Positions 1-64,000 of a stretch of 64,000 bases of DNA are shown here, piece by piece. Position 1 is the stretch's first letter; each line of letters starts with the position of its first letter. The position numbers were made by a program, and so were the translations under genes. Where the stretch lies: positions 3,038,001-3,102,000 of the forward strand of contig NZ_CP082928.1 in NCBI RefSeq assembly GCF_023517795.1, read 5' to 3'. The notes under the pieces were generated by a model that was not told the DNA's origin, did no database searches, and was given only the letters and a program-made list of their open reading frames with translations. The DNA comes from Pseudomonas fulva (lineage in GTDB: Bacteria > Pseudomonadota > Gammaproteobacteria > Pseudomonadales > Pseudomonadaceae).

Positions 1-1618
<1,618 letters not shown>

Positions 1619-1655
1619 TCCATGGCCGGGCGTTTGCGCCCGGTCGGTGATCCAA

Positions 1656-1690
1656 CACAACGCCTCCTTCATGGGGGCGTTGTGCTTTTT
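1656..1690 (+). terminator. Rho-independent terminator after katG
   Basis: A 9-bp stem, CACAACGCC paired with GGCGTTGTG, is followed by a run rich in T (CTTTTTGCTT). It lies 38 bases after the katG stop and separates katG from ftnA, so the two are probably transcribed independently. Confidence 0.8.
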
Positions 1691-1755
1691 GCTTGACCCG
1701 GCCGGGTGATGGGCCGAGCATTCACCCATTCATTCGCAGCACCAAGGATTTCCCC

Positions 1756-2220
1756 ATGAAGGGCCATATCGAAGTCATCGACTACCTGAAAACCCTGCTC
1801 AAGGGAGAGCTGGCCGCGCGCGATCAGTACTTCATCCACTCCCGTCAGTACGAGGACTGGGGCTTCGGCAAGCTCTACGAGCGCATCAATCACGAGATGG
1901 AGGAGGAGACCCAGCACGCCGATGCCCTGCTCAAGCGCATCCTGTTCCTGGAAGGCGTGCCGGACATGGTGCCGGATGCCTTCACCTTCGGGCAGACCGT
2001 GCCGGATGCGCTGAAACTGGACCTGGCCCTCGAGTATCAGGTACGCGCTGCGCTGAGCAAGGGCATCGAGCTGTGCGAGCGCCACCAGGATTACCAGACC
2101 CGCGACATCCTGCTGCTGCAGCTCAAGGACACCGAGGAAGACCATGCCTATTGGCTGGAAATCCAGCTGCAGCTGATCGCCAAGCTGGGGCTGGAGAAGT
2201 ACCTGCAGAGCCAGATGTAG
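1756..2220 (+). CDS. ftnA: Bacterial ferritin FtnA (formerly bacterioferritin A)
   Basis: A 154-residue ferritin-like four-helix protein that oxidises and stores iron in a 24-subunit shell. Diiron ligands expected for the family are present: Glu18, Glu51, His54 in EETQHAD, Glu93, Glu127 and His130 in EEDH. The position that is the haem-ligating Met52 in true bacterioferritins is Thr52 here, so it should not bind haem. That agrees with what is known of the P. aeruginosa homologue, renamed FtnA from BfrA. I chose the ATG at 1756 because the protein then begins [11 protein letters not shown], the family's usual N-terminus; the frame is open further upstream to 1693 but without a family match. 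A weak AAGGA lies upstream. Confidence 0.94.
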
Positions 2221-2232
2221 ATCACCAGCAAG

Positions 2233-2260
2233 AAAAAGCCCCGCATCTGCGGGGCTTTTC
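2233..2260. terminator. Bidirectional terminator between ftnA and uvrA
   Basis: The stem GCCCCGC / GCGGGGC with loop ATCT is flanked by AAAAA on the left and TTTT on the right, so it can terminate both the plus-strand ftnA transcript and the convergent uvrA transcript. Confidence 0.88.
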
Positions 2261-2275
2261 GTTTCAGGCCACGGG

Positions 2276-5110
<2,835 letters not shown>

Positions 5111-5297
5111 AAGGAACCTCTAAGCTGACTGGTTTTTCGTCGCTGTCGTAACAGGAGGCCCTTGTCACAGCCTCGCGTGGCGGGCGGATAAACCGCCGAG
5201 TATACGGGCGGCGACAGTCGTGCGGCAAAGCGCCGCTGCTGTGCCAGTAGGGTTTCGACTGGTAGAATCGCCGGCTTGTTTCAACAGGTTATCGACG

Positions 5298-6686
5298 ATG
5301 GGCGATTCGCACAGCGAACGCATGAGTAGCGCGGAAACCCGTGCAGCCGGTGGGCTGGCGTTGGTGTTCGCATTCCGCATGCTGGGCATGTTCATGGTGT
5401 TGCCGGTATTGGCTACCTATGGGCAGGAGCTCGCCGGTTCAACCCCGGCCCTGATCGGACTGGCGATCGGCGCCTACGGCCTGACCCAGGCCTTCCTGCA
5501 GATTCCCTTCGGGGTGATCTCCGACCGTATCGGTCGGCGACCGGTGATCTACTTCGGTCTGGTGATCTTCGCCGCAGGCAGTCTGCTGGCCGCCAATGCC
5601 GATTCCATCTGGGGGGTGATCGCCGGGCGTGTGCTGCAGGGGGCCGGGGCGATCTCGGCGGCGGTAATGGCGCTGCTGTCCGACCTGACCCGCGAACAGC
5701 ACCGCACCAAGGCCATGGCCATGATCGGCATGAGCATCGGCCTGTCGTTCGCCGTGGCCATGGTGGTCGGCCCGCTGCTGACCCGCGCCTTCGGCCTGTC
5801 CGGGCTGTTCCTGGCCACCGGCGCCATGGCGCTGCTGGGCATCGTCATCGTCGTCGGGCTGGTGCCGTCGAGTGCCGGGCCGCTGCAGCACCGCGAGTCG
5901 GGCGTCGCCAGGCAGGCGCTGTGGCCAACCCTGAAACACCCGGACCTGCTGCGCCTGGACTTCGCCATCTTCGCCCTGCATGCGATCCTCATGGCCAGCT
6001 TCATTGCCCTGCCGCTGGCCCTGGTGGAGCAGGGCGGCCTGCCCAGGGAACAGCACTGGTGGGTGTACCTGACCGCGCTGCTCGGCGGCTTCTTCCTGAT
6101 GGTGCCGTTCATCATCTACGGCGAGAAGAAGCGTCAGATGCGCCGCGTGCTGATCGGCTCGATCGTCGTGCTGCTCGGCTGCGAGCTGTTCTTCTGGGCG
6201 TTCGGCCATGGCCTGCGCAACCTGGTGCTGGGCATCGTGGTGTTCTTCACCGCCTTCAACCTGCTCGAAGCCTCGCTGCCCTCGCTGATCAGCAAGGTGG
6301 CGCCGGCCGGTGGCAAGGGCACGGCCATGGGCGTGTACTCGACCAGCCAGTTCCTCGGCTCGGCCCTGGGCGGCATCCTCGGTGGCTGGCTGTATCAGCA
6401 CTACGGGCTGACCGGCGTGTTTGCCGGCTGTGCACTGTTGACGGTTCTCTGGCTGGCCTTTGCTGTTACTATGCGTGAACCGCCGTATGTGACCAGCCTG
6501 CGGTTGCCGCTCTCCAGTGCGGCGTTGCAGGAAGCAGGTCTGGCCGAGCGAATTCAGGCAGCGCCGGGAGTGGCGGATGCCGTTGTGGTGGTCGAAGAGG
6601 CCGCCCTCTATGTGAAAGTGGATACCCAACAATTGGATCGCACGTCGCTGCAGCGCTTGATCGAAGCGGCGCCGGTGACGTGCTGA
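5298..6686 (+). CDS. MFS transporter, YajR-like with C-terminal soluble domain
   Basis: A 462-residue major facilitator with about 12 hydrophobic segments and the loop 2-3 signature GVISDRIGRRPVIY. After the last membrane segment there is a soluble tail of roughly 65 residues (about 397-462) with the pattern of a small alpha/beta domain, as in E. coli YajR, whose YAM domain sits at the same place. The substrate is unknown. I chose ATG 5298 (MGDSHSERMSSAETRA) over an upstream GTG at 5220 because homologues I recall begin with a similar HSERMS segment. It lies between divergent uvrA and ssb, 15 bases ahead of ssb, so the two may be co-transcribed. Confidence 0.85.
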   Translation: MGDSHSERMSSAETRAAGGLALVFAFRMLGMFMVLPVLATYGQELAGSTPALIGLAIGAYGLTQAFLQIPFGVISDRIGRRPVIYFGLVIFAAGSLLAANADSIWGVIAGRVLQGAGAISAAVMALLSDLTREQHRTKAMAMIGMSIGLSFAVAMVVGPLLTRAFGLSGLFLATGAMALLGIVIVVGLVPSSAGPLQHRESGVARQALWPTLKHPDLLRLDFAIFALHAILMASFIALPLALVEQGGLPREQHWWVYLTALLGGFFLMVPFIIYGEKKRQMRRVLIGSIVVLLGCELFFWAFGHGLRNLVLGIVVFFTAFNLLEASLPSLISKVAPAGGKGTAMGVYSTSQFLGSALGGILGGWLYQHYGLTGVFAGCALLTVLWLAFAVTMREPPYVTSLRLPLSSAALQEAGLAERIQAAPGVADAVVVVEEAALYVKVDTQQLDRTSLQRLIEAAPVTC

Positions 6687-6701
6687 AAGTAGGAGAGCGT
6701 T

Positions 6702-7202
6702 ATGGCCCGTGGGGTTAACAAAGTCATTCTGGTCGGTACCTGCGGACAGGATCCGGAAACGCGCTATCTGCCCAGCGGCAATGCCGTGACCAACCTGAGC
6801 CTAGCTACCAGCGAGCAGTGGACGGACAAGCAGACCGGTCAGCGCGTCGAGAAAACCGAGTGGCACCGTGTGTCGTTGTTCGGCAAGGTCGCCGAGATCG
6901 CCGGTGAGTACCTGCGCAAGGGCTCCCAGGTCTACATCGAGGGCAAACTGCAGACCCGCGAGTGGGAAAAGGACGGTGTGAAGCGTTACACCACCGAAAT
7001 CATCGTCGACATGCAGGGCACCATGCAGCTGCTCGGCGGCCGTCCTGACGGCGCCGGTGGTGGTGATTCCGCCCCGCGTCAGTCGCGCCCGGCACCGCAG
7101 CGCGAACCGCAGCAGCAGGCGCCGCGCCAGTCCGCGCCACAGCAGCAGAAGCCGCAGCCGGCCCAGGACTACGACAGCTTCGACGACGACATCCCGTTCT
7201 GA
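6702..7202 (+). CDS. ssb: Single-stranded DNA-binding protein
   Basis: SSB, 166 residues, a tetrameric protein that coats single-stranded DNA in replication, recombination and repair. Residues 1 to about 110 form the OB fold, beginning [20 protein letters not shown] flexible Gly/Gln/Pro-rich linker follows, ending in the conserved acidic tip DDDIPF (161-166) through which partner proteins dock. AGGAG lies 7-8 bases ahead of the ATG. A strong terminator follows immediately. Confidence 0.98.
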
Positions 7203-7216
7203 TCGTCAGCTGACGG

Positions 7217-7246
7217 TAAAAGGCCCCGCACTGCGGGGCCTTTTCG
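7217..7246 (+). terminator. Terminator after ssb
   Basis: A perfect stem AAGGCCCCGCA / TGCGGGGCCTT with a short loop, then TTTTCGTTTC, 15 bases after the ssb stop. Flanking A and T runs make it usable in both directions, so it may also serve the convergent VanZ-like gene. Confidence 0.88.
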
Positions 7247-7262
7247 TTTCCGTCGGCGGGGC

Positions 7263-7610
7263 TCAGGCCGGGCTGAACCAGCGCTTGCGCAACAGCCCCT
7301 GGCAGGTCCACAGCAGCAGGGCGATGCTGATGCCGCAGAGGTTGGCCAGCACGTCCAGCGGGCTGAACTCGCGCACCGGCTGGAGCAGGTGCTGCAGCCA
7401 TTCCAGCAGGGGCGCCTGAATGTACAGCAGCGGCCACAGCAGCCAGCCTGGCGCGCTGGGAAAGGCGATACGGGTGATCAGCGACAGGCCGCCGAAGGCG
7501 ACCAGATGCAGGAACTTGTCCGACCCGTCGAACAGGTCGGGTGGTGGCTCGGGGCGAAACAGCCCGTAGGCGAGTACCCCGCAGCAGGCCAGGAACAGCA
7601 GTTTTCTCAC
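7263..7610 (-). CDS. VanZ-like family membrane protein
   Basis: A small integral membrane protein of 115 residues with three to four hydrophobic segments and the family pattern SDKFLHLVAFGGLS followed by an EWLQHLL helix and a SPLDVLANLCGI segment. Members of the VanZ-like family include the teicoplanin-resistance protein VanZ, but most, like this one, have no known role. I chose the GTG at 7610 because AAGGA precedes it by about 7 bases; a longer reading from 7643 adds a charged, unlikely N-terminus. It converges on ssb. Confidence 0.75.
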   Translation of the reverse strand: MRKLLFLACCGVLAYGLFRPEPPPDLFDGSDKFLHLVAFGGLSLITRIAFPSAPGWLLWPLLYIQAPLLEWLQHLLQPVREFSPLDVLANLCGISIALLLWTCQGLLRKRWFSPA

Positions 7611-7851
7611 GTTTTCTTCCTTCGTTTCTGATCGGCTCGGCATTCAGACCGGCATCGCGCCGCAGGGTTGCCCGCTGCATCCCTGGGCCGGACCAGGCAC
7701 GGCAAGATGAAGCCCGCAGGTGACGGCGCGGGGTAAAAACAGCAAAATGCAGGCCATGGGGCTGAACCGTTCGGGCTCTGCCAAGAGTCGGTCGCCCAGG
7801 CAACCATGCCGGGCCTGACTCAAATCTGATTGTGGAGCTTGTAGTTTCGTT

Positions 7852-8736
7852 ATGCGCATGCGCCTGTTGTTGCTGGGTGGTGGCAGTACGCTGGGTCGGG
7901 CGTTGATTCGTCTGGGGGCCGAAGAAGACATCGGTTTCCTCGCCCCGCGCCCGCCGGCCCAGGGTTGGGATGCCGCCAGCCTGACTCAGTTGGTCGACGA
8001 TACCCGCCCTGATGCGGTGATCAACCTCGCTTACTATTTCGACTGGTTTCAGGCCTCCAAGGTCAGCGAAGAGCGTTTCGCTGCCCAGGAGCGTGCGGTC
8101 GAGCGCCTGGCCGAGCTCTGCCAGCATCACGACATTCGCCTGCTGCAGCCATCCAGCTACCGGGTGTTCGACGGCGCCCGCGCCACCGCCTACAGCGAGA
8201 AGGACGAAACCCAGCCGCTGAGCATGCGTGGCCAGGTGCTGGTACGCATGGAGCAGAGCGTGCGCGCGCTGTGCCCGCGTCACGTGCTGCTGCGTTTCGG
8301 CTGGATCCTCGATGACAGCCCCGACGGCCTGCTGGCGCGCTTCCTGGTGCGCGCCGAGCGTGACAAGGCGCTGTTCCTGGCCGACGACCGACGCGGCAAT
8401 CCAACGCCGGTGGAAGATGCCGCGCGGGTGATCCTTGCCGTGCTCAAGCAGCTCGACTGCGCCGCACCGCTGTGGGGCACCTACCACTACGGTGGCCACG
8501 AGGCGACCACGGCGCTGGCCCTGGGCCAGGCGATGCTCAGCGAGGCCCGGCACCTGCGCCAGAACCTGCTGGAGGAAATCTGCGGCCAGGCCCATGCCGC
8601 CAGGGGCGACGCCTCGGAAGAGCCGCAGCACGGCGTCCTGGCGTGCAAGAAGATCCTTCACACCTTCGGCGTCAAGCCGCGCGCCTGGCGTGCCGGCCTG
8701 CCGAGCCTGCTGGAGCACTATTACCGCCATGTCTGA
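7852..8736 (+). CDS. RmlD-like sugar-nucleotide reductase/epimerase family protein
   Basis: A 294-residue member of the extended short-chain dehydrogenase superfamily, nearest in plan to RmlD-type dTDP-4-dehydrorhamnose reductases. The N-terminus carries the nucleotide-binding turn LLLGGGSTLGRAL. The central part has PDAVINLAYYFDW and QPSSYRVFDG, and the C-terminal half PTPVEDAARVILAVL, as in RmlD proteins. The usual YxxxK pair is not obvious: the expected spot reads LSMRGQVLVRME, so catalysis may differ. It overlaps the next epimerase gene by 8 bases, so the two are translated as a pair. The substrate is not known to me. Confidence 0.7.
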   Translation: MRMRLLLLGGGSTLGRALIRLGAEEDIGFLAPRPPAQGWDAASLTQLVDDTRPDAVINLAYYFDWFQASKVSEERFAAQERAVERLAELCQHHDIRLLQPSSYRVFDGARATAYSEKDETQPLSMRGQVLVRMEQSVRALCPRHVLLRFGWILDDSPDGLLARFLVRAERDKALFLADDRRGNPTPVEDAARVILAVLKQLDCAAPLWGTYHYGGHEATTALALGQAMLSEARHLRQNLLEEICGQAHAARGDASEEPQHGVLACKKILHTFGVKPRAWRAGLPSLLEHYYRHV

Positions 8737-9658
8737 TCAACCTGTTCTCGTCACCGGCGGTGCCGGCTTCATCGGCTCCAACCTGGTCGACGCCCTGCTG
8801 GCGCGCGGGCACCGTGTGCGCGTGCTGGACAACCTGTCCATGGGCAAACTGAGCAACCTGCCGCTGGACCATGAGCGCCTGAGTTTTATCGAAGGCGACG
8901 TGGCCGATGCCGCCCTGGTCAGCCGTGCGGTGGCCGGTTGCGGCGCCGTGGTGCACCTGGCGGCCGTGGCCTCGGTGCAGGCCTCGGTGGACGACCCGGT
9001 CAGCACCCACCAGAGCAATTTCATCGGCACCCTGAACATCTGCGAAGCCATGCGCGAGCACGGCGTGCGGCGCGTGGTGTTCGCGTCCAGCGCCGCGGTG
9101 TACGGCAACAATGGCGAAGGCGTGGCCATCGACGAAGACACCGCCAAGGCGCCGTTGACGCCCTACGCGTCGGACAAGCTGGCCAGCGAGCACTACTTGG
9201 AGTTCTACGCGCGGCAACACGGGCTGGAGCCGGCGATCTTCCGCTTCTTCAACGTGTTCGGCCCGCGCCAGGATCCGTCGTCACCCTACTCGGGAGTGAT
9301 CAGCATCTTCACCCAGCGCGCCCAGCAGGGTCTGCCGATCAGCGTGTTCGGTGACGGCGAGCAGACTCGCGACTTCTTCTACGTCGCCGATCTGGTGGAG
9401 CTGTTGCTGCAGGCGCTGGACGCCAGGCGGCCGCCCAGCGGGGCGGTGAACGTGGGCTGGAACCAGGCGGTGAGCCTCAAGCAGTTGCTGACGCAGATCG
9501 GCGAGCTGCTCGGCGGGCTGCCGGCCGTGACCCATCTCGAGGCGCGGGCAGGGGATATCCGCCATTCCCGTGCCGACAATGGCCGTCTGGCCAGCGAGTA
9601 CCGGCTGCCGGCGCAGACGTCGCTGCGTGATGGGCTGGCGGCGTTGCTCAAAAGTTGA
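8729..9658 (+). CDS. NAD-dependent epimerase/dehydratase
   Basis: A 309-residue extended SDR enzyme resembling UDP-glucose 4-epimerases. Seen are the Rossmann motif VTGGAGFIGSNLVDALL near the N-terminus, the Ser of FASSAAVYGN, the catalytic YASDK pair, and FRFFNVFGPRQDP and DFFYVADLVELL in the substrate lobe. The ATG lies inside the end of the upstream reductase gene. The pair could make or edit a sugar nucleotide for a surface polysaccharide, but no glycosyltransferase lies nearby, so the pathway is open. Confidence 0.85.
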   Translation: MSDQPVLVTGGAGFIGSNLVDALLARGHRVRVLDNLSMGKLSNLPLDHERLSFIEGDVADAALVSRAVAGCGAVVHLAAVASVQASVDDPVSTHQSNFIGTLNICEAMREHGVRRVVFASSAAVYGNNGEGVAIDEDTAKAPLTPYASDKLASEHYLEFYARQHGLEPAIFRFFNVFGPRQDPSSPYSGVISIFTQRAQQGLPISVFGDGEQTRDFFYVADLVELLLQALDARRPPSGAVNVGWNQAVSLKQLLTQIGELLGGLPAVTHLEARAGDIRHSRADNGRLASEYRLPAQTSLRDGLAALLKS

Positions 9659-9678
9659 GCCGTTGAGTGCAGGACAGC

Positions 9679-9703
9679 AAAAAGCCGGCATTGCCGGCTT
9701 TTT
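9679..9703 (+). terminator. Terminator after the epimerase pair
   Basis: The stem AAAAAGCCGGCA / TGCCGGCTTTTT is an almost perfect palindrome with flanking A and T runs, 21 bases after the epimerase stop. It can work in both orientations. Confidence 0.85.
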
Positions 9704-9732
9704 GCGTTTGGATGGGCTGCTGTGTGGATTCC

Positions 9733-9796
9733 TGTGGGAGCGGGCGGGGACGCCTAGTCCATGCCCGCGATTTCGCGCGCATGGCGCGCTCCCACA
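9733..9796. repeat. REP-like palindrome, copy A
   Basis: An imperfect palindrome with arms TGTGGGAGCGGGC and GCGCGCTCCCACA. One arm carries an extra block, GGGGACGCCTAGTCCATG. Related copies occur at 15989-16051 and, in the opposite orientation, 43006-43070. It lies between the epimerase terminator and the 3' end of oprG. Confidence 0.8.
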
Positions 9797-9845
9797 AAAG
9801 TGCATCGATCACTGCGCCGCCCTTCACCTGGTCCCAAACCAGGAT

Positions 9846-10538
9846 TCAGAACTTGTAACCCAGGCCAACCATGTACACGAACGGGTCCACATCCACATCG
9901 ACCTTGGCGCGTACGCCCAGGGCGGTATTGTCCACGTAGGCGGTGGTGTCGATGTCGATATAGCGGGCCTGGGCGTTGATCATCAGGTTGTCGGTGAGCA
10001 TGTAGTCGGCACCGATCTGCCAGGCCAGGCCCCAGGAGTTCTTGGCGCGGAAATTGTCGAAGCCGGCTGCCGAGGCGCCGCTGCCCACGTGTTCGTCGTA
10101 GATCCAGGTGTAGTTGATGCCGCCGCCGACATAGGGCTGGAAGGCCGACCTGGCGTCCAGCGGGTAGTACACCAGGCTCAGGGTCGGTGGCAGGTGCTTG
10201 AGGGTGCCGAGCTTGCCGTTGGCGGCGTCCAGCACGGTGCCCTTGATCTTCACGTCATGCTCGAACGGCGTGGCGGCGAGCAGCTCGATGCCCAGATGGT
10301 CGGTCAGCATGTAGGCGAAGTTCAGGCCCAGCTGGGTGTCGCTGCTCATGGTCGCCTTGCCGCCCAGGTCCGCGCCCGCCAGGCCGCCGCGGTCGACCTT
10401 GACCGAGGAGCTGTCCGCTTCCGGGTTGACGGTGATGGCGCCGGCGCGCACGAGAATGTCTCCGGCCTGGTGCGCCTGGGCAATGGGGGCAGCCAGCGCC
10501 AGGGCGATCAGCGAGGCAGAGAACAGCGACTTGTACAT
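9846..10538 (-). CDS. oprG: Outer membrane protein OprG (OmpW family)
   Basis: A 230-residue OmpW-type eight-stranded beta-barrel for passage of small hydrophobic molecules across the outer membrane. There is a signal peptide (residues 1-22, cleavage after AQA), family segments GDILVRAGAITVNP, YMLTDHLGIELLAATPFEHD and PYVGGGINYTWIYDE, and the typical terminal aromatic residue in GLGYKF. AGGAG lies about 7 bases before the ATG. The gene is monocistronic, read toward the epimerase terminator. In P. aeruginosa oprG responds to low oxygen through Anr; a possible Anr box lies at 10609. Confidence 0.93.
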   Translation of the reverse strand: MYKSLFSASLIALALAAPIAQAHQAGDILVRAGAITVNPEADSSSVKVDRGGLAGADLGGKATMSSDTQLGLNFAYMLTDHLGIELLAATPFEHDVKIKGTVLDAANGKLGTLKHLPPTLSLVYYPLDARSAFQPYVGGGINYTWIYDEHVGSGASAAGFDNFRAKNSWGLAWQIGADYMLTDNLMINAQARYIDIDTTAYVDNTALGVRAKVDVDVDPFVYMVGLGYKF

Positions 10539-10608
10539 GGTGAGCTCCTAACGGGTCATTCGAATCATCTCGGATGGCGTCAGGGTAGGGCGCTGAGCGG
10601 AGCGCCCG

Positions 10609-10622
10609 TTGACTCAGCTCAA
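10609..10622. promoter_or_regulatory. Possible Anr/FNR box upstream of oprG
   Basis: TTGACTCAGCTCAA resembles the FNR/Anr consensus TTGAT-N4-ATCAA with one mismatch in each half and correct spacing. It lies 71 bases upstream of the oprG start codon, a plausible activator distance. Weak by itself; the family's known Anr control supports it. Confidence 0.4.
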
Positions 10623-10661
10623 TAGCTGGCTGAGCAACGGTGCGACAGTTTGCCGCGATGC

Positions 10662-10926
10662 AGGGTCTGTTGATGCTTCAGCGCGAACCGCGTTGCTGCG
10701 AGAAATCTCGCCAGGCTAGGCGGAGGACGCAGGGAATGGTGTTCCCTTCTCAAGTTCTCCAACGACGCATGGCGAGATTTCCCGCGCAACCCTTAGGGCC
10801 GGGCCCGTTTTAGCGCGATGCTGCGTTTCTCGGTGACTCATTTGGCCAGCCAAACTTCGCACCTCGTGCCTTGCCTCGCGCTAAAACGAGCTCCGGCGCG
10901 CTCGTGCTGAAGCGTCAACAGACCCT
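10662..10926. repeat. 265-bp structured MITE-like element, copy 1
   Basis: A non-coding element with terminal inverted repeats: left AGGGTCTGTTGATGCTTCAG, right end its complement with one change. Inside are further nested inverted repeats: GAGAAATCTCGCCA against TGGCGAGATTTCCC, a small hairpin AGGGAA...TTCCCT, and 10807-10818 against 10876-10887. A second copy lies at 33933-34198. No flanking direct repeat is evident. The right end abuts the DUF3299 gene and contributes two bases of its stop codon. It encodes no protein, so any transposase must act in trans. Confidence 0.85.
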
Positions 10927-11446
10927 AATTGGCCGGCAGTTCGTAAGGGTAGATCTTGTCGGCCGCCAACTGGTAGCCGACTTCCGCCAATTCGCTGCTG
11001 CTGTGCTCGACCTTGAGCGGGCCTTCGATCCAGAACGGCTGGTACAGCGCATCGAGCAGCACGCCCAGTTCGGTGGTGACATGGATGATCTGGTTGGAGG
11101 GCGGTGGTGGCACGTGGATGCAGGCGCCGAAGTAGGGCACCAGCAGGAATTCGGTCACGCGGCCTTCTTCGGTGACGTCCAGTGGCACGATATAGCCGGG
11201 GATCTTTACCTGCTGGCCGTCCATCTCCTTGACCACCGGTGCCGAGGGGAACTGCTGCAGAGAGGCCGCGCCGCCCTCGGACAGCGCATCGCCGAGCTGC
11301 GACATGTCGTGCATCGGCGTCATCTGCGGCACCTGGGGTGGCGCATCCTTGGGAATCAGTTCCTGCCAGTTCAGGGTTCGCAGGTCGGCGGCCCAGAGCG
11401 GCGAGACGAGGGTGAGGAGCAGAGCGGTAAGCAGGACGCGACGCAT
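10925..11446 (-). CDS. DUF3299 periplasmic protein
   Basis: A 173-residue exported protein: signal peptide in residues 1-20 (MRRVLLTALLLTLVSPLWAA), then the DUF3299 hallmarks GYIVPLDVTEEG and LVPYFGACIHVPPPPSNQ. The single Cys and the His beside it could bind metal, but this is not shown. It is the last gene of the minus-strand group that starts with the His-rich DUF2796 protein and includes an ABC transporter; the corresponding P. aeruginosa group is reported to respond to zinc shortage. A terminator precedes it, so expression depends on readthrough or on a weak promoter there. Its TAG stop lies partly inside the repeat at 10662-10926. Confidence 0.85.
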   Translation of the reverse strand: MRRVLLTALLLTLVSPLWAADLRTLNWQELIPKDAPPQVPQMTPMHDMSQLGDALSEGGAASLQQFPSAPVVKEMDGQQVKIPGYIVPLDVTEEGRVTEFLLVPYFGACIHVPPPPSNQIIHVTTELGVLLDALYQPFWIEGPLKVEHSSSELAEVGYQLAADKIYPYELPAN

Positions 11447-11467
11447 GACACTACCTTTGAATTGGAA

Positions 11468-11497
11468 AACGAAGCCGGGCTGATCAGGCCCGGCTTC
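11468..11497 (-). terminator. Terminator after the ABC permease (minus strand)
   Basis: On the minus strand GAAGCCGGGC pairs with GCCCGGCTTC across a seven-base loop and is followed by GTTTTCC. It sits just past the permease stop and ahead of the DUF3299 gene, so it probably attenuates that last gene. Confidence 0.65.
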
Positions 11498-11503
11498 GCG
11501 CAG

Positions 11504-12766
11504 TCACAGCCGGATGGAGAGCCCATCCGCTAACGACTGCCGATACGCGCGCCAGGCCGGCACGCTGCCCATCAGCAGGGCGGCTGCCAGAATAGCGCCG
11601 AGCAGCGTCCACTCATAGGGCGTCGGTGCGCTGAGGGGGAGATACAGGCCGTAATTGGCCTGCACGTAGCCCTGGGCACCGGCAATGCCGGCATACAGCA
11701 GTGCGGTGCCCGCCACCACCCCGGCGGCGGCCAGCGAGAAGGCCTCGAGAACCAGCAGGCTGGCGACATGCCAGGGCCGTGCGCCGACCGAACGGAGGAT
11801 GGCCATCTCCCGGCGCCGCTCGTTGAGGCTGGTGAGAATCGCCGTGAGCATGCCGATCAGCCCGGTCAGCACCACGAACAGCGAGACCACGAACAGCGCC
11901 TTTTCCGCGGTGCCCATCAGGCTCCACAGCTCCTGCAGGGCGACGCCGGGAAGAATCGCCAGCAACGGCTCGCCGCGGTATTCGTTGACCTCGCGCTGCA
12001 CGGCGAAGGTGGCGATCTTGCTCTTCAGGCCGAGCATCGCCGCGGTGATCGCCTTGGGTTGCAGGTCCATGTGTCGCGCCTGCTCGGCGCTGACCTTGCC
12101 GGCACCGCGGGCCGGCACGCCGTTCTGCCAGTCGACGTGCAGCGCCTCCATGCCTTCCAGGGAGATGTGCAGGGTGCGGTCTACCGGCGTGCCGGTGCGC
12201 GCCAGGATACCGCTGACCACGAAAGGCTTGTCGTCGTGCTGCTGCAGGCTGATGGTCGCGACGCCGTGGGACAGCACGATTTTGTCGCCGAGCTTGTAGT
12301 TCAGCGCCTCGGCCACCTCGGCGCCGAGCACCACGTCGAACAGGTCGTGGAAGCGCTCGCCCTGGGCCAGTTGCAGCGATTGCCCGCGACCGTAATGGTA
12401 GTGGTCGAAGTAGTCTTCGTTGGTGCCCATCACCCGGTAGCCGCGGTGCGAGTCGCCCAGGGAAATGGGGATCGCCCAGTCGACCTGGCGGTGGGTGGCG
12501 AGCTTCTCGAAGCTGTCCCAGCGGATGTTGTTGGTGGCGTTACCGATGCGGAACACCGAGTAGAGCAGCAGGTTGACGCTGCCGGAGCGGGCGCCGACGA
12601 TCAGGTCGGTACCGCTGATGGTGTTGGCGAAGCTGGCGCGGGCTTCGGTGCGCACCCGCTCCACGGCGAGCAGCAGGCACACCGACAGGGCGATGGCGAA
12701 TACCGTGAGCAGGGCGGTGAAGCGGCGGTTGGCCAGGCTGGCCAGGGCGAGTCGTAACAGGAACAC
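11504..12766 (-). CDS. FtsX-like ABC transporter permease
   Basis: A 420-residue MacB/LolC-type permease: one N-terminal membrane helix (ALLTVFAIALSVCLLLAV), a large periplasmic domain of about 240 residues, then three C-terminal helices beginning VVSLFVVLTGLIGMLTAIL. The cytoplasmic coupling segment LNERRREMAILRSVGARP is typical of the FtsX family. The GTG start at 12766 lies one base after the ATPase stop and has GGAGG ahead, showing tight co-translation. Such permeases usually move substrates from the inner membrane or periplasm rather than import nutrients. The zinc-linked neighbours suggest a role in envelope metal handling, which is inference. Confidence 0.88.
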   Translation of the reverse strand: MFLLRLALASLANRRFTALLTVFAIALSVCLLLAVERVRTEARASFANTISGTDLIVGARSGSVNLLLYSVFRIGNATNNIRWDSFEKLATHRQVDWAIPISLGDSHRGYRVMGTNEDYFDHYHYGRGQSLQLAQGERFHDLFDVVLGAEVAEALNYKLGDKIVLSHGVATISLQQHDDKPFVVSGILARTGTPVDRTLHISLEGMEALHVDWQNGVPARGAGKVSAEQARHMDLQPKAITAAMLGLKSKIATFAVQREVNEYRGEPLLAILPGVALQELWSLMGTAEKALFVVSLFVVLTGLIGMLTAILTSLNERRREMAILRSVGARPWHVASLLVLEAFSLAAAGVVAGTALLYAGIAGAQGYVQANYGLYLPLSAPTPYEWTLLGAILAAALLMGSVPAWRAYRQSLADGLSIRL

Positions 12767-12767
12767 C

Positions 12768-13475
12768 TCAGACCTCCTGGGGCTTGCTGGCGCGGTTGAG
12801 TTCAGCCAGCGACAGGCTGCGGTCGAACAGTGCGGCCAGGCTCTGGTCGTGGCTGACGAACAACAGGCTGGCGCCGACATCGCGGCATTCGCCGAACAGC
12901 AGCTCGAGAAACGCCTGGCGGGCATCGGCGTCCAGCGCCGAGGTCGGTTCGTCGGCGATCACCAGCTCCGGCTGGCCGATCAGCGCGCGGGCCGCGGCAA
13001 CCCGTTGCTGCTGGCCGATGGACAGCGAATCGGCGCGGCGTTCGAGCAGCTCCGGGCGCAGGCCCAGGTGTTCCAGCAGCTTGCCGGCGGCCCCATCGAC
13101 GCTGCCATAACGCTGCGCCGCGCGTTCGGCGCGCAGGCGGGAAAAGCGGCAGGGCAGCTCGACGTTGTCGCGCACGCTCAAGAATGGCAGCAGATTGAAC
13201 TGCTGGAAGATGTAGCCGGTGTGATCGACGCGAAAGCGATCGCGGCGCGCCGCCGAGAGCGTGGCGAGGTCTTCGCCGAGCAGGCGAATGGTGCCACGCC
13301 CGGGTTTCTGCACGCCGCCGAGCAGGCCGAGCAGGGTGGTCTTGCCGCTGCCGCTGGGGCCCTTGAGAAACAGGGTTTCGCCGCGTTGCAGGTGAAAATG
13401 GGGGATGTCCAGAAGCTCGTCCTGGCCGGGCCAGGCGAAGCCGAGGTCGGTGAGTTCGATCAGTGCTGTGGTCAT
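12768..13475 (-). CDS. ABC transporter ATP-binding protein (MacB/LolD type)
   Basis: A 235-residue ATPase with Walker A GPSGSGKTT, Q-loop GYIFQQFNLLPFLSV, signature LSIGQQQRVAAARA (Ile replacing Gly of LSGGQ), Walker B LVIADEPTSALD and switch His in FVSHDQ. The Q-loop form is typical of LolD/MacB-type enzymes, which pair with FtsX-like permeases such as the next gene. I start at ATG 13475 (MTTALIELTDLGFAW); the upstream reading adds a Pro-rich stretch without family support. Confidence 0.9.
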   Translation of the reverse strand: MTTALIELTDLGFAWPGQDELLDIPHFHLQRGETLFLKGPSGSGKTTLLGLLGGVQKPGRGTIRLLGEDLATLSAARRDRFRVDHTGYIFQQFNLLPFLSVRDNVELPCRFSRLRAERAAQRYGSVDGAAGKLLEHLGLRPELLERRADSLSIGQQQRVAAARALIGQPELVIADEPTSALDADARQAFLELLFGECRDVGASLLFVSHDQSLAALFDRSLSLAELNRASKPQEV

Positions 13476-13603
13476 GGGAACTGCTGGCGCTGGAGGAAAA
13501 AGAAGCAAGTGTGCCAGTCATGGCCACCAAATGCTGAGCCAGAGGGTGTTGCCGAACGTGTGCAGCAGCGGATGCCTCCGGGTGGAGGCCTCCGCCCTGT
13601 CGA

Positions 13604-14200
13604 TCAGAGGGTCAGGCGTGGCTTGGCCGGGGTCGATTCGACACCCTGCTGGCCGCTCGGGCCGATCAGTTGCACGTTGATCTTCTGGGTGGCCGGGAAC
13701 TGCTTGTAGAAGGCCGACAGGTCGAGGGCTTTCAGCTCGCCCGGTTGTTTGCAAGTGAAGCTGTAGTCGGCATCGATATCGCTGTGCTCGTGGTGATGGT
13801 CGTCGCCATCGGCATGCTCACCGTGGCCGTGGTCGTGGTCGTGGTCATGATCATGATCGGCTTCTGCATGGCCGAACAGCGGGCTGCGTACTTCATTTTC
13901 GTTCAGGCTGCAGCCAGCAGCGGCGGGCAGGCTGAACAGCGCCAGGGGCTTTTCCAGCAGGGCGCGGGCGGCGGCGACGGTCTTCTTGTCGGCATCGCTG
14001 GTGGCGGCATGCTCGAAGCCGACGATGTTCATCGCCGGGCTTTGCAGCTCGATTTCCAGGGTGCTGCCTTCCAGCGCCACGTTCAGCGTGGCGACGCCGT
14101 GTTCGTGTTTGCCAAGGCTGCCGTGTTCATGGTCATCGTGGGCCTGGGCGGCGGCCAGGGGCAGCAGGGCGAAGGGCAGGGCAAGCAGCAGGTGGCGCAT
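13604..14200 (-). CDS. DUF2796 His-rich periplasmic zinc-binding protein (ZrgA-like)
   Basis: A 198-residue exported protein. The signal peptide (1-20, cleavage after AQA) is followed by a His/Asp-rich start (HDDHEHG), the family core KHEHGVATLNVALEG, and a dense His/Asp region at about 111-139, evident zinc ligands. The C-terminal part (DYSFTCKQPGELKALDLSAF) closes the domain. DUF2796 proteins include the ZrgA zinc-uptake proteins. It is the first gene of the minus-strand group, and a Zur-like palindrome lies 40-55 bases upstream, so it should be induced when zinc is scarce. The ABC pair behind it is probably in the same transcript, though the 128-base gap is rather long. Confidence 0.9.
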   Translation of the reverse strand: MRHLLLALPFALLPLAAAQAHDDHEHGSLGKHEHGVATLNVALEGSTLEIELQSPAMNIVGFEHAATSDADKKTVAAARALLEKPLALFSLPAAAGCSLNENEVRSPLFGHAEADHDHDHDHDHGHGEHADGDDHHHEHSDIDADYSFTCKQPGELKALDLSAFYKQFPATQKINVQLIGPSGQQGVESTPAKPRLTL

Positions 14201-14234
14201 GGTGGGCTCCGGTAGGGTATGGGTGGAATTAATT

Positions 14235-14254
14235 GATACGTTATAACAAATTTT
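14235..14254. promoter_or_regulatory. Candidate Zur operator between divergent genes
   Basis: The AT-rich palindrome GATACGTTATAACAAATT has a perfect core GTTATAAC, as in gammaproteobacterial Zur boxes. It stands between the His-rich DUF2796 gene (minus) and the small gene at 14330 (plus), in otherwise GC-rich sequence. Both directions could be repressed by zinc-loaded Zur. Confidence 0.6.
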
Positions 14255-14329
14255 TGGCCCTTGGTAGAGCCGGCTTGGTTTGCCCGCGCGGCCGTGGGAG
14301 CATGGCGTATCGAACGAGTGGAGGTGGGC

Positions 14330-14683
14330 ATGGTGCGTATTCGCGGGCGAATCGGCGATTGGCCGGTGGACCTGACGGTGGAACTGGATCCGCAGGATTG
14401 GGCGCAACTGGCGGCGGCCGTGCCGGCCGCTGCGGCGCAGAGCCCGGCGGTGGCCGCGTCGGTGCCGGCGCAGGCCGATCAGGATGGCCAGTGGCAGACG
14501 GTGCTGGAGCTGTTGCGCCTTGCCGGACGCATCGAAGGGCCGCAGCTGATGGCGCAACTGGCGGCGCTGGCCGGCGGTGAAGTGGCGGGCAAGCGCCTGC
14601 TGGTGCGCCTGCGCCACTGCGAGCAGGTGCGCATGGAAGCCGGCGCAGATGCGCCGGTTTATTGCTGGGTGGGAGAGGCGTAG
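14330..14683 (+). CDS. Conserved hypothetical protein next to the zinc locus
   Basis: A 117-residue soluble protein that I know only as a conserved Pseudomonas hypothetical. It begins MVRIRGRIGDWPVDLTVELD, has an Ala-rich middle and ends CEQVRMEAGADAPVYCWVGEA. No signal peptide or membrane segment is seen. GGAGG stands before the chosen ATG; the frame is open upstream to 14261 but across the promoter region. It is divergent from the DUF2796 gene across the Zur-like site. The IS30 element begins about 45 bases past its stop. Confidence 0.65.
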   Translation: MVRIRGRIGDWPVDLTVELDPQDWAQLAAAVPAAAAQSPAVAASVPAQADQDGQWQTVLELLRLAGRIEGPQLMAQLAALAGGEVAGKRLLVRLRHCEQVRMEAGADAPVYCWVGEA

Positions 14684-14698
14684 TTCAGCTGCCTGGGT

Positions 14699-14729
14699 AA
14701 TCTGAGCATGTGTACGGGCAACTACAAGG
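14699..14729. repeat. Left fragment of a repeat interrupted by the IS30 element
   Basis: Bases here (GAGCATGTGTACGGGCAACT and the following ACAAGG) match the element at 19913-20025 and, inverted, the right end of 44182-44384. The matching remainder reappears beyond the insertion at about 16094-16127 (AGATAAAGCCCGGCAT then GATCGTGAACAGG). So the IS landed inside an older palindromic repeat. Confidence 0.65.
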
Positions 14730-15959
14730 GGCGGATTCAATTGGTCAACGCAACACCATAATTCCTGTGTAAGCAGGTAGGAGTGTTGCAGATGAAGCAA
14801 AGACCTCGAATCTATTACACCGAAAGCCAGAAAGCGCTGATGTGGGCGCACTGGAGAAGAGGAGACTCTCTCCAGCAGATCGCCCAGCTCTTTGATCGCA
14901 ACCACTCCTCGATACAGCGCATTTTGGCGCAGACAGGAGGGATACGACCGCCGATACGTAAACGCTCAAGGCTCGCGCTTACGATGGCAGAGCGTGAGGA
15001 AATATCGAGATCTCTCGTTGCAGGGCATTCGATTCGCCTGATTGCTCTACAACTTGGCAGAGCGCCCTCGACAGTTAGTCGGGAGATAAGCCGCAACGGC
15101 GGGTTGCATCACTATCGAGCCAGCTATGCAGATCAAGCTGCATGGGATCGAGCCTGCCGCCCTAAGGTCTGCAAACTTGTCCAAGCTCCGCAGTTAGCGC
15201 AACTTGTGGCTCAGCGGTTGCAGATGCAGTGGTCACCAGAACAAATAGCTGGTTGGCTACAGCGTACTTACCCAAATGAGCCGAGCTATCACGTGTCCCA
15301 CGAGACGATCTATCGCAGCCTTTTCATACAGGCACGTGGCGCCTTGAAAAAAGAGCTGCTTGAGCATTTACGGCGCACTCGAGCCATGCGTCGCTCACGC
15401 CATCACACCCAAAAAACAGATAACCACGGGCAAATTCTTGATACGGTCTCTATCAGTAAGAGGCCCGCTGAAGTAGCTGACCGTGCTGTACCTGGTCATT
15501 GGGAAGGTGACCTACTGTGTGGCAGTAAGAACAGCCAGATCGCCACGCTTGTCGAGCGTCACAGCCGCTATCTGATGTTGGTGAAAGTAGCCGGCAAAGA
15601 TACGGCTACGGTAATCGATGCGCTTATAGAAAATGCTCAAAAGCTACCTCAAGAGCTTTATCGATCTCTGACCTGGGATCGGGGCAAAGAGATGGCTGCG
15701 CACAAGCGATTTACCTTGGCAACGAACATCCAAGTCTACTTCTGCGACCCCAAGTCCCCATGGCAACGTGGCTCAAACGAAAATACGAATGGGCTGTTGA
15801 GGCAGTACTTTCCCAAAGGCATGAATCTATCTGAGTACTCTCAAGACAAGCTCGATGAGGTAGCAAGACTATTAAATGAGCGACCACGTAAAACACTCGA
15901 CTTTGCGACTCCTGCCGAGTGCTTTAATCAGTACGTTGCGTCGACCGGTTGAATCCGCC
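14730..15959 (+). mobile_element. IS30-family insertion sequence, 1230 bp, apparently intact
   Basis: Bounded by 25-bp inverted repeats with 22 matches. The left end starts GGCGGATTCAATTGGTCAAC and the right end is its near complement, ending ACCGGTTGAATCCGCC. One full-length DDE transposase occupies the inside. Base composition is clearly less GC-rich than the flanks, marking it as acquired. A duplicated target cannot be defined with confidence; IS30 elements usually duplicate only 2-3 bases. Confidence 0.92.
14792..15952 (+). CDS. IS30-family transposase
   Basis: A 386-residue transposase. Residues 5-50 form a helix-turn-helix (SLQQIAQLFDRNHSSIQRIL), and a second, IS30-type HTH follows (IRLIALQLGRAPSTVSREISRN). 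The catalytic DDE core is visible: Asp in GHWEGDLLCG, Asp in SLTWDRGKEMA and Glu in RGSNENTNGLLRQ, followed by the typical YFPKG. All three are present, so the enzyme may be active. TAGGAG lies 8 bases before the ATG at 14792. It is the only gene of the element. Confidence 0.95.
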   Translation: MKQRPRIYYTESQKALMWAHWRRGDSLQQIAQLFDRNHSSIQRILAQTGGIRPPIRKRSRLALTMAEREEISRSLVAGHSIRLIALQLGRAPSTVSREISRNGGLHHYRASYADQAAWDRACRPKVCKLVQAPQLAQLVAQRLQMQWSPEQIAGWLQRTYPNEPSYHVSHETIYRSLFIQARGALKKELLEHLRRTRAMRRSRHHTQKTDNHGQILDTVSISKRPAEVADRAVPGHWEGDLLCGSKNSQIATLVERHSRYLMLVKVAGKDTATVIDALIENAQKLPQELYRSLTWDRGKEMAAHKRFTLATNIQVYFCDPKSPWQRGSNENTNGLLRQYFPKGMNLSEYSQDKLDEVARLLNERPRKTLDFATPAECFNQYVASTG

Positions 15960-15988
15960 GGCGAAAGCAGACATTGTTGTTTTACCCG

Positions 15989-16051
15989 TGGGAACGGGCG
16001 GGGACGCCTAGTCCATGCCCGGGATTTTTCGCGGGCATGGCCCGCTCCCAC
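15989..16051. repeat. REP-like palindrome, copy B
   Basis: Arms GTGGGAACGGGC and GCCCGCTCCCAC with the same asymmetric block GGGGACGCCTAGTCCATG as copy A. It lies between the IS30 right end and the cnoX terminus. Confidence 0.8.
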
Positions 16052-16093
16052 AGATACTGCGCCGATGCCCGCTACCGCCGTGTTGCAGTCAAA

Positions 16094-16127
16094 ATAGATA
16101 AAGCCCGGCATGAAGATCGTGAACAGG
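16094..16127. repeat. Right fragment of the repeat split by IS30
   Basis: AGATAAAGCCCGGCAT followed by a GATCGTGAACAGG end, matching the right end of the intact element at 19913-20025. Confidence 0.6.
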
Positions 16128-16132
16128 TTTTC

Positions 16133-17005
16133 TTAGTACAGTGCCTGGTACACCCGGCGGCGGTAGGTGGTGACCAGCGGGTTGTCGTTGCCGAGCAGGT
16201 CGAATACCTGCAGCAGGGTCTTGTGCGGCAGGCCGTCGGCGTAATTGCGGTTGCGCACGAACAGCTTCAGCAAGCCATCCAGGGCCGGCTCGTACTGTTG
16301 GCGGGCGAGCTGCTGGATGGCCAGTTGGTAGGCGGCTTCGTCATCCTCGCCATTCTGGGCCAGGCGGCTCTTCAGGGTGGCGGCGTCCGGCAGGTCGGCG
16401 GCCTGGCGCAGGAAGGTGATCTGCGCACGGGCGCCAGCGAGGGCCTGCTTGTGTTCATCGCCCTTCACCGCGCCGAGCACCTGCTCGGCTTCGCTCAGAT
16501 CGCCCCGTTCGGCCACACAGCGGGCGTAGAGAATCAGCGCCGCGGCGTTTTCGTTGTTTTCCGTCAGCAGTTCTTTGAGCGCGGCCTCGGCCTCACCGAT
16601 GCGGCCCTCGGCAAAGGCCGTCTGGGCGACTTCCAGCAGGTCGGCCTGGGGGGCTTGCGGCTCGGCGACGTGAGGTTGCAGCAGGGCACGAATCGCCGAC
16701 TCCGGCTGGGCGCCCTGGAAGCCATCGACCGGCTGGCCGTTCTTGAACAGCACCACGGTCGGCAGACTGCGAATGCCGAAGCGGGCGACGATGTCCTGCT
16801 CGATGTCGCAATTGACCTTGGCCAGCAGCAGCTCGCCCTGGTAGCCCTCGGTGATCTGCGCCAGCACCGGCATCAGCGCCTTGCAGGGTGCGCACCACTC
16901 GGCCCAGAAGTCGACGAGCACCGGTTTGTCGAACGAGTTCTCGATCACCAGCTGTTCAAACTGGGCGGCGCCATTGATATCGAAGATGTAGGGGGTGTCG
17001 CTCAT
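16133..17005 (-). CDS. cnoX: CnoX/YbbN chaperedoxin: thioredoxin domain plus TPR
   Basis: A 290-residue cytoplasmic protein. Residues 1 to about 112 form a thioredoxin fold with the full active site WCAPC (Cys38 and Cys41) and the cis-Pro in RSLPTVVLF. Residues 118-290 are helical TPR-like repeats. This matches CnoX (YbbN), which holds unfolded proteins for GroEL and DnaK under bleach stress. E. coli CnoX has lost the WCGPC pair and lacks oxidoreductase activity; the pair is kept here, so this version may be redox-active. It is transcribed alone toward the REP and IS30 region. Confidence 0.88.
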   Translation of the reverse strand: MSDTPYIFDINGAAQFEQLVIENSFDKPVLVDFWAEWCAPCKALMPVLAQITEGYQGELLLAKVNCDIEQDIVARFGIRSLPTVVLFKNGQPVDGFQGAQPESAIRALLQPHVAEPQAPQADLLEVAQTAFAEGRIGEAEAALKELLTENNENAAALILYARCVAERGDLSEAEQVLGAVKGDEHKQALAGARAQITFLRQAADLPDAATLKSRLAQNGEDDEAAYQLAIQQLARQQYEPALDGLLKLFVRNRNYADGLPHKTLLQVFDLLGNDNPLVTTYRRRVYQALY

Positions 17006-17079
17006 GGTCGGTCTCTGTCCGGGCGAAAGGTGGGTGTGACTCTATAGGTGTGACTATAAGTGTGGGCGTTGCCGCAAGG

Positions 17080-17742
17080 CTACAAGTGCACCGCGGCAGC
17101 GTGATACAGGCTGACGTGGCGGAAGGTTTCCGGCTCGGCCAGGTCGGGCCAGGTGCAGCCCTGCAAGCCGGCGATGCGCCGGTAGCGCGGGTGGTCGAAG
17201 TCGCGCACCCGGGAGTCGGCCACCAGCACCTCGCTGGCATGTTCGAGCACCCGGTCGAGCAGCGGCAGGTTGCTGCGGTCGTAGAGCACGTCGGCGACGA
17301 TGGCCAGGTCGTAATCGTGGCGCTCGGCGTAGAGATCGCTGGAGTAAGCGAGCTGCACGCCGTTGAGCTCGGCGTTGGCCCGGCAGGCGGCCAGGGCCAG
17401 CGGGTCCAGGTCGCAGGCCACCACCTGGGCGGCGCCTGCACGGGCTGCGGCGATGGCGGCCACGCCCGAGCCGGCGCCCAGGTCCAGCACCCGTTTGCCG
17501 CGCACCCATTCGGGGTGGCGCGCCAGCCAGTCCACCAGCACCAGGCCGCTGGCCCAGCAGAAGCACCAGTAGGGTGGCTCCTCGAGAATGCGCCGGGTTT
17601 CCTCCGGGCTGAAGCAGCGGTCCATGTTCGCCGGGTCGATCAGCCACAGGCGCAGGTCGGTATCCGGCAGAGTGGTAGCGCTCAGTCGTGCATCGCCGAG
17701 CAGATCGCCCAGGGCGGCCTGTAGATCCGGCGGTGGCGTCAC
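17080..17742 (-). CDS. Class I SAM-dependent methyltransferase (ETFB lysine methyltransferase-like)
   Basis: A 220-residue methyltransferase with motif I RVLDLGAGSGVAAIAAA (from residue 84), the acidic ribose-binding DLDP and motif IV-type DLAIVADVLYD. The N-terminal region with PPYWCFCWASGLVLVDWL is characteristic of the METTL20/ETFB-lysine methyltransferase group; I infer a protein-lysine substrate but it is unproven. The GTG start overlaps the stop of the upstream ybaY-like gene in GTGA, so the two are translationally coupled. Confidence 0.82.
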   Translation of the reverse strand: MTPPPDLQAALGDLLGDARLSATTLPDTDLRLWLIDPANMDRCFSPEETRRILEEPPYWCFCWASGLVLVDWLARHPEWVRGKRVLDLGAGSGVAAIAAARAGAAQVVACDLDPLALAACRANAELNGVQLAYSSDLYAERHDYDLAIVADVLYDRSNLPLLDRVLEHASEVLVADSRVRDFDHPRYRRIAGLQGCTWPDLAEPETFRHVSLYHAAAVHL

Positions 17743-18179
17743 AGCGCCGGGGTCACGCGGACTTCGCCGAGGGCCTGGCTTTGCGGTTCACGAATCAGCT
17801 GATTGGGCATGTGCAGCACCAGTTTGCCGGACTGATGCACGCGGCCACGCAGTTCCACGCGAATGCCCTGGTCGAAGTTCTCCGGGTTGAATTGCAGGCG
17901 AAACGGCAGCGGCGCGCCGGTGCCGCGCAGCTGGATGTTGCCGAGCAGCTTGTGCGGCAGGCCGCGCTCGTTGATGGTCAGCAATGCCAGTTCCACTTCG
18001 GCCCCCGCTGGCACATCGAGCAGGGTACCGGTCAGTTCGCGCAGGTGAGCCGGGGTTGGCGCCGGCTGCTCGGCTTTGACCGCAGGTGCCGGCGCGCTAA
18101 CCGCCGGCGGTGGTGTTTCCCCGGCACAGGCAGCGAGCAGGGAGGCAAGGCAGAGCAGGGCGAGCGGGCGCAATGGCAT
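17739..18179 (-). CDS. YbaY-family lipoprotein
   Basis: A 146-residue lipoprotein. From ATG 18179 the sequence is a short signal peptide with lipobox LAAC (Cys18), then a Pro/Ala linker and a YbaY domain (GTLLDVPAGAEVELALLTI ... LPFRLQFNPENFDQG ... RVHQSGKLVLHMPNQ). YbaY domains are small beta-sandwiches of unknown role. AGGA precedes the chosen ATG; the longer frame from 18239 would bury the lipobox, so I reject it. It overlaps the methyltransferase gene by four bases. Confidence 0.85.
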   Translation of the reverse strand: MPLRPLALLCLASLLAACAGETPPPAVSAPAPAVKAEQPAPTPAHLRELTGTLLDVPAGAEVELALLTINERGLPHKLLGNIQLRGTGAPLPFRLQFNPENFDQGIRVELRGRVHQSGKLVLHMPNQLIREPQSQALGEVRVTPAL

Positions 18180-18326
18180 CGGATGATCCTGGCAAACGGG
18201 TAATGCCTGGATTCTCGCCATAGCGGGCGGTGAATGCAAAGGAAAGCGCCCAAGCCCGGGTGCTTGGCGCCGGGCGGTGCTGATGCGCTACCATGCGGGC
18301 TTTCTCGCCTGCGATCGTTTCCAGCC

Positions 18327-18791
18327 ATGCATTGCCCGTTCTGCTCCGCCAACGACACCAAAGTCATCGATTCGCGTCTGGTCGCCGAGGGTGATCAGGT
18401 GCGCCGTCGCCGCGAATGCCTGGCCTGCGGCGAGCGCTTCACCACCTTCGAAACCGCCGAGCTGGTGATGCCGCGGCTGATCAAGCAGGACGGCAGCCGT
18501 CAGCCCTTCGACGAGGACAAGCTGCGGGCCGGCATGCAGCGGGCGCTGGAAAAACGCCCGGTGAGCATCGAGCGGCTGGAGGCGGCCATCGCCCATATCA
18601 AGCATCGGCTGCGCGCCACCGGTGAGCGCGAGGTCAAGTCGCTGGTACTCGGCGAATTGGTGATGACCGAGCTGCAGAAACTCGACGAAGTGGCCTATAT
18701 CCGCTTCGCCTCGGTGTACCGCCGCTTCCAGGATCTCAACGAATTCCGCGAGGAAATCGACCGTCTTTCCCGCGAGCCGAACCAGGATTGA
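18327..18791 (+). CDS. nrdR: Transcriptional repressor NrdR
   Basis: A 154-residue repressor of ribonucleotide reductase genes. The N-terminal zinc ribbon has Cys3, Cys6, Cys31 and Cys34 (MHCPFC and CLAC), and the rest is the ATP-cone ([20 protein letters not shown] ... [12 protein letters not shown]) that reads ATP/dATP levels. The ATG at 18327 gives the standard N-terminus MHCPFC. It is followed after one base by ribD, the usual bacterial arrangement. Confidence 0.98.
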
Positions 18792-18792
18792 G

Positions 18793-19911
18793 ATGAGCAG
18801 CAGCGATCACGCATTCATGGCGCGCGCCCTCGAGCTGGCGCGCAAGGGGCTGTATTCCACCCATCCCAACCCGCGAGTCGGCTGCGTGATCGTGCGCGAC
18901 GGCAAGATCGTCGGCGAAGGCTGGCACGCCAAGGCCGGGGAGCCCCATGCCGAAGTGCACGCGCTGCGCCAGGCCGGCGACAAGGCGCGCGGCGCCACCG
19001 CCTACGTGACGCTGGAGCCGTGCAGCCACCATGGTCGTACACCGCCGTGCGCCGATGCGCTGGTGGCCGCTGGTGTCACGCGGGTGGTGGCGGCCATGCA
19101 GGACCCCAATCCCCAGGTGGCCGGCCGCGGCCTGCTGCGCCTGATGAATGCCGGCATCGCCGTGCAGGGCGGCGTGCTGGAAGCCGAGGCGCGGACGCTC
19201 AACGCCGGTTTTATCAAGCGCATGGAAAGCGGCCTGCCGCTGGTGCGCGTCAAACTGGCGATGAGCCTGGATGGGCGCACCGCCATGGCCAGTGGCGAAA
19301 GCCAGTGGATCACCGGGCCGGCGGCGCGTGCCGCGGTGCAGCGTCTGCGCGCGCGTTCCAGCGTGGTGCTCAGCGGCGCCGATACGCTGCTGGCCGACGC
19401 TGCGCGCCTGACCGTGCGCCCGGACGAACTTGGCCTGGGCGCCGAGCTGACCGCCTTGGCCCAGGCCCGGCCGCCGCTGCGCGTGCTGGTCGATGGGCGC
19501 CTGCGGGTGCCGCTCAGCGCGCCGTTCTTCCAGGCCGGACCGGCGCTGGTGGCCACCTGCGCGGCGGCCACTTCGCGCTGCCGTTACCAGGATGACGGCC
19601 ACGAGCTGCTGGCCGTGCCTGGCAGCAATGGTCATGTCGACCTGCGCAAGCTGCTGCTCGAGCTGGCTGGGCGTGGCGCCAACGAGGTGCTGGTCGAGGC
19701 CGGGCCGAAGCTAGCCGGCGCCTTCGCTCGTTTGGGATTGGTCGACGAGTACCAGCTGTTCGTCGCGCCCAAGTTTCTCGGCTCCAGTGCCCGACCCCTG
19801 TTGGATCTGCCCCTGGCGAAGATGGCCGAAGCGCCGGCGCTGAAGATCGTCGACATGCGAGCCGTGGGCGACGACTGGCGGATCATTGCCGTGCCTGATC
19901 GTTCGAGCTGA
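18793..19911 (+). CDS. ribD: Riboflavin biosynthesis deaminase/reductase
   Basis: RibD, 372 residues, carries out the second and third steps of riboflavin synthesis: deamination then NADPH-dependent reduction of the pyrimidine intermediate. The deaminase domain (1-145) has the zinc site HAE (52-54) and PCSHHGRTPPC (76-86). The reductase domain (about 150-365) starts VRVKLAMSLDGRTA and includes ANEVLVEAGPKLAGAF. It follows nrdR by one base. The FMN riboswitch lies downstream, so ribD itself is not under that switch. A repeat begins two bases after its stop. Confidence 0.97.
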   Translation: MSSSDHAFMARALELARKGLYSTHPNPRVGCVIVRDGKIVGEGWHAKAGEPHAEVHALRQAGDKARGATAYVTLEPCSHHGRTPPCADALVAAGVTRVVAAMQDPNPQVAGRGLLRLMNAGIAVQGGVLEAEARTLNAGFIKRMESGLPLVRVKLAMSLDGRTAMASGESQWITGPAARAAVQRLRARSSVVLSGADTLLADAARLTVRPDELGLGAELTALAQARPPLRVLVDGRLRVPLSAPFFQAGPALVATCAAATSRCRYQDDGHELLAVPGSNGHVDLRKLLLELAGRGANEVLVEAGPKLAGAFARLGLVDEYQLFVAPKFLGSSARPLLDLPLAKMAEAPALKIVDMRAVGDDWRIIAVPDRSS

Positions 19912-19912
19912 A

Positions 19913-20025
19913 GCTGTTCACGCTCTTTCTGGGCATGTGTAGGGGCAGCTACAAGGCAATAGCAGCCGTTTGCCGATCCACTGTGGAGTTACATAGATAA
20001 AGCCCGGCATAACGATGTGAACAGC
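19913..20025. repeat. 113-bp palindromic repeat after ribD
   Basis: Ends GCTGTTCAC and GTGAACAGC are perfect inverted repeats. The body carries GGGCATGTGTAGGGGCAGCT then ACAAGG near the left end and ATAGATAAAGCCCGGCAT near the right. Both blocks recur at 14699-14729 and 16094-16127, and the first, inverted, at 44384. It starts two bases after the ribD stop. Confidence 0.75.
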
Positions 20026-20097
20026 CGCTCAGGCAGGGCCGCCGTGCGCTGGCGCGGCAAGTATGGTAAAACGCTGTCGGCTGCGACAAGCAGCCAC

Positions 20098-20250
20098 ACG
20101 TTCTCAGGGCGGGGTGTAATTCCCCACCGGCGGTAATGCTGCGCAACGCAGCTAGCCCGCGAGCGCCCGGTACGGCACCAGCCGCCCGGGGTCGAGCAGA
20201 TCCGGTGTGATTCCGGAGCCGACGGTATAGTCCGGATGAAGAGAGAGCGG
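20098..20250 (+). ncRNA. FMN riboswitch (RFN element)
   Basis: The conserved RFN sequence blocks are present in order: TTCTCAGGGCGGGGTG, CCCCACCGGCGGTAAT, GCCCGCGAGCG, GGTCGAGCAGATCCGGTG, GATTCCGGAGCCGACGGTA and AGTCCGGATGAAGAGAG. It lies about 95 bases ahead of the type II lumazine synthase gene. With FMN bound it should lower expression of that gene and probably the following ribE and ribB genes. Confidence 0.97.
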
Positions 20251-20344
20251 GATTGCCTGACGAGGCGGCCCTCCGGCTGCTGCATGTCCGTACCATCCCT
20301 ATCGATCCAAGCTGCCCTGTTTTAACCATAAACAGGAGTCGAAC

Positions 20345-20806
20345 ATGTCCACTTCCAACAGCGTGCGCCGGGTTGCCTTCGTGCAGGCCTGCTGGCACCG
20401 CGAAATCGTCGACCAGTCGCGTCACGCCTTTATCGAAGAAATGCAGCGCCAGGGCTACGCCGCCAGCGAAATCGATTGCTTCGAAGTCGGCGGCGCCTTC
20501 GAAATTCCCCTGCACGCCAAGCGCCTGGCCAGGAGTGGCCGCTACGCCGGCATCGTCGCCGCCGGCCTGGTGGTCGATGGCGGTATCTACCGCCACGAGT
20601 TCGTCGCCCAGGCGGTGATCGAAGGCCTGATGCAGGTGCAGCTGGACACCGACGTGGCGGTGTTTTCGGCGGTGCTGACGCCCCATCATTTCCATGCCGG
20701 TGAAGAACACCAGACGTTCTTCCGCGAGCATTTTCTGGTCAAGGGCGCCGAAGCAGCGCGCACTTGTGCCGACACGCTGCGCAAGCTCACCGAGCTGCCG
20801 GTCTGA
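20345..20806 (+). CDS. ribH2: 6,7-dimethyl-8-ribityllumazine synthase, type II (RibH2)
   Basis: A 153-residue lumazine synthase of the decameric type II group known from Brucella and Mesorhizobium. Shared features are FVQACWHREIVDQSRHAF, FEVGGAFEIPLHAKRLA, GLVVDGGIYRHEFVAQAVI and VLTPHHFHAGEEHQTFF. It should condense the ribitylamino-uracil with dihydroxybutanone phosphate. An ordinary ribH lies 2 kb downstream, so the step is duplicated. AGGAG precedes the ATG. It is the first gene behind the FMN riboswitch and is spaced 12 bases from ribE. In other bacteria type II enzymes have lower affinity and may serve special conditions; that is family knowledge, not visible here. Confidence 0.92.
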   Translation: MSTSNSVRRVAFVQACWHREIVDQSRHAFIEEMQRQGYAASEIDCFEVGGAFEIPLHAKRLARSGRYAGIVAAGLVVDGGIYRHEFVAQAVIEGLMQVQLDTDVAVFSAVLTPHHFHAGEEHQTFFREHFLVKGAEAARTCADTLRKLTELPV

Positions 20807-20818
20807 GGAGGAGCCTCT

Positions 20819-21481
20819 ATGTTCACCGGAATCATCGCCTCCATCGGCAGCATCGCCGCCATCACGCCCAAGGGCGGCGACGTGCGCGTCTACGTGAAGA
20901 CCGCCAAGCTCGACCTCAGTGATGTGGTGCTGGGCGACAGCATCGCGGTCAACGGCGTGTGCCTGACCGCCGTCGAACTGCCGGGTGACGGCTTCTGGGC
21001 CGACGTCAGCCGCGAGACCCTGGCGCGTACCGCCTTCATCGACCTGAAGAGCGGCAGCCGGGTCAACCTGGAAAAGGCCCTGACGCCGACCACGCGCCTG
21101 GGTGGCCACCTGGTCAGCGGGCATGTCGACGGTGTCGGCGAGATCGTCTCCCGTGAGGAGAACGCCCGCGCCATCCAGTTCAAGGTGCGCGCGCCGCGGG
21201 AGCTGGCCAAGTACATCGCCCACAAGGGTTCGATCACCGTGGATGGCACCAGCCTGACGGTGAATGCCGTGGACGGCGCCGAGTTCGAGCTGACCATCGT
21301 GCCGCACACCCTGGCCGAAACCATCATGGCCGACTACCGCGTCGGCCGTCGGGTCAACCTCGAGGTCGATCTGCTGGCCCGTTACCTGGAGCGCCTGCTG
21401 CTCGGTGACAAGGCCGCCGAGCCGAGTGGGTCGGGGCTGACCGAAGGATTTCTCGCCGAACACGGCTACCTGAAGCATTAA
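20819..21481 (+). CDS. ribE: Riboflavin synthase, alpha chain
   Basis: A 220-residue riboflavin synthase (called ribC in some Pseudomonas annotations) that dismutates two lumazines into riboflavin. Two tandem lumazine-binding barrels are seen: the first starts MFTGIIASIGSIA with GDSIAVNGVCLTAVEL, the second after GGHLVSGHVDGVGEI with GSITVDGTSLTVNAV. AGGAG precedes the ATG. It lies between ribH2 and the ribB gene with short gaps, so one operon. Confidence 0.97.
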   Translation: MFTGIIASIGSIAAITPKGGDVRVYVKTAKLDLSDVVLGDSIAVNGVCLTAVELPGDGFWADVSRETLARTAFIDLKSGSRVNLEKALTPTTRLGGHLVSGHVDGVGEIVSREENARAIQFKVRAPRELAKYIAHKGSITVDGTSLTVNAVDGAEFELTIVPHTLAETIMADYRVGRRVNLEVDLLARYLERLLLGDKAAEPSGSGLTEGFLAEHGYLKH

Positions 21482-21494
21482 GGACACCGCCACC

Positions 21495-22586
21495 ATGGCA
21501 CTCAACAGTATCGAAGAGCTGGTCGAAGACATCCGCGCCGGCAAGATGGTCATCCTCATGGATGACGAAGACCGCGAGAACGAGGGCGACCTGATCATCG
21601 CCTCCGAATGCGTGACCGCCGAGCACATCAATTTCATGGCGCGCTTCGCCCGCGGCCTGATCTGCATGCCGATGACCCGCGAGCGTTGCGAAACCCTCAA
21701 GCTGCCGCTGATGGCGCCGCGCAACGGCTCCGGCTTCGGCACCAAGTTCACCGTGTCCATCGAGGCCGCCGAGGGCGTGACCACCGGCATCTCCGCCGCC
21801 GACCGCGCCCGTACCGTGCAGGCCGCGGCGGCCAAGCACGCGGTGGCCGAAGACATCGTCAGCCCCGGCCACATCTTTCCGCTGATGGCCCAGCCCGGCG
21901 GCGTGCTGGCCCGCGCTGGCCATACCGAAGCGGCCTGCGACCTGGCGCGCATGGGCGGCTATGAGCCGAGCGGGGTGATCTGCGAGATCATGAACGACGA
22001 CGGCACCATGGCCCGTCGCCCGGAGCTGGAAGCGTTCGCGGCCCAGCACGGCATCAAGATCGGCACCATCGCCGACCTCATCCACTACCGCATGCTCCAC
22101 GAGCGCACCGTGCAGCGCATCGCCGAGCAGCCGCTGGACAGTGAAGTCGGCCATTTCAACCTGGTGACCTACCGTGATTCGGTGGAAGGCGACGTGCACA
22201 TGGCGGTGACTCTGGGCACCATCTGCGCCGAGGAGCCGACCCTGGTGCGGGTGCACAACATGGACCCGATGCGTGACCTGCTGATGGTCCGCCAACCGGG
22301 GCGCTGGAGCCTGCGTGCGGCGATGACCGAGGTCGCCGAAGCCGGCAGCGGCGTGGTGCTCTTGCTCGGCCATTCGCTGGGCGGCGACGAAGTGCTGGCG
22401 CATATCCGCGAAGCGGACGGCAGCACCACTGCCAAGACACCGAGCACCTACAGCACCGTCGGCGCCGGCTCGCAGATCCTGCGCGACCTGGGCGTGCGCA
22501 AGATGCGCCTGATGAGCGCGCCGATGAAGTTCAACGCGATATCCGGTTTCGACCTGGAAGTTGTAGAATACCTGCCCCCGAAATAA
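21495..22586 (+). CDS. ribB: DHBP synthase with a degenerate GTP cyclohydrolase II domain (RibBA/RibBX type)
   Basis: A 363-residue fusion. Residues 1 to about 200 form a complete dihydroxybutanone-phosphate synthase with DDEDRENEGDL (24-33), GLICMPM and RAGHTEAACDLARM. Residues about 205-363 look like GTP cyclohydrolase II but lack its zinc-binding Cys triad: the place of the usual RVHSEC...C.C reads RVHNMDPMRDLLM. This half should not open GTP, so a true RibA must be elsewhere. It lies 13 bases after ribE. Such hybrids with a dead RibA half are known as RibBX. Confidence 0.94.
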   Translation: MALNSIEELVEDIRAGKMVILMDDEDRENEGDLIIASECVTAEHINFMARFARGLICMPMTRERCETLKLPLMAPRNGSGFGTKFTVSIEAAEGVTTGISAADRARTVQAAAAKHAVAEDIVSPGHIFPLMAQPGGVLARAGHTEAACDLARMGGYEPSGVICEIMNDDGTMARRPELEAFAAQHGIKIGTIADLIHYRMLHERTVQRIAEQPLDSEVGHFNLVTYRDSVEGDVHMAVTLGTICAEEPTLVRVHNMDPMRDLLMVRQPGRWSLRAAMTEVAEAGSGVVLLLGHSLGGDEVLAHIREADGSTTAKTPSTYSTVGAGSQILRDLGVRKMRLMSAPMKFNAISGFDLEVVEYLPPK

Positions 22587-22598
22587 AGGGGCGACCGC

Positions 22599-22632
22599 GA
22601 TGGGCCGATTACGGCCCATCGCCCATATTTTT
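22599..22632 (+). terminator. Hairpin with T-run between ribB and ribH
   Basis: GATGGGCC pairs with GGCCCATC, followed after GCCCATA by TTTTT. It lies 12 bases past the ribB stop and 54 bases before ribH. It may be a partial terminator separating the riboswitch-controlled genes from ribH-nusB-thiL-pgpA. Confidence 0.55.
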
Positions 22633-22685
22633 CGGGGCCTGCCGCGGCGGGCCCTGGCTCTTTAAAGACAGCTCGAGAACTCGCT

Positions 22686-23162
22686 ATGACACTCAAGACC
22701 ATCGAAGGTACTTTCATCGCTCCCAAGGGTCGCTTCGCCCTGGTGGTCGGCCGCTTCAACAGCTTCGTGGTCGAAAGCCTGGTCAGCGGCGCGGTCGACG
22801 CCCTGGTTCGCCACGGCATCAGCGAAGACGACATCACCATCATCCGCGCACCGGGTGCCTTCGAGATTCCGCTGGTCGCCCAGAAAGTCGCCCAGCGTGG
22901 CGAGTACAGCGCCATCATCGCCCTCGGCGCGGTGATCCGTGGCGGCACCCCGCACTTCGAATACGTGGCCGGTGAATGCACCAAGGGCCTGTCCCAGGTG
23001 TCCATGGAGTTCGGCGTACCGGTCGCCTTCGGCGTACTGACCGTCGATTCCATCGAGCAGGCCATCGAACGTTCCGGCACCAAGGCCGGCAACAAGGGCG
23101 CCGAAGCCGCGCTGTCCGCTCTGGAAATGGTCAGCCTGCTGGCGCAGTTGGAGGCCAAGTGA
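22686..23162 (+). CDS. ribH: 6,7-dimethyl-8-ribityllumazine synthase (classical RibH)
   Basis: A 158-residue lumazine synthase of the icosahedral type. Substrate segments are [17 protein letters not shown] and [16 protein letters not shown]; the catalytic His is His90 in [13 protein letters not shown]. The C-terminus has [13 protein letters not shown]. It catalyses the same step as the riboswitch-linked ribH2 upstream, so this organism carries both. NusB follows with a GTGA overlap, the usual gammaproteobacterial order. Confidence 0.97.
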
Positions 23163-23638
23163 GCCAGAACGACAACAAGCCAGCCAAGAAAGGCCCGAGC
23201 CCCAAGCTGCTGGCTCGCCGTCAGGCGCGTACCCTGGCCATGCAGGCCCTGTACTCCTGGCATATCGCCGGGCAGGCGCTCAACGAGATCGAAGCGCAGT
23301 TTCGTGTCGACAACGATTTCAGCGCGGTCGACGGCGCCTACTTTCACGAGGTCCTGCATGGCGTGCCGCGCCAGAAGAGCGAGATCGACGCACTGTTCGA
23401 GCCGCTGCTCGACCGTCCGCTGGACGAGATCGACCCGGTCGAGCTGTCCATCCTGCGCCTGTCCACCTACGAGCTGCGTAACCGCATCGACGTGCCGTAC
23501 CGCGTGGTGATCAACGAAGGCATCGAGCTCGCAAAAGTGTTCGGCGCCACCGACGGTCACAAGTTCGTCAACGGCGTGCTCGACAAGCTGGCGCCGACCC
23601 TGCGCGCCGACGAAGTCCGCGACTTCAACAAGCGCTGA
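23159..23638 (+). CDS. nusB: Transcription antitermination factor NusB
   Basis: A 159-residue all-helical protein that binds boxA RNA with S10 (NusE) during rRNA antitermination. Family sequence is plain: [40 protein letters not shown] and [20 protein letters not shown]. The GTG start overlaps the ribH stop (GTGA), with GGAGG ahead. ThiL follows after five bases. Confidence 0.97.
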
Positions 23639-23643
23639 GTGCC

Positions 23644-24609
23644 TTGGGCGAGTTCGAGCTGATTCGTCACTACTTCGCCGCAGCCGCCTGTGCGCAGGCG
23701 GCCGATGGTGTGGTGCTGGGAATCGGCGACGACTGCGCCCTGCTGCAGGTCCCCCCCGGCGAGCAACTGGCGGTGTCCACCGACACCCTGGTCGCTGGCG
23801 TGCATTTCCCGGCCGATGCGCCAGGCCGCCTGCTCGGTCAGCGCGCCCTGGGCGTTTCGGTCAGTGACCTGGCGGCGATGGGTGCCGCGCCCCTGGCGTT
23901 CACCCTGGCACTGACCCTGCCCGAGGTATCCCCCGACTGGCTGGCCGACCTCACGGCCGGGCTGGAGCACATGGCGCGCCAGTGCGGTGTGCGGCTGGTG
24001 GGCGGCGATACCACCCGTGGGCCGCTGAGCCTGACCCTCACCGTATTCGGCCGCGTACCGGCTGGCCAGGCGCTGACCCGCGCCGGCGCGCGGCCGGGCG
24101 ACCTGCTGTGCGTCGGCGGCGAGTTGGGCAATGGCGCCGGCGCGCTGCCGTTCGTGCTCGGCGAGCGGGCCGAGCAACCGGAAAGCGCCGCGTTACTGGC
24201 CCATTACTGGTCGCCGGTGCCGCAATTGCAGCTTGGCCAGGCCCTGCGCGGCGTCGCCACGGCGGCGCTGGACATCTCCGACGGCCTGCTCGCCGACTGC
24301 GGACATATCGCCCGGGCATCCGGCGTGGCGCTGTTCGTCGAGCAGCAGCGTCTGCCCCTGTCAGCTGCCTTGCTGGCCTGCGTGGATGAGCAAAGCGCAC
24401 GTCAGCTGGCGCTTGGGGGTGGCGACGACTACGTGCTTGCCTTTACCCTGCCTGCCGAGAAACTGGACGTGCTACGTGCCATGGGCCAGCCTGTACAGGT
24501 GATCGGTCGGGTCGAGGCCGGACAGGGCGTGCACCTGCTGGACGCCGGAGGCCACGCCATCGAGCCACGGTACAGTGGCTACCAACATTTCGGAACGCAC
24601 CGTGACTGA
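23644..24609 (+). CDS. thiL: Thiamine-monophosphate kinase
   Basis: A 321-residue kinase making thiamine diphosphate from the monophosphate with ATP. Visible are the N-terminal GEFELIRHYF, the metal-binding GIGDDCALL, STDTLVAGVHF, and the later VGGDTTRG and ALDISDGLLAD motifs of the PurM/ThiL fold. The start appears to be TTG at 23644, five bases after the nusB stop; this gives the family's usual first residues. It overlaps pgpA by eight bases. Confidence 0.95.
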   Translation: MGEFELIRHYFAAAACAQAADGVVLGIGDDCALLQVPPGEQLAVSTDTLVAGVHFPADAPGRLLGQRALGVSVSDLAAMGAAPLAFTLALTLPEVSPDWLADLTAGLEHMARQCGVRLVGGDTTRGPLSLTLTVFGRVPAGQALTRAGARPGDLLCVGGELGNGAGALPFVLGERAEQPESAALLAHYWSPVPQLQLGQALRGVATAALDISDGLLADCGHIARASGVALFVEQQRLPLSAALLACVDEQSARQLALGGGDDYVLAFTLPAEKLDVLRAMGQPVQVIGRVEAGQGVHLLDAGGHAIEPRYSGYQHFGTHRD

Positions 24610-25135
24610 TCATCCCAAGCAAGTCCCCGCCGAGTTCGTGCCACCTTCCGTGTGGCGCAACCCGTGGCATTTTCTGGCCTTCGGCTTTGGCACCGGCACC
24701 ATCGCCAAGGCGCCGGGCACCTGGGGTTCGCTGGCCGCCGTGCCGTTCATCCCGTTGTGGCAGATGCTGCCGGACTGGGGCTACTGGCTGCTGCTGGGCG
24801 TGACCATGGTGTTCGGCGTGTGGCTGTGCGGCAAGGTGGCCGACGACCTGCGTGTGCACGACCACGAAGGCATCGTCTGGGACGAGATGGTCGGCATGTG
24901 GATCACCCTGTGGCTGGTGCCCGAAGGCTGGGGCTGGGTGCTGGTGGGCTTTCTGATGTTCCGCTTCTTCGACATTCTCAAGCCGTGGCCGATTCGCTGG
25001 ATCGATCGCCATGTGCACGGTGGCTTCGGCATCATGCTCGACGACGTGCTGGCCGGGGTGTTCGCCTGGCTGGCCATGCAGCTGCTCGTCTGGGGCTGGG
25101 CCAATGGCCTGGCGGCCAGCCTCGGTTTTGCCTGA
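24602..25135 (+). CDS. pgpA: Phosphatidylglycerophosphatase A
   Basis: A 177-residue inner-membrane phosphatase that dephosphorylates phosphatidylglycerophosphate in phospholipid synthesis. Family landmarks: FGTGTIAKAPGTWGSLAAVP, VHDHEGIVWDEMVGMWITL and HGGFGIMLDDVLAGV, with three to four membrane helices. The GTG start at 24602 overlaps the thiL end, giving TDHPKQVPAEFVPPS, the expected N-terminus. It is the last gene of the rib-nusB-thiL-pgpA run. Confidence 0.94.
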   Translation: MTDHPKQVPAEFVPPSVWRNPWHFLAFGFGTGTIAKAPGTWGSLAAVPFIPLWQMLPDWGYWLLLGVTMVFGVWLCGKVADDLRVHDHEGIVWDEMVGMWITLWLVPEGWGWVLVGFLMFRFFDILKPWPIRWIDRHVHGGFGIMLDDVLAGVFAWLAMQLLVWGWANGLAASLGFA

Positions 25136-25144
25136 TCAGGAGCC

Positions 25145-25873
25145 ATGATGGTGCGTGCGCTGTGGCTGGCTCTGTTGTTGTCGATCGGCGTCTGCGCCCA
25201 GGCAGGCAGTGAGGTGCCGTCCTCCATCCGCATGGCCAGCGATGTCTGGGTCGACCGTATCAACCCGGATGGCACCGGCATGTCCTGGGATATCCTGCGG
25301 TTGGTCTTCGAGCCCGCTGGCGTCAAGCTGGAGATGCAGATCGTGCCCTACACCCGCTCCATCGGCCTGGTGAAACGGGGTGAGGCCGACGCCTGGGTGG
25401 CCTCCTACCAGAACGAGGTCAGCGGCGGCGTGGTGTACCCGAGCTGGCATTACGATTCGGATCTGATCAGCGCCCTGAGCCTGGCGGCCAAGCCCGAGCC
25501 GGATCAGGCCGAGCTGCGTCGCTCGCGCCTGGTGTGGATGCGCGGCTACGAATACCAGCGCTATATCCCCGGGCTCAGCCACTACAACGAGCTGCAGCGG
25601 CGCAGCGGCATCCTGTCGATGCTCGACCAGGGCCATGCCGACTACTACATCGATGCCCGCCCCGAGGTCGAACAGACGCTTGCCGGCGCCACCGACCCCG
25701 GCAAGTACCGGGTCACCGACCTGCTGCGCCTGCCGTTGTACATCGGTTTTTCCGACACCCCGCGCGGTCGCGCGCTGGCCAAGCTCTATGATCAGCGCAT
25801 GGCCGAACTCGTCGAGCAGGACAAGCTGCGAGAAGTCTTCGAGCGCTGGGGCCAGCACTACCCCTTCGAATAG
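25145..25873 (+). CDS. Periplasmic solute-binding protein, SBP_bac_3-like
   Basis: A 242-residue exported protein. The signal peptide (about 1-20, ending CAQA) is followed by a fold like the family 3 binding domains of amino-acid transporters: GMSWDILRLVFEPAGVKLEMQ, PYTRSIGLVKRGEADAWVAS and ADYYIDARPEVEQ. No ABC permease or ATPase is next to it, so it may act as a sensor or orphan receptor. The ligand is unknown. It is 9 bases after pgpA and 15 bases before the protease-like gene. Confidence 0.75.
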   Translation: MMVRALWLALLLSIGVCAQAGSEVPSSIRMASDVWVDRINPDGTGMSWDILRLVFEPAGVKLEMQIVPYTRSIGLVKRGEADAWVASYQNEVSGGVVYPSWHYDSDLISALSLAAKPEPDQAELRRSRLVWMRGYEYQRYIPGLSHYNELQRRSGILSMLDQGHADYYIDARPEVEQTLAGATDPGKYRVTDLLRLPLYIGFSDTPRGRALAKLYDQRMAELVEQDKLREVFERWGQHYPFE

Positions 25874-25888
25874 CCGGGAGAAGCACGG

Positions 25889-26533
25889 ATGCGTCGAGTG
25901 ATGATGATCATGGCAGGTTGGTTGGCGGCACCGCTGCTGCTGGCCGCGCCGCCGGTTCAGGTGGTCGGGCTGTTTCCCGGTGCGGCGGTGCTGTCGGTGG
26001 ACGGCCAGCGCAAGCTGGTGCGCGTCGGCCAGACCGGCCCCGGCGGCGTGCAGGTGGTCAGCGTCGACAGCCGCGGCGCGGTGCTGCGCGTCGACGGCGT
26101 GGAGCGCAGCTACGGCCTGAGCCGCGAGTACAACACCGAAGGTTTCGCCGCCCCACAGAAACAGACCCTCAGCATCGCCCGCAGCAATGGCGGTCACTAC
26201 TGGGCCGAAGGCGCGATCAATGGCCGCGCCCAGCAGTTCCTGGTCGATACCGGCGCCACCTCGGTGGCCCTCAATGAAAATCATGCCCGCCGCCTGGGCA
26301 TCGACTACCGCACCAGCGGCCAGCCGATCCAGGTCAGCACCGCCAGCGGTACGGCGCGGGGCTGGCGGGTGACCCTCGACAAGGTCAGCGTCGGTTCGCT
26401 GCAGGTGCTGGGCGTCGAGGCGGTGGTGCTCGAAGGTGCCTCGCCCAGCGAAGCATTGCTGGGCATGAGCTATCTCAATCGCATCGGCTGGCGGGTCGAG
26501 AACAACCTGCTGGTGCTCGAATCCCGCCTGTAG
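25889..26533 (+). CDS. Retropepsin-like aspartic protease (clan AA, TIGR02281 type)
   Basis: A 214-residue protein with a signal sequence (about 1-19), an N-terminal SH3-like portion (GAAVLSVDGQRKLVRVGQT) and a C-terminal retropepsin-like domain with the catalytic FLVDTGATSVALNE and the later GMSYLNRIGW loop. Single-domain enzymes of this kind act as dimers. The target is unknown; the periplasm is the likely site. It converges on the CPA1 antiporter gene, 18 bases away. Confidence 0.85.
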   Translation: MRRVMMIMAGWLAAPLLLAAPPVQVVGLFPGAAVLSVDGQRKLVRVGQTGPGGVQVVSVDSRGAVLRVDGVERSYGLSREYNTEGFAAPQKQTLSIARSNGGHYWAEGAINGRAQQFLVDTGATSVALNENHARRLGIDYRTSGQPIQVSTASGTARGWRVTLDKVSVGSLQVLGVEAVVLEGASPSEALLGMSYLNRIGWRVENNLLVLESRL

Positions 26534-26551
26534 GCCAGTGGCGCCGCGCCT

Positions 26552-27826
26552 TCAGTGATGAGCGTCGACGGCAGTCTGTGGTCGGTCGCGGTACAGCCGG
26601 CTGACCAGCGGGCCGATGGACAGCCCCTGCAGGAGGATCGAGGTGAGCACGACGATATAGGTCAGGCTCAGCAGCAGGTCGCGCTCCTCACCGAGTGGCA
26701 GTGACAGTGCCAGCGCCACCGACACGCCACCGCGCAGCCCGCCCCAGGTGAGGATGCGGATCGCTCCGTGGGACACCTGGCGACGCCCGCCGGCGCGGCG
26801 GCGCATCACCAACACCGCCGGGGCCACCGTCAGCAGGCGCGCCACCAGCACCGCGCCACCGAGCACGAAGGCGGCGATGATGTGCAGCCAGGAGAACGGC
26901 AACAGCAACAGCTCCAGGCCGATCAGGGCGAACAGCAGGGCGTTGAGAATCTCGTCGATCAGCTCCCAGAAGCCATCGACGTAGCGGCGTGACTCGTCCG
27001 ACATGGCATGCTTGCGGCCCAGGTTGCCGATGATCAGGCCGGCCACCACCATGGCGATCGGCCCGGACACGTGCAGGCGCGCCGCCAGTGCCGCACCGCC
27101 GAACACCAGCGCCAGGGTCAGCATCACCTCCACCTGGTACTGGTCGATGCTGCGCAGCATCAGCAGCACGCCGTAGCCCAGGGCGGCGCCGAACAGCAGG
27201 CCGCCCACCGCTTCATGCGCGAACAGCCAGCTCACCGTGCCCAGGGTCGGCGTGCTGCCCAGCTGCAGGATGCCGAGCAGGATGGTGAACACCACTACCG
27301 CGGTGCCGTCGTTGAACAGCGACTCGCCAACGATGGTGGTGGCCAGGGGCTTGGGCGCGCCGGACGACTTGAGGATGCCCATCACCGCGATCGGGTCGGT
27401 GGGCGAGATCAACGCCCCGAACAGCAGGCAGTAGATGAAGTCCACGTGCCAGCCGAACAGGGCGAAGATGTAGAACGCCAGGGTGCCGATCACGCTGGTG
27501 GCGATCAGCACGCCGACGGTGGCCAGCAGGCCGATGGGCCACTTGTAGCTGCGCAGATCGCTCAGGTCCACGTGCAGCGCGCCGGCGAACAGCAGGGCCG
27601 GCAGGAACCAGGTCATCAGGATGTCGGAGAAGTCGATGCGACGGATGATTTCCTGCGCCTCGATCTCGATCAGTGGATAACCGAGCTGGCTCAGGCCCTG
27701 GGCGATCAGCGAGAAGATCAGCGCGGTGGCCATCACGCCGATGGTCGGTGGCAGGCGGATGAAGCGGTAGTTGACGTAGGTGAGCAGGGTGGTGAGGACG
27801 ATGAAGGCGGCAACGAGGTCGAGCAC
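26552..27826 (-). CDS. Sodium/proton antiporter, CPA1 family
   Basis: A 424-residue polytopic protein with about 12 membrane segments. CPA1 (NhaP/SOD2-like) motifs are visible: GALISPTDPIAVMGIL, TTIVGESLFNDGTAVVVF and TWGGLRGGVSVALALSLP. It should exchange Na+ or K+ for protons and help pH and salt balance. The start is GTG 27826 with AAGGAG ahead; the longer frame upstream runs through unlikely sequence. It is divergent from the osmoprotectant operon. Confidence 0.9.
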   Translation of the reverse strand: MLDLVAAFIVLTTLLTYVNYRFIRLPPTIGVMATALIFSLIAQGLSQLGYPLIEIEAQEIIRRIDFSDILMTWFLPALLFAGALHVDLSDLRSYKWPIGLLATVGVLIATSVIGTLAFYIFALFGWHVDFIYCLLFGALISPTDPIAVMGILKSSGAPKPLATTIVGESLFNDGTAVVVFTILLGILQLGSTPTLGTVSWLFAHEAVGGLLFGAALGYGVLLMLRSIDQYQVEVMLTLALVFGGAALAARLHVSGPIAMVVAGLIIGNLGRKHAMSDESRRYVDGFWELIDEILNALLFALIGLELLLLPFSWLHIIAAFVLGGAVLVARLLTVAPAVLVMRRRAGGRRQVSHGAIRILTWGGLRGGVSVALALSLPLGEERDLLLSLTYIVVLTSILLQGLSIGPLVSRLYRDRPQTAVDAHH

Positions 27827-28133
27827 GGGGTCTCCTTTGACGGCTGATGTTCGCCATCCCGGCGAACACCCTGGAGCCCCGATGATACCTGGCTTGTAAC
27901 CAGATGTGTGGGCGTAGATGGCCGCCCGCCCATGGCAGAACGATGGCAGAAAGGCGGAACCGAAGCGGCGGCGGAGGGTCGAGTAACCATGGGTCGGAAG
28001 GCTGCAGGGCGCATGCGTCCTGGCATGAGGGGCATCGTTAGAGGATGCTCCAGCCTCCGGCATTGGACGGCCGATGCGCAATGCATCCGGCCAGCTCGAT
28101 CCGCCAACGGCGGTCGTCAACTGGAGTCGACAT
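27827..28133. other. Intergenic region between antiporter and osmoprotectant operon
   Basis: About 307 bases with the divergent promoters of the antiporter and the permease operon. A hairpin TGTTCGCC/GGCGAACA lies at 27848-27868 and a short palindrome CTGGCTTGTAACCAG at 27888-27902. I see no gene, and no clear sigma-70 promoter could be fixed. Confidence 0.5.
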
Positions 28134-28847
28134 ATGCTGAAAAGCTTCGGCAAGGTGCTGCTGGGCGCTGTTGCGCTGATCGCGGTACTGGCCTTGCTGG
28201 TCCACTGGATCACCCCGGCGGTGCTCGCGCAGCACCGCGAAGACCTCATCTACTACCTGCAGGCGCACCTGTATCTGGTGTTCGTGTCGATGCTGGCAGC
28301 CCTGGCGGTCGGCATCCCGGCGGGCATCCTGCTCAGCCGGCCCGGCCGCGAGCACAGCGCCGAGCGCTTCATGCAGGTGTTCAACGTCGGCAACACCGTG
28401 CCGCCATTGGCGGTGCTGGCCATCGCGCTCTCGGTGGTCGGCATCGGCAACGGCCCGGCGATCCTTGCCCTGTTCCTCGCCTCGCTGCTGCCCATCGTGC
28501 GCAATACCTACGAAGGCCTGCGCAACGTGCCGGGTTCGTTGAAGGAGGCCGCCACCGGCATCGGCATGACGCCGCGCCAGGCGTTGTGGCGGGTCGAGCT
28601 GCCCAACGCGGTGCCGATCATCGTCGGTGGCATCCGCGTGGCGCTGGCGCTGAACGTCGGGACCGCGCCGCTGGTGTTCCTGATCGGCGCCAACAGCCTC
28701 GGCAGCCTGATCTTTCCCGCCATCGCCCTGGAAAACCAACCGCTGCTGATACTCGGCGCCGCTGCCACGGCTCTGCTGGCGTTGCTGCTCGACGGCCTGG
28801 TGGCGGCCACCAGCCGTTTCTGGTTCGAGCGTGGGGTGGCCCGTTGA
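28134..28847 (+). CDS. Osmoprotectant ABC transporter permease (OpuC/OsmU type), first
   Basis: A 237-residue permease with five to six membrane segments and the EAA-type loop EAATGIGMTPRQALWRVELP typical of binding-protein-dependent importers of quaternary amines. It begins the four-gene operon permease, binding protein, permease, ATPase. GGAG lies about 7 bases before the ATG at 28134. The likely substrates are glycine betaine, carnitine or related compatible solutes. Confidence 0.88.
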   Translation: MLKSFGKVLLGAVALIAVLALLVHWITPAVLAQHREDLIYYLQAHLYLVFVSMLAALAVGIPAGILLSRPGREHSAERFMQVFNVGNTVPPLAVLAIALSVVGIGNGPAILALFLASLLPIVRNTYEGLRNVPGSLKEAATGIGMTPRQALWRVELPNAVPIIVGGIRVALALNVGTAPLVFLIGANSLGSLIFPAIALENQPLLILGAAATALLALLLDGLVAATSRFWFERGVAR

Positions 28848-28855
28848 AGGAAACC

Positions 28856-29749
28856 ATGATGAAGTCTCTCGTTCTGTGCCTCGGCCTGCTGCTGGCAGTG
28901 ACCAGCCAGGCTGCGGAAATCCGTATCGGTGCCAAGGTGTTCACCGAGCAGGTGATCCTCTCCGAACTCACTGCCCAGTACCTGCGCCCCCACGGCTACC
29001 AGGCACGCATCGTCGGCAATCTGGGCAGCACCATCGCCTGGAACGGCATGAAGAGCGGCCAGCTGGACCTGACCTGGGAATACACCGGCACCTCGCTGGT
29101 GGCCTACAACAAGGTCACCGAGCGCCTCGACAAGGAAGCTGCCTACGGGCGCGTCAAGGAGCTGGACGCCAAGAGCGGCGCGATCTGGCTGGCGCCCTCG
29201 CGTTTCAACAACACCTACGCCCTGGCGCTGCCGGAAAAGGTCGCCGAGGAGAATCCGGATATCCACACCATCAGCGACCTCGCCCAGGCTCTGAAAACGC
29301 CGGGCAAGGGCAACCGCCTGCTGGCCCTGGACATCGAGTTCGCCAACCGCTCCGATGGTCTGGACGGGCTGGTCAAGGAGTACGGCCTGACCTTCACCCG
29401 TAACGAGATTCGCCAGATGGACCCGGGCCTGGTCTACACCGCGTTGCGCAACGGCCAGGTGTTCGTCGGCCTGGTGTACACCACCGACGGCCGCCTGGAT
29501 TCCTTCGGCCTGCGCCTGCTCGAGGACGACCGCAAGTACTTCCCGGACTACACCGCTGCGCCGGTGGTCAACGCCGACTACCTCAAGCAGCACCCGGAAC
29601 TCGAGGAGCTGCTCAAGCCGCTCGCCGAGCGCCTGGACGACGCCACCATGCGCCGCCTCAACGCCCGCGTCGACGTCGATCGCGAAACGCCGGCTGCAGT
29701 GGCCGCCGACTTCCTGCGTCAGGAAAAACTGATCGGGGAGGGCAACTGA
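28856..29749 (+). CDS. Glycine betaine/choline-type substrate-binding protein
   Basis: A 297-residue periplasmic protein with a signal peptide ending SQAA and an OpuAC-type fold (EIRIGAKVFTEQVILSELTA, NLGSTIAWNGMKSGQLDLTWEYTG, DDRKYFPDYTAAPVV). Type II OpuAC proteins bind trimethylammonium groups through an aromatic cage; several Tyr/Trp are present in the right segments. Two adjacent ATG codons (28856 and 28859) both fit the AAGGA upstream. It sits between the two permease genes. Confidence 0.88.
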   Translation: MMKSLVLCLGLLLAVTSQAAEIRIGAKVFTEQVILSELTAQYLRPHGYQARIVGNLGSTIAWNGMKSGQLDLTWEYTGTSLVAYNKVTERLDKEAAYGRVKELDAKSGAIWLAPSRFNNTYALALPEKVAEENPDIHTISDLAQALKTPGKGNRLLALDIEFANRSDGLDGLVKEYGLTFTRNEIRQMDPGLVYTALRNGQVFVGLVYTTDGRLDSFGLRLLEDDRKYFPDYTAAPVVNADYLKQHPELEELLKPLAERLDDATMRRLNARVDVDRETPAAVAADFLRQEKLIGEGN

Positions 29750-29750
29750 C

Positions 29751-30410
29751 ATGGATTTCATGACCGCTTTCCAGCATATCGACTGGAGCCAGGTGCTCAG
29801 CCTGACCGTCGAGCATATCGCCCTGGTCGGCATCGCCGTGGGCCTGGCGATTCTCATCGGCGTGCCGCTGGGCATTCTGATGACCCGCTTCCCCTGGCTC
29901 GCCGGGCCGCTGCAGGGCCTGGCCACCGTGGTGCTGACCCTGCCGGCCATCGCCCTGTTCGGCCTGTTGCTGCCGTTCTACTCGCAGTTCGGCCAGGGCC
30001 TCGGCCCATTGCCGGCGGTGACCGCGGTGTTCCTGTATTCGCTGCTGCCGATCCTGCGCAACACCTACCTGGCGCTGACCAGCGTCGAGCCGGGCATCCG
30101 CGAGGCGGGCAAGGGCATCGGCATGAGTTTCTGGCAGCGCCTGCGCATGGTCGACCTGCCGATCGCCGTGCCGGTGATCCTGGCCGGGGTGCGCACCGCC
30201 GTGGTGATGAACATCGGCGTGATGACCATCGCCGCCACCATCGGTGCCGGCGGCCTCGGCGTGCTGATTCTCACCGCCATCAGCCGCAGCGACATGGCGA
30301 CCCTTTTCGTTGGTGCGGTGCTGGTGAGCCTGCTCGCCATCGTCGCCGACCTGTTTTTGCAGTGGCTGCAGAAAACGCTCACTCCCCGTGGCCTGAAAGC
30401 CGCCCACTGA
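29751..30410 (+). CDS. Osmoprotectant ABC transporter permease, second
   Basis: A 219-residue membrane protein like the first permease, with EAGKGIGMSFWQRLRMVDLP as coupling loop and about five hydrophobic segments. It starts one base after the binding-protein stop and ends 10 bases before the ATPase gene. Two permeases make a heterodimeric channel, as in OpuC and OsmU. Confidence 0.88.
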   Translation: MDFMTAFQHIDWSQVLSLTVEHIALVGIAVGLAILIGVPLGILMTRFPWLAGPLQGLATVVLTLPAIALFGLLLPFYSQFGQGLGPLPAVTAVFLYSLLPILRNTYLALTSVEPGIREAGKGIGMSFWQRLRMVDLPIAVPVILAGVRTAVVMNIGVMTIAATIGAGGLGVLILTAISRSDMATLFVGAVLVSLLAIVADLFLQWLQKTLTPRGLKAAH

Positions 30411-30420
30411 GGACTCGAAC

Positions 30421-31575
30421 ATGATTCAACTCGACAAACTGACCAAGAAATTCCAGCAGAAAGGCAAGGATGTCGTCGCGGTAAATGAAGTCAGCCTGAC
30501 CGTCGACGAAGGCCAGATCTGCGTGTTCCTCGGCCCCTCGGGTTGTGGCAAGAGCACCACGCTGAAGATGATCAACCGGCTGATCGCGCCCACCTCCGGG
30601 CGCGTGCTGATCAACGGCGAGGACACCACCGGCATCGACGAAGTGACCCTGCGTCGCAACATCGGCTACGTGATCCAGCAGATCGGCCTGTTTCCCAACA
30701 TGACCATCGAGGAAAACATCACCGTGGTGCCCAAGCTGCTCGGTTGGGACAGGAAGCGCTGCCACGAGCGCGCCGTGGAGCTGATGAGCATGGTGCAACT
30801 CGAGCCCAAACAGTACCTGTCGCGTTACCCGCGCGAGCTGTCCGGCGGCCAGCAGCAGCGTATCGGGGTGATCCGCGCCCTGGCGGCCGACGCCCCGGTG
30901 CTGCTGATGGACGAGCCCTTCGGCGCCGTCGACCCGGTCAACCGCGACGCCATCCAGAACGAGTTCTTCCAGATGCAGCGCGCGCTGAACAAGACGGTGA
31001 TCATGGTCAGCCACGACATCGACGAGGCCATCAAGCTGGGCGACAAGATCGCCATCTTCAAGGACGGCACGCTGCTCCAGTTCGACCATCCGGACACCCT
31101 GCTGGCGCACCCGGCGGACGACTTCGTCAGCGGCTTCGTCGGCCAGGACAGCACACTCAAGCGCCTGCTGCTGATCCGCGCCGAAGACGCCGCCGACGAT
31201 GCACCATCGATTCTGGCCGAAACCAGCATCGCCGATGCCGTGGAGTTGATGGAAGAGCATGACCGCCGCCACCTGGTGGTCACCGATGCCGGCAGGAAGG
31301 CCCTGGGCTACGTGCGCCGCCGCGATATGCGTGGCCAGGGCGGTGCGGTGCAGCCTTTCGTGCAACCGTTCAACGCCACCGCCGCCCACGATGAACACCT
31401 GCGCATCCTGCTGTCGCGCATGTACGAGTTCAACCGCTCGTGGTTGCCGGTGCTCAGCGCCGACAACGACTTCCTTGGCGAGGTCACCCAGGAATCCATC
31501 GCCGACTACCTCAGCTCCGGTCGCTCGCGGGGCAAGAGCAGCATCGTCTCGCCGGCCGAGCAGATCGCCAGCTGA
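30421..31575 (+). CDS. Osmoprotectant ABC transporter ATPase with tandem CBS domains
   Basis: A 384-residue ATPase: Walker A GPSGCGKST (38-46), Q-loop GYVIQQIGLFPNMTI, signature LSGGQQQRIGVIRA, Walker B VLLMDEPFGAVD and switch His in MVSHDIDEA. Residues about 260-375 form two CBS domains (LAETSIADAVELMEEHDRR ... RSWLPVLSADNDFLGEVTQE), which in OpuA-type importers sense ionic strength or cyclic di-AMP. It closes the operon. Confidence 0.92.
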   Translation: MIQLDKLTKKFQQKGKDVVAVNEVSLTVDEGQICVFLGPSGCGKSTTLKMINRLIAPTSGRVLINGEDTTGIDEVTLRRNIGYVIQQIGLFPNMTIEENITVVPKLLGWDRKRCHERAVELMSMVQLEPKQYLSRYPRELSGGQQQRIGVIRALAADAPVLLMDEPFGAVDPVNRDAIQNEFFQMQRALNKTVIMVSHDIDEAIKLGDKIAIFKDGTLLQFDHPDTLLAHPADDFVSGFVGQDSTLKRLLLIRAEDAADDAPSILAETSIADAVELMEEHDRRHLVVTDAGRKALGYVRRRDMRGQGGAVQPFVQPFNATAAHDEHLRILLSRMYEFNRSWLPVLSADNDFLGEVTQESIADYLSSGRSRGKSSIVSPAEQIAS

Positions 31576-31584
31576 CGAATGGCT

Positions 31585-31611
31585 CGAAGCCGGTCAGGCA
31601 TGGCCGGCTTC
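31585..31611. terminator. Hairpin between convergent osmoprotectant operon and cupin gene
   Basis: CGAAGCCGG pairs with CCGGCTTCG over a nine-base loop, in the 54-base gap between two convergent genes. No T-run follows, so as a terminator it is weak. Confidence 0.4.
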
Positions 31612-31629
31612 GGGCGTACCCGTGTTCGT

Positions 31630-31989
31630 TCAGGCCTGTTCGAAGATCACGTAGACCTTGCGGCACGGCTCCAGCACTTCCCAGGTGCCGATGAAACCGG
31701 CCGGGATCACGAAGCGGTCACCGGCCCGCACGGTCTTGGCATTGCCGTCGTTGTCACGCAGCACCGACACGCCCTGGAGGATTTCGCAGTACTCGTGCTC
31801 GCTGTAGCTGACCGTCCATTGGCCGACCTCGCCCTCCCAGATGCCGCTGTTGAATTGCCCGCAGGGGCTGGCGTAATGGTTGCGCACCTGCTGCTGCGGG
31901 TCGCCCTTGAGGATCTTTTCGGCGGCGGGGCGGTAGCTTTCGGTGCTGCCGGTGCTTTGCGCGAAATCGACGATCTGCTGGATATTCAT
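31630..31989 (-). CDS. Cupin domain protein (DUF861, ureidoglycine-aminohydrolase-like)
   Basis: A 119-residue single cupin: GIWEGEVGQWTVSYSEHEYCEILQG holds the first metal-binding motif (His and Glu), and VRAGDRFVIPAGFIGTWEVLEP the second half. Members of this group include EutQ-like and ureidoglycine aminohydrolase-like proteins, but function is often unknown. The ATG at 31989 with GGAAG ahead is the likely start; a TTG six codons upstream is less so. Confidence 0.78.
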   Translation of the reverse strand: MNIQQIVDFAQSTGSTESYRPAAEKILKGDPQQQVRNHYASPCGQFNSGIWEGEVGQWTVSYSEHEYCEILQGVSVLRDNDGNAKTVRAGDRFVIPAGFIGTWEVLEPCRKVYVIFEQA

Positions 31990-32184
31990 ATTCGCTTCCC
32001 TGGTCAACGTGAACGTACGTCGATCTTCCCATGGCCATTGCGGGCCAGGGGCGGCGCGGCGTAACGATTTGTTCGAGTCTATGTTTAAGAAAATGAACGC
32101 AGCAAGGGCATTTGGCCACCAACTGTCAAGAATATTGAAAACTCTGCGAGCGCTGGTTTAGTGTGGTTCGCAGTTTTCGGCCGG

Positions 32185-32325
32185 TAGGGCCCCTTGAAAA
32201 ACGTAGGCGAGGCCGCTGGCGCGAGGCGAAAACAGGCGAAGACGTGGCGCTTACGTGCGGTAATGAGCCTTTCTCAGCCTGTTTAACGCCGCGATGGCAA
32301 CGCAGTCGTTTTTAGGGGTGTCCTA
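32185..32325. repeat. 141-bp MITE-like repeat upstream of kauB
   Basis: Imperfect terminal inverted repeats, TAGGGCCCCTTGAAAAACG at the left and CGTTTTTAGGGGTGTCCTA at the right. The interior, read on the minus strand, has AACAGGCTGAGAAAGGCTCA, GCACGTAAG and CGCCTGTTTT in the same order as the element at 63656-63827. It lies in the 390-base gap between the cupin gene and kauB, 54 bases before the kauB start, so it may affect the promoter. Confidence 0.75.
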
Positions 32326-32379
32326 TAGCGGCTCACCACAGGCGCCCATGCGCCTTCACCGACCAGAGAGGATGATCAG

Positions 32380-33873
32380 ATGACCGGTTTGACCCGTACC
32401 GATTGGGAACAGCGTGCCAAGGATCTGAAAATCGAGACCCGCGCCTTCGTGCAGGGCGAATACCAGGCTGCCCAGAGCGGTGAGACCTTCGATTGCATCA
32501 GCCCGGTCGACGGCCGGGTGCTTGGCCAGGTCGCCAGCTGCGACCTGGCGGACGCCGAGCTGGCGGTGAAATCGGCCCGTGCCGCCTTCGATTCCGGGGT
32601 GTGGTCGCGTATTGCCCCGGCCAAGCGCAAGGCCAAGATGATCCGCTTCGCCGAGCTGCTGATGGCCAACGCCGAGGAGCTGGCGCTGCTGGAAACCCTG
32701 GACATGGGCAAGCCGATCAGCGATTCCCTGGGCATCGACATTCCGGCCGCGGCCAACGCCATTCGCTGGAGCGCCGAGGCCATCGACAAGGTCTACGACG
32801 AAGTCGCCCCGACGCCGCACGACCAGCTTGGCCTGGTGACCCGCGAGCCGGTTGGCGTGGTGGCAGCCATCGTGCCGTGGAACTTCCCACTGCTGATGTC
32901 CAGCTGGAAGCTCGGCCCGGCCCTGGCCACCGGCAACTCGGTGATCCTCAAGCCCTCCGAGAAGTCGCCGCTGACCGCCATTCGGGTGGCCGCCCTGGCC
33001 GTCGAGGCCGGTATACCGGCTGGTGTGTTCAACGTGCTGCCCGGTTACGGCCACACCGTCGGCAAGGCCCTGGCGCTGCACATGGACGTCGACACCATCG
33101 TGTTCACCGGTTCGACCAAGATCGCCAAGCAGCTGATGATCTACGCCGGCGAATCGAACATGAAGCGCGTGTGGCTGGAGGCGGGCGGCAAGAGCCCCAA
33201 CATCGTCTTTGCCGATGCGCCGGACCTCAAGGCCGCTGCCGAGTCCGCCGCCAGCGCCATCGCCTTCAACCAAGGCGAAGTGTGCACCGCCGGCTCGCGG
33301 CTGCTGGTGGAAAATTCCATCAAGGAGCGCTTCCTGCCGATGGTGGTCGAGGCCCTGAAAGGCTGGCAGGCCGGCAACCCGCTGGACCCGGACACCAACG
33401 TCGGCGCCCTGGTCGACACCCAGCAGATGGACACCGTGCTGCGCTATATCGAGGCCGGGCACAAGGACGGCGCCAAGCTGCTGATCGGCGGCAAGCGCAC
33501 CCTGGAGGAGAGCGGCGGCACCTACGTCGAGCCGACCATCTTCGACGGCGTGACCAATGCCATGACCATCGCCCGCGAAGAAATCTTTGGCCCGGTGCTC
33601 TCGGTGATCGGTTTCGACAGCGCCGAGCAGGCCGTGCAGATCGCCAACGACACCGTGTATGGCCTGGCCGCGGCGGTGTGGACGGCGGACATCTCCAAGG
33701 CGCACCTGACCGCCCGCGCTCTGCGCGCCGGCAGCGTGTGGGTCAACCAGTACGACGGCGGCGACATGACCGCGCCGTTCGGGGGCTTCAAGCAGTCGGG
33801 CAACGGCCGTGACAAGTCGCTGCACGCCTTCGACAAGTACACCGAACTGAAAGCCACCTGGATCAAGCTCTGA
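32380..33873 (+). CDS. kauB: Aldehyde dehydrogenase KauB (4-guanidino/4-aminobutyraldehyde dehydrogenase)
   Basis: A 497-residue NAD(P)-dependent aldehyde dehydrogenase, full length and very like P. aeruginosa KauB, which oxidises 4-guanidinobutyraldehyde, 4-aminobutyraldehyde and related aldehydes from arginine and polyamine breakdown. Catalytic residues are seen: Asn168 in VPWNFP, Glu267 in LEAGGKSPN and Cys302 in GEVCTAGS; NAD contact is FTGSTKIAK. The neighbourhood (pauB-like oxidase, MocR regulator, dad genes, pauR) is the amine-catabolic region. GAGAGGATG lies before the ATG. Confidence 0.93.
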   Translation: MTGLTRTDWEQRAKDLKIETRAFVQGEYQAAQSGETFDCISPVDGRVLGQVASCDLADAELAVKSARAAFDSGVWSRIAPAKRKAKMIRFAELLMANAEELALLETLDMGKPISDSLGIDIPAAANAIRWSAEAIDKVYDEVAPTPHDQLGLVTREPVGVVAAIVPWNFPLLMSSWKLGPALATGNSVILKPSEKSPLTAIRVAALAVEAGIPAGVFNVLPGYGHTVGKALALHMDVDTIVFTGSTKIAKQLMIYAGESNMKRVWLEAGGKSPNIVFADAPDLKAAAESAASAIAFNQGEVCTAGSRLLVENSIKERFLPMVVEALKGWQAGNPLDPDTNVGALVDTQQMDTVLRYIEAGHKDGAKLLIGGKRTLEESGGTYVEPTIFDGVTNAMTIAREEIFGPVLSVIGFDSAEQAVQIANDTVYGLAAAVWTADISKAHLTARALRAGSVWVNQYDGGDMTAPFGGFKQSGNGRDKSLHAFDKYTELKATWIKL

Positions 33874-33887
33874 TCCTGCAGGGATGA

Positions 33888-33907
33888 GGCTCGCCAGCCG
33901 GCGAGCC
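33888..33907 (+). terminator. Small hairpin after kauB
   Basis: GGCTCGCC pairs with GGCGAGCC over a four-base loop, 14 bases past the kauB stop, with no T-run. It precedes the larger split hairpin at 33919-34211. Confidence 0.4.
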
Positions 33908-33918
33908 AGTGCAGACCG

Positions 33919-34220
33919 GCGGCCGGGCTCCTAGGGTCTGTTGCCATTTCAACGCGAGCCGCGTTGCCGCGATAAATCTCGCCAGGCGAGGCGGAGGACG
34001 CAGGGAATGGTATTCCCTTTTCAAGTCCTCCAACGACGCATGGCGAGATTTATCGCACAACCCGAAGGGCCGGGCCCGTTTTGCCGCGATACTGCGTTTC
34101 TCGCCGGCTCATTTAACCCATTAAACTTCGCGGCTCGTGCCTTGCCTCGCGGCAAAACGGGCTCCGGCGCGGCCGTGCGTGAAACGGCAACAGACCCTGG
34201 AGCCCGGCCGCTGTGCTTTT
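33919..34220 (+). terminator. Hairpin arms of a kauB terminator split by a MITE
   Basis: GCGGCCGGGCTCC (33919-33931) and GGAGCCCGGCCGC (34199-34211) are perfect 13-base complements, followed by TGTGCTTTT. Between them sits the 266-bp repeat. Without it, the arms form a strong rho-independent terminator with a loop of one or a few bases. Confidence 0.75.
33933..34198. repeat. 266-bp structured MITE-like element, copy 2
   Basis: Same family as 10662-10926. The left end AGGGTCTGTTGCCATTTCA complements the right end TGAAACGGCAACAGACCCT with one change. Internal hairpins match copy 1 in position: GATAAATCTCGCCA against TGGCGAGATTTATC, and 34078-34089 against 34147-34158. The two copies differ at paired positions in ways that keep pairing. 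No direct repeat flanks it. Confidence 0.87.
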
Positions 34221-34233
34221 ACTGGAGTCAGTG

Positions 34234-35376
34234 ATGCGTTGGGGTACCTACTTTGCCGTCTGCCTGGCGGTGATCAGCATCGGCCTGGCCATGGGCGTGA
34301 CCATGCCGCTGGTGTCGTTGCGCCTGGAGAGCTGGGGCTACGGCTCGTTCGCCATCGGCATCATGGCGGCCACGCCGGCCATTGGCGTGCTGCTGGGCGC
34401 CTCGCTGGCCGGCCGGCTGGCCTCGCGCTGCCCCACGCCGCGGTTGATGCAGCTGTGCCTGTTGGCTGGCGCGCTGTCGGTCACCGGCCTGGCGCTGCTG
34501 CAGAGCTACCCGGTGTGGATCGTGCTGCGCCTGCTGCTCGGCGTGACCCTCACCGTGGTGTTCATCCTCGGCGAGAGCTGGATCAACCAGCTGGCCGTGG
34601 AGAAGTGGCGTGGCCGCCTGGTGGCGCTGTATGGCACCGGCTACGCCCTGAGCCAGCTGTGCGGGCCGCTGCTGCTCAGCGTACTGGGTACCGATACCGA
34701 CCTGGGGTTCTGGTTTGGTGTGTCGCTGCTGATCGGCGGCTCGCTGCTGTTGATCGGCCGCACCGGCGCGCCGGTGGTCGATGCGCACAGTGCCTCCGGG
34801 CGCGGCCTGCTGGTGTTCTGCCAGCGCATGCCGGCGATCGCCTGGGCGGTGATGCTGTTCGCCGCCTTCGAGGCGATGATGCTCACCCTGCTGCCGATCT
34901 ACGGCCTGCGCCAGGGCTTCACCCAGGAAGTGGCGTTGTTCATGGCCAGCGTGGTGGTGGTCGGCGATGCCGTGCTGCAGTTGCCCATCGGCCTGCTGGC
35001 CGACCGCATTTCGCGGGTCACGTTGTTCCGGGCCTGTGGCGTGGTACTGCTGTTCTCCAGCCTGGGCATTCCGCTGCTGTTGCACACGCCGCTGATCTGG
35101 CCGGTGCTGGTGCTGTTCGGCGCCAGCGCCGGTGGCCTGTTCACCCTGTCGCTGATCCTCATCGGCGAGCGCTTTCGCGATGACCAGCTGGTGCGTGCCA
35201 ATGCCCACGTGGCGCAGCTGTGGGGCATCGGCTGCCTGATCGGGCCGCTGGCCACCGGCGCGGTCAGCCAGTGGGTCAGCGGGCATGCATTGCCGATGCT
35301 GATGGCGGTCGGTGCAGCGGCGTTCATCTGGCTGGCCTGGCGGCCCCGTGCCTTTGATGAGCAGGTGGCGCTATAG
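34234..35376 (+). CDS. MFS transporter near kauB
   Basis: A 380-residue major facilitator with about 12 membrane segments (FAVCLAVISIGLAMGVTMPL, ILGESWINQLAVEKWRGRLVALY, QLPIGLLADRISRVTLF). It resembles YcaD/sugar-type carriers; the substrate is unknown. From synteny it sits next to kauB as in P. aeruginosa. GGAG stands ahead of the chosen ATG. Its stop shares the palindrome CTATAG with the stop of the convergent PLD gene. Confidence 0.85.
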   Translation: MRWGTYFAVCLAVISIGLAMGVTMPLVSLRLESWGYGSFAIGIMAATPAIGVLLGASLAGRLASRCPTPRLMQLCLLAGALSVTGLALLQSYPVWIVLRLLLGVTLTVVFILGESWINQLAVEKWRGRLVALYGTGYALSQLCGPLLLSVLGTDTDLGFWFGVSLLIGGSLLLIGRTGAPVVDAHSASGRGLLVFCQRMPAIAWAVMLFAAFEAMMLTLLPIYGLRQGFTQEVALFMASVVVVGDAVLQLPIGLLADRISRVTLFRACGVVLLFSSLGIPLLLHTPLIWPVLVLFGASAGGLFTLSLILIGERFRDDQLVRANAHVAQLWGIGCLIGPLATGAVSQWVSGHALPMLMAVGAAAFIWLAWRPRAFDEQVAL

Positions 35377-36924
35377 CATCTTCTCCAGGCCGATGGCCCG
35401 GGCGAACCAGGCGTTGAAGCGCCGCCAGCGGCTGCCGGGCTCTTCGCCGAGGACGAATTCCTTGCCGTCGTCCTCGCCGACCCAGACCATCCGCGTCGCA
35501 CCGTTGGCGTCGTGCTGCAGGCGCACTTCGTAACTGACCGAGGGCTTCATGCCCTGCAGTGCCAGCTCGCGCAGGTAGGCGGCGAGCCTGGGGCTGTCGA
35601 CCAGCACGCCGACCTCGGTATTCCACAGTACCGAGCGCGGGTCGACGTTGAAGGAGCCGACGAAGGATTTCTGCTTGTCGATGACGATGGCCTTGCTGTG
35701 CAGGCTGGAGTTGGAGCTGCCGCTGAAGCTGTAGGCCGGCGGCGAATCCGCACCCGGCTGACTGCGCAGCTCGTACAGGCGCATGCCGTGCTCGAGCATT
35801 TCCTGGCGATAGGGCGCGTAGCCGCCATGCACGGCGGGCACATCGGTGGCTTCCAGGGCATTGGTGAGCAGGCGGATGTCCACGCCGTTGTCGGCCAGGC
35901 CGATCAGGTACTGCAGACCGGCGGGGGCGGGCACGAAGTAGGCGGATACCATCACCAGGTCGCTCTTGGCCCCCTGCAGATGCGGCGCCAACTGGGTGGT
36001 GAGCAGCAACTGCGGGTCCGGTTCGCCGCTGGCCAGCACCTTGCTTGGTGCGTCCCACAGCGCGGTGCCCGGCGCCCAGATCAGCTCGTCGAGCCAGGCC
36101 TGCAGCTTCGGCTCGTGCTGGTAGGCGAGCAGGCGTTCGTACAGCTCCGGTTGCTCGACGCGGGCGGTGTCCAGGTAGTCGCGCAGGCCCTTGCGCGCCT
36201 TGTCCAGATCCTTTTGCGAGGGCTGGCGCCAGACGAAGGCCTCGATGGGTTTGCTCAGCCGGCTGTTCCAGTACTGATCGAAGCTCTCTGCCAGATCCTT
36301 GGCCACCGGGCCGACGGACAGCATATCGATGTCGGTGAAGTTCATGTTCGGTTCGGCGTCAAAATACTCGTCGCCCAGGTTGCGCCCGCCGACGATGGCC
36401 GCCGCGCTGTCGGCCAGCCACAGCTTGTTGTGCATGCGCCGGTGCTGCTGGGAGAGGTTCAGGCCGCGGCCGATCACCCGGGTGACGCCGGTCAGGCGGC
36501 CCAGGTGCAGGGGGTTGAAGACGCGGATCTGGATGTTCGGGTGGGCGGCCAGCAGGGCGATCCTGTAGTCCTCGCCGTCACTGGTGGTGTCGTCGAGCAG
36601 GATGCGGATGCGCACGCCGCGGTCGGCGGCCTGCAGCAGCTCCTTGACCAGTGCGCGGGTGCTCAGGCCGTCGTGCACGATGTAGTACTGCAGATCGAGG
36701 CTGTGCTGCGCCGCGCGAATCAGCTCGGCGCGGGCGGCGAAGGCTTCGTTGCTGGCCGGTAGCAGGCGAAAGCCGGAGTGGCCCCCATGTTCGGCGGCGC
36801 GCGCCGCGAGCCCTGCGCCGAACGACGAATCGGCGACGGCCATGGCCTGGCTGGGCACGATGGGCACCTGGTTGGTACAGCCGCCGAGAATCAACAGGGC
36901 GATAAAGAGCACGCGCAAGGGCAA
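35371..36924 (-). CDS. Phospholipase D-family lipoprotein (cardiolipin synthase-like)
   Basis: A 517-residue protein with two HKD motifs, HNKLWLAD followed by GGRN and HSKAIVID followed by GSFN, which together form one phosphatidyl-transfer active site. The N-terminus from a TTG at 36924 reads as a lipoprotein signal with lipobox LGGC; GGAGG lies eight bases upstream. Related proteins are cardiolipin synthase C (ClsC/YmdC) or periplasmic PLDs. Its cell place is probably the periplasmic face of a membrane. The true start could be the next TTG or GTG a few codons on. Confidence 0.85.
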   Translation of the reverse strand: MPLRVLFIALLILGGCTNQVPIVPSQAMAVADSSFGAGLAARAAEHGGHSGFRLLPASNEAFAARAELIRAAQHSLDLQYYIVHDGLSTRALVKELLQAADRGVRIRILLDDTTSDGEDYRIALLAAHPNIQIRVFNPLHLGRLTGVTRVIGRGLNLSQQHRRMHNKLWLADSAAAIVGGRNLGDEYFDAEPNMNFTDIDMLSVGPVAKDLAESFDQYWNSRLSKPIEAFVWRQPSQKDLDKARKGLRDYLDTARVEQPELYERLLAYQHEPKLQAWLDELIWAPGTALWDAPSKVLASGEPDPQLLLTTQLAPHLQGAKSDLVMVSAYFVPAPAGLQYLIGLADNGVDIRLLTNALEATDVPAVHGGYAPYRQEMLEHGMRLYELRSQPGADSPPAYSFSGSSNSSLHSKAIVIDKQKSFVGSFNVDPRSVLWNTEVGVLVDSPRLAAYLRELALQGMKPSVSYEVRLQHDANGATRMVWVGEDDGKEFVLGEEPGSRWRRFNAWFARAIGLEKML

Positions 36925-36986
36925 GGTTGCAGCCTCCAATCGGCTGTGCGGATGTGCTGATAGGACGCCGCTGCGCTGGGAAAGAT

Positions 36987-38420
36987 TCAGTCTCTTGGCG
37001 GTGACGAGGCGTCGAGCATGGCCGTGACGGTTTCCCCCACCTTGCGTACCGCTGCTTCGATGGTCGGGTTGGGGCGCGTGGCGTAGTTCATGCGCAGGCA
37101 ATTGCGGTACTTGCCGGCAGCGGAAAAGATGCTGCCCGGCGCCACCTGGATCTTGTGCGCGGCCAGCTCGCGGTTCAGGCGCTGGCTGTCGAAGCCCTCG
37201 GGCATTTCCAGCCACAGCATGAAGCTGCCCTGGGGACGGCTGACCCGCACCGAGGGCGGAAAGTAGCGGCTGACCCAGTCGCTCATCTGTTCCAGGTTGC
37301 GGGCGTACTGGCCGCGCATGCGGCGCAGGTGCGGTTCGTAGTGACCGCCTTCGATGTATTCGGCCAGCGCCAGCTGCGGCAGCTGCGCGGTGGCGCCGGT
37401 ACCCATGTACTTCATGTGCAGCACCTGGTTCAGGTAGCGGCCCGGGGCGATCCAGCCGACGCGAAAGCCCGGCGCCAGGGTCTTGGAAAACGAGCTGCAG
37501 AGCAGCACCCGGCCGTCGTCATCGTAGGACTTGATGGTGCGCGGGCGCGGGTAGTGAAAGGCCAGCTCGCCGTACACGTCGTCCTCGATGATCGCCACGT
37601 CGTGACGCTGGGCCAGGGCCAGCAGGGCGCGCTTGTTGGCCTCGGGCATGATGTAACCCAGCGGGTTGTTGCAGTTGGGGGTGAGCTGGATGGCCTTGAT
37701 CGGCCACTGCTCCAGAGCCAGCTCCAGGGCCTCGAGGCTGATGCCGGTGAGCGGATCGGTGGGCAGTTCCAGGGCCTTCATGCCGAAGCCCTTGAGCGCC
37801 TGCATCACGCCGTGGAAGCTCGGCGAGTCGACGGCGACGATATCGCCCGGCACGCAGATCGCCCGGATCGCCGCCGACAGCGCCTCGTGGCAGCCGGTGG
37901 TGACGACGATGTCCTCGTGGCTCAGCTGGCAACCGGAGTCCAGGGTCAGGCGGGCGATCTGCTCGCGCAGGCGCGTGTCACCGTAGATGCTGCCGTAGGT
38001 GAGGGTGTGCAGGTCCTGCTTGCGGCTCAGCCGTGACAACGCGCGCAACAGTGGCTTGAGCGTCGGGCTGTCGATATCCGGGCGACCGCGGCCCAGTTGG
38101 ACGAAATCGTTGCGTGGCGAGGGGGCGATCTGTTCCAGCACCTGGTCCCACTGCGAGACGTCCACGGGGCGCTGCGGCGCCCGGCTGATCTTGGGCAGCG
38201 CCGGCTTGTCGCGGCCTTGCGGCACGAAGTAGCCGGATTTCGGTTTCGGCAGCGCCAGGCCGCGGTCTTCCAGATGGCGGTAGGCCTGCTGCACGGTGCT
38301 CAGGCTGACCCCATGTTCCTGGCTCAGGGCGCGCACCGAGGGCAGCCGGTCACCCGGTCGATACAGGCCCTGCTCGATGCGTTCGCCGAGCAGGTCGGCC
38401 AGATTGGTGTAGAGGGTCAT
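36987..38420 (-). CDS. MocR-family regulator (GntR HTH fused to aminotransferase domain)
   Basis: A 477-residue protein. Residues 1 to about 70 form a GntR winged HTH (GDRLPSVRALSQEHGVSLST ... DRGLALPKPKSGYFV). Residues about 110-470 form a fold-type I aminotransferase domain with the PLP-binding Lys in CSSFSKTLAPGFRVG and NCNNPLGYIM. Such proteins sense amino compounds via PLP, as GabR does for GABA. Being in an amine-catabolic cluster, it may sense a polyamine-derived metabolite. Inverted CCATAC sites lie just upstream. Confidence 0.9.
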   Translation of the reverse strand: MTLYTNLADLLGERIEQGLYRPGDRLPSVRALSQEHGVSLSTVQQAYRHLEDRGLALPKPKSGYFVPQGRDKPALPKISRAPQRPVDVSQWDQVLEQIAPSPRNDFVQLGRGRPDIDSPTLKPLLRALSRLSRKQDLHTLTYGSIYGDTRLREQIARLTLDSGCQLSHEDIVVTTGCHEALSAAIRAICVPGDIVAVDSPSFHGVMQALKGFGMKALELPTDPLTGISLEALELALEQWPIKAIQLTPNCNNPLGYIMPEANKRALLALAQRHDVAIIEDDVYGELAFHYPRPRTIKSYDDDGRVLLCSSFSKTLAPGFRVGWIAPGRYLNQVLHMKYMGTGATAQLPQLALAEYIEGGHYEPHLRRMRGQYARNLEQMSDWVSRYFPPSVRVSRPQGSFMLWLEMPEGFDSQRLNRELAAHKIQVAPGSIFSAAGKYRNCLRMNYATRPNPTIEAAVRKVGETVTAMLDASSPPRD

Positions 38421-38429
38421 GTTCGCATG

Positions 38430-38515
38430 CCGGTATGGAAGGGAATCAGCTGAACCATACAGATGGCCCTGGTAGGGACCATTCAGTTCGGCGTGGGCCG
38501 ATCTGTATGGATTTA
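38430..38515. promoter_or_regulatory. Candidate operator array for the MocR regulator
   Basis: CCATACAGAT (38455-38464) and ATCTGTATGG (38501-38510) are perfect inverted repeats, centre-to-centre about 46 bases. A third GTATGG lies at 38433, and GGGAAT / ATTCCC flank the pair. MocR dimers usually bind two spaced half-sites, and the array lies between the regulator gene and the divergent DUF1127 gene. Confidence 0.6.
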
Positions 38516-38596
38516 ATTCCCTTTCTTTGCATCTGTCATGCTTTTTCGCCGCCCCCCATCATGATCTCCCATGACCCCAATGCGCAGGAGAGCGAC

Positions 38597-38836
38597 ATGA
38601 ACGGGCTGAGCGATGTGCGATTGACCTTGAAAGGCAGTGAGTTGGAAGGCGGTAACGGGCGGCGACTGGCCGCGGCACCGGCGCATTCGGCGATGACGCA
38701 CCGCTGGCTGTGCTTCATCCGGCGCCTGACCACCCGGCGCGCACTGCTCAGGCTCAACGATGCTCAGCTGCAGGACATCGGCCTGAGCCGCGAGCAGGCC
38801 GTGCGCGAAGCCAACCTGCCGTTCTGGAAGCTCTGA
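38597..38836 (+). CDS. DUF1127 small protein
   Basis: A 79-residue protein ending in the DUF1127 (YjiS-like) domain: RALLRLNDAQLQDIGLSREQ with conserved tail EANLPFWKL. Proteins with this Arg-rich domain can bind RNA or other proteins; some in Agrobacterium and Rhodobacter affect phosphate and RNA metabolism. AGGAGAG precedes the ATG. It is divergent from the MocR gene across the operator array, so may be its target. Confidence 0.82.
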   Translation: MNGLSDVRLTLKGSELEGGNGRRLAAAPAHSAMTHRWLCFIRRLTTRRALLRLNDAQLQDIGLSREQAVREANLPFWKL

Positions 38837-38876
38837 CGCGGGCTTCATGCTGCGCTCAGCCGCAGACTGCCGGCGA

Positions 38877-40190
38877 TCAGAGCAGTTCCTTGAGGCGGTG
38901 CCAGAGCATGCCCAGCGCCAACAGGGGCGAGCGCAGATGGCGGCCGCCGGGGAAGGTCATATGCGGCACCCTGGCGAACAGCTCGAAGCCGCCGCCGGCC
39001 TGCCCGGCGATGGCTTCGGCGAGCAGTTTGCCGGCCAGGTGCGTGGCATTCACGCCGTGGCCCGCATAGGCCTGGGCGTAGAAGACGTTGGGCTGGTCCT
39101 TGAGCTGGCCCAGCTGCGGCAGGCGGTTGGCGCCGATGCCGATCATCCCGCCCCATTGATAGTCGATGCGCACGTGCTGCAGCTGTGGGAATACCGCGAG
39201 CATCTTCGGGCGCATGTAGGCGGCGATATCGGCAGGATCGGTGCCGGAGTAGCGGCAGGCGCCGCCGAACAGCAGGCGGCGGTCGGCGGACAGGCGATAG
39301 TAGTCGACCGCTACCCGCTGGTCGCAGAGCGCCATGTTCTGCGGGATCAGGGTATTGGCCTGCTCTTCGCTCAACGGCTCGGTGGCGATGATGTAGCTAC
39401 CGGCCGGCAGCACCTTGCCGCCCAGGGTCGGGTGCAGGTCGCGGATATAGGCGTTGCAGGCCAGCACCAGCTGCCCGGCGCGCACCACGCCCTGGGCGGT
39501 GTGCACGCGGATCTCGCTGCCGTAGTCGATACGCGTGGCCGGCGAGTGCTCGAACAGGCGTACACCCAGGCTCTGCGCCGCGGCGGCCTCGCCCAACGCG
39601 AGATTGAGCGGGTGCAGGTGGCCCGAGCCCATGTCGATCATGCCGCCGACATAGCGCTGTGAGCCGACCACCTCGTGCATCTGTTCCGGTTGCAGCAGGC
39701 GCAGCTCATGGCGATAGCCGAGGCTCTGCAGCTCGGCAGCATCTTCGGCGAAGCCGGCCAGGTCGCGGGGTTTGTTGGCCAGGTCGCAGTAGCCCCAGGT
39801 CAGGTCGCAGGCGATCTCGAACTGGGCGACTCGCCGGCGCACCAGCTCCACCGCCTCCAGGCCCATCAGTTTCAGTTCGCGCACCCCGTCCTTGCCGATC
39901 ACCGACTCGAACTGCTCGACGCCATGGCCGACCCCGCGAATCAGCTGGCCACCGTTACGCCCGCTGGCGCCCCAGCCGATGCGATGGGCTTCCAGCAGCA
40001 CCACCGAGAGGCCTTTCTGGGCCAGTTCGATGGCCGTGTTCAGGCCCGAGAAGCCGCCGCCGACGATGCATACGTCGGCATGCTGCTCGCCTTGCAAGGC
40101 CGGCAAGTCGAGCAGCTGGTTGGCGCTGGCGGCGTAGTAGGAGGGCGCATGCTCGGCGCTATGAACCGGCGGGTGGGCACGGGCGGTCAT
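38877..40190 (-). CDS. FAD-dependent oxidoreductase, PauB/PuuB-like
   Basis: A 437-residue DAO-type flavoenzyme with the FAD-binding VCIVGGGFSGLNTAIELA and the C-terminal GGMIGIGANRLPQLG and YAGHGVNATHLAGKL. It resembles gamma-glutamyl-polyamine oxidases (PuuB in E. coli, PauB1-4 in P. aeruginosa; I recall the homologue in this position as PauB4). It would oxidise gamma-glutamylputrescine or a similar amine, giving an aldehyde for KauB-type dehydrogenases. The ATG at 40190 follows CAGGA; the upstream frame is not supported. Confidence 0.85.
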   Translation of the reverse strand: MTARAHPPVHSAEHAPSYYAASANQLLDLPALQGEQHADVCIVGGGFSGLNTAIELAQKGLSVVLLEAHRIGWGASGRNGGQLIRGVGHGVEQFESVIGKDGVRELKLMGLEAVELVRRRVAQFEIACDLTWGYCDLANKPRDLAGFAEDAAELQSLGYRHELRLLQPEQMHEVVGSQRYVGGMIDMGSGHLHPLNLALGEAAAAQSLGVRLFEHSPATRIDYGSEIRVHTAQGVVRAGQLVLACNAYIRDLHPTLGGKVLPAGSYIIATEPLSEEQANTLIPQNMALCDQRVAVDYYRLSADRRLLFGGACRYSGTDPADIAAYMRPKMLAVFPQLQHVRIDYQWGGMIGIGANRLPQLGQLKDQPNVFYAQAYAGHGVNATHLAGKLLAEAIAGQAGGGFELFARVPHMTFPGGRHLRSPLLALGMLWHRLKELL

Positions 40191-40343
40191 ATGCGAAATC
40201 CTGAAGTCTGTGTGGCTAAAAATGGACGAAGCATAAGCGCGCAGGAGGTTGCCAGCCAACCACGCATCCGCCGCGCAAGCGGTGCTTTGCCTGGCTTGAG
40301 CCCGGCTGTACCATGCCCGCCTGCCGTTCCTGAGCCTCCGACC

Positions 40344-40697
40344 ATGAGTTGTACCAGCCGCAAGATCGACCTGTTGCGCCGCCAGATTCCGCGCTTTGAG
40401 TGTGTGCCTGGCTGTCACGATTGCTGCGGCCCGGTCACGGCTTCCTCCGAAGAAATGGCGCGCCTGCCGCGCAAGACCCGCGCCGAGCAGGACGCCGCCC
40501 TGGCCGCTTACAACTGCGTACACCTAGGGCCGAACGGCTGCCAGGTGTACGACCAGCGTCCGCTGATCTGCCGGCTGTTCGGCACCACGCCGAACCTGCC
40601 GTGCCCCCATGGCCGCGGGCCCGAACAGCCCATCGAGGCGCATGTCGAACAGCAGGTGCACCAGCTGATCGCCACTACCCGCCAGGTGCTCGTTTAG
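40344..40697 (+). CDS. YkgJ-family cysteine cluster protein
   Basis: A 117-residue protein rich in Cys: Cys3, Cys20, Cys24, Cys27 and Cys28 in the N-terminal part (FECVPGCHDCC), then YNCVHLGPNGCQVYDQRPLICRLFG and a further Cys near LPCPHG. This is the YkgJ/UPF0153 pattern, which probably binds a metal or Fe-S cluster; function unknown. It is convergent with dadR, three bases apart. Confidence 0.82.
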   Translation: MSCTSRKIDLLRRQIPRFECVPGCHDCCGPVTASSEEMARLPRKTRAEQDAALAAYNCVHLGPNGCQVYDQRPLICRLFGTTPNLPCPHGRGPEQPIEAHVEQQVHQLIATTRQVLV

Positions 40698-40700
40698 CGA

Positions 40701-41189
40701 TTACTCCGGCACCGGCAGCGCCAGGCTCTCCTTCACCTCTTCCATCACGATATAGCTCTTCGACTCACGTACATGGGGCAGCTTGAGCAGGATGTCGCCA
40801 AGCAGCTTGCGGTAGCTGGCCATCTCGTTGATGCGCGCCTTCACCAGGTAGTCGAAGTCGCCTGATACCAGGTGGCACTCCAGCACGTGGGGCAGCTTGA
40901 GCACGGCACGGCGGAAGTCCTCGAAGGTGTCGCCCGACTTGTAGTCTAGGCTGATTTCCACGAACACCAGCAGGCTGGCCTTGAGGTTCTGCGGGTTGAG
41001 GCGGGCGTGGTAGCCCATGATGATGCCTTCGCGCTCCAGGCGGCGAACCCGTTCCGTGCACGGCGTGGTCGACAGGCCGACCCGTTCGCCCAGCTCGGTG
41101 AAGGAGATGCGCCCGTCCTCCTGGAGGATGCGCAGGATGTTGCGATCGATCTTGTCCAGCTCGCGGCGGCTCTGGTGTTGCGTACGCAT
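40701..41189 (-). CDS. dadR: Lrp/AsnC-type regulator DadR
   Basis: A 162-residue leucine-responsive-type regulator: N-terminal HTH (DKIDRNILRILQEDGRISFTE ends LSTTPCTERVRRLEREGII) and C-terminal ligand-binding RAM domain (VLECHLVSGDFDYLVKAR). In P. aeruginosa the matching gene (annotated lrp, PA5308, from memory) activates dadAX when L-alanine is present. The ATG at 41189 gives MRTQHQSRRELDKIDRN; GAGGGG is upstream. It is divergent from dadA. Confidence 0.93.
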   Translation of the reverse strand: MRTQHQSRRELDKIDRNILRILQEDGRISFTELGERVGLSTTPCTERVRRLEREGIIMGYHARLNPQNLKASLLVFVEISLDYKSGDTFEDFRRAVLKLPHVLECHLVSGDFDYLVKARINEMASYRKLLGDILLKLPHVRESKSYIVMEEVKESLALPVPE

Positions 41190-41204
41190 GCTCGGCACCC
41201 CTCC

Positions 41205-41320
41205 GTGAAAGGCTCGTAAAGCCAGAATTCCCTTCGAATATACGAGTGTATACAGTGAAAAGCACTGGCATTCACTTTCTATACTGTACGCATCGACTTC
41301 TCAAATCGTAATACGCCAGT
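41205..41320. promoter_or_regulatory. dadR-dadA divergent control region
   Basis: An AT-rich stretch with repeated GTATAC-like elements: CGAATATACGAGTGTATACA and, inverted around 41264, GTGAAA...TTCAC with TATACTGTAC. Lrp-type regulators bind such spaced imperfect palindromes; DadR sites probably lie here. Exact half-sites cannot be fixed from one sequence. Confidence 0.5.
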
Positions 41321-41345
41321 GCATCGTCGCGGCGAGGAGAACAAC

Positions 41346-42644
41346 ATGCGGGTTCTGGTGCTTGGTAGCGGTGTGATCGGTACGGCCAGTGCGTACTACC
41401 TGGCCCGTCAGGGGTTCGAGGTGGTGGTGGTCGATCGCCAGGACGGCCCCGCCATGGAAACCAGCTTCGCCAACGCCGGCCAGGTGTCGCCGGGTTACGC
41501 ATCGCCCTGGGCGGCGCCGGGCATCCCGCTGAAGGCGATGAAGTGGCTGCTGCAAAAGCATGCGCCCCTGGCGATCAAACTGACCGGCGATGTGGATCAG
41601 TACCTGTGGATGGCGCAGATGCTGCGCAACTGCACCGCCAGCCGCTATGCGGTGAACAAGGAGCGCATGGTGCGCCTCTCCGAGTACAGCCGCGATTGCC
41701 TCGACGAGCTGCGCGCCGAAACCGGCATCGGCTACGAAGCGCGCCAGCTCGGCACCACCCAGCTGTTCCGTACCCAGGCGCAACTGGATAACGCCGCCAA
41801 GGACATCTCGGTACTGGAGCAATCCGGTGTGCCTTACGAGCTGCTCGACCGCGCCGGCATCGCCAAGGTCGAACCGGCCCTGGCCAGCGTCACCGACAAG
41901 CTGGCGGGCGCCCTGCGCCTGCCCAACGACCAGACCGGCGACTGCCAGCTGTTCACCCGCAGGCTGGCCGAGATGGCCACCGCGCTGGGCGTGCAGTTCC
42001 GCTTCGGGCAGAACATCCAGCGCCTGGACGTGGCCGGTGACCGCATCAATGGCGTGTGGATCGACGGCAAGCTGGAGACCGCCGACCGCTACGTGCTCGC
42101 CCTTGGCAGCTACAGCCCGCAACTGCTCAAGCCGCTGGGTATCCGCGCGCCGGTGTATCCGCTCAAGGGTTACTCGCTGACCGTACCGATCACCAACCCG
42201 GACATGGCGCCGACCTCGACCATTCTCGACGAGACCTACAAGGTCGCCATCACCCGTTTCGACCAGCGCATCCGCGTCGGCGGCATGGCCGAGATCGCCG
42301 GTTTCGACCTGAGCCTCAACCCGCGGCGTCGCGAAACCCTGGAAATGATCGTTGGTGACCTGTACCCCCAGGGCGGCGACCTGAGCCAGGCGGATTTCTG
42401 GACCGGCCTGCGCCCGGCCACCCCGGATGGCACGCCGATCGTTGGCGCCACACCCTATCGAAACCTGTTTCTGAACACCGGACACGGTACCCTAGGCTGG
42501 ACCATGGCCTGCGGCTCCGGTCGCCTGCTGGCCGACCTGATCGCCAGGAAGCGCCCGCAGATCAGCAGCGAAGGCCTGGATATTTCCCGTTACGGTAGCC
42601 CCAAGGAGTTGAACAACCATGTCCATACAGCGCCTGCGAACTGA
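41346..42644 (+). CDS. dadA: D-amino acid dehydrogenase small subunit
   Basis: A 432-residue FAD enzyme that oxidises D-alanine and other D-amino acids to keto acids, passing electrons to the respiratory chain at the inner membrane. The FAD motif [18 protein letters not shown] is at the N-terminus; [18 protein letters not shown] and [16 protein letters not shown] near the C-terminus are typical of DadA. AGGAGA stands before ATG 41346. It overlaps ridA by 26 bases and leads the dadA-ridA-dadX group, controlled by the divergent dadR. Confidence 0.97.
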
Positions 42645-42969
42645 GCCGCGCCTGAGCGAAATCGTCATCCACAACGGTACCGTTTACCTGGCTGGCCAAC
42701 TGGATGAAAACCACAGCGACGGTATCGAAGCGCAGACCAAGGCGACCCTGGACAGCATCGATGCCTTCCTGGCCGAGGCGGGCACCGACAAGACGCGCAT
42801 CCTGTCGATCACCATCTTCCTCAAGAACATCGACGACCGCGATGGCATGAACAAGGTCTGGGACGCCTGGGTGCCGGCCGGCCACTCGCCCGCCCGCGCC
42901 TGTGTGGAAGCCAAGCTGTATTCGCCGGATGTGCTGGTGGAAATGACGGTGATCGCGGCGCTGCCTTGA
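42619..42969 (+). CDS. RidA-family enamine/imine deaminase
   Basis: A 116-residue YjgF/YER057c/UK114 protein with the substrate-binding Arg in [20 protein letters not shown]. RidA proteins hydrolyse reactive imines and enamines; DadA releases an imine (iminopropionate), so the placement inside the dad operon makes chemical sense. Translation starts within the end of dadA. Confidence 0.92.
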
Positions 42970-43005
42970 TGCCTGTATCGCTCTTGGCCTAAGACTGGCC
43001 GAATT

Positions 43006-43070
43006 GTGGGAGCGGGCCATGCCCGCGATTTTTTCGCGCGCATGAACTAGGCGTCCCCGCGCGCTCCCAC
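43006..43070. repeat. REP-like palindrome, copy C (reverse orientation)
   Basis: GTGGGAGCGGGCCATGCCCG at the left and GCGCGCTCCCAC at the right. The asymmetric block here is CATGAACTAGGCGTCCCCGC, the complement of that in copies A and B with one change. It lies between ridA and dadX, inside the presumed operon, and may affect transcript stability. Confidence 0.8.
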
Positions 43071-43104
43071 AGGTTTCCTGCTTATATCCTGCTTCGAGAT
43101 AACC

Positions 43105-44178
43105 ATGCGCCCCGCCCGTGCCCTGATCGACCTGCAAGCCCTGCGTCACAACTACCAACTGGCCCGTGAACTGGCTGGCGCCCGCGCGCTGGCGGTGGTC
43201 AAGGCCGACGCCTACGGGCACGGCGCGGTGCGTTGCGCCCGGGCGCTGCAGGCGGATGCCGATGGTTTCGCCGTGGCCTGTATCGAGGAAGCGCTGCAAC
43301 TGCGCGCAGCGGGCATCAGTGCGCCGATCCTGCTGCTCGAAGGTTTTTTCGAAGCCAGCGAGCTGACGCTGATCGAGCAGCATGACCTGTGGACAGTGGT
43401 ACACGCCGAGTGGCAGCTCGACGCAATCGAGCAGGCAGCGCTCCAGCGCCCGCTGAACGTCTGGCTCAAGCTGGACAGCGGCATGCACCGCGTCGGTTTC
43501 CACCCGGCTGATTACCAGGCGGCCTACCGGCGCCTGCTGGCCAGCGGCAAGGTGGCGAAGATCGTGCTGATGAGCCACTTCTCCCGCGCCGACGAGCTCG
43601 ATTGCAGCCGCAGCGATGAGCAATTGGCGGTGTTCCAGCAGGCCCGCGAAGGCCTGGCCGCCGAGGTCAGCCTGCGCAATTCGCCGGCCCTGCTGGGCTG
43701 GCCGAGCATCCCCAGTGACTGGTCGCGGCCCGGCATCATGCTCTATGGCATCACGCCGTTCGAGCAGGCCCAGCAAGTCGCCGCCCGGCTGCAGCCGGTG
43801 ATGACCCTGGAGTCGCGGGTGATCAGCGTGCGTGATCTGCCGGCCGGCGAGCCGGTCGGCTATGGTGCGCGCTTCGTCAGCGAACGTGCGACGCGGGTGG
43901 GTGTGGTCGCCATGGGCTATGCCGACGGTTATCCGCGCCATGCGCCGACCGGCACCCCGGTGCTGATCGACGGCCAGCCATCGCGGATCATCGGCCGGGT
44001 GTCCATGGACATGCTTACTGTCGACCTCAGCGACCTGCCAGGCGCTGGCCTGGGCAGCCGCGTCGAGTTCTGGGGCCGCGGCGTGCTGGCCAGCGATGTC
44101 GCCCTGGCCGCCGGCACCATTCCTTACCAGCTGTTCTGTAACGTGCGGCGGGTGCCACTGATCTACAGCGAAGCCTGA
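43105..44178 (+). CDS. dadX: Alanine racemase, catabolic
   Basis: A 357-residue PLP racemase. Lys33 in [11 protein letters not shown] forms the Schiff base; the opposing Tyr is in VGYGARF. Other landmarks are [30 protein letters not shown] and [12 protein letters not shown]. It turns L-alanine into D-alanine, which DadA oxidises. The position after dadA-ridA marks it as dadX and not the anabolic alr. A palindromic repeat begins three bases after the stop. Confidence 0.96.
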
Positions 44179-44181
44179 GAA

Positions 44182-44384
44182 GCTGTTCATGATCGCTCAG
44201 CCCAGCTGCGTCGGTTTGGCAGCTAAGTGGCGGGAGCGGCCATTTGCAGGCCGTAGGGTGGATGACGCCTTTCTCATCCACCATTGCGATCCTGAGGTGG
44301 TGGACGGGTGAAGCGTCGTCCACCCTACGAAAGGCCGCTTCTGCCTTGCAGCTGCCGCTGCATGCCCATAACGATCATGACAGG
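44182..44384. repeat. About 203-bp composite palindromic repeat after dadX
   Basis: The outer ends GCTGTTCATGATCG and CGATCATGACAGG are related inverted repeats. The right side, read on the minus strand, contains GGGCATGCAGCGGCAGCT then GCAAGG, matching the repeat at 19913. An inner palindrome at 44253-44328 has GTAGGGTGGATGACGC against GCGTCGTCCACCCTAC. The inner element may have entered the outer one. Confidence 0.7.
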
Positions 44385-44485
44385 TGCTGAGCGGGATACG
44401 CCCCAAGTGTTCGGGCTGTTGTAAATACTGAACACTGTCGCCATGATAAGACCACTTTTCATGGCTTCACTGGGGGTAACCAGCA

Positions 44486-45034
44486 TTGGACGTCGGTCTT
44501 CGCCTGCAATCGATCCGCAAGCAAAAGGGGCTTTCCCAGCGCGAACTCGCCAAGCGGGCGGGGGTTACCAACAGCACCATCTCGATGATCGAGAAGAACA
44601 GCGTAAGCCCGTCGATCAGTTCGCTGAAGAAGGTGCTGGCCGGCATCCCCATGTCGCTCGTGGAATTCTTCTCTCTGGAAGCCGAGCAGGACAGCCCGGT
44701 GCAGGTGGTCTACCGCGCCAGCGAGCTGACCGATATCCATAGCGGCGCGATCACCATGAAGCTGATCGGCAAGGCGCACCCCAGCCGGGCCATCTCCTTT
44801 CTCGACGAAACCTACCCGCCGCACAGCGATACCGGCCTGGAGATGTACGCCCACGAGGGCGAGGAGACCGGCATGCTGGTGGAAGGGCGCCTGGAGCTGA
44901 CCGTCGGTGACGAGGTGTTCATCCTCGAGAGCGGCGACAGCTACTACTTCGAGAGCAGCCGGCCGCACCGCTTTCGCAATCCCTTCGATCAGCCGGCGCG
45001 GCTGATCAGCGCCACCACGCCCGCCAACTTCTAG
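44486..45034 (+). CDS. pauR: PauR-like regulator (HTH_3 plus cupin)
   Basis: A 182-residue regulator: an XRE-type HTH in residues 5-60 (LRLQSIRKQKGLSQRELAKR ... STISMIEKN) and a C-terminal cupin (GLEMYAHEGEETGMLVEGRL ... DSYYFESSRPHRF). In P. aeruginosa PauR represses gamma-glutamylpolyamine catabolic genes and responds to polyamines. The start appears to be TTG 44486 giving LDVGLRLQSIRKQKG, with GGGGGTAAC upstream. It probably controls the pauB-like oxidase and kauB of this region. Confidence 0.88.
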   Translation: MDVGLRLQSIRKQKGLSQRELAKRAGVTNSTISMIEKNSVSPSISSLKKVLAGIPMSLVEFFSLEAEQDSPVQVVYRASELTDIHSGAITMKLIGKAHPSRAISFLDETYPPHSDTGLEMYAHEGEETGMLVEGRLELTVGDEVFILESGDSYYFESSRPHRFRNPFDQPARLISATTPANF

Positions 45035-45161
45035 GCCCGCGCCAGGCAATCTGCGCCGTCGTTGATCTGCGTCATGGGGTCACGCATCCCGCCGTTTCGG
45101 CCAGTCGGTATACTTTGCCGGCTTGCGAAACCGTGGCCGAACCACCCATGAGGGCATCTGA

Positions 45162-45584
45162 GTGAACCCAATTAGAAGCATGCTGGTAGCGCCGGCCATC
45201 GCCCTGGCGCTGTGGGCCGTGACGGCCCAGGCGAATACCGACGAAGCGATTGCCGAGCGGATCAAACCCGTGGGACAGGTGTGCATTGCCGGGCAGGAGT
45301 GCCAGGGCGTCGAAGCCGTGGCGACCGCCGCTGCCGGTGCTGCGCGTAGCGCCGATGACATCATTGCCAGGCACTGCACGGCCTGTCACACCAGCGGGCT
45401 CCTGGGTGCGCCGAAGATCGGCGACACGGCGGCGTGGAAGGAGCGTGCCGATCACCAGGGCGGCCTGGATGGCATCCTCGCCGCGGCCATCAACGGCATC
45501 AATGCCATGCCGCCCAAGGGCACCTGTGGCGATTGCTCGGATGACGAGTTGCGCGCTGCCATCCAGAAGATGTCCGGCCTGTAA
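45162..45584 (+). CDS. Cytochrome c5 family protein
   Basis: A 140-residue periplasmic cytochrome: signal peptide (about 1-24, ending AQA), a short linker, then a monohaem domain with haem attachment CTACH in ARHCTACHTSG, PKIGDTAAWKER, and the second Cys pair in GTCGDCSDDEL that forms the c5 disulphide. The axial Met is in NAMPPKG. The start is GTG 45162 with GAGGG upstream. It may carry electrons to terminal oxidases. Confidence 0.92.
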   Translation: MNPIRSMLVAPAIALALWAVTAQANTDEAIAERIKPVGQVCIAGQECQGVEAVATAAAGAARSADDIIARHCTACHTSGLLGAPKIGDTAAWKERADHQGGLDGILAAAINGINAMPPKGTCGDCSDDELRAAIQKMSGL

Positions 45585-45603
45585 GCCGCGGATTTGCCCC
45601 TCG

Positions 45604-45630
45604 AAAAAGCCGCCAAGTGGCGGCTTTGTC
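45604..45630 (+). terminator. Terminator after cytochrome c5 gene
   Basis: AAAAGCCGCC and GGCGGCTTT pair over AAGT, followed by GTCGTTTC, 20 bases past the stop. Confidence 0.75.
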
Positions 45631-45715
45631 GTTTCAGAATGATGACAACATGCAGCAAAAGGCGCAGCGGGGCAGTCCAACGGGGACGATCCCGACCGTT
45701 GGCCTGGAGAACCGC

Positions 45716-48446
<2,731 letters not shown>

Positions 48447-48521
48447 TCAAATTGCCGATCATTTGTAGCGAAAACACCGCGCGCGTCATCCGCTCGTCCA
48501 TTGCCGGGCCCAGCCGGGCGC

Positions 48522-49004
48522 TCAGGCGCTGCGGGTCAGCCGGCGCAGAATGTCCCGCGGAATGCCGCGCGGATCCAGCGGCAGCCTGTCCGGCGCCGGT
48601 TCCAGGCCCAGCTCGAACAGCCAGTTGAGGGCGTATTCGCGCAGTTGCTTGTGCTCGTACTCCTGCCACTGCTGGCGCAGGGCCGGGAAGTAGTCGATCT
48701 CGTAGTCGAAGGCGCGCAGCGGCTTGCGGCCGGTCAGCGCGGCGCTGAGCAGCGGATGGGCGTTGAGGTCGTTGAGGGTGAACAGGAAGGATTCGCGCAT
48801 CGCCACGCGCTGGGCCACGTCCAGGTTCGGCACGTGGGCGTAGCGCTCGGGGTTGAGCTGCACCTGCTGGCGTTCCTCGCTGCCCTGGTCCTCCGGCGAC
48901 AGGCTCAGCAGCGTGCCGGCGTCCATGTCGAGCCAGTGTTCGAGGGTTTCGCGGCCGCTGATCAACTGGGTCAGGGTGTCGAGGTCGAGAGTGAGCGTGC
49001 GCAT
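48522..49004 (-). CDS. UPF0158 family protein
   Basis: A 160-residue soluble protein of the UPF0158 family: MRTLTLDLDTLTQLISGRET, then NPERYAHVPNLDVAQRVAMR and the acidic-aromatic C-terminal part (AFDYEIDYFPALRQQWQEYE ... ALNWLFELGLEP). Function is unknown. AGAGG is upstream of the ATG at 49004. It lies between xpt and rep, both on the same strand. Confidence 0.8.
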   Translation of the reverse strand: MRTLTLDLDTLTQLISGRETLEHWLDMDAGTLLSLSPEDQGSEERQQVQLNPERYAHVPNLDVAQRVAMRESFLFTLNDLNAHPLLSAALTGRKPLRAFDYEIDYFPALRQQWQEYEHKQLREYALNWLFELGLEPAPDRLPLDPRGIPRDILRRLTRSA

Positions 49005-49204
49005 GGTGCCGGGCCTCTGCAAGGGGAGCTGACGATGACGGGGCCGGCTGCTGGAGCCGGCCTCTCACTCTGACTACGAAATGTGGCACTGGTGCCCGGC
49101 GGGATGATGGGGTCGGCGAAAAGGTAGCCTGGGTTGAGCTAAGCGATATCCAGGTCGACTTTTCGGTGGCGCGGCGCCCGAGCCGGGCTGCGGATGGTGA
49201 CCCG

Positions 49205-51214
49205 TCAGCGCTTGAGCATCGCCCGCATGCTGGCCAGGGCGTCGTTGCCACGGGCAGTCTTGACCTCCACCGGCGCCTCTTCCTGGCCTTCCCAGACCAG
49301 ATCCTCCGGCGGCAGCTCGTCGAGGAAGCGGCTCGGCGTGCATTCGACGATCTCGCCGTACTGCTTGCGCTTGGCGGCGAAGGTCAGCGCCAGGTTGCGC
49401 TTGGCGCGGGTGATGCCCACGTAGGCCAGACGCCGCTCCTCCTCGATGGTGTCGGCCTCGATGCTGGAGCGGTGGGGCAGGATCTCCTCCTCGAAACCGA
49501 TGATGTACACCGACGGAAACTCCAGGCCCTTGGAGGCGTGCATGGTCATCATCTGCACGCCATCGGCCCCTTCTTCCTCTTCCTGCTGGCGTTCTAGCAT
49601 GTCGCGCAGTACCAGCTTGCCGATGGCGTCCTCGATGGTCATGTCGCCTTCCTCGTCCTTGTCGAGGGTGTTCTTAAGGGCGTCGACCAGGAACCACACG
49701 TTGCCCATGCGCGCCTCGGCGACCTTGTCGCTGGAAGCGTTCTGGCGCAGCCAGTTCTCGTAGTCGATGTCCATGACCATGCTGCGGATGGCGGCGATCG
49801 GCTCGTTGACCACGCACTGCTCGCGCACGCCGTCCATCCAGCGCTTGAAGCGCGCCAGGCGCTCGGTGTAGCGGCTGTCCAGGTGCTCGCCGAGGCCGAT
49901 CTCGTCACTGGCGGCATACATGCTGATCTTGCGCTCGTTGGCGTAGTTGCCGAGCTTTTCCAGGGTGGTGGAGCCGATCTCGCGGCGCGGCACGTTGATC
50001 ACCCGCAGGAAGGCGTTGTCGTCGTCCGGGTTGACCAGCAGGCGGAAGTAACTCATCAGGTCCTTCACCTCCTGGCGGGCGAAGAAGCTGGTGCCGCCGG
50101 ACAGGCGATAGGGAATCTGGTGGTGCTGCAGCTTCAGCTCCATCAGCTTGGCCTGGTAGTTGCCCCGGTAGAGGATGGCGAAGTCGCTGTAGGGCCGCTG
50201 GGTGCGCAGGTGCTCGGTGAGAATCTCCAGGGCCACGCGCTCGCACTCGGCATCTTCGTTACGGGTGCGGATCACACGGATCTCGTCGCCCATGCCCATC
50301 TCGCTCCACAGCTGTTTCTCGAAGGCGTGGGGGTTGTTGGCGATCAGCACGTTGGCGCACTTGAGGATGCGGCTGGTGGAGCGGTAGTTCTGCTCGAGCA
50401 TCACCACCTTGAGCGACGGGTAGTCTTCCTTGAGCAGGTTGAGGTTTTCCGGCCGTGCGCCGCGCCAGGCGTAGATCGACTGGTCGTCGTCGCCGACCAC
50501 GGTGATCTGGTTGCGCATGCCTACCAGCAGCTTCACCAGCAGGTACTGGCTGGAGTTGGTGTCCTGGTACTCGTCGACCAGCAGGTAGCGGATGCGGTTC
50601 TGCCACTTTTCCAGGATGTCCTGATGTTCCTGGAACAGCTTGACCGGCAGCAGGATCAGGTCGTTGAAATCCACCGCGTTGTACGCCTTGAGCGTGCGCT
50701 GGTAGTGCAGGTAGACGATGGCGGCGGTCTGCTCCTTGGGGTTGCGCGCATTGGCCAGGGCCTCGTCGGGCAGGATCAGGTCGTTCTTCCAGCTGTCGAT
50801 ATAGTTCTTGACCTCGTCGGCACCGTCGTCGCCGGCGTACTCCTTCTGCATGATGTCGGTGAGCAGCGCCTTGATGTCGCCGTCGTCGAAGATCGAGAAG
50901 CCGGGCTTGTAACCCAGGCGCGCATACTCCTTGCGGATGATGTTCATGCCCAGGTTGTGGAAGGTCGACACCGTCAGGCCGCGGGCTTCGGCGCCCTTGA
51001 GCAGGGTGCCGACGCGCTCCTTCATCTCGCGCGCGGCCTTGTTGGTGAAGGTCATGGCGACGATGTGCTGGGCGCGGATGCCGCAGTTCTGCACCAGGTG
51101 GGCGATCTTGCGGGTAATCACGCTGGTCTTGCCGGAGCCTGCGCCGGCGAGCACCAAAAGTGGGCCGCCGACGTAGTTCACGGCTTCCTGTTGCCGGGGG
51201 TTGAGTCGGGACAT
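49205..51214 (-). CDS. rep: ATP-dependent DNA helicase Rep
   Basis: A 669-residue superfamily 1A helicase that clears proteins ahead of replication forks and helps restart. Motif I is LAGAGSGKT (22-30), Ia TFTNKAAREMKERV, II LLVDEYQDTN, III VVGDDDQSIYAWRGA, IV VMLEQNYRST, V MTMHASKGLEFP and VI RRLAYVGITRAKR. Length and motif order match Rep, and the context xpt-rep is Pseudomonas-typical. Confidence 0.97.
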   Translation of the reverse strand: MSRLNPRQQEAVNYVGGPLLVLAGAGSGKTSVITRKIAHLVQNCGIRAQHIVAMTFTNKAAREMKERVGTLLKGAEARGLTVSTFHNLGMNIIRKEYARLGYKPGFSIFDDGDIKALLTDIMQKEYAGDDGADEVKNYIDSWKNDLILPDEALANARNPKEQTAAIVYLHYQRTLKAYNAVDFNDLILLPVKLFQEHQDILEKWQNRIRYLLVDEYQDTNSSQYLLVKLLVGMRNQITVVGDDDQSIYAWRGARPENLNLLKEDYPSLKVVMLEQNYRSTSRILKCANVLIANNPHAFEKQLWSEMGMGDEIRVIRTRNEDAECERVALEILTEHLRTQRPYSDFAILYRGNYQAKLMELKLQHHQIPYRLSGGTSFFARQEVKDLMSYFRLLVNPDDDNAFLRVINVPRREIGSTTLEKLGNYANERKISMYAASDEIGLGEHLDSRYTERLARFKRWMDGVREQCVVNEPIAAIRSMVMDIDYENWLRQNASSDKVAEARMGNVWFLVDALKNTLDKDEEGDMTIEDAIGKLVLRDMLERQQEEEEGADGVQMMTMHASKGLEFPSVYIIGFEEEILPHRSSIEADTIEEERRLAYVGITRAKRNLALTFAAKRKQYGEIVECTPSRFLDELPPEDLVWEGQEEAPVEVKTARGNDALASMRAMLKR

Positions 51215-51471
51215 CGTGTCTATCGCAGAGGGAAATGGCCGCGCATTTTAGCTGAAAGTCGGCGCTCATTTGCGGGCTTCGCTGCAGCAGCCGATAACCG
51301 TGCTCGCCAGCACGTTCACGCCACTTCATTGCGTCGGCGGGCTTGTCGATTACCGGGGTTTTGCCGCAGGATATCCGCCGATTTACACGGAAGTGATTGA
51401 TTTGACGCCGGATGTGGCGCACTCAGAAGCGCCGCGCGCGCTCATCTTTTTCGTGCATCGGGGGATCTTTC

Positions 51472-53148
51472 TTGAGCGCATTCGTCGAGCCGTTGCGCCT
51501 GGTACTGCTGGCGGAGACGCCGCAGTGGAGCGAGCTGCTGCGCGAGCGCCTGGACGCCGTGGGCGGGTCGACGCCCCTGAGCTGCGCTACCAGTTGGCCG
51601 GATGCCCGGCAGCTGCTCGACACCGCCGCCGATGCCGTGCTGCTGACCACTCCCGCGCACCTGGCGGACTCCCGGCGCTGCGCGGCGCCGATCATCCTGC
51701 TGCTGGAACAGGAACCGGCCGACACGCCGCCCCAGGTCTGCGACTGGCTGGTGCGCGACCAACTGAGCCCCGAGGTACTGCGCCGCAGCCTGCGCTACGT
51801 GCGTGAGCAGGGCCGCCTGCGCCTGACCCTGCAACGTCTGGCCGAACAGGATGCGCTCACCGGCATCGCCAATCGCCAGGGGTTTCACACCCTGCTGGCA
51901 GCACGCCTGGCCGAGCAGGGCTGCCGCGGCCTGGCGCTGATCCAGCTGGACCTGGACAACTTCCGCCAGGCCAACGATGCCCTAGGCGACTGCGCCGGCG
52001 ACCAGCTGATCCAGCAGGTGGTGGCGCGCCTCAAGCAATACCTGGAGCGCGGCGACCAGATGGCGCGGCTGGGCGGTGACGAATTCGCCTTGCTGCTCGA
52101 CAGCCATGATGATCTCGAGCGCCTCCACGGCCGTGTGCAGCATCTGCTCGAGGCGCTGGGCGAGCCCTACTGGGTGGAGGGCGAAAGCCTGCTGCTCGGT
52201 TGCAGCCTCGGTGTGGCACTGGCCAAGCCGGCGAGCAGCGCCGATGGGCTGATGTGGCACGCCCATATCGCCATGCAACAGGCCAAGAGCCGCCAGGGCT
52301 GCACTTACCACCTGTACGACGAACGCCTGGACCACGGCATGCGCAGCCAGGTCGACCTGCAGCGCGAACTGCGCCGGGCGCTGCGCAAGGGCGAACTGCA
52401 GCTGCACTACCAGCCGCGGCTGTGCCTGCACAGCGGTACCATCGTCGGCCTGGAAGCGCTGGTGCGCTGGCAGCACGAAAGGCACGGGTTGCTGATGCCC
52501 GGCGAGTTCGTGCCGCTGGCCGAGGAGTGCGGGCTGATCGTGCCGCTCGGCTACTGGGTGATCGACCGCGCCATGCGCGACATGCAGTGGCTGCGCGAGC
52601 GCGGCCATCCGGCGTTGCACATGGCGGTCAACCTGTCGTTCCGGCAGTTCCAGGACAGCCAGTTGCTGCCCACCCTGGAACGGCTGATCGACAGTTGCGG
52701 CATCGACAGCCACTGGCTGGAGTTCGAGCTGACCGAAACCGCGGTGATGCGCCGCAGCGAGTACGTGCTGCAGACCATGGGCCGCCTGGGCCACCTGGGC
52801 GTGCGCTTTTCCCTGGACGACTTCGGCACCGGCTTCTCGTCGTTCGAGCACCTGAGCAACCTGCCCATCGCCCTGCTGAAGATCGATCGCAGCTTCGTCA
52901 CCGGCATGGAGCTGCGCCCGCAGAGCCAGCAACTGGTGCAGGCGATGATCAGCCTGGCCCATAACCTCGACCTGCAGGTGGTCGCCGAAGGCGTGGAAAA
53001 CCTGGAGCAGCTGCGCCTGCTGCGCGAATTCGGCTGCGACCAGGTGCAGGGTTACCTGATCAGCCGCGCCGTGCCACGCGACGAGCTGGATGGCGTGCTG
53101 GCCAGGGAGCAGGTGTCGCCGCCCGGTTCACGGCAGCGGGACGCCTGA
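51472..53148 (+). CDS. GGDEF-EAL protein of cyclic di-GMP turnover
   Basis: A 558-residue cytoplasmic protein. The first 115 residues look receiver-like (LRLVLLAETPQWSELLRERL) but lack clear phospho-acceptor motifs. The GGDEF domain (about 120-285) keeps RLGGDEFALLL. The EAL domain (about 300-545) keeps LEALVRW, NLSFRQF, ELTETA, DDFGTGFSS, LLKIDRSFV and VAEGVE, all needed for phosphodiesterase activity. No inhibitory RxxD site precedes GGDEF. The likely output is cyclic di-GMP hydrolysis, with possible synthesis. I chose TTG 51472 with GGGGGA ahead; the start is uncertain. It is divergent from rep; the P. aeruginosa counterpart is the phosphodiesterase ProE, as I recall. Confidence 0.87.
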   Translation: MSAFVEPLRLVLLAETPQWSELLRERLDAVGGSTPLSCATSWPDARQLLDTAADAVLLTTPAHLADSRRCAAPIILLLEQEPADTPPQVCDWLVRDQLSPEVLRRSLRYVREQGRLRLTLQRLAEQDALTGIANRQGFHTLLAARLAEQGCRGLALIQLDLDNFRQANDALGDCAGDQLIQQVVARLKQYLERGDQMARLGGDEFALLLDSHDDLERLHGRVQHLLEALGEPYWVEGESLLLGCSLGVALAKPASSADGLMWHAHIAMQQAKSRQGCTYHLYDERLDHGMRSQVDLQRELRRALRKGELQLHYQPRLCLHSGTIVGLEALVRWQHERHGLLMPGEFVPLAEECGLIVPLGYWVIDRAMRDMQWLRERGHPALHMAVNLSFRQFQDSQLLPTLERLIDSCGIDSHWLEFELTETAVMRRSEYVLQTMGRLGHLGVRFSLDDFGTGFSSFEHLSNLPIALLKIDRSFVTGMELRPQSQQLVQAMISLAHNLDLQVVAEGVENLEQLRLLREFGCDQVQGYLISRAVPRDELDGVLAREQVSPPGSRQRDA

Positions 53149-53160
53149 CGCCGCGTCAGG

Positions 53161-54543
53161 CTACGACACGCAGATCTGCCCCCTGGCATCCTCGGGGCGC
53201 TGCAGGCGCGCGGTCTTCCAGCGAAAGCCCAGTACCAGGCCGGTCGCCGTCACCGCCAGCCCGGCAGCCAAGCCCCACCAGACGCCATGGGCGCCCCAGC
53301 CGAGCGGGAAGGCCAGCAGCCAGGCCAGCGGCGCACCCACGCACCAATAGCCGGTCAGGCCGATCACCAGGGTCAGGCGGCCGTCGTTGAGGCCACGAAT
53401 CGCGCCCATGGCGATGCTCTGCAGGCCATCGAACAGCTCGAACCAGGCGGCGATCGCCAGCAGGCTCACCGCCAGGCTGACGATATCGGCGAATGCCGGG
53501 TCGTGGCGGTCGAGGAACAGGCCGATGATCCACTCCGGCAGCAGCCAGAACGCCAGGGCGAACATCAGCATCAGCGCGGCGCCCAGGCCCATGCCCAGAT
53601 GACCGGCGAGGCGCGACAGCGGCAGGCGGCCCGCGCCGTAGTGCATGCCGACCCGGAAAGTCACCGCATACGAGAGACCATGGGGCACGATAAAGGCCAG
53701 GGCCACCGACTGCATGGCGATCTGGTGAGCCGCCAGCTGCACGCTGCCCAGGGCGCCCATGCACAGGGTGGCGAAGGTGAACAGCCCTTGCTCGGCCGCG
53801 TAGGTGCCGCCAATCGGCAGGCCGAGGCGCAGCAGGGCGCGCAGCTCGGCCCGTTGTGGGCGACCCAGGCCACCGCGCAGCTTGTAACGCTGGTAGGTCG
53901 GCGAGATCAGGATGTACAGCGCCAGGGCCAGCGCCATGGCGCTGCTGACCAGCGCGGTGGTCAGGCCGATACCGCTCAGGCCCAGTTCCACGCCCAGCCA
54001 GCCCTTGATCAGCGCATAGTTGATGATGAAGTTGGCAAGGGTGCCGACGATGCTGATGGTCATCACCGGGCCGGGATGGCCGATGGCGCTGGTGAAGCCG
54101 CGCAGGGCCATGAAACACAGGTAGGCGGGCAGGCCCAGGGACAAGGGGCGCAGGAACGCCATGGCCTCGCCGGCCGCAGCCGGATCCTGCCCCAGGTGCG
54201 GCAGCAGCGGCCCCAGGCCGTTGAGGCACAGCGCACTGATGATGCCCAGCAGGATGGCCAGCCACAGGCCGTTGCGCAGTAGGCGGGTGACGCCCTCCGG
54301 GTCACCGGCGCCGTGGCGGATGGCGATCATGCTGCCCACGGCGGCGATCACCCCGGTGCAGAAGATCGAGAAGATGAAATAGCAGGTCGCACCCAGAGCG
54401 CCGCCGGCCAGCTGCCCAGGGCCGAGCATGGCCATCATCAGCGTGTCGGTGAAGATCATCAGCGCATGGGCCAACTGCGCGGAGATCAGCGGGCCGGCCA
54501 GGCGCAGCAGGGCGCCCAGTTCATGACCAAGGGGACTTTTCAT
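53161..54543 (-). CDS. MATE-family multidrug efflux pump (NorM-like)
   Basis: A 460-residue inner-membrane transporter with 12 predicted helices and the MATE pattern: LIMFTDTLMM-like first helix (LMIFTDTLMMAMLGPGQLAG), GLPIGGTYAAEQGLFTFATL mid-way, and GLQSIAMGAIRGLNDGRLTL. It exports cationic drugs in exchange for Na+ or protons. It is divergent from the LysR regulator 140 bases away, a common control arrangement. Confidence 0.9.
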   Translation of the reverse strand: MKSPLGHELGALLRLAGPLISAQLAHALMIFTDTLMMAMLGPGQLAGGALGATCYFIFSIFCTGVIAAVGSMIAIRHGAGDPEGVTRLLRNGLWLAILLGIISALCLNGLGPLLPHLGQDPAAAGEAMAFLRPLSLGLPAYLCFMALRGFTSAIGHPGPVMTISIVGTLANFIINYALIKGWLGVELGLSGIGLTTALVSSAMALALALYILISPTYQRYKLRGGLGRPQRAELRALLRLGLPIGGTYAAEQGLFTFATLCMGALGSVQLAAHQIAMQSVALAFIVPHGLSYAVTFRVGMHYGAGRLPLSRLAGHLGMGLGAALMLMFALAFWLLPEWIIGLFLDRHDPAFADIVSLAVSLLAIAAWFELFDGLQSIAMGAIRGLNDGRLTLVIGLTGYWCVGAPLAWLLAFPLGWGAHGVWWGLAAGLAVTATGLVLGFRWKTARLQRPEDARGQICVS

Positions 54544-54682
54544 GATGAGTAAAACTTCGGCTGGATAATTACTCCCGGGCTGTCGGGAGATAAGCAATGC
54601 CAGCTATTCTCCGGTTTGCAGCCCGAACCCACAAAAGGAAAATAGCCATGCATGGCATGATTAAAACTCATGGAGAGGTCCG

Positions 54683-55603
54683 GTGAGCCGGCACCTGCCG
54701 CCTTTATATGCCCTGCGCGCCTTCGAAGCCGCGGCGCGGCATTTGTCCTTTACCCGCGCTGCCGATGAGCTGGCGATCACCCAGAGTGCGGTCAGCCGGC
54801 ACATCCGCACCCTGGAGGATCACTTCGCCTGCCGGCTATTCGAGCGCCGTGGCCGCGCACTGCACCTGACCGAGCCGGCCAGTCTGTTGCTGCCAGGCGT
54901 GCGCGAGGGCTTCGAGTCCATGGAGCGGGCCTGCGCGCACTTGCGCGTGGAGGACGGCACCCTGCGCCTCAAGGCGCCCTCGACCCTGACCATGCGCTGG
55001 TTACTGGCGCGCCTGTCGCTGTTTCGCGCCCGCCATGATGACCTTGAGGTGCAGCTCACCAGCGCCTGGATGGATCTCGATCGCGTGGATTTTCTCCACG
55101 AGCCGTTCGACTGCGCCGTGCTCCTGGGAGCCGGCACCTTCAGCGACGAATGGCATAGCGTGCGGCTGTTCGAGGAGTGGTTGATCCCGGTGTGCGCCCC
55201 CGGTGCCGTGGGCGAGCAGCCATGGGACGTCAGCCGTCTGCAGCAGGCCGAACTGGTACACCCCACGCCCGACCGCCGCGACTGGCGCCGCTGGCTGCAG
55301 GCCATGGGCCTGGCCGACCAGGTGGCGCTCAAGGGCGGCCAGGTGTTCGATACCCTGGAGTTGGGCATCGTCGCCGCCGCCCGCGGTTATGGCGTGTCGA
55401 TCGGCGACCTGGCGATGGTCGCCGAGGACGTGCTGCTGGGCCGCCTGGCGCTGCCCTGGCCGAGCGCCGTGTCCAGTGGCGAAAGCTATTACCTGGTGTG
55501 GCCCAAGGCCCGCCGCGGCCAGGAACGCTTCGAGCGGCTGGCCGAGTTCCTGCTCGCCGAGGTGGCCGCCATGCAGTTGCCCGACGTGCAGCTGCGGCGC
55601 TAG
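54683..55603 (+). CDS. LysR-family transcriptional regulator (GcvA-like)
   Basis: A 306-residue LysR protein: HTH in residues 5-65 (LPPLYALRAFEAAARHLSFT ... ITQSAVSRHIRTLEDHF) and a periplasmic-binding-like sensor domain. The start LPPLYALRAFEAAARHLSFT is typical of the GcvA branch. The GTG start is preceded by GGAGAGG. It is divergent from the MATE pump and may control it. Confidence 0.9.
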   Translation: MSRHLPPLYALRAFEAAARHLSFTRAADELAITQSAVSRHIRTLEDHFACRLFERRGRALHLTEPASLLLPGVREGFESMERACAHLRVEDGTLRLKAPSTLTMRWLLARLSLFRARHDDLEVQLTSAWMDLDRVDFLHEPFDCAVLLGAGTFSDEWHSVRLFEEWLIPVCAPGAVGEQPWDVSRLQQAELVHPTPDRRDWRRWLQAMGLADQVALKGGQVFDTLELGIVAAARGYGVSIGDLAMVAEDVLLGRLALPWPSAVSSGESYYLVWPKARRGQERFERLAEFLLAEVAAMQLPDVQLRR

Positions 55604-55699
55604 GAAACGGCTGAAAATTCTCGCGGATGATACTTTTTGATTACTCCACGTAAAAAATGAGGTGATTGCGTCATGAGGGCCATTGACGCACTAAAACTC

Positions 55700-55726
55700 T
55701 CAAATATTCTCCGCGCTCGCCGAAAA
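55700..55726 (+). promoter_or_regulatory. Candidate FliA (sigma-28) promoter for the chemoreceptor
   Basis: TCAAATAT, an 11-base spacer and GCCGAAAA match the flagellar consensus TAAAGTTT-N11-GCCGATAA in spacing and in the -10 element. The expected transcript would begin some 45 bases ahead of the chemoreceptor ATG. Confidence 0.6.
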
Positions 55727-55781
55727 ATGGCGGCTTATCAATCACTCCATATAAGGACATGTGGAGCCATGGAGACGCGTC

Positions 55782-57758
55782 ATGAACCAACCTCGTTCCC
55801 GTATCGCCTGGCAGCTGGCGACGGCCCTTGCCGCCATGCTGGTGCTGCTGATCAGTGTCAGTACCGTATTCGCCCTGCGCTCGCTGAGCAGCGCCAACCT
55901 GGTCACCCGTGAAGAGCACCTGGGCAGCGAAGCACGCCTGCTGGCCGACCAGTTGAGCACCTTCCACGAAAGCCTGCGCGAAAGCACCCAACGCCTCGCC
56001 GGCCTGTTCGAGCGCCGCTTCAGCAGCGGCCTGCAGGTCAGCCCGGACGAGCGCGTCGCCGCGGGTTCCCTGCAGGCGCCGGCGCTGTACCTGGGCAATA
56101 CCCGACTGAACAACGATTTCAGCGAAGTCGATGAATTCCGTCGCCTGACCGCCGGCGTGGCGACCATCTTCGTCCGTGATGGCGACGACTTCGTGCGCGT
56201 GACCACCTCACTGACCAAGCAGGACGGCGGCCGCGCCATCGGTACCGTGCTCGACCGCAACCACCCGGCCTATGCACGCCTGCTCGGCGGCGACAGCTAC
56301 GTGGGCCGCGCGCTGCTGTTCGAGCGCTTCTACATGACCCAATACACCCCGGTACGCGACAGTGCCGGGCGGGTCATCGCCGTGCTGTTCGTCGGCTTCG
56401 ACTACACCGATGCGCAGAACGCCCAGTTCGCCAACCTGGAGCGCTTCCGCATCGGCAGCACCGGCTCCCTGGCGTTGCTCGACGACCAGAACAAGTGGCT
56501 GGTGGCACCTTATAGCGCGCAGCGTCCCGAGCAATTGACGGGCAACATGAGCAACGTGCTGGGCAATCCGGGCAAGGGCGGTTTCTGGAGCGATGGCAGC
56601 CAGGACTTCTACAGCGTTGCCGTGCCCTTTGCCGGTGGCCCGTGGACGGTGGTGGCAAGCATGCCGGAAGCGGAGATCCAGGCGGTGACCTGGCGAGTCG
56701 GCAGCCAATTGGCGATCGGCAGCCTGGTGACCCTGGTGCTGGCCGTGCTGGCGGTGATCTGGCTGCTGCGTCGCAAACTGCGGCCGCTGGGGGATCTGGT
56801 CGAACAGGCCCAGGCCCTCGGTGCCGGCGACCTGAGCGTGCGCCTGCAGGTCACGAGCCATGACGAGATCGGCGAGCTGTCGCGCAGCTTCAACCAGATG
56901 AGCGAAGCGCTGTCGACCATGGTCGCGCGCATCCGCAGCGCCGCCGGCAACGTCAGCCAGCGCGCCGAGGCGCTGTCCGGCCTGTCGCGCGGTGCCTATG
57001 AAGGCATCGAGCAGCAGTCCGGCGAGATCAGCAGCATGGCCGGCGCGGTGGAAGAGTTCAGCGCCACCTCGCTGAACATCGCCGACAACATGCGCAGCAC
57101 CGAACGCATGGCCAGCGAGAACGCCAGCCAGACGCGCATCGGCCGTACCTCGATGGAAGAGGCGTCCAATGCGCTGGAGCAGATATCCCAGTCGGTGAAC
57201 AGCGCGGCGAAGGTCATCGACAGCCTGGGCCAGCGTTCCCAGGAGATCGGCGGCATTCTCAGCGTGATCACCTCGATCGCCGACCAGACCAACCTGCTGG
57301 CGCTCAATGCCGCCATCGAGGCGGCGCGCGCCGGTGAGCAGGGCCGCGGCTTTGCCGTGGTCGCCGACGAGGTGCGCAGCCTGGCCGGCCGCACCCGCGA
57401 GGCGACCACCGAGATCTCCAGCATGATCAGCAGCATCCAGGGCGAAACCAGCAGCGCCATCAGCACCATGGAGCAGGGCCGGCAGTTGATGCAGAACGGC
57501 CTGGAGCTCAACGCCAAGGTCGCCGCGGCGCTGACTCATATCGCCGAGCAGACCAGCGCTGCCGGCGAGCAGTTCGCGGCCATCACCACTGCCACCAGCG
57601 AGCAGAGCAGCACCGCCACGGTGCTGAGCAGCAACCTGCAGAGCATCGCCCTGGCCAACGGCGAGCAGCGCGAAGTGATCGCCAACCTGGCGCACACCTC
57701 CAAGGAACTGGAAACCCTGGCCACCGACCTGCACCGCGAAGTCGAGCGCTTCCGCTGA
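55782..57758 (+). CDS. Methyl-accepting chemotaxis protein with Cache sensor
   Basis: A 658-residue chemoreceptor: membrane helix about 10-32, a large periplasmic Cache 3/Cache 2-like domain (about 33-290, with [20 protein letters not shown] and [18 protein letters not shown]), second helix about 298-320 ([20 protein letters not shown]), HAMP, then a long coiled coil with the hairpin tip [20 protein letters not shown] and [16 protein letters not shown]. It reports to CheW/CheA. Cache domains of this type often bind small organic acids, but the ligand is unknown. GGAG is 7 bases before ATG 55782. A FliA-type promoter lies upstream. Confidence 0.93.
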
Positions 57759-57760
57759 TC

Positions 57761-57778
57761 CCGGTCCTCCAGGACCGG
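57761..57778 (+). terminator. Hairpin after the chemoreceptor gene
   Basis: CCGGTCCT and AGGACCGG pair over CC, two bases after the stop. No T-run follows, so it may only protect the 3' end. Confidence 0.45.
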
Positions 57779-58271
57779 TCCTCTACGGCTGGTGCTGCCT
57801 ACTGGCGCCAGCCGCCTTCCGAGCCCCGGTCAAGGCTCGTCCAGGCTTGACGTCATCATCCTGAAAACCCTGCGTGCCAGGCTGCTGGCCTGGTGCGGCG
57901 GCTGCGTTGCAAGCCGCGGCTGTGCAGCATTGCGGACCATTTCGTGTGGAATCCGAAACGCTCTGAAAATCAGTTTCCGCCAGGGGCAATTTTTGATTGA
58001 TCTGAGCGAGTCATGGTCTTAAAGTCCGCGCCCGAACGTCCATGCTGGCAACGATCCATTCGGCTCAAGTACTGACGACGAGAGGTTGTCCGGCCCCTTT
58101 CAGGGCAGGCAATTCTCGGCGACATGCCTTGGGAAGTAGGCGAACCAAAGTGGGGAAACTGATCAGACGTTCCTGGCCTGGCGACAGGCCGCCCCCGACA
58201 CCCGGTTGAACCTGTGCCCGGTTCAACTGCCCGAATCCTAGTGTTCATGGTTTAGCCATTTGGAGACCCGC
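57779..58271. other. Long leader region upstream of speC
   Basis: About 490 bases without a convincing gene. It holds several hairpins, including TGGCGCCAG (57803-57811), GGCCTGGCGACAGGCC (58173-58188) and GTTGAACC / GGTTCAAC (58205-58227). A less GC-rich segment near 57950-58020 may hold the promoter. If transcription starts there, speC has a structured 5' leader of over 200 bases, which would allow post-transcriptional control. Confidence 0.45.
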
Positions 58272-59435
58272 ATGTCGATCAAGGTCGAAGACTACTACCC
58301 ACGCGAAACCTTCAACAAAATGAAGGCCTTCGCCGACCAGCAGGAAACCCCGTTCGTGGTGATCGACACCGCGATCATCAGCCAGGCCTACGACGACCTG
58401 CGCGCCGGTTTCGAATTCGCCAAGGTGTACTACGCCGTCAAGGCCAACCCGGCGATCGAGATCATCGAACTGCTGCGTGACAAGGGCTCGAGCTTCGACA
58501 TCGCCTCGATCTACGAGCTCGACAAGGTGCTGTCCGCCGGTGTCGGCCCGGAGCGCATCAGCTACGGCAACACCATCAAGAAGGCCCGCGACGTTCGCTA
58601 CTTCTATGAGAAGGGCGTGCGCCTGTTCGCCACCGACTCCGAAGCCGACCTGCGCAACATCGCCAAGGCGGCGCCGGGCTCGAAGATCTACGTGCGCATC
58701 CTCACCGAGGGGTCGACCTCGGCCGACTGGCCGCTGAGCCGCAAGTTCGGCTGTCAGCCGGACATGGCCCTGGACCTGTTGATCCTCGCCAAGCAGCTGG
58801 GCCTGGTGCCCTACGGCATTTCCTTCCACGTCGGCTCGCAGCAGCGCGATATCGACGTGTGGGACGCGGCCATCGCCAAGGTCAAGGTGATCTTCGAGCG
58901 CCTCAAGGAAGAAGACGGCATCGAGCTGCAGATGATCAACATGGGCGGCGGCTTCCCGGCCAACTACATCACCCGCACCAACAGCCTGGAAACCTACGCC
59001 GAGGAAATCATCCGCTTCCTCAAGGAGGACTTCGGCGACCAACTGCCGGAAATCATTCTCGAGCCGGGCCGTTCGCTGATCGCCAACGCCGGCGTGCTGG
59101 TCAGTGAAGTGGTGCTGGTGGCGCGCAAGTCGCGCACCGCCGTCGAGCGCTGGGTGTACACCGACGTGGGCAAGTTCAGCGGTCTGATCGAAACCATGGA
59201 CGAGTCCATCAAGTTCCCGATCTGGACCGAGAAGAAGGGTGAGATGGAAGAGGTGGTGATCGCCGGCCCGACCTGCGACAGCGCCGACATCATGTACGAG
59301 CACTACAAGTACGGCCTGCCCCTGAACCTGGCCAGCGGCGACCGCCTGTACTGGTTCTCCACCGGTGCCTACACCACCAGCTACAGCGCGGTGGAATTCA
59401 ACGGCTTCCCGCCGCTGAAAGCCTTCTACCTGTAA
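58272..59435 (+). CDS. speC: Ornithine decarboxylase (alanine-racemase-fold type)
   Basis: A 387-residue PLP enzyme making putrescine from ornithine. It belongs to the eukaryotic-like fold-type III group: Lys57 in YYAVKANP binds PLP, MGGGFP is the phosphate loop, HVGSQ faces the cofactor, and the catalytic Cys is in GPTCDSADIMYEHY from the partner subunit. Length equals P. aeruginosa SpeC. GGAG precedes ATG 58272; four upstream codons from TTG are possible but less likely. It stands alone between a long leader and a terminator. Confidence 0.94.
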   Translation: MSIKVEDYYPRETFNKMKAFADQQETPFVVIDTAIISQAYDDLRAGFEFAKVYYAVKANPAIEIIELLRDKGSSFDIASIYELDKVLSAGVGPERISYGNTIKKARDVRYFYEKGVRLFATDSEADLRNIAKAAPGSKIYVRILTEGSTSADWPLSRKFGCQPDMALDLLILAKQLGLVPYGISFHVGSQQRDIDVWDAAIAKVKVIFERLKEEDGIELQMINMGGGFPANYITRTNSLETYAEEIIRFLKEDFGDQLPEIILEPGRSLIANAGVLVSEVVLVARKSRTAVERWVYTDVGKFSGLIETMDESIKFPIWTEKKGEMEEVVIAGPTCDSADIMYEHYKYGLPLNLASGDRLYWFSTGAYTTSYSAVEFNGFPPLKAFYL

Positions 59436-59454
59436 GCCCCGCTGCACCGCCAGG

Positions 59455-59483
59455 CGCCCGCACCCGTTGCGGGCGTTTTGCTT
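59455..59483 (+). terminator. Terminator after speC
   Basis: CGCCCGCA and TGCGGGCG pair over five bases, followed by TTTTGCTTTC, 20 bases past the speC stop. Confidence 0.85.
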
Positions 59484-59571
59484 TCTGCGCCAGTCGGCAC
59501 GGGTGCCTTGCCAGGGGGAAGTGGGCAGCGCGAGAATGCAGGCAACTCTCCGCGGTATTTAAGGATCCCCG

Positions 59572-62040
59572 ATGCCCGATCCCGTTGCAGCCGGCCTGCG
59601 CCTGGCGCCCGATGCACTCACCCGTCCCTTCTCGCCCACGCAGTTCGCCTTCACCACCACCGATGACCTGGAACCCTTTCGCGGCGTGCTCGGCCAGGAA
59701 CGCGCCGTGCAGGCGCTGCAGTTCGGCGTGGCCATGCCGCGCCCCGGCTACAACGTGTTCGTCATGGGCGAACCGGGCACCGGTCGCTTCTCGTTCGTCA
59801 AACGCTACCTGCAGGCCGAGGGCAAGCGCCTGGAGACCCCGCCGGACCGAGTCTACGTCAACCACTTCGACGAGCCCCGCGAGCCCCGCGCGGTGGAACT
59901 GGCGCCGGGCACGGCCAGCGAGTTCATCGCCGACATCAACGCGCTGATCGACAACCTGCTGGCGACCTTCCCGGCGGTGTTCGAGCACCCGTCCTTCCAG
60001 CAGAAGAAGAGCGCCATCGACCGCGCCTTCAACAAGCGCTACGACCAGGCCCTGGACGTCATCGAAAAGCTGTCGCTGGAGCGCGGCATCGCCCTGTATC
60101 GCGACAGCAGCAACATCGCCTTCACGCCGATGCTCGACGGCAAGGCGCTGGACGAGGCCGAGTTCGCCCAGCTGCCGGAAGCCGACCGCGAGCGCTTCCA
60201 CGCCGACATCGCCGCCCTGGAGGAGCGTCTCAACGAGGAGCTGGCCAGCCTGCCGCAATGGAAGCGCGAATCCAGCAACGCGTTGCGCCAGCTCAACGAG
60301 GAAACCATCACCGTCGCCCTGCAGCCGCTGCTGGCGCCGCTCTCGGAGAAGTACGCCGAGAACGCCGGGGTGTGCGCATACCTGCAGGCCATGCAGGTGG
60401 ACCTGCTGAAGAGCGTGATCGACCTGCTGATCGAGGTGGAAAAGCCCGACGCCCAGACCCGCAAGCTGCTCGAGGAGCTGTATTGCCCGAGCCTGATCGT
60501 CGGCCACCACGTCGATGGTGGCGCGCCGGTGGTGTTCGAGCCCCACCCGACCTACGACAACCTGTTCGGGCGCATCGAGTACAACACCGACCAGGGCGCG
60601 CTCTACACCAGCTATCGCCAGTTGCGCCCGGGTGCGCTGCACCGCGCCAACGGTGGCTTCCTGATCCTCGAGGCGGAGAAATTCCTCAGCGAGCCGTTCG
60701 TGTGGGAGGCGCTCAAGCGCGCCCTGCAGTCGCGCAAGCTGAAGATGGAGTCGCCGCTGGCCGACCTCGGTCGCATCGCCACCGTGACCCTCAATCCGGA
60801 AACCGTGCCGCTGCAGCTCAAGGTGGTGATCATCGGCTCGCGTCAGCTGTACTACGCGCTGCAGGACGCCGATCCGGACTTCCAGGAGATGTTCCGGGTG
60901 CTGGTGGATTTCGACGAGGACATCCCCCTGGCCGACGACAGCCTGGAGCAGTTCGCCCAGCTGATGAAGACCCGCACCACCGAGGAAGGCATGGCGCCGC
61001 TGAGCGCCGCCGCGGTGGCGCGCCTGGCCACCTACAGCGCGCGCCTGGCCGAACACCAGGGGCGCCTGTCGGCACGTATCGGCGACCTGTTCCAGCTGGT
61101 CAGCGAGGCGGACTTCATCCGCAACCTGGCCGGTGAAGCGGTCACCGACGCCGACCACATCGAGCGCGCGCTCAAGGCCAAGGCCACCCGCACCGGGCGC
61201 GTCTCGGCGCGGATCATCGACGACATGCTGGCCGGCATCATCCTGATCGACACCGCCGGGGCGGCCATCGGCAAATGCAACGGCCTGACCGTGCTGGAAG
61301 TCGGCGACTCGGCCTTTGGCGTGCCGGCGCGGATCTCCGCCACCGTCTACCCGGGCGGCTCGGGCATCGTCGACATCGAGCGCGAGGTCAACCTCGGACA
61401 GCCGATCCACTCCAAGGGCGTGATGATCCTCACCGGGTTCCTCGGCAGCCGCTACGCCCAGGAATTCCCCCTGGAGATCTCGGCGAGCATTGCCCTGGAG
61501 CAGTCCTACGGTTACGTGGACGGCGACAGCGCCTCCCTCGGCGAGGTGTGCACGCTGATCTCGGCGCTGTCACGCACACCGCTCAAGCAGTGTTTCGCCA
61601 TCACCGGGTCGATCAACCAGTTCGGCGAGGTGCAGGCGGTCGGCGGGGTCAACGAGAAGATCGAGGGCTTCTTCCGCCTCTGCGAGGCCCGTGGCCTGAC
61701 CGGTGAACAGGGGGCGATCATCCCGCACTCCAACGTCTCCACCCTGATGCTCGACGAGCGTGTGCTGCAGGCCGTGCGCGCCGGGCAGTTCCATATCTAC
61801 GCCGTGCGCCATGTGGACGAGGCGCTGAGCCTGCTGGTCGGCGAGGATGCCGGCACGCCGAACGACAAGGGTCAGTTCCCCACCGGCAGCGTGAACGCAC
61901 GGGTGGTCGAGCGCCTGCGCGAGATCGCCGAAATCGGCATGGGCGAGGAAGACAAGCCCGAGCAGGCCAAGGAAGCGCTCACCGCGGCGCTGCCGGAAAA
62001 GCCCAACAAGCCCCGGGCCAAGAAGCCGACGCCGGAGTAG
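59572..62040 (+). CDS. Lon-like ATP-dependent protease (AsrA type, peptidase S16)
   Basis: An 822-residue protein. The N-terminal AAA-like region has GEPGTGRFSF (66-75) where Walker A would be GxxGxGKT, so the usual Lys is Arg72. A helical insert (about 150-270) follows, then the second half of the AAA region with GALHRANGGFLILEAEKFL. The C-terminal S16 domain keeps the catalytic dyad: Ser653 in DGDSASLGE and Lys696 in GGVNEKIEGFF. Related proteins are AsrA of P. aeruginosa, linked to the heat-shock response and aminoglycosides, and E. coli YcbZ. The tail is Lys/Pro-rich. It follows speC after a terminator. Confidence 0.88.
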   Translation: MPDPVAAGLRLAPDALTRPFSPTQFAFTTTDDLEPFRGVLGQERAVQALQFGVAMPRPGYNVFVMGEPGTGRFSFVKRYLQAEGKRLETPPDRVYVNHFDEPREPRAVELAPGTASEFIADINALIDNLLATFPAVFEHPSFQQKKSAIDRAFNKRYDQALDVIEKLSLERGIALYRDSSNIAFTPMLDGKALDEAEFAQLPEADRERFHADIAALEERLNEELASLPQWKRESSNALRQLNEETITVALQPLLAPLSEKYAENAGVCAYLQAMQVDLLKSVIDLLIEVEKPDAQTRKLLEELYCPSLIVGHHVDGGAPVVFEPHPTYDNLFGRIEYNTDQGALYTSYRQLRPGALHRANGGFLILEAEKFLSEPFVWEALKRALQSRKLKMESPLADLGRIATVTLNPETVPLQLKVVIIGSRQLYYALQDADPDFQEMFRVLVDFDEDIPLADDSLEQFAQLMKTRTTEEGMAPLSAAAVARLATYSARLAEHQGRLSARIGDLFQLVSEADFIRNLAGEAVTDADHIERALKAKATRTGRVSARIIDDMLAGIILIDTAGAAIGKCNGLTVLEVGDSAFGVPARISATVYPGGSGIVDIEREVNLGQPIHSKGVMILTGFLGSRYAQEFPLEISASIALEQSYGYVDGDSASLGEVCTLISALSRTPLKQCFAITGSINQFGEVQAVGGVNEKIEGFFRLCEARGLTGEQGAIIPHSNVSTLMLDERVLQAVRAGQFHIYAVRHVDEALSLLVGEDAGTPNDKGQFPTGSVNARVVERLREIAEIGMGEEDKPEQAKEALTAALPEKPNKPRAKKPTPE

Positions 62041-62221
62041 GGCGCCAGGGCGGGCTGATCATTCACTGATCGGCTCGCCCGCCGCCGTTGGGCCGGCAGC
62101 ATGCAGGGGCTTGCGCACCTGTCATGCACAAGGTTATCCACAGCTTTTGTGTATAAACCTGCCTTTGCCGGCAGGCGCTACGGGTGTAGGCTGCAGGTCT
62201 GTCTCTGCGAGGATCGCCGCC

Positions 62222-62563
62222 ATGTCGCGTAGCCTCTGCCTGACCCGTGATTGTCTTGGCGTGACCACCCGTATCGAATGCACGGTGCTGCCCCTGGCGG
62301 GGGAGCAAGGCTTGTGGACGCTGATCTGCGTTGCCGGCCTGTCTGCCCGGCAACCCTCCGCCGTCAAGGCACAAGGCCCATTCCACGGGCCTCTGGTCGT
62401 CGAGCAGCTGCTCGAGGACATTGCCGAGAGCCTGGCCGGCCAGGGCTACTGCACCTGCCACGAAGCGCCGATCTGGCGCCTGCATGCCCAGGCTCAACTG
62501 CGCCGTTTGAACGCTGCACGCCGCGCGTCGCGGCGCGTATCCCTGTCATTGCCCGATAGTTGA
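62222..62563 (+). CDS. Conserved hypothetical protein
   Basis: A 113-residue soluble protein beginning MSRSLCLTRDCLGVTTRIEC, with two close Cys in GYCTCHEAPIW and an Arg-rich end (RRLNAARRASRRVSLS). I recognise it only as a Pseudomonas conserved hypothetical; no domain stands out. GAGGATC precedes ATG 62222. The upstream open frame to 62111 is unlikely to be coding. Confidence 0.6.
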   Translation: MSRSLCLTRDCLGVTTRIECTVLPLAGEQGLWTLICVAGLSARQPSAVKAQGPFHGPLVVEQLLEDIAESLAGQGYCTCHEAPIWRLHAQAQLRRLNAARRASRRVSLSLPDS

Positions 62564-62753
62564 GCGATCGTCTGCGCCGCGTTCGTGGCGCGACCCGTCG
62601 GTCAGGCTGCGACGCCAGGCCGCAGATCTTATCCACAAGCGCCCGGGCGCCGCCCCTGGCCGGATTCCCTGCAATGCCCGGCGAACCGGCGCGGCTTGCC
62701 TGTGGTCGGACGCTGGGTATACTCGCTCGCCTGTCCATTACCTGTGAGAGTCC

Positions 62754-63242
62754 ATGGAACGCTTTATCGAAAACGCGATGTACGCATCGCGCTGGTTGCT
62801 GGCCCCCATCTATTTCGGTCTGTCGCTGGGGCTGCTGGCACTGGCCCTGAAGTTCTTCCAGGAAATCTTCCATATCCTGCCCAACATCTTCGCCATGGCC
62901 GAGGCGGAGCTGATCCTGGTCCTGCTGTCGCTGGTCGACATGGCGCTGGTCGGTGGCCTGCTGGTGATGGTGATGATGTCCGGCTACGAGAACTTCGTCT
63001 CCCAGCTGGATATCGACGACAACAAGGAAAAGCTCGCCTGGCTCGGCAAGATGGATTCCAGCTCGCTGAAGATGAAGGTAGCGGCCTCCATCGTGGCGAT
63101 TTCCTCGATCCACCTGCTGCGGGTGTTCATGGATGCCCGCAACCATGACCCCGACCACCTGATGTGGTACGTGATCATCCACATGACCTTCGTGGTCTCG
63201 GCCTTCGCCATGGGTTACCTGGACAAGCTGACCAAGCACTGA
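62754..63242 (+). CDS. UPF0114/YqhA family membrane protein
   Basis: A 162-residue inner-membrane protein with four hydrophobic segments, starting [20 protein letters not shown] and including [20 protein letters not shown] and [14 protein letters not shown]. It is the UPF0114 (TIGR00645) family; no function is established. A clear terminator follows. Confidence 0.9.
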
Positions 63243-63261
63243 TCGTCGCTGTCCAAGGCAG

Positions 63262-63297
63262 ACGCCCGGCCCGCCCAGCGCGCGCCGGGCGTTTTGT
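63262..63297 (+). terminator. Terminator after the UPF0114 gene
   Basis: ACGCCCGGC pairs with GCCGGGCGT, followed by TTTGTTAT, 20 bases past the stop. Confidence 0.82.
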
Positions 63298-63350
63298 TAT
63301 CGACGCGCCGACAATCGTATAGTGGCGCTTCTTGCCTGCGAGGACCTGCC

Positions 63351-63656
63351 ATGACCCTGCCTGAATTGCTGCACGCGGCGCGCGCCGGCGCGGTGAGCGA
63401 GCTCGAACTGATTTCCCTGGAAGGTGGCATCTACCTGCTGCAGATTCTCGGCACCGAGCAACGCGCCTACCTGCGCGACGCTGCGGGACGCAACCTGCAC
63501 CTGCGCTCGGTGGAACACGCCCGTGACCTGCTCGAGGAGTTGCCGGACGTGCCGCTGTTTCTGGTGCATGCCTCGGCCTACGACGAGATGTGCGGATTGC
63601 CGGGCGGCACCCGCGACGCCCTGCGTGTACCGGTCGGCCTGCGCAGCCGCTGGTAA
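63351..63656 (+). CDS. DUF6482-type small protein
   Basis: A 101-residue soluble protein: MTLPELLHAARAGAVSELEL, then ISLEGGIYLLQI, LRSVEHARDLLEELPDVPLF and HASAYDEMCGLP. The pattern fits small Pseudomonas proteins grouped as DUF6482; the function is unknown. GAGGA lies before ATG 63351. Its TAA stop touches the start of the repeat at 63656. Confidence 0.72.
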   Translation: MTLPELLHAARAGAVSELELISLEGGIYLLQILGTEQRAYLRDAAGRNLHLRSVEHARDLLEELPDVPLFLVHASAYDEMCGLPGGTRDALRVPVGLRSRW

Positions 63657-63827
63657 GAACCTGTTCACGATCTGCTGCGCGTCGGCCCTACGGCGTTAAA
63701 AACAGACTCAGAATGCTCATTTACAGCACGTAAACTCGTGTGCGAGCCCAGTCCGCTTCCTCGCCTGTTTTTGTGGGGCCGCCTAGGCCTTGTATGGCTC
63801 TAGCTCGCTAGATCGTGAACAGGTTCT
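63656..63827. repeat. 172-bp MITE-like repeat with perfect 18-bp ends
   Basis: The ends AGAACCTGTTCACGATCT and AGATCGTGAACAGGTTCT are perfect inverted repeats. Inside, AACAGACTCAGAATGCTCAT, GCACGTAAA and CGCCTGTTTT follow the order of the element at 32185-32325 (there inverted). The left end shares the last base of the preceding gene's TAA stop. No flanking direct repeat is seen. Confidence 0.82.
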
Positions 63828-63894
63828 AAGGCACGGGCGGCGGCTGGAACCGTGATAGGCTAGCCGGCCTTTTTCCTGCTAGCGGAGCGGCGAC

Positions 63895-64000
63895 ATGTCC
63901 GAACTCGATCTTTCCACTGACGAAGCGCGCGTCAGCTACGGCATTGGCCGCCAACTGGGCGGCCAGCTGCGTGACAACCCGCCGCCGGGCGTGAGCCTGG
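63895..64000 (+). CDS. fklB: FKBP-type peptidyl-prolyl isomerase, N-terminal part
   Basis: The first 35 codons of a gene that runs off the window: MSELDLSTDEARVSYGIGRQ then LGGQLRDNPPPGVSL. This is the N-terminal dimerisation segment of FklB-type isomerases. GGAG precedes the ATG by 7 bases. The catalytic FKBP domain lies outside the window. Confidence 0.88.
   Translation, partial: MSELDLSTDEARVSYGIGRQLGGQLRDNPPPGVSL

Follow-up and report, generated by a model that had tools for sequence, protein, structure and literature searches.

Two elements of 265 and 266 bp, lying in the analysed window (a 64,000-nucleotide stretch of the Pseudomonas fulva genome), look like members of a little-known kind of mobile DNA that would be recognised by its shape. 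Sequence comparisons point to this reading because the stems and ends vary while remaining paired, insertion leaves no target duplication, and the bases at the junctions are overwritten. The boundaries given for the two copies in a preliminary description, 10662-10926 and 33933-34198, were exact. The stem strands cited there were also correctly placed and are exact reverse complements within each copy, and each terminal repeat contains one imperfect pair, matching the Y and R codes of that description. The two copies share 85% identity across 246 bases. Their parts are as follows.

10662-10926, + strand: element copy 1, 265 bp, with ends AGGG...CCCT, flanked by an OmpW-family gene and a DUF3299 gene
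10662-10680, + strand: outer stem of copy 1, left strand, equal to the left end (sequence, fold and alignment)
10692-10790, + strand: arm A of copy 1 (fold and alignment; coordinates hand-mapped)
10790-10798, + strand: tiny junction hairpin of copy 1, CCC-TTA-GGG (sequence and fold)
10798-10897, + strand: arm B of copy 1, holding the stem 10807-10818 / 10876-10887 (coordinates hand-mapped from the alignment)
10908-10926, + strand: outer stem of copy 1, right strand, equal to the right end (sequence and fold)
33933-34198, + strand: element copy 2, 266 bp, flanked by an aldehyde dehydrogenase gene (32380-33873) and an MFS transporter gene (34213-35376)
33933-33951, + strand: outer stem of copy 2, left strand, equal to the left end (sequence, fold and alignment)
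33963-34061, + strand: arm A of copy 2 (fold and alignment; coordinates hand-mapped)
34061-34069, + strand: tiny junction hairpin of copy 2, CCC-GAA-GGG (sequence and fold)
34069-34168, + strand: arm B of copy 2, holding the stem 34078-34089 / 34147-34158 (coordinates hand-mapped)
34180-34198, + strand: outer stem of copy 2, right strand, equal to the right end (sequence and fold)
33920-34210, no strand assigned: palindrome GGCCGGGCTC / GAGCCCGGCC with copy 2 at its centre, uninterrupted in three relatives

The copies share a Y-shaped fold consisting of an outer stem, in which both ends are paired, a tiny CCC-NNN-GGG hairpin, and two arms, A and B, that resemble each other as reverse complements. 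For copy 2, the fold scored z = -9.9 when computed for RNA and z = -10.8 for DNA, and 0 of 200 shuffles equalled it. In an alignment of 61 copies, 97.9% of the stem cells were paired, 474 cells were double-changed (110.8 +/- 8.5 after shuffling), and 60 of the 89 pairs were changed on both sides (27.1 +/- 2.4 in shuffles). When the 3' partners were slid by 1-3 columns, a control that preserves the relatedness among copies, only 12-20 double-changed pairs were obtained. The covariation of the stems described earlier was strengthened by the additional copies, and it exceeded the slid control. From our own genome, the alignment omits L004 (its element is identical to that of L003), L010 and L012, which carry insertions, and the truncated L019; it also omits duplicates and those copies of relatives that have long insertions or lineage-specific ends. 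The termini of the element vary by lineage yet keep pairing, as can be seen by comparing AGGGTCTGTTG with GGGGGCGTTCTCAATT. Among 16 paralogs of our own genome (120 non-independent comparisons), the ratio of double to single changes climbed with divergence from 0.58 to 3.21, as is expected if the multiplying lineages retain the fold.

Full-length copies in the P. fulva genome number 19, and a further copy is cut down to 189 bp, besides partial copies and hairpin-only forms; an end-pattern search of the same genome gave six hairpin-only forms of 43-65 bp plus solo ends. Family matches were present in 119 of 298 genomes of the genus, our own genome counted, and extended to other Gammaproteobacteria, such as a Citrobacter copy. 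With paired flanks counted in, the length was 263-284 bp in 94 of the 106 delineated copies, those of distant hosts among them. Close relatives differ in their copies, some of which are reduced to hairpins or scars. Crude ORF calls place 11 of the 20 own copies between genes, and another 7 overlap just 49-91 bp of an ORF start, which may be an over-extended call; at some loci, the element sits between genes with short spacing (crude gene calls). The earlier reading of the element as non-coding and mobile was borne out. A search of phages gave no match to the element, and no published description of it was found in the article texts searched.

Empty orthologous sites were usable for 18 of the 20 own copies and for 11 of 14 copies of relatives, which served as an independent second set. 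Target duplication was absent from the junction alignments of these 18 and 11 copies, with small gaps at some sites, and the targets were YY|AG-like. In the own copies, 39 of 108 positions within 3 bp of the junction differed from the empty site, against 377 of 4212 at 4-120 bp; the corresponding counts in the second set were 28 of 66 and 274 of 2574. Gaps in the empty site were scored as differences in both sets. The own-copy counts omit L015 and L016, which have no usable empty site; five target pairs with scars or difficult alignment were dropped (L001-L102, L005-L115, L010-L121, L015-L130, and L008-L134), and for L009 the sequences taken as empty sites may be paralogous. In the second set, no suitable empty site was available for L359, L145, and L147, and alignments were skipped if they had more than six gaps close to the junction. 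Across the 29 sites, 34 of the 40 changed non-consensus bases became CCT|AGG (p = 2.2e-11), the proportion being 18 of 64 when five control offsets were examined; consensus bases were also lost at the junction (21 of 89). The changes occurred on both sides, were graded with distance, and were mostly one-directional. The second set was less sharply bounded: 7 of its 22 positions at distance 4 differed (gaps counted), indicating that the 3-bp boundary is not sharp. Since CCT|AGG is both the sequence of the joined ends and a frequent resident flank, a circle, a hairpin, and carry-over of the donor flank are indistinguishable. Part of the overwriting would also follow if the element extended one base further at both ends and 2 bp of target were lost.

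At distance 1, flank pairing was not increased (10 of 18 filled sites against a mean of 9.4 for empty sites); there was some increase further out, the filled and empty values being 9 and 5.0 at distance 2 and 5 and 3.2 at distance 3. In the pooled data, 21 flank pairs were gained and 10 lost. As 16 of the 21 gained pairs were CCT/AGG, the CCT|AGG sequence accounts for most of the flank complementarity, and palindrome extension was rejected as its source. Clear palindromes were the target at 2 of 18 sites (overall p = 0.078), and we do not claim them as a general insertion rule. At copy L009, an isochorismatase-like gene joins in frame across the insert. A self-splicing insert was considered for this locus and rejected: the changed bases turn the GTG CTG codons of the homologues into GGT TGG, and nothing else is in its favour.

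The covariation could also originate by mutation. Template switching in a long imperfect palindrome, the mechanism of which is published (PMC8794818), would yield most of it without selection on folding, and the element would then be a short mobile repeat of ordinary type with a functionless fold. We consider this reading unlikely, although several observations agree with it. In vertically inherited copies at 13 loci, 10 of 49 changed pairs were fully compensated, one of them by a T-A to A-T exchange, and template-switch correction of the palindrome therefore probably contributes; the other 39 changes were single or incompletely compensated, which argues against it as the main source. G-U pairs exceeded A-C mismatches by 206 to 43 with all columns, also against template switching, but by just 55 to 38 (obtained by subtraction) once six columns were omitted. 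Among closer copies, unpaired columns varied no less than paired ones (conservation of 0.829 and 0.889, respectively), as template switching would allow. Comparison of ten distant copies with copy 2 showed 13-18 of 18 bases conserved at the junction and 40-46 of 56 in upper arm A, against 14-23 of 36 in the arm B stem; those of the distant copies whose ends differ kept 15-21 of 36-38 outer-stem bases. That the junction and upper arm A outlast the other stems across lineages speaks for constraint, and the close similarity in length of the copies in distant hosts likewise counts against template switching. The covariation may reflect the selection on folding proposed in the preliminary description, for which the conserved junction and upper arms speak and against which the unpaired columns among closer copies count, or palindrome correction, raised there as the alternative, which has gained support from the resident compensated pairs.

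We also considered a transcribed structured RNA, either a small RNA or a cis-acting mRNA element, whose RNA fold would be kept while an unrelated mobility spreads it. The consensus energy is nearly equal on both strands (when five copies were folded singly, the opposite strand was better in four and worse in one), the arms are alike as reverse complements, and the copies vary among close relatives, decaying to hairpins or scars. These features make an RNA improbable, in spite of the strong RNA fold, the overall excess of G-U over A-C, the frequent G-U at two outer-stem columns on the + strand (23 of 256 and 27 of 252), and the closely spaced flanking genes at some loci (crude calls). No Rfam family was found for it either: at the gathering threshold, the sole match in the window was an FMN riboswitch elsewhere, in line with the preliminary description, which knew no named family for it, and four loci searched at E <= 2 gave 9 weak matches, none of which reached the gathering score.

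A mobilising partner was sought in the same genome. The end-pattern search with up to 3 mismatches gave 53 places, among which inspection by eye showed no two unpaired ends in facing orientation less than 10 kb apart, and no kb-size parent element with matching ends was found. The element was absent from the 3.2-3.3 kb surrounding each of the five PF01797 (Y1_Tnp) loci of the genome. No obvious transposase near the element was recognised by eye in the 20 largest ORF clusters (from 576 ORFs at 120 loci), which resemble a single orthologous locus, antisense frames, and genes of housekeeping type. The Citrobacter copy has a transposase gene of the IS630 family at a distance of about 850 bp. An ordinary MITE, in which a known insertion sequence has been shortened by deletion and its ends are recognised by the transposase of the parent, is highly improbable: the small size, the terminal inverted repeats, the largely intergenic placement by crude calls, and the Citrobacter neighbour fit it, but the duplication-free empty sites strain this reading, our own genome yielded no autonomous partner sharing these ends, and the end sequences are not fixed. 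A parent insertion sequence that might explain the pairing, as the preliminary description had allowed, was likewise not found in our own genome.

Strand-biased circularizing integrative elements exchange a 6-bp junction window, to which the changes seen here, mostly within 3 bp on each side, may correspond, and like our element they make no ordinary target duplication; each codes for a tyrosine recombinase, and its 6 bp go to one side (PMC10214605, PMC9345347). Tn916-like elements, with coupling sequences at their junctions, belong to the same comparison. Compared with these tyrosine-recombinase elements, the changes observed here lie on both sides, fade with distance, and favour one sequence. 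SMR-A of Haloquadratum walsbyi is similarly short, non-coding, and multi-copy, with terminal inverted repeats and an unknown mobiliser, and inserts, like our element, without target duplication; its terminal inverted repeats are unrelated to known transposons, and up to 54 copies occur in one genome (PMC3119063). However, SMR-A is about 110 bp and targets the palindromes of PATEs and IS605-type elements (PMC3119063), whereas our element is about 266 bp, Y-shaped, and bacterial, with covarying stems and YY|AG-like targets (2 of 18 in clear palindromes). When checked for the SMR-A features, our element had the inverted repeats, and a related transposon was not found in our own genome. REP, REPIN, and BIME sequences with their RAYTs, and the TIR families of TIRYTs, are palindromic, dispersed, and abundant in Pseudomonas like our element, and REP DNA in single-stranded form has been reported as a target that a RAYT recognises and cleaves (PMC3733652). 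Unlike REPs, our element by eye carries no GTAG or CGTC tag, has the ends AGGG...CCCT or lineage-specific ones, is several-fold longer, and is absent at the five Y1_Tnp loci. MITEs, including R0, R2, and others of P. fluorescens (PMC2718517), share the terminal inverted repeats, the lack of coding capacity, and the multiple copies (PMC10969869), but retain the end sequence of the parent and usually duplicate the target. The Ppu-1, Ppu-4, and Ppu-9 stem-loop families of P. putida are likewise repeated, structured, and intergenic; their listed sizes are 617, 81, and 124 bp, and as they were compared by description (PMC2267715), they may overlap parts of our element.

Here, we propose a non-autonomous family of mobile DNA recognised by its fold and not by a fixed end sequence, and presumably moved by an enzyme acting in trans; we would give this proposal about an even chance. 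In the sequences compared, the Y fold, the covarying stems and ends, presence or absence at sites, duplication-free insertion, YY|AG-like targets, and overwritten junctions were all observed. The moving form would be either single-stranded DNA in its folded state or a molecule with the joined ends ...CCCT|AGGG..., circular or hairpin-shaped, and a putative trans-acting enzyme would place it into the target, with overwriting towards CCT|AGG up to about 3 bp from the junction. Two forces probably maintain the fold: copies that lose it would cease multiplying, and template switching in the long palindrome would transfer mutations between the arms of resident copies. Given the compensation in resident copies, part of the covariation needs no selection for movement. 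A bolder version is more tentative, namely that the family represents a Gammaproteobacterial class of mobile DNA that is purely fold-recognised, inserts through joined ends with overwriting of at most 3 bp per side, and uses an enzyme of a type so far not associated with elements like these. Recognition of the Y fold would then leave the ends free to diverge completely. We know of no described element with such a form of insertion chemistry, in which divergent ends are combined with overwriting towards CCT|AGG.

Covariation is usually read as strong evidence for a functional RNA, but in this family it appears to mark mobile DNA, the ends included. At least some of it arises in resident copies, which is compatible with template switching. 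With its copies placed on the species tree, the family provides a natural test bed in which covariation due to selection could be told apart from covariation due to mutation.

A search of the genome (5.44 Mb, one contig) with copy 1 of the repeat yielded 31 matches. There were 19 full-length copies and one copy truncated to 189 bp, which matched in two pieces; the others were partial copies or shadows on the opposite strand. The preliminary description had placed both copies in the window correctly, and the stem strands it quoted pair perfectly within each copy. The window spans 3038001–3102000 of the contig, and its features are as follows.

10662–10926: copy 1 of the repeat
33933–34198: copy 2 of the repeat
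20096–20252, forward strand: FMN riboswitch, scoring 109.5 bits (gathering score 66.2)
9726–9779, 15984–16033, and 43034–43078: second dispersed repeat, occurring as CCTGTGGGAGCGGGCGGGGACGCCTAGTCCATGCCCGCGA and its complement, which we take to resemble the REP dimers of P. putida

The 20 copies of this genome were aligned over 295 columns. Consensus folding and single-sequence folding alike gave a single Y-shaped structure, in which the paired ends make the outer stem and the remainder is arm A, a tiny CCC-NNN-GGG hairpin, and arm B. As RNA, copy 2 folded at −154.8 kcal/mol (z = −9.9), and as DNA at −97.4 kcal/mol (z = −10.8); none of 200 shuffles was as good in either case. Consensus folding gave −153.3 for one strand and −153.5 for the other, and the opposite strand folded better in four of five singly folded copies (by 0.3–12.3 kcal/mol) and worse in one (by 7.1). 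By eye, the apices of arms A and B are alike as reverse complements; the opposite-strand matches in the genome search showed 72% over 102 bases. At four loci (L017, L018, L076, and L163), another paired block takes the place of the middle of arm A on both strands (TCTCGCCA versus TGGCCTCC type), while its base and apex remain similar; this may reflect arm swapping or block copying. Four copies in genome G003 (L156, L157, L037, and L048) form a 238–241 bp subfamily with a shorter, different stretch in place of arm B.

The covariation of the stems, previously seen in two copies, was borne out in an alignment of 61 copies (60 distinct rows) drawn from this genome and others. Paired cells accounted for 97.9% of 5336, at least one double change was found in 60 of the 89 stem pairs, and 474 double-changed cells were observed against 110.8 ± 8.5 after shuffling. 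When partner columns were slid, pairing fell to 36–44%; relatedness is kept by this slid control only and not by the shuffles. Some pairs take three Watson–Crick states, such as columns 156/232 (GC 27, UA 17, and AU 15). Stems and ends differ between lineages: AGGGTCTGTTG, GGGGGCGTTCTCAATT, AGGGTGTGTCATCAATGA, AGGGCCTGTCATCGGTC, and CTAGGGCGTGTTTATC each pair with the opposite end perfectly or nearly so. Compared with copy 2, ten distant copies retained 13–18 of 18 junction bases, 40–46 of 56 upper arm A bases, and an intermediate 29–35 of 50–51 upper arm B bases. Distant copies retained 14–23 of 36 bases of the arm B stem, and the six with differing ends only 15–21 of 36–38 outer-stem bases. 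By contrast, in the alignment of 61 closer copies the mean majority-base frequency was lower for unpaired columns (0.829) than for paired ones (0.889), and unpaired columns change at least as fast among the paralogs of this genome; hence, conservation lies in the junction and portions of the apices rather than in unpaired bases generally.

Matched changes had been ascribed to selection on folding, with palindrome correction as an alternative, and each part of that proposal found some support. Among 16 paralogs of this genome, the ratio of double to single changes climbed from 0.58 to 3.21 with divergence, so recent changes are more often uncompensated and old ones compensated, as expected where multiplying lineages retain the fold. 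In vertically inherited copies at 13 loci, 49 stem pairs had changed and 10 were fully compensated (by group 3/22, 0/3, 4/12 with one more partly, and 3/12; tallied by hand, gap columns excluded). Chance coincidence would yield approximately 1–2 by hand estimate; therefore, compensation arises in place in resident copies, which fits template switching and thus the palindrome-correction alternative. The comparison of G-U with A-C pairs was ambiguous, with counts of 206 to 43 when every column is used and 55 to 38 without six columns by our own subtraction. From these alignments, we read the pattern as maintenance of the fold in multiplying lineages together with arm copying in residents, which the data do not cleanly separate.

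When the flanks of copies in this genome are joined, they match empty sites in four other genomes, three of them close relatives. The best alignments pair 240 query bases with 240 target bases, and these alignments show no target duplication. Some sites have small junction gaps (one base at locus L020 and three at L017). The empty targets are YY|AG-like: of those corresponding to 18 copies of this genome, 17 carry a pyrimidine at −1, 13 an A at +1, and 10 a G at +2, and pooling with a second set gave A at +1 in 18/27 and G at +2 in 18/29. Filled and empty sites differed at 39 of 108 positions within 3 bp of the junction versus 377 of 4212 at 4–120 bp (p = 3e-14), and 19 of 23 changed non-consensus bases became the matching base of CCT|AGG, the sequence across the element's joined ends. 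The second, independent set of 11 sites in other genomes behaved similarly (28/66 versus 274/2574 differing; 15/17 towards CCT|AGG). Pooled over 29 sites, 34 of 40 such changes were towards CCT|AGG (p = 2.2e-11), against 18 of 64 in a control with five offsets. Conversion of non-consensus bases fell with distance on the left (14/17, 5/11, and 2/15 at −1, −2, and −3) and on the right (6/9, 5/11, and 2/16 at +1, +2, and +3). Since the junction also lost 21 of its 89 consensus bases (pooled) and 7 of 22 positions differed at distance 4 in the second set (gaps counted), undirected change is present too and the 3-bp boundary is not sharp. At L020 and L140, the copy seemingly lies within the stop/start codon overlap of two tandem genes (by eye, from empty sites), and it is retained in two species.

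Some sites in relatives bear scars, such as the 16-bp AGGGTCAACAGACCCT in genome G001 at the copy 1 site. A 721-bp query, one fluorescens-type copy plus flanks, matched somewhere (element or flank) in all 119 genomes searched. This copy is complete in five (G005, G016, G021, G067, and G079) and shrunk to the outer-stem hairpin in G059 and G092 by sequence and in G068 by coordinates only; in many others, its two flanks match with approximately 3 bases between them. The genome itself holds six hairpin-only forms of 43–65 bp and one armless form (L194). Crude ORF calls placed 11 of 20 copies in intergenic regions, seven over 49–91 bp of a possibly over-extended ORF start, one (L010) over 270 bp of an ORF, and one (L009) inside an ORF. 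L009 interrupts a gene whose G001 homologue is uninterrupted and has an isochorismatase domain. In another species, L136 (G185) lies at the same point of an isochorismatase-like gene as L009 (G000), and one outer-stem pair is G-C in one copy and A-T in the other.

Matches were found in 15 of 57 genomes and in 119 of 298 genomes of the genus, this one included in both; the latter survey scored only two candidates per genome, so the copy numbers it gives are minimum values. When named genomes were scanned by pattern, at least 120 stretches matched, and Pseudomonas predominates among the 80 matches listed, alongside Salinicola, Chromohalobacter, Halopseudomonas, Stutzerimonas, Alcanivorax, Aliikangiella, a Lysobacteraceae assembly, and a few unclassified hosts. 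Of 106 elements delineated, 94 span 263–284 bp, paired flanks included. Five of 72,556 plasmid records matched, among them a Citrobacter plasmid copy with strongly diverged stems and a similar fold, and none of 50,697 phage records did. Five copies (L197, L258, L273, L281, and L285) share one orthologous locus, and their flanks, ACAACC/GGTTGT, are paired in all but one of the five; the flanking genes are presumably pepA and lptF.

Searches of a collection of open-licence papers revealed no description of the element. It has neither the target duplication nor the fixed ends of classical MITEs, and the REP marks tested were absent. It might overlap with Ppu-1, -4, and -9, which are structured families of P. 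putida (PMC2267715). Closest in workings are the SMR-A repeats of Haloquadratum (PMC3119063), from which it differs in size and target. Two of the Y1 transposase genes in the genome, at L316 and L318, have nearby inverted repeats of GGGGCTTTAGCCCC and GTGGGAGCGGGC type, respectively; these are perhaps RAYTs with their own REPs. Limited tests (end search of this genome, the Y1 loci, and ORFs around copies) revealed no genomic association with a mobilising enzyme. Joined ends, hairpin ends, and donor flanks carried along could each produce the junction pattern; as the element ends in inverted repeats, all three predict CCT|AGG. The folded element may be acted on in trans by a Y1 transposase, a tyrosine recombinase, or a host function. 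Most likely, the element is mobile but non-autonomous, and its folded form is what such an enzyme uses.
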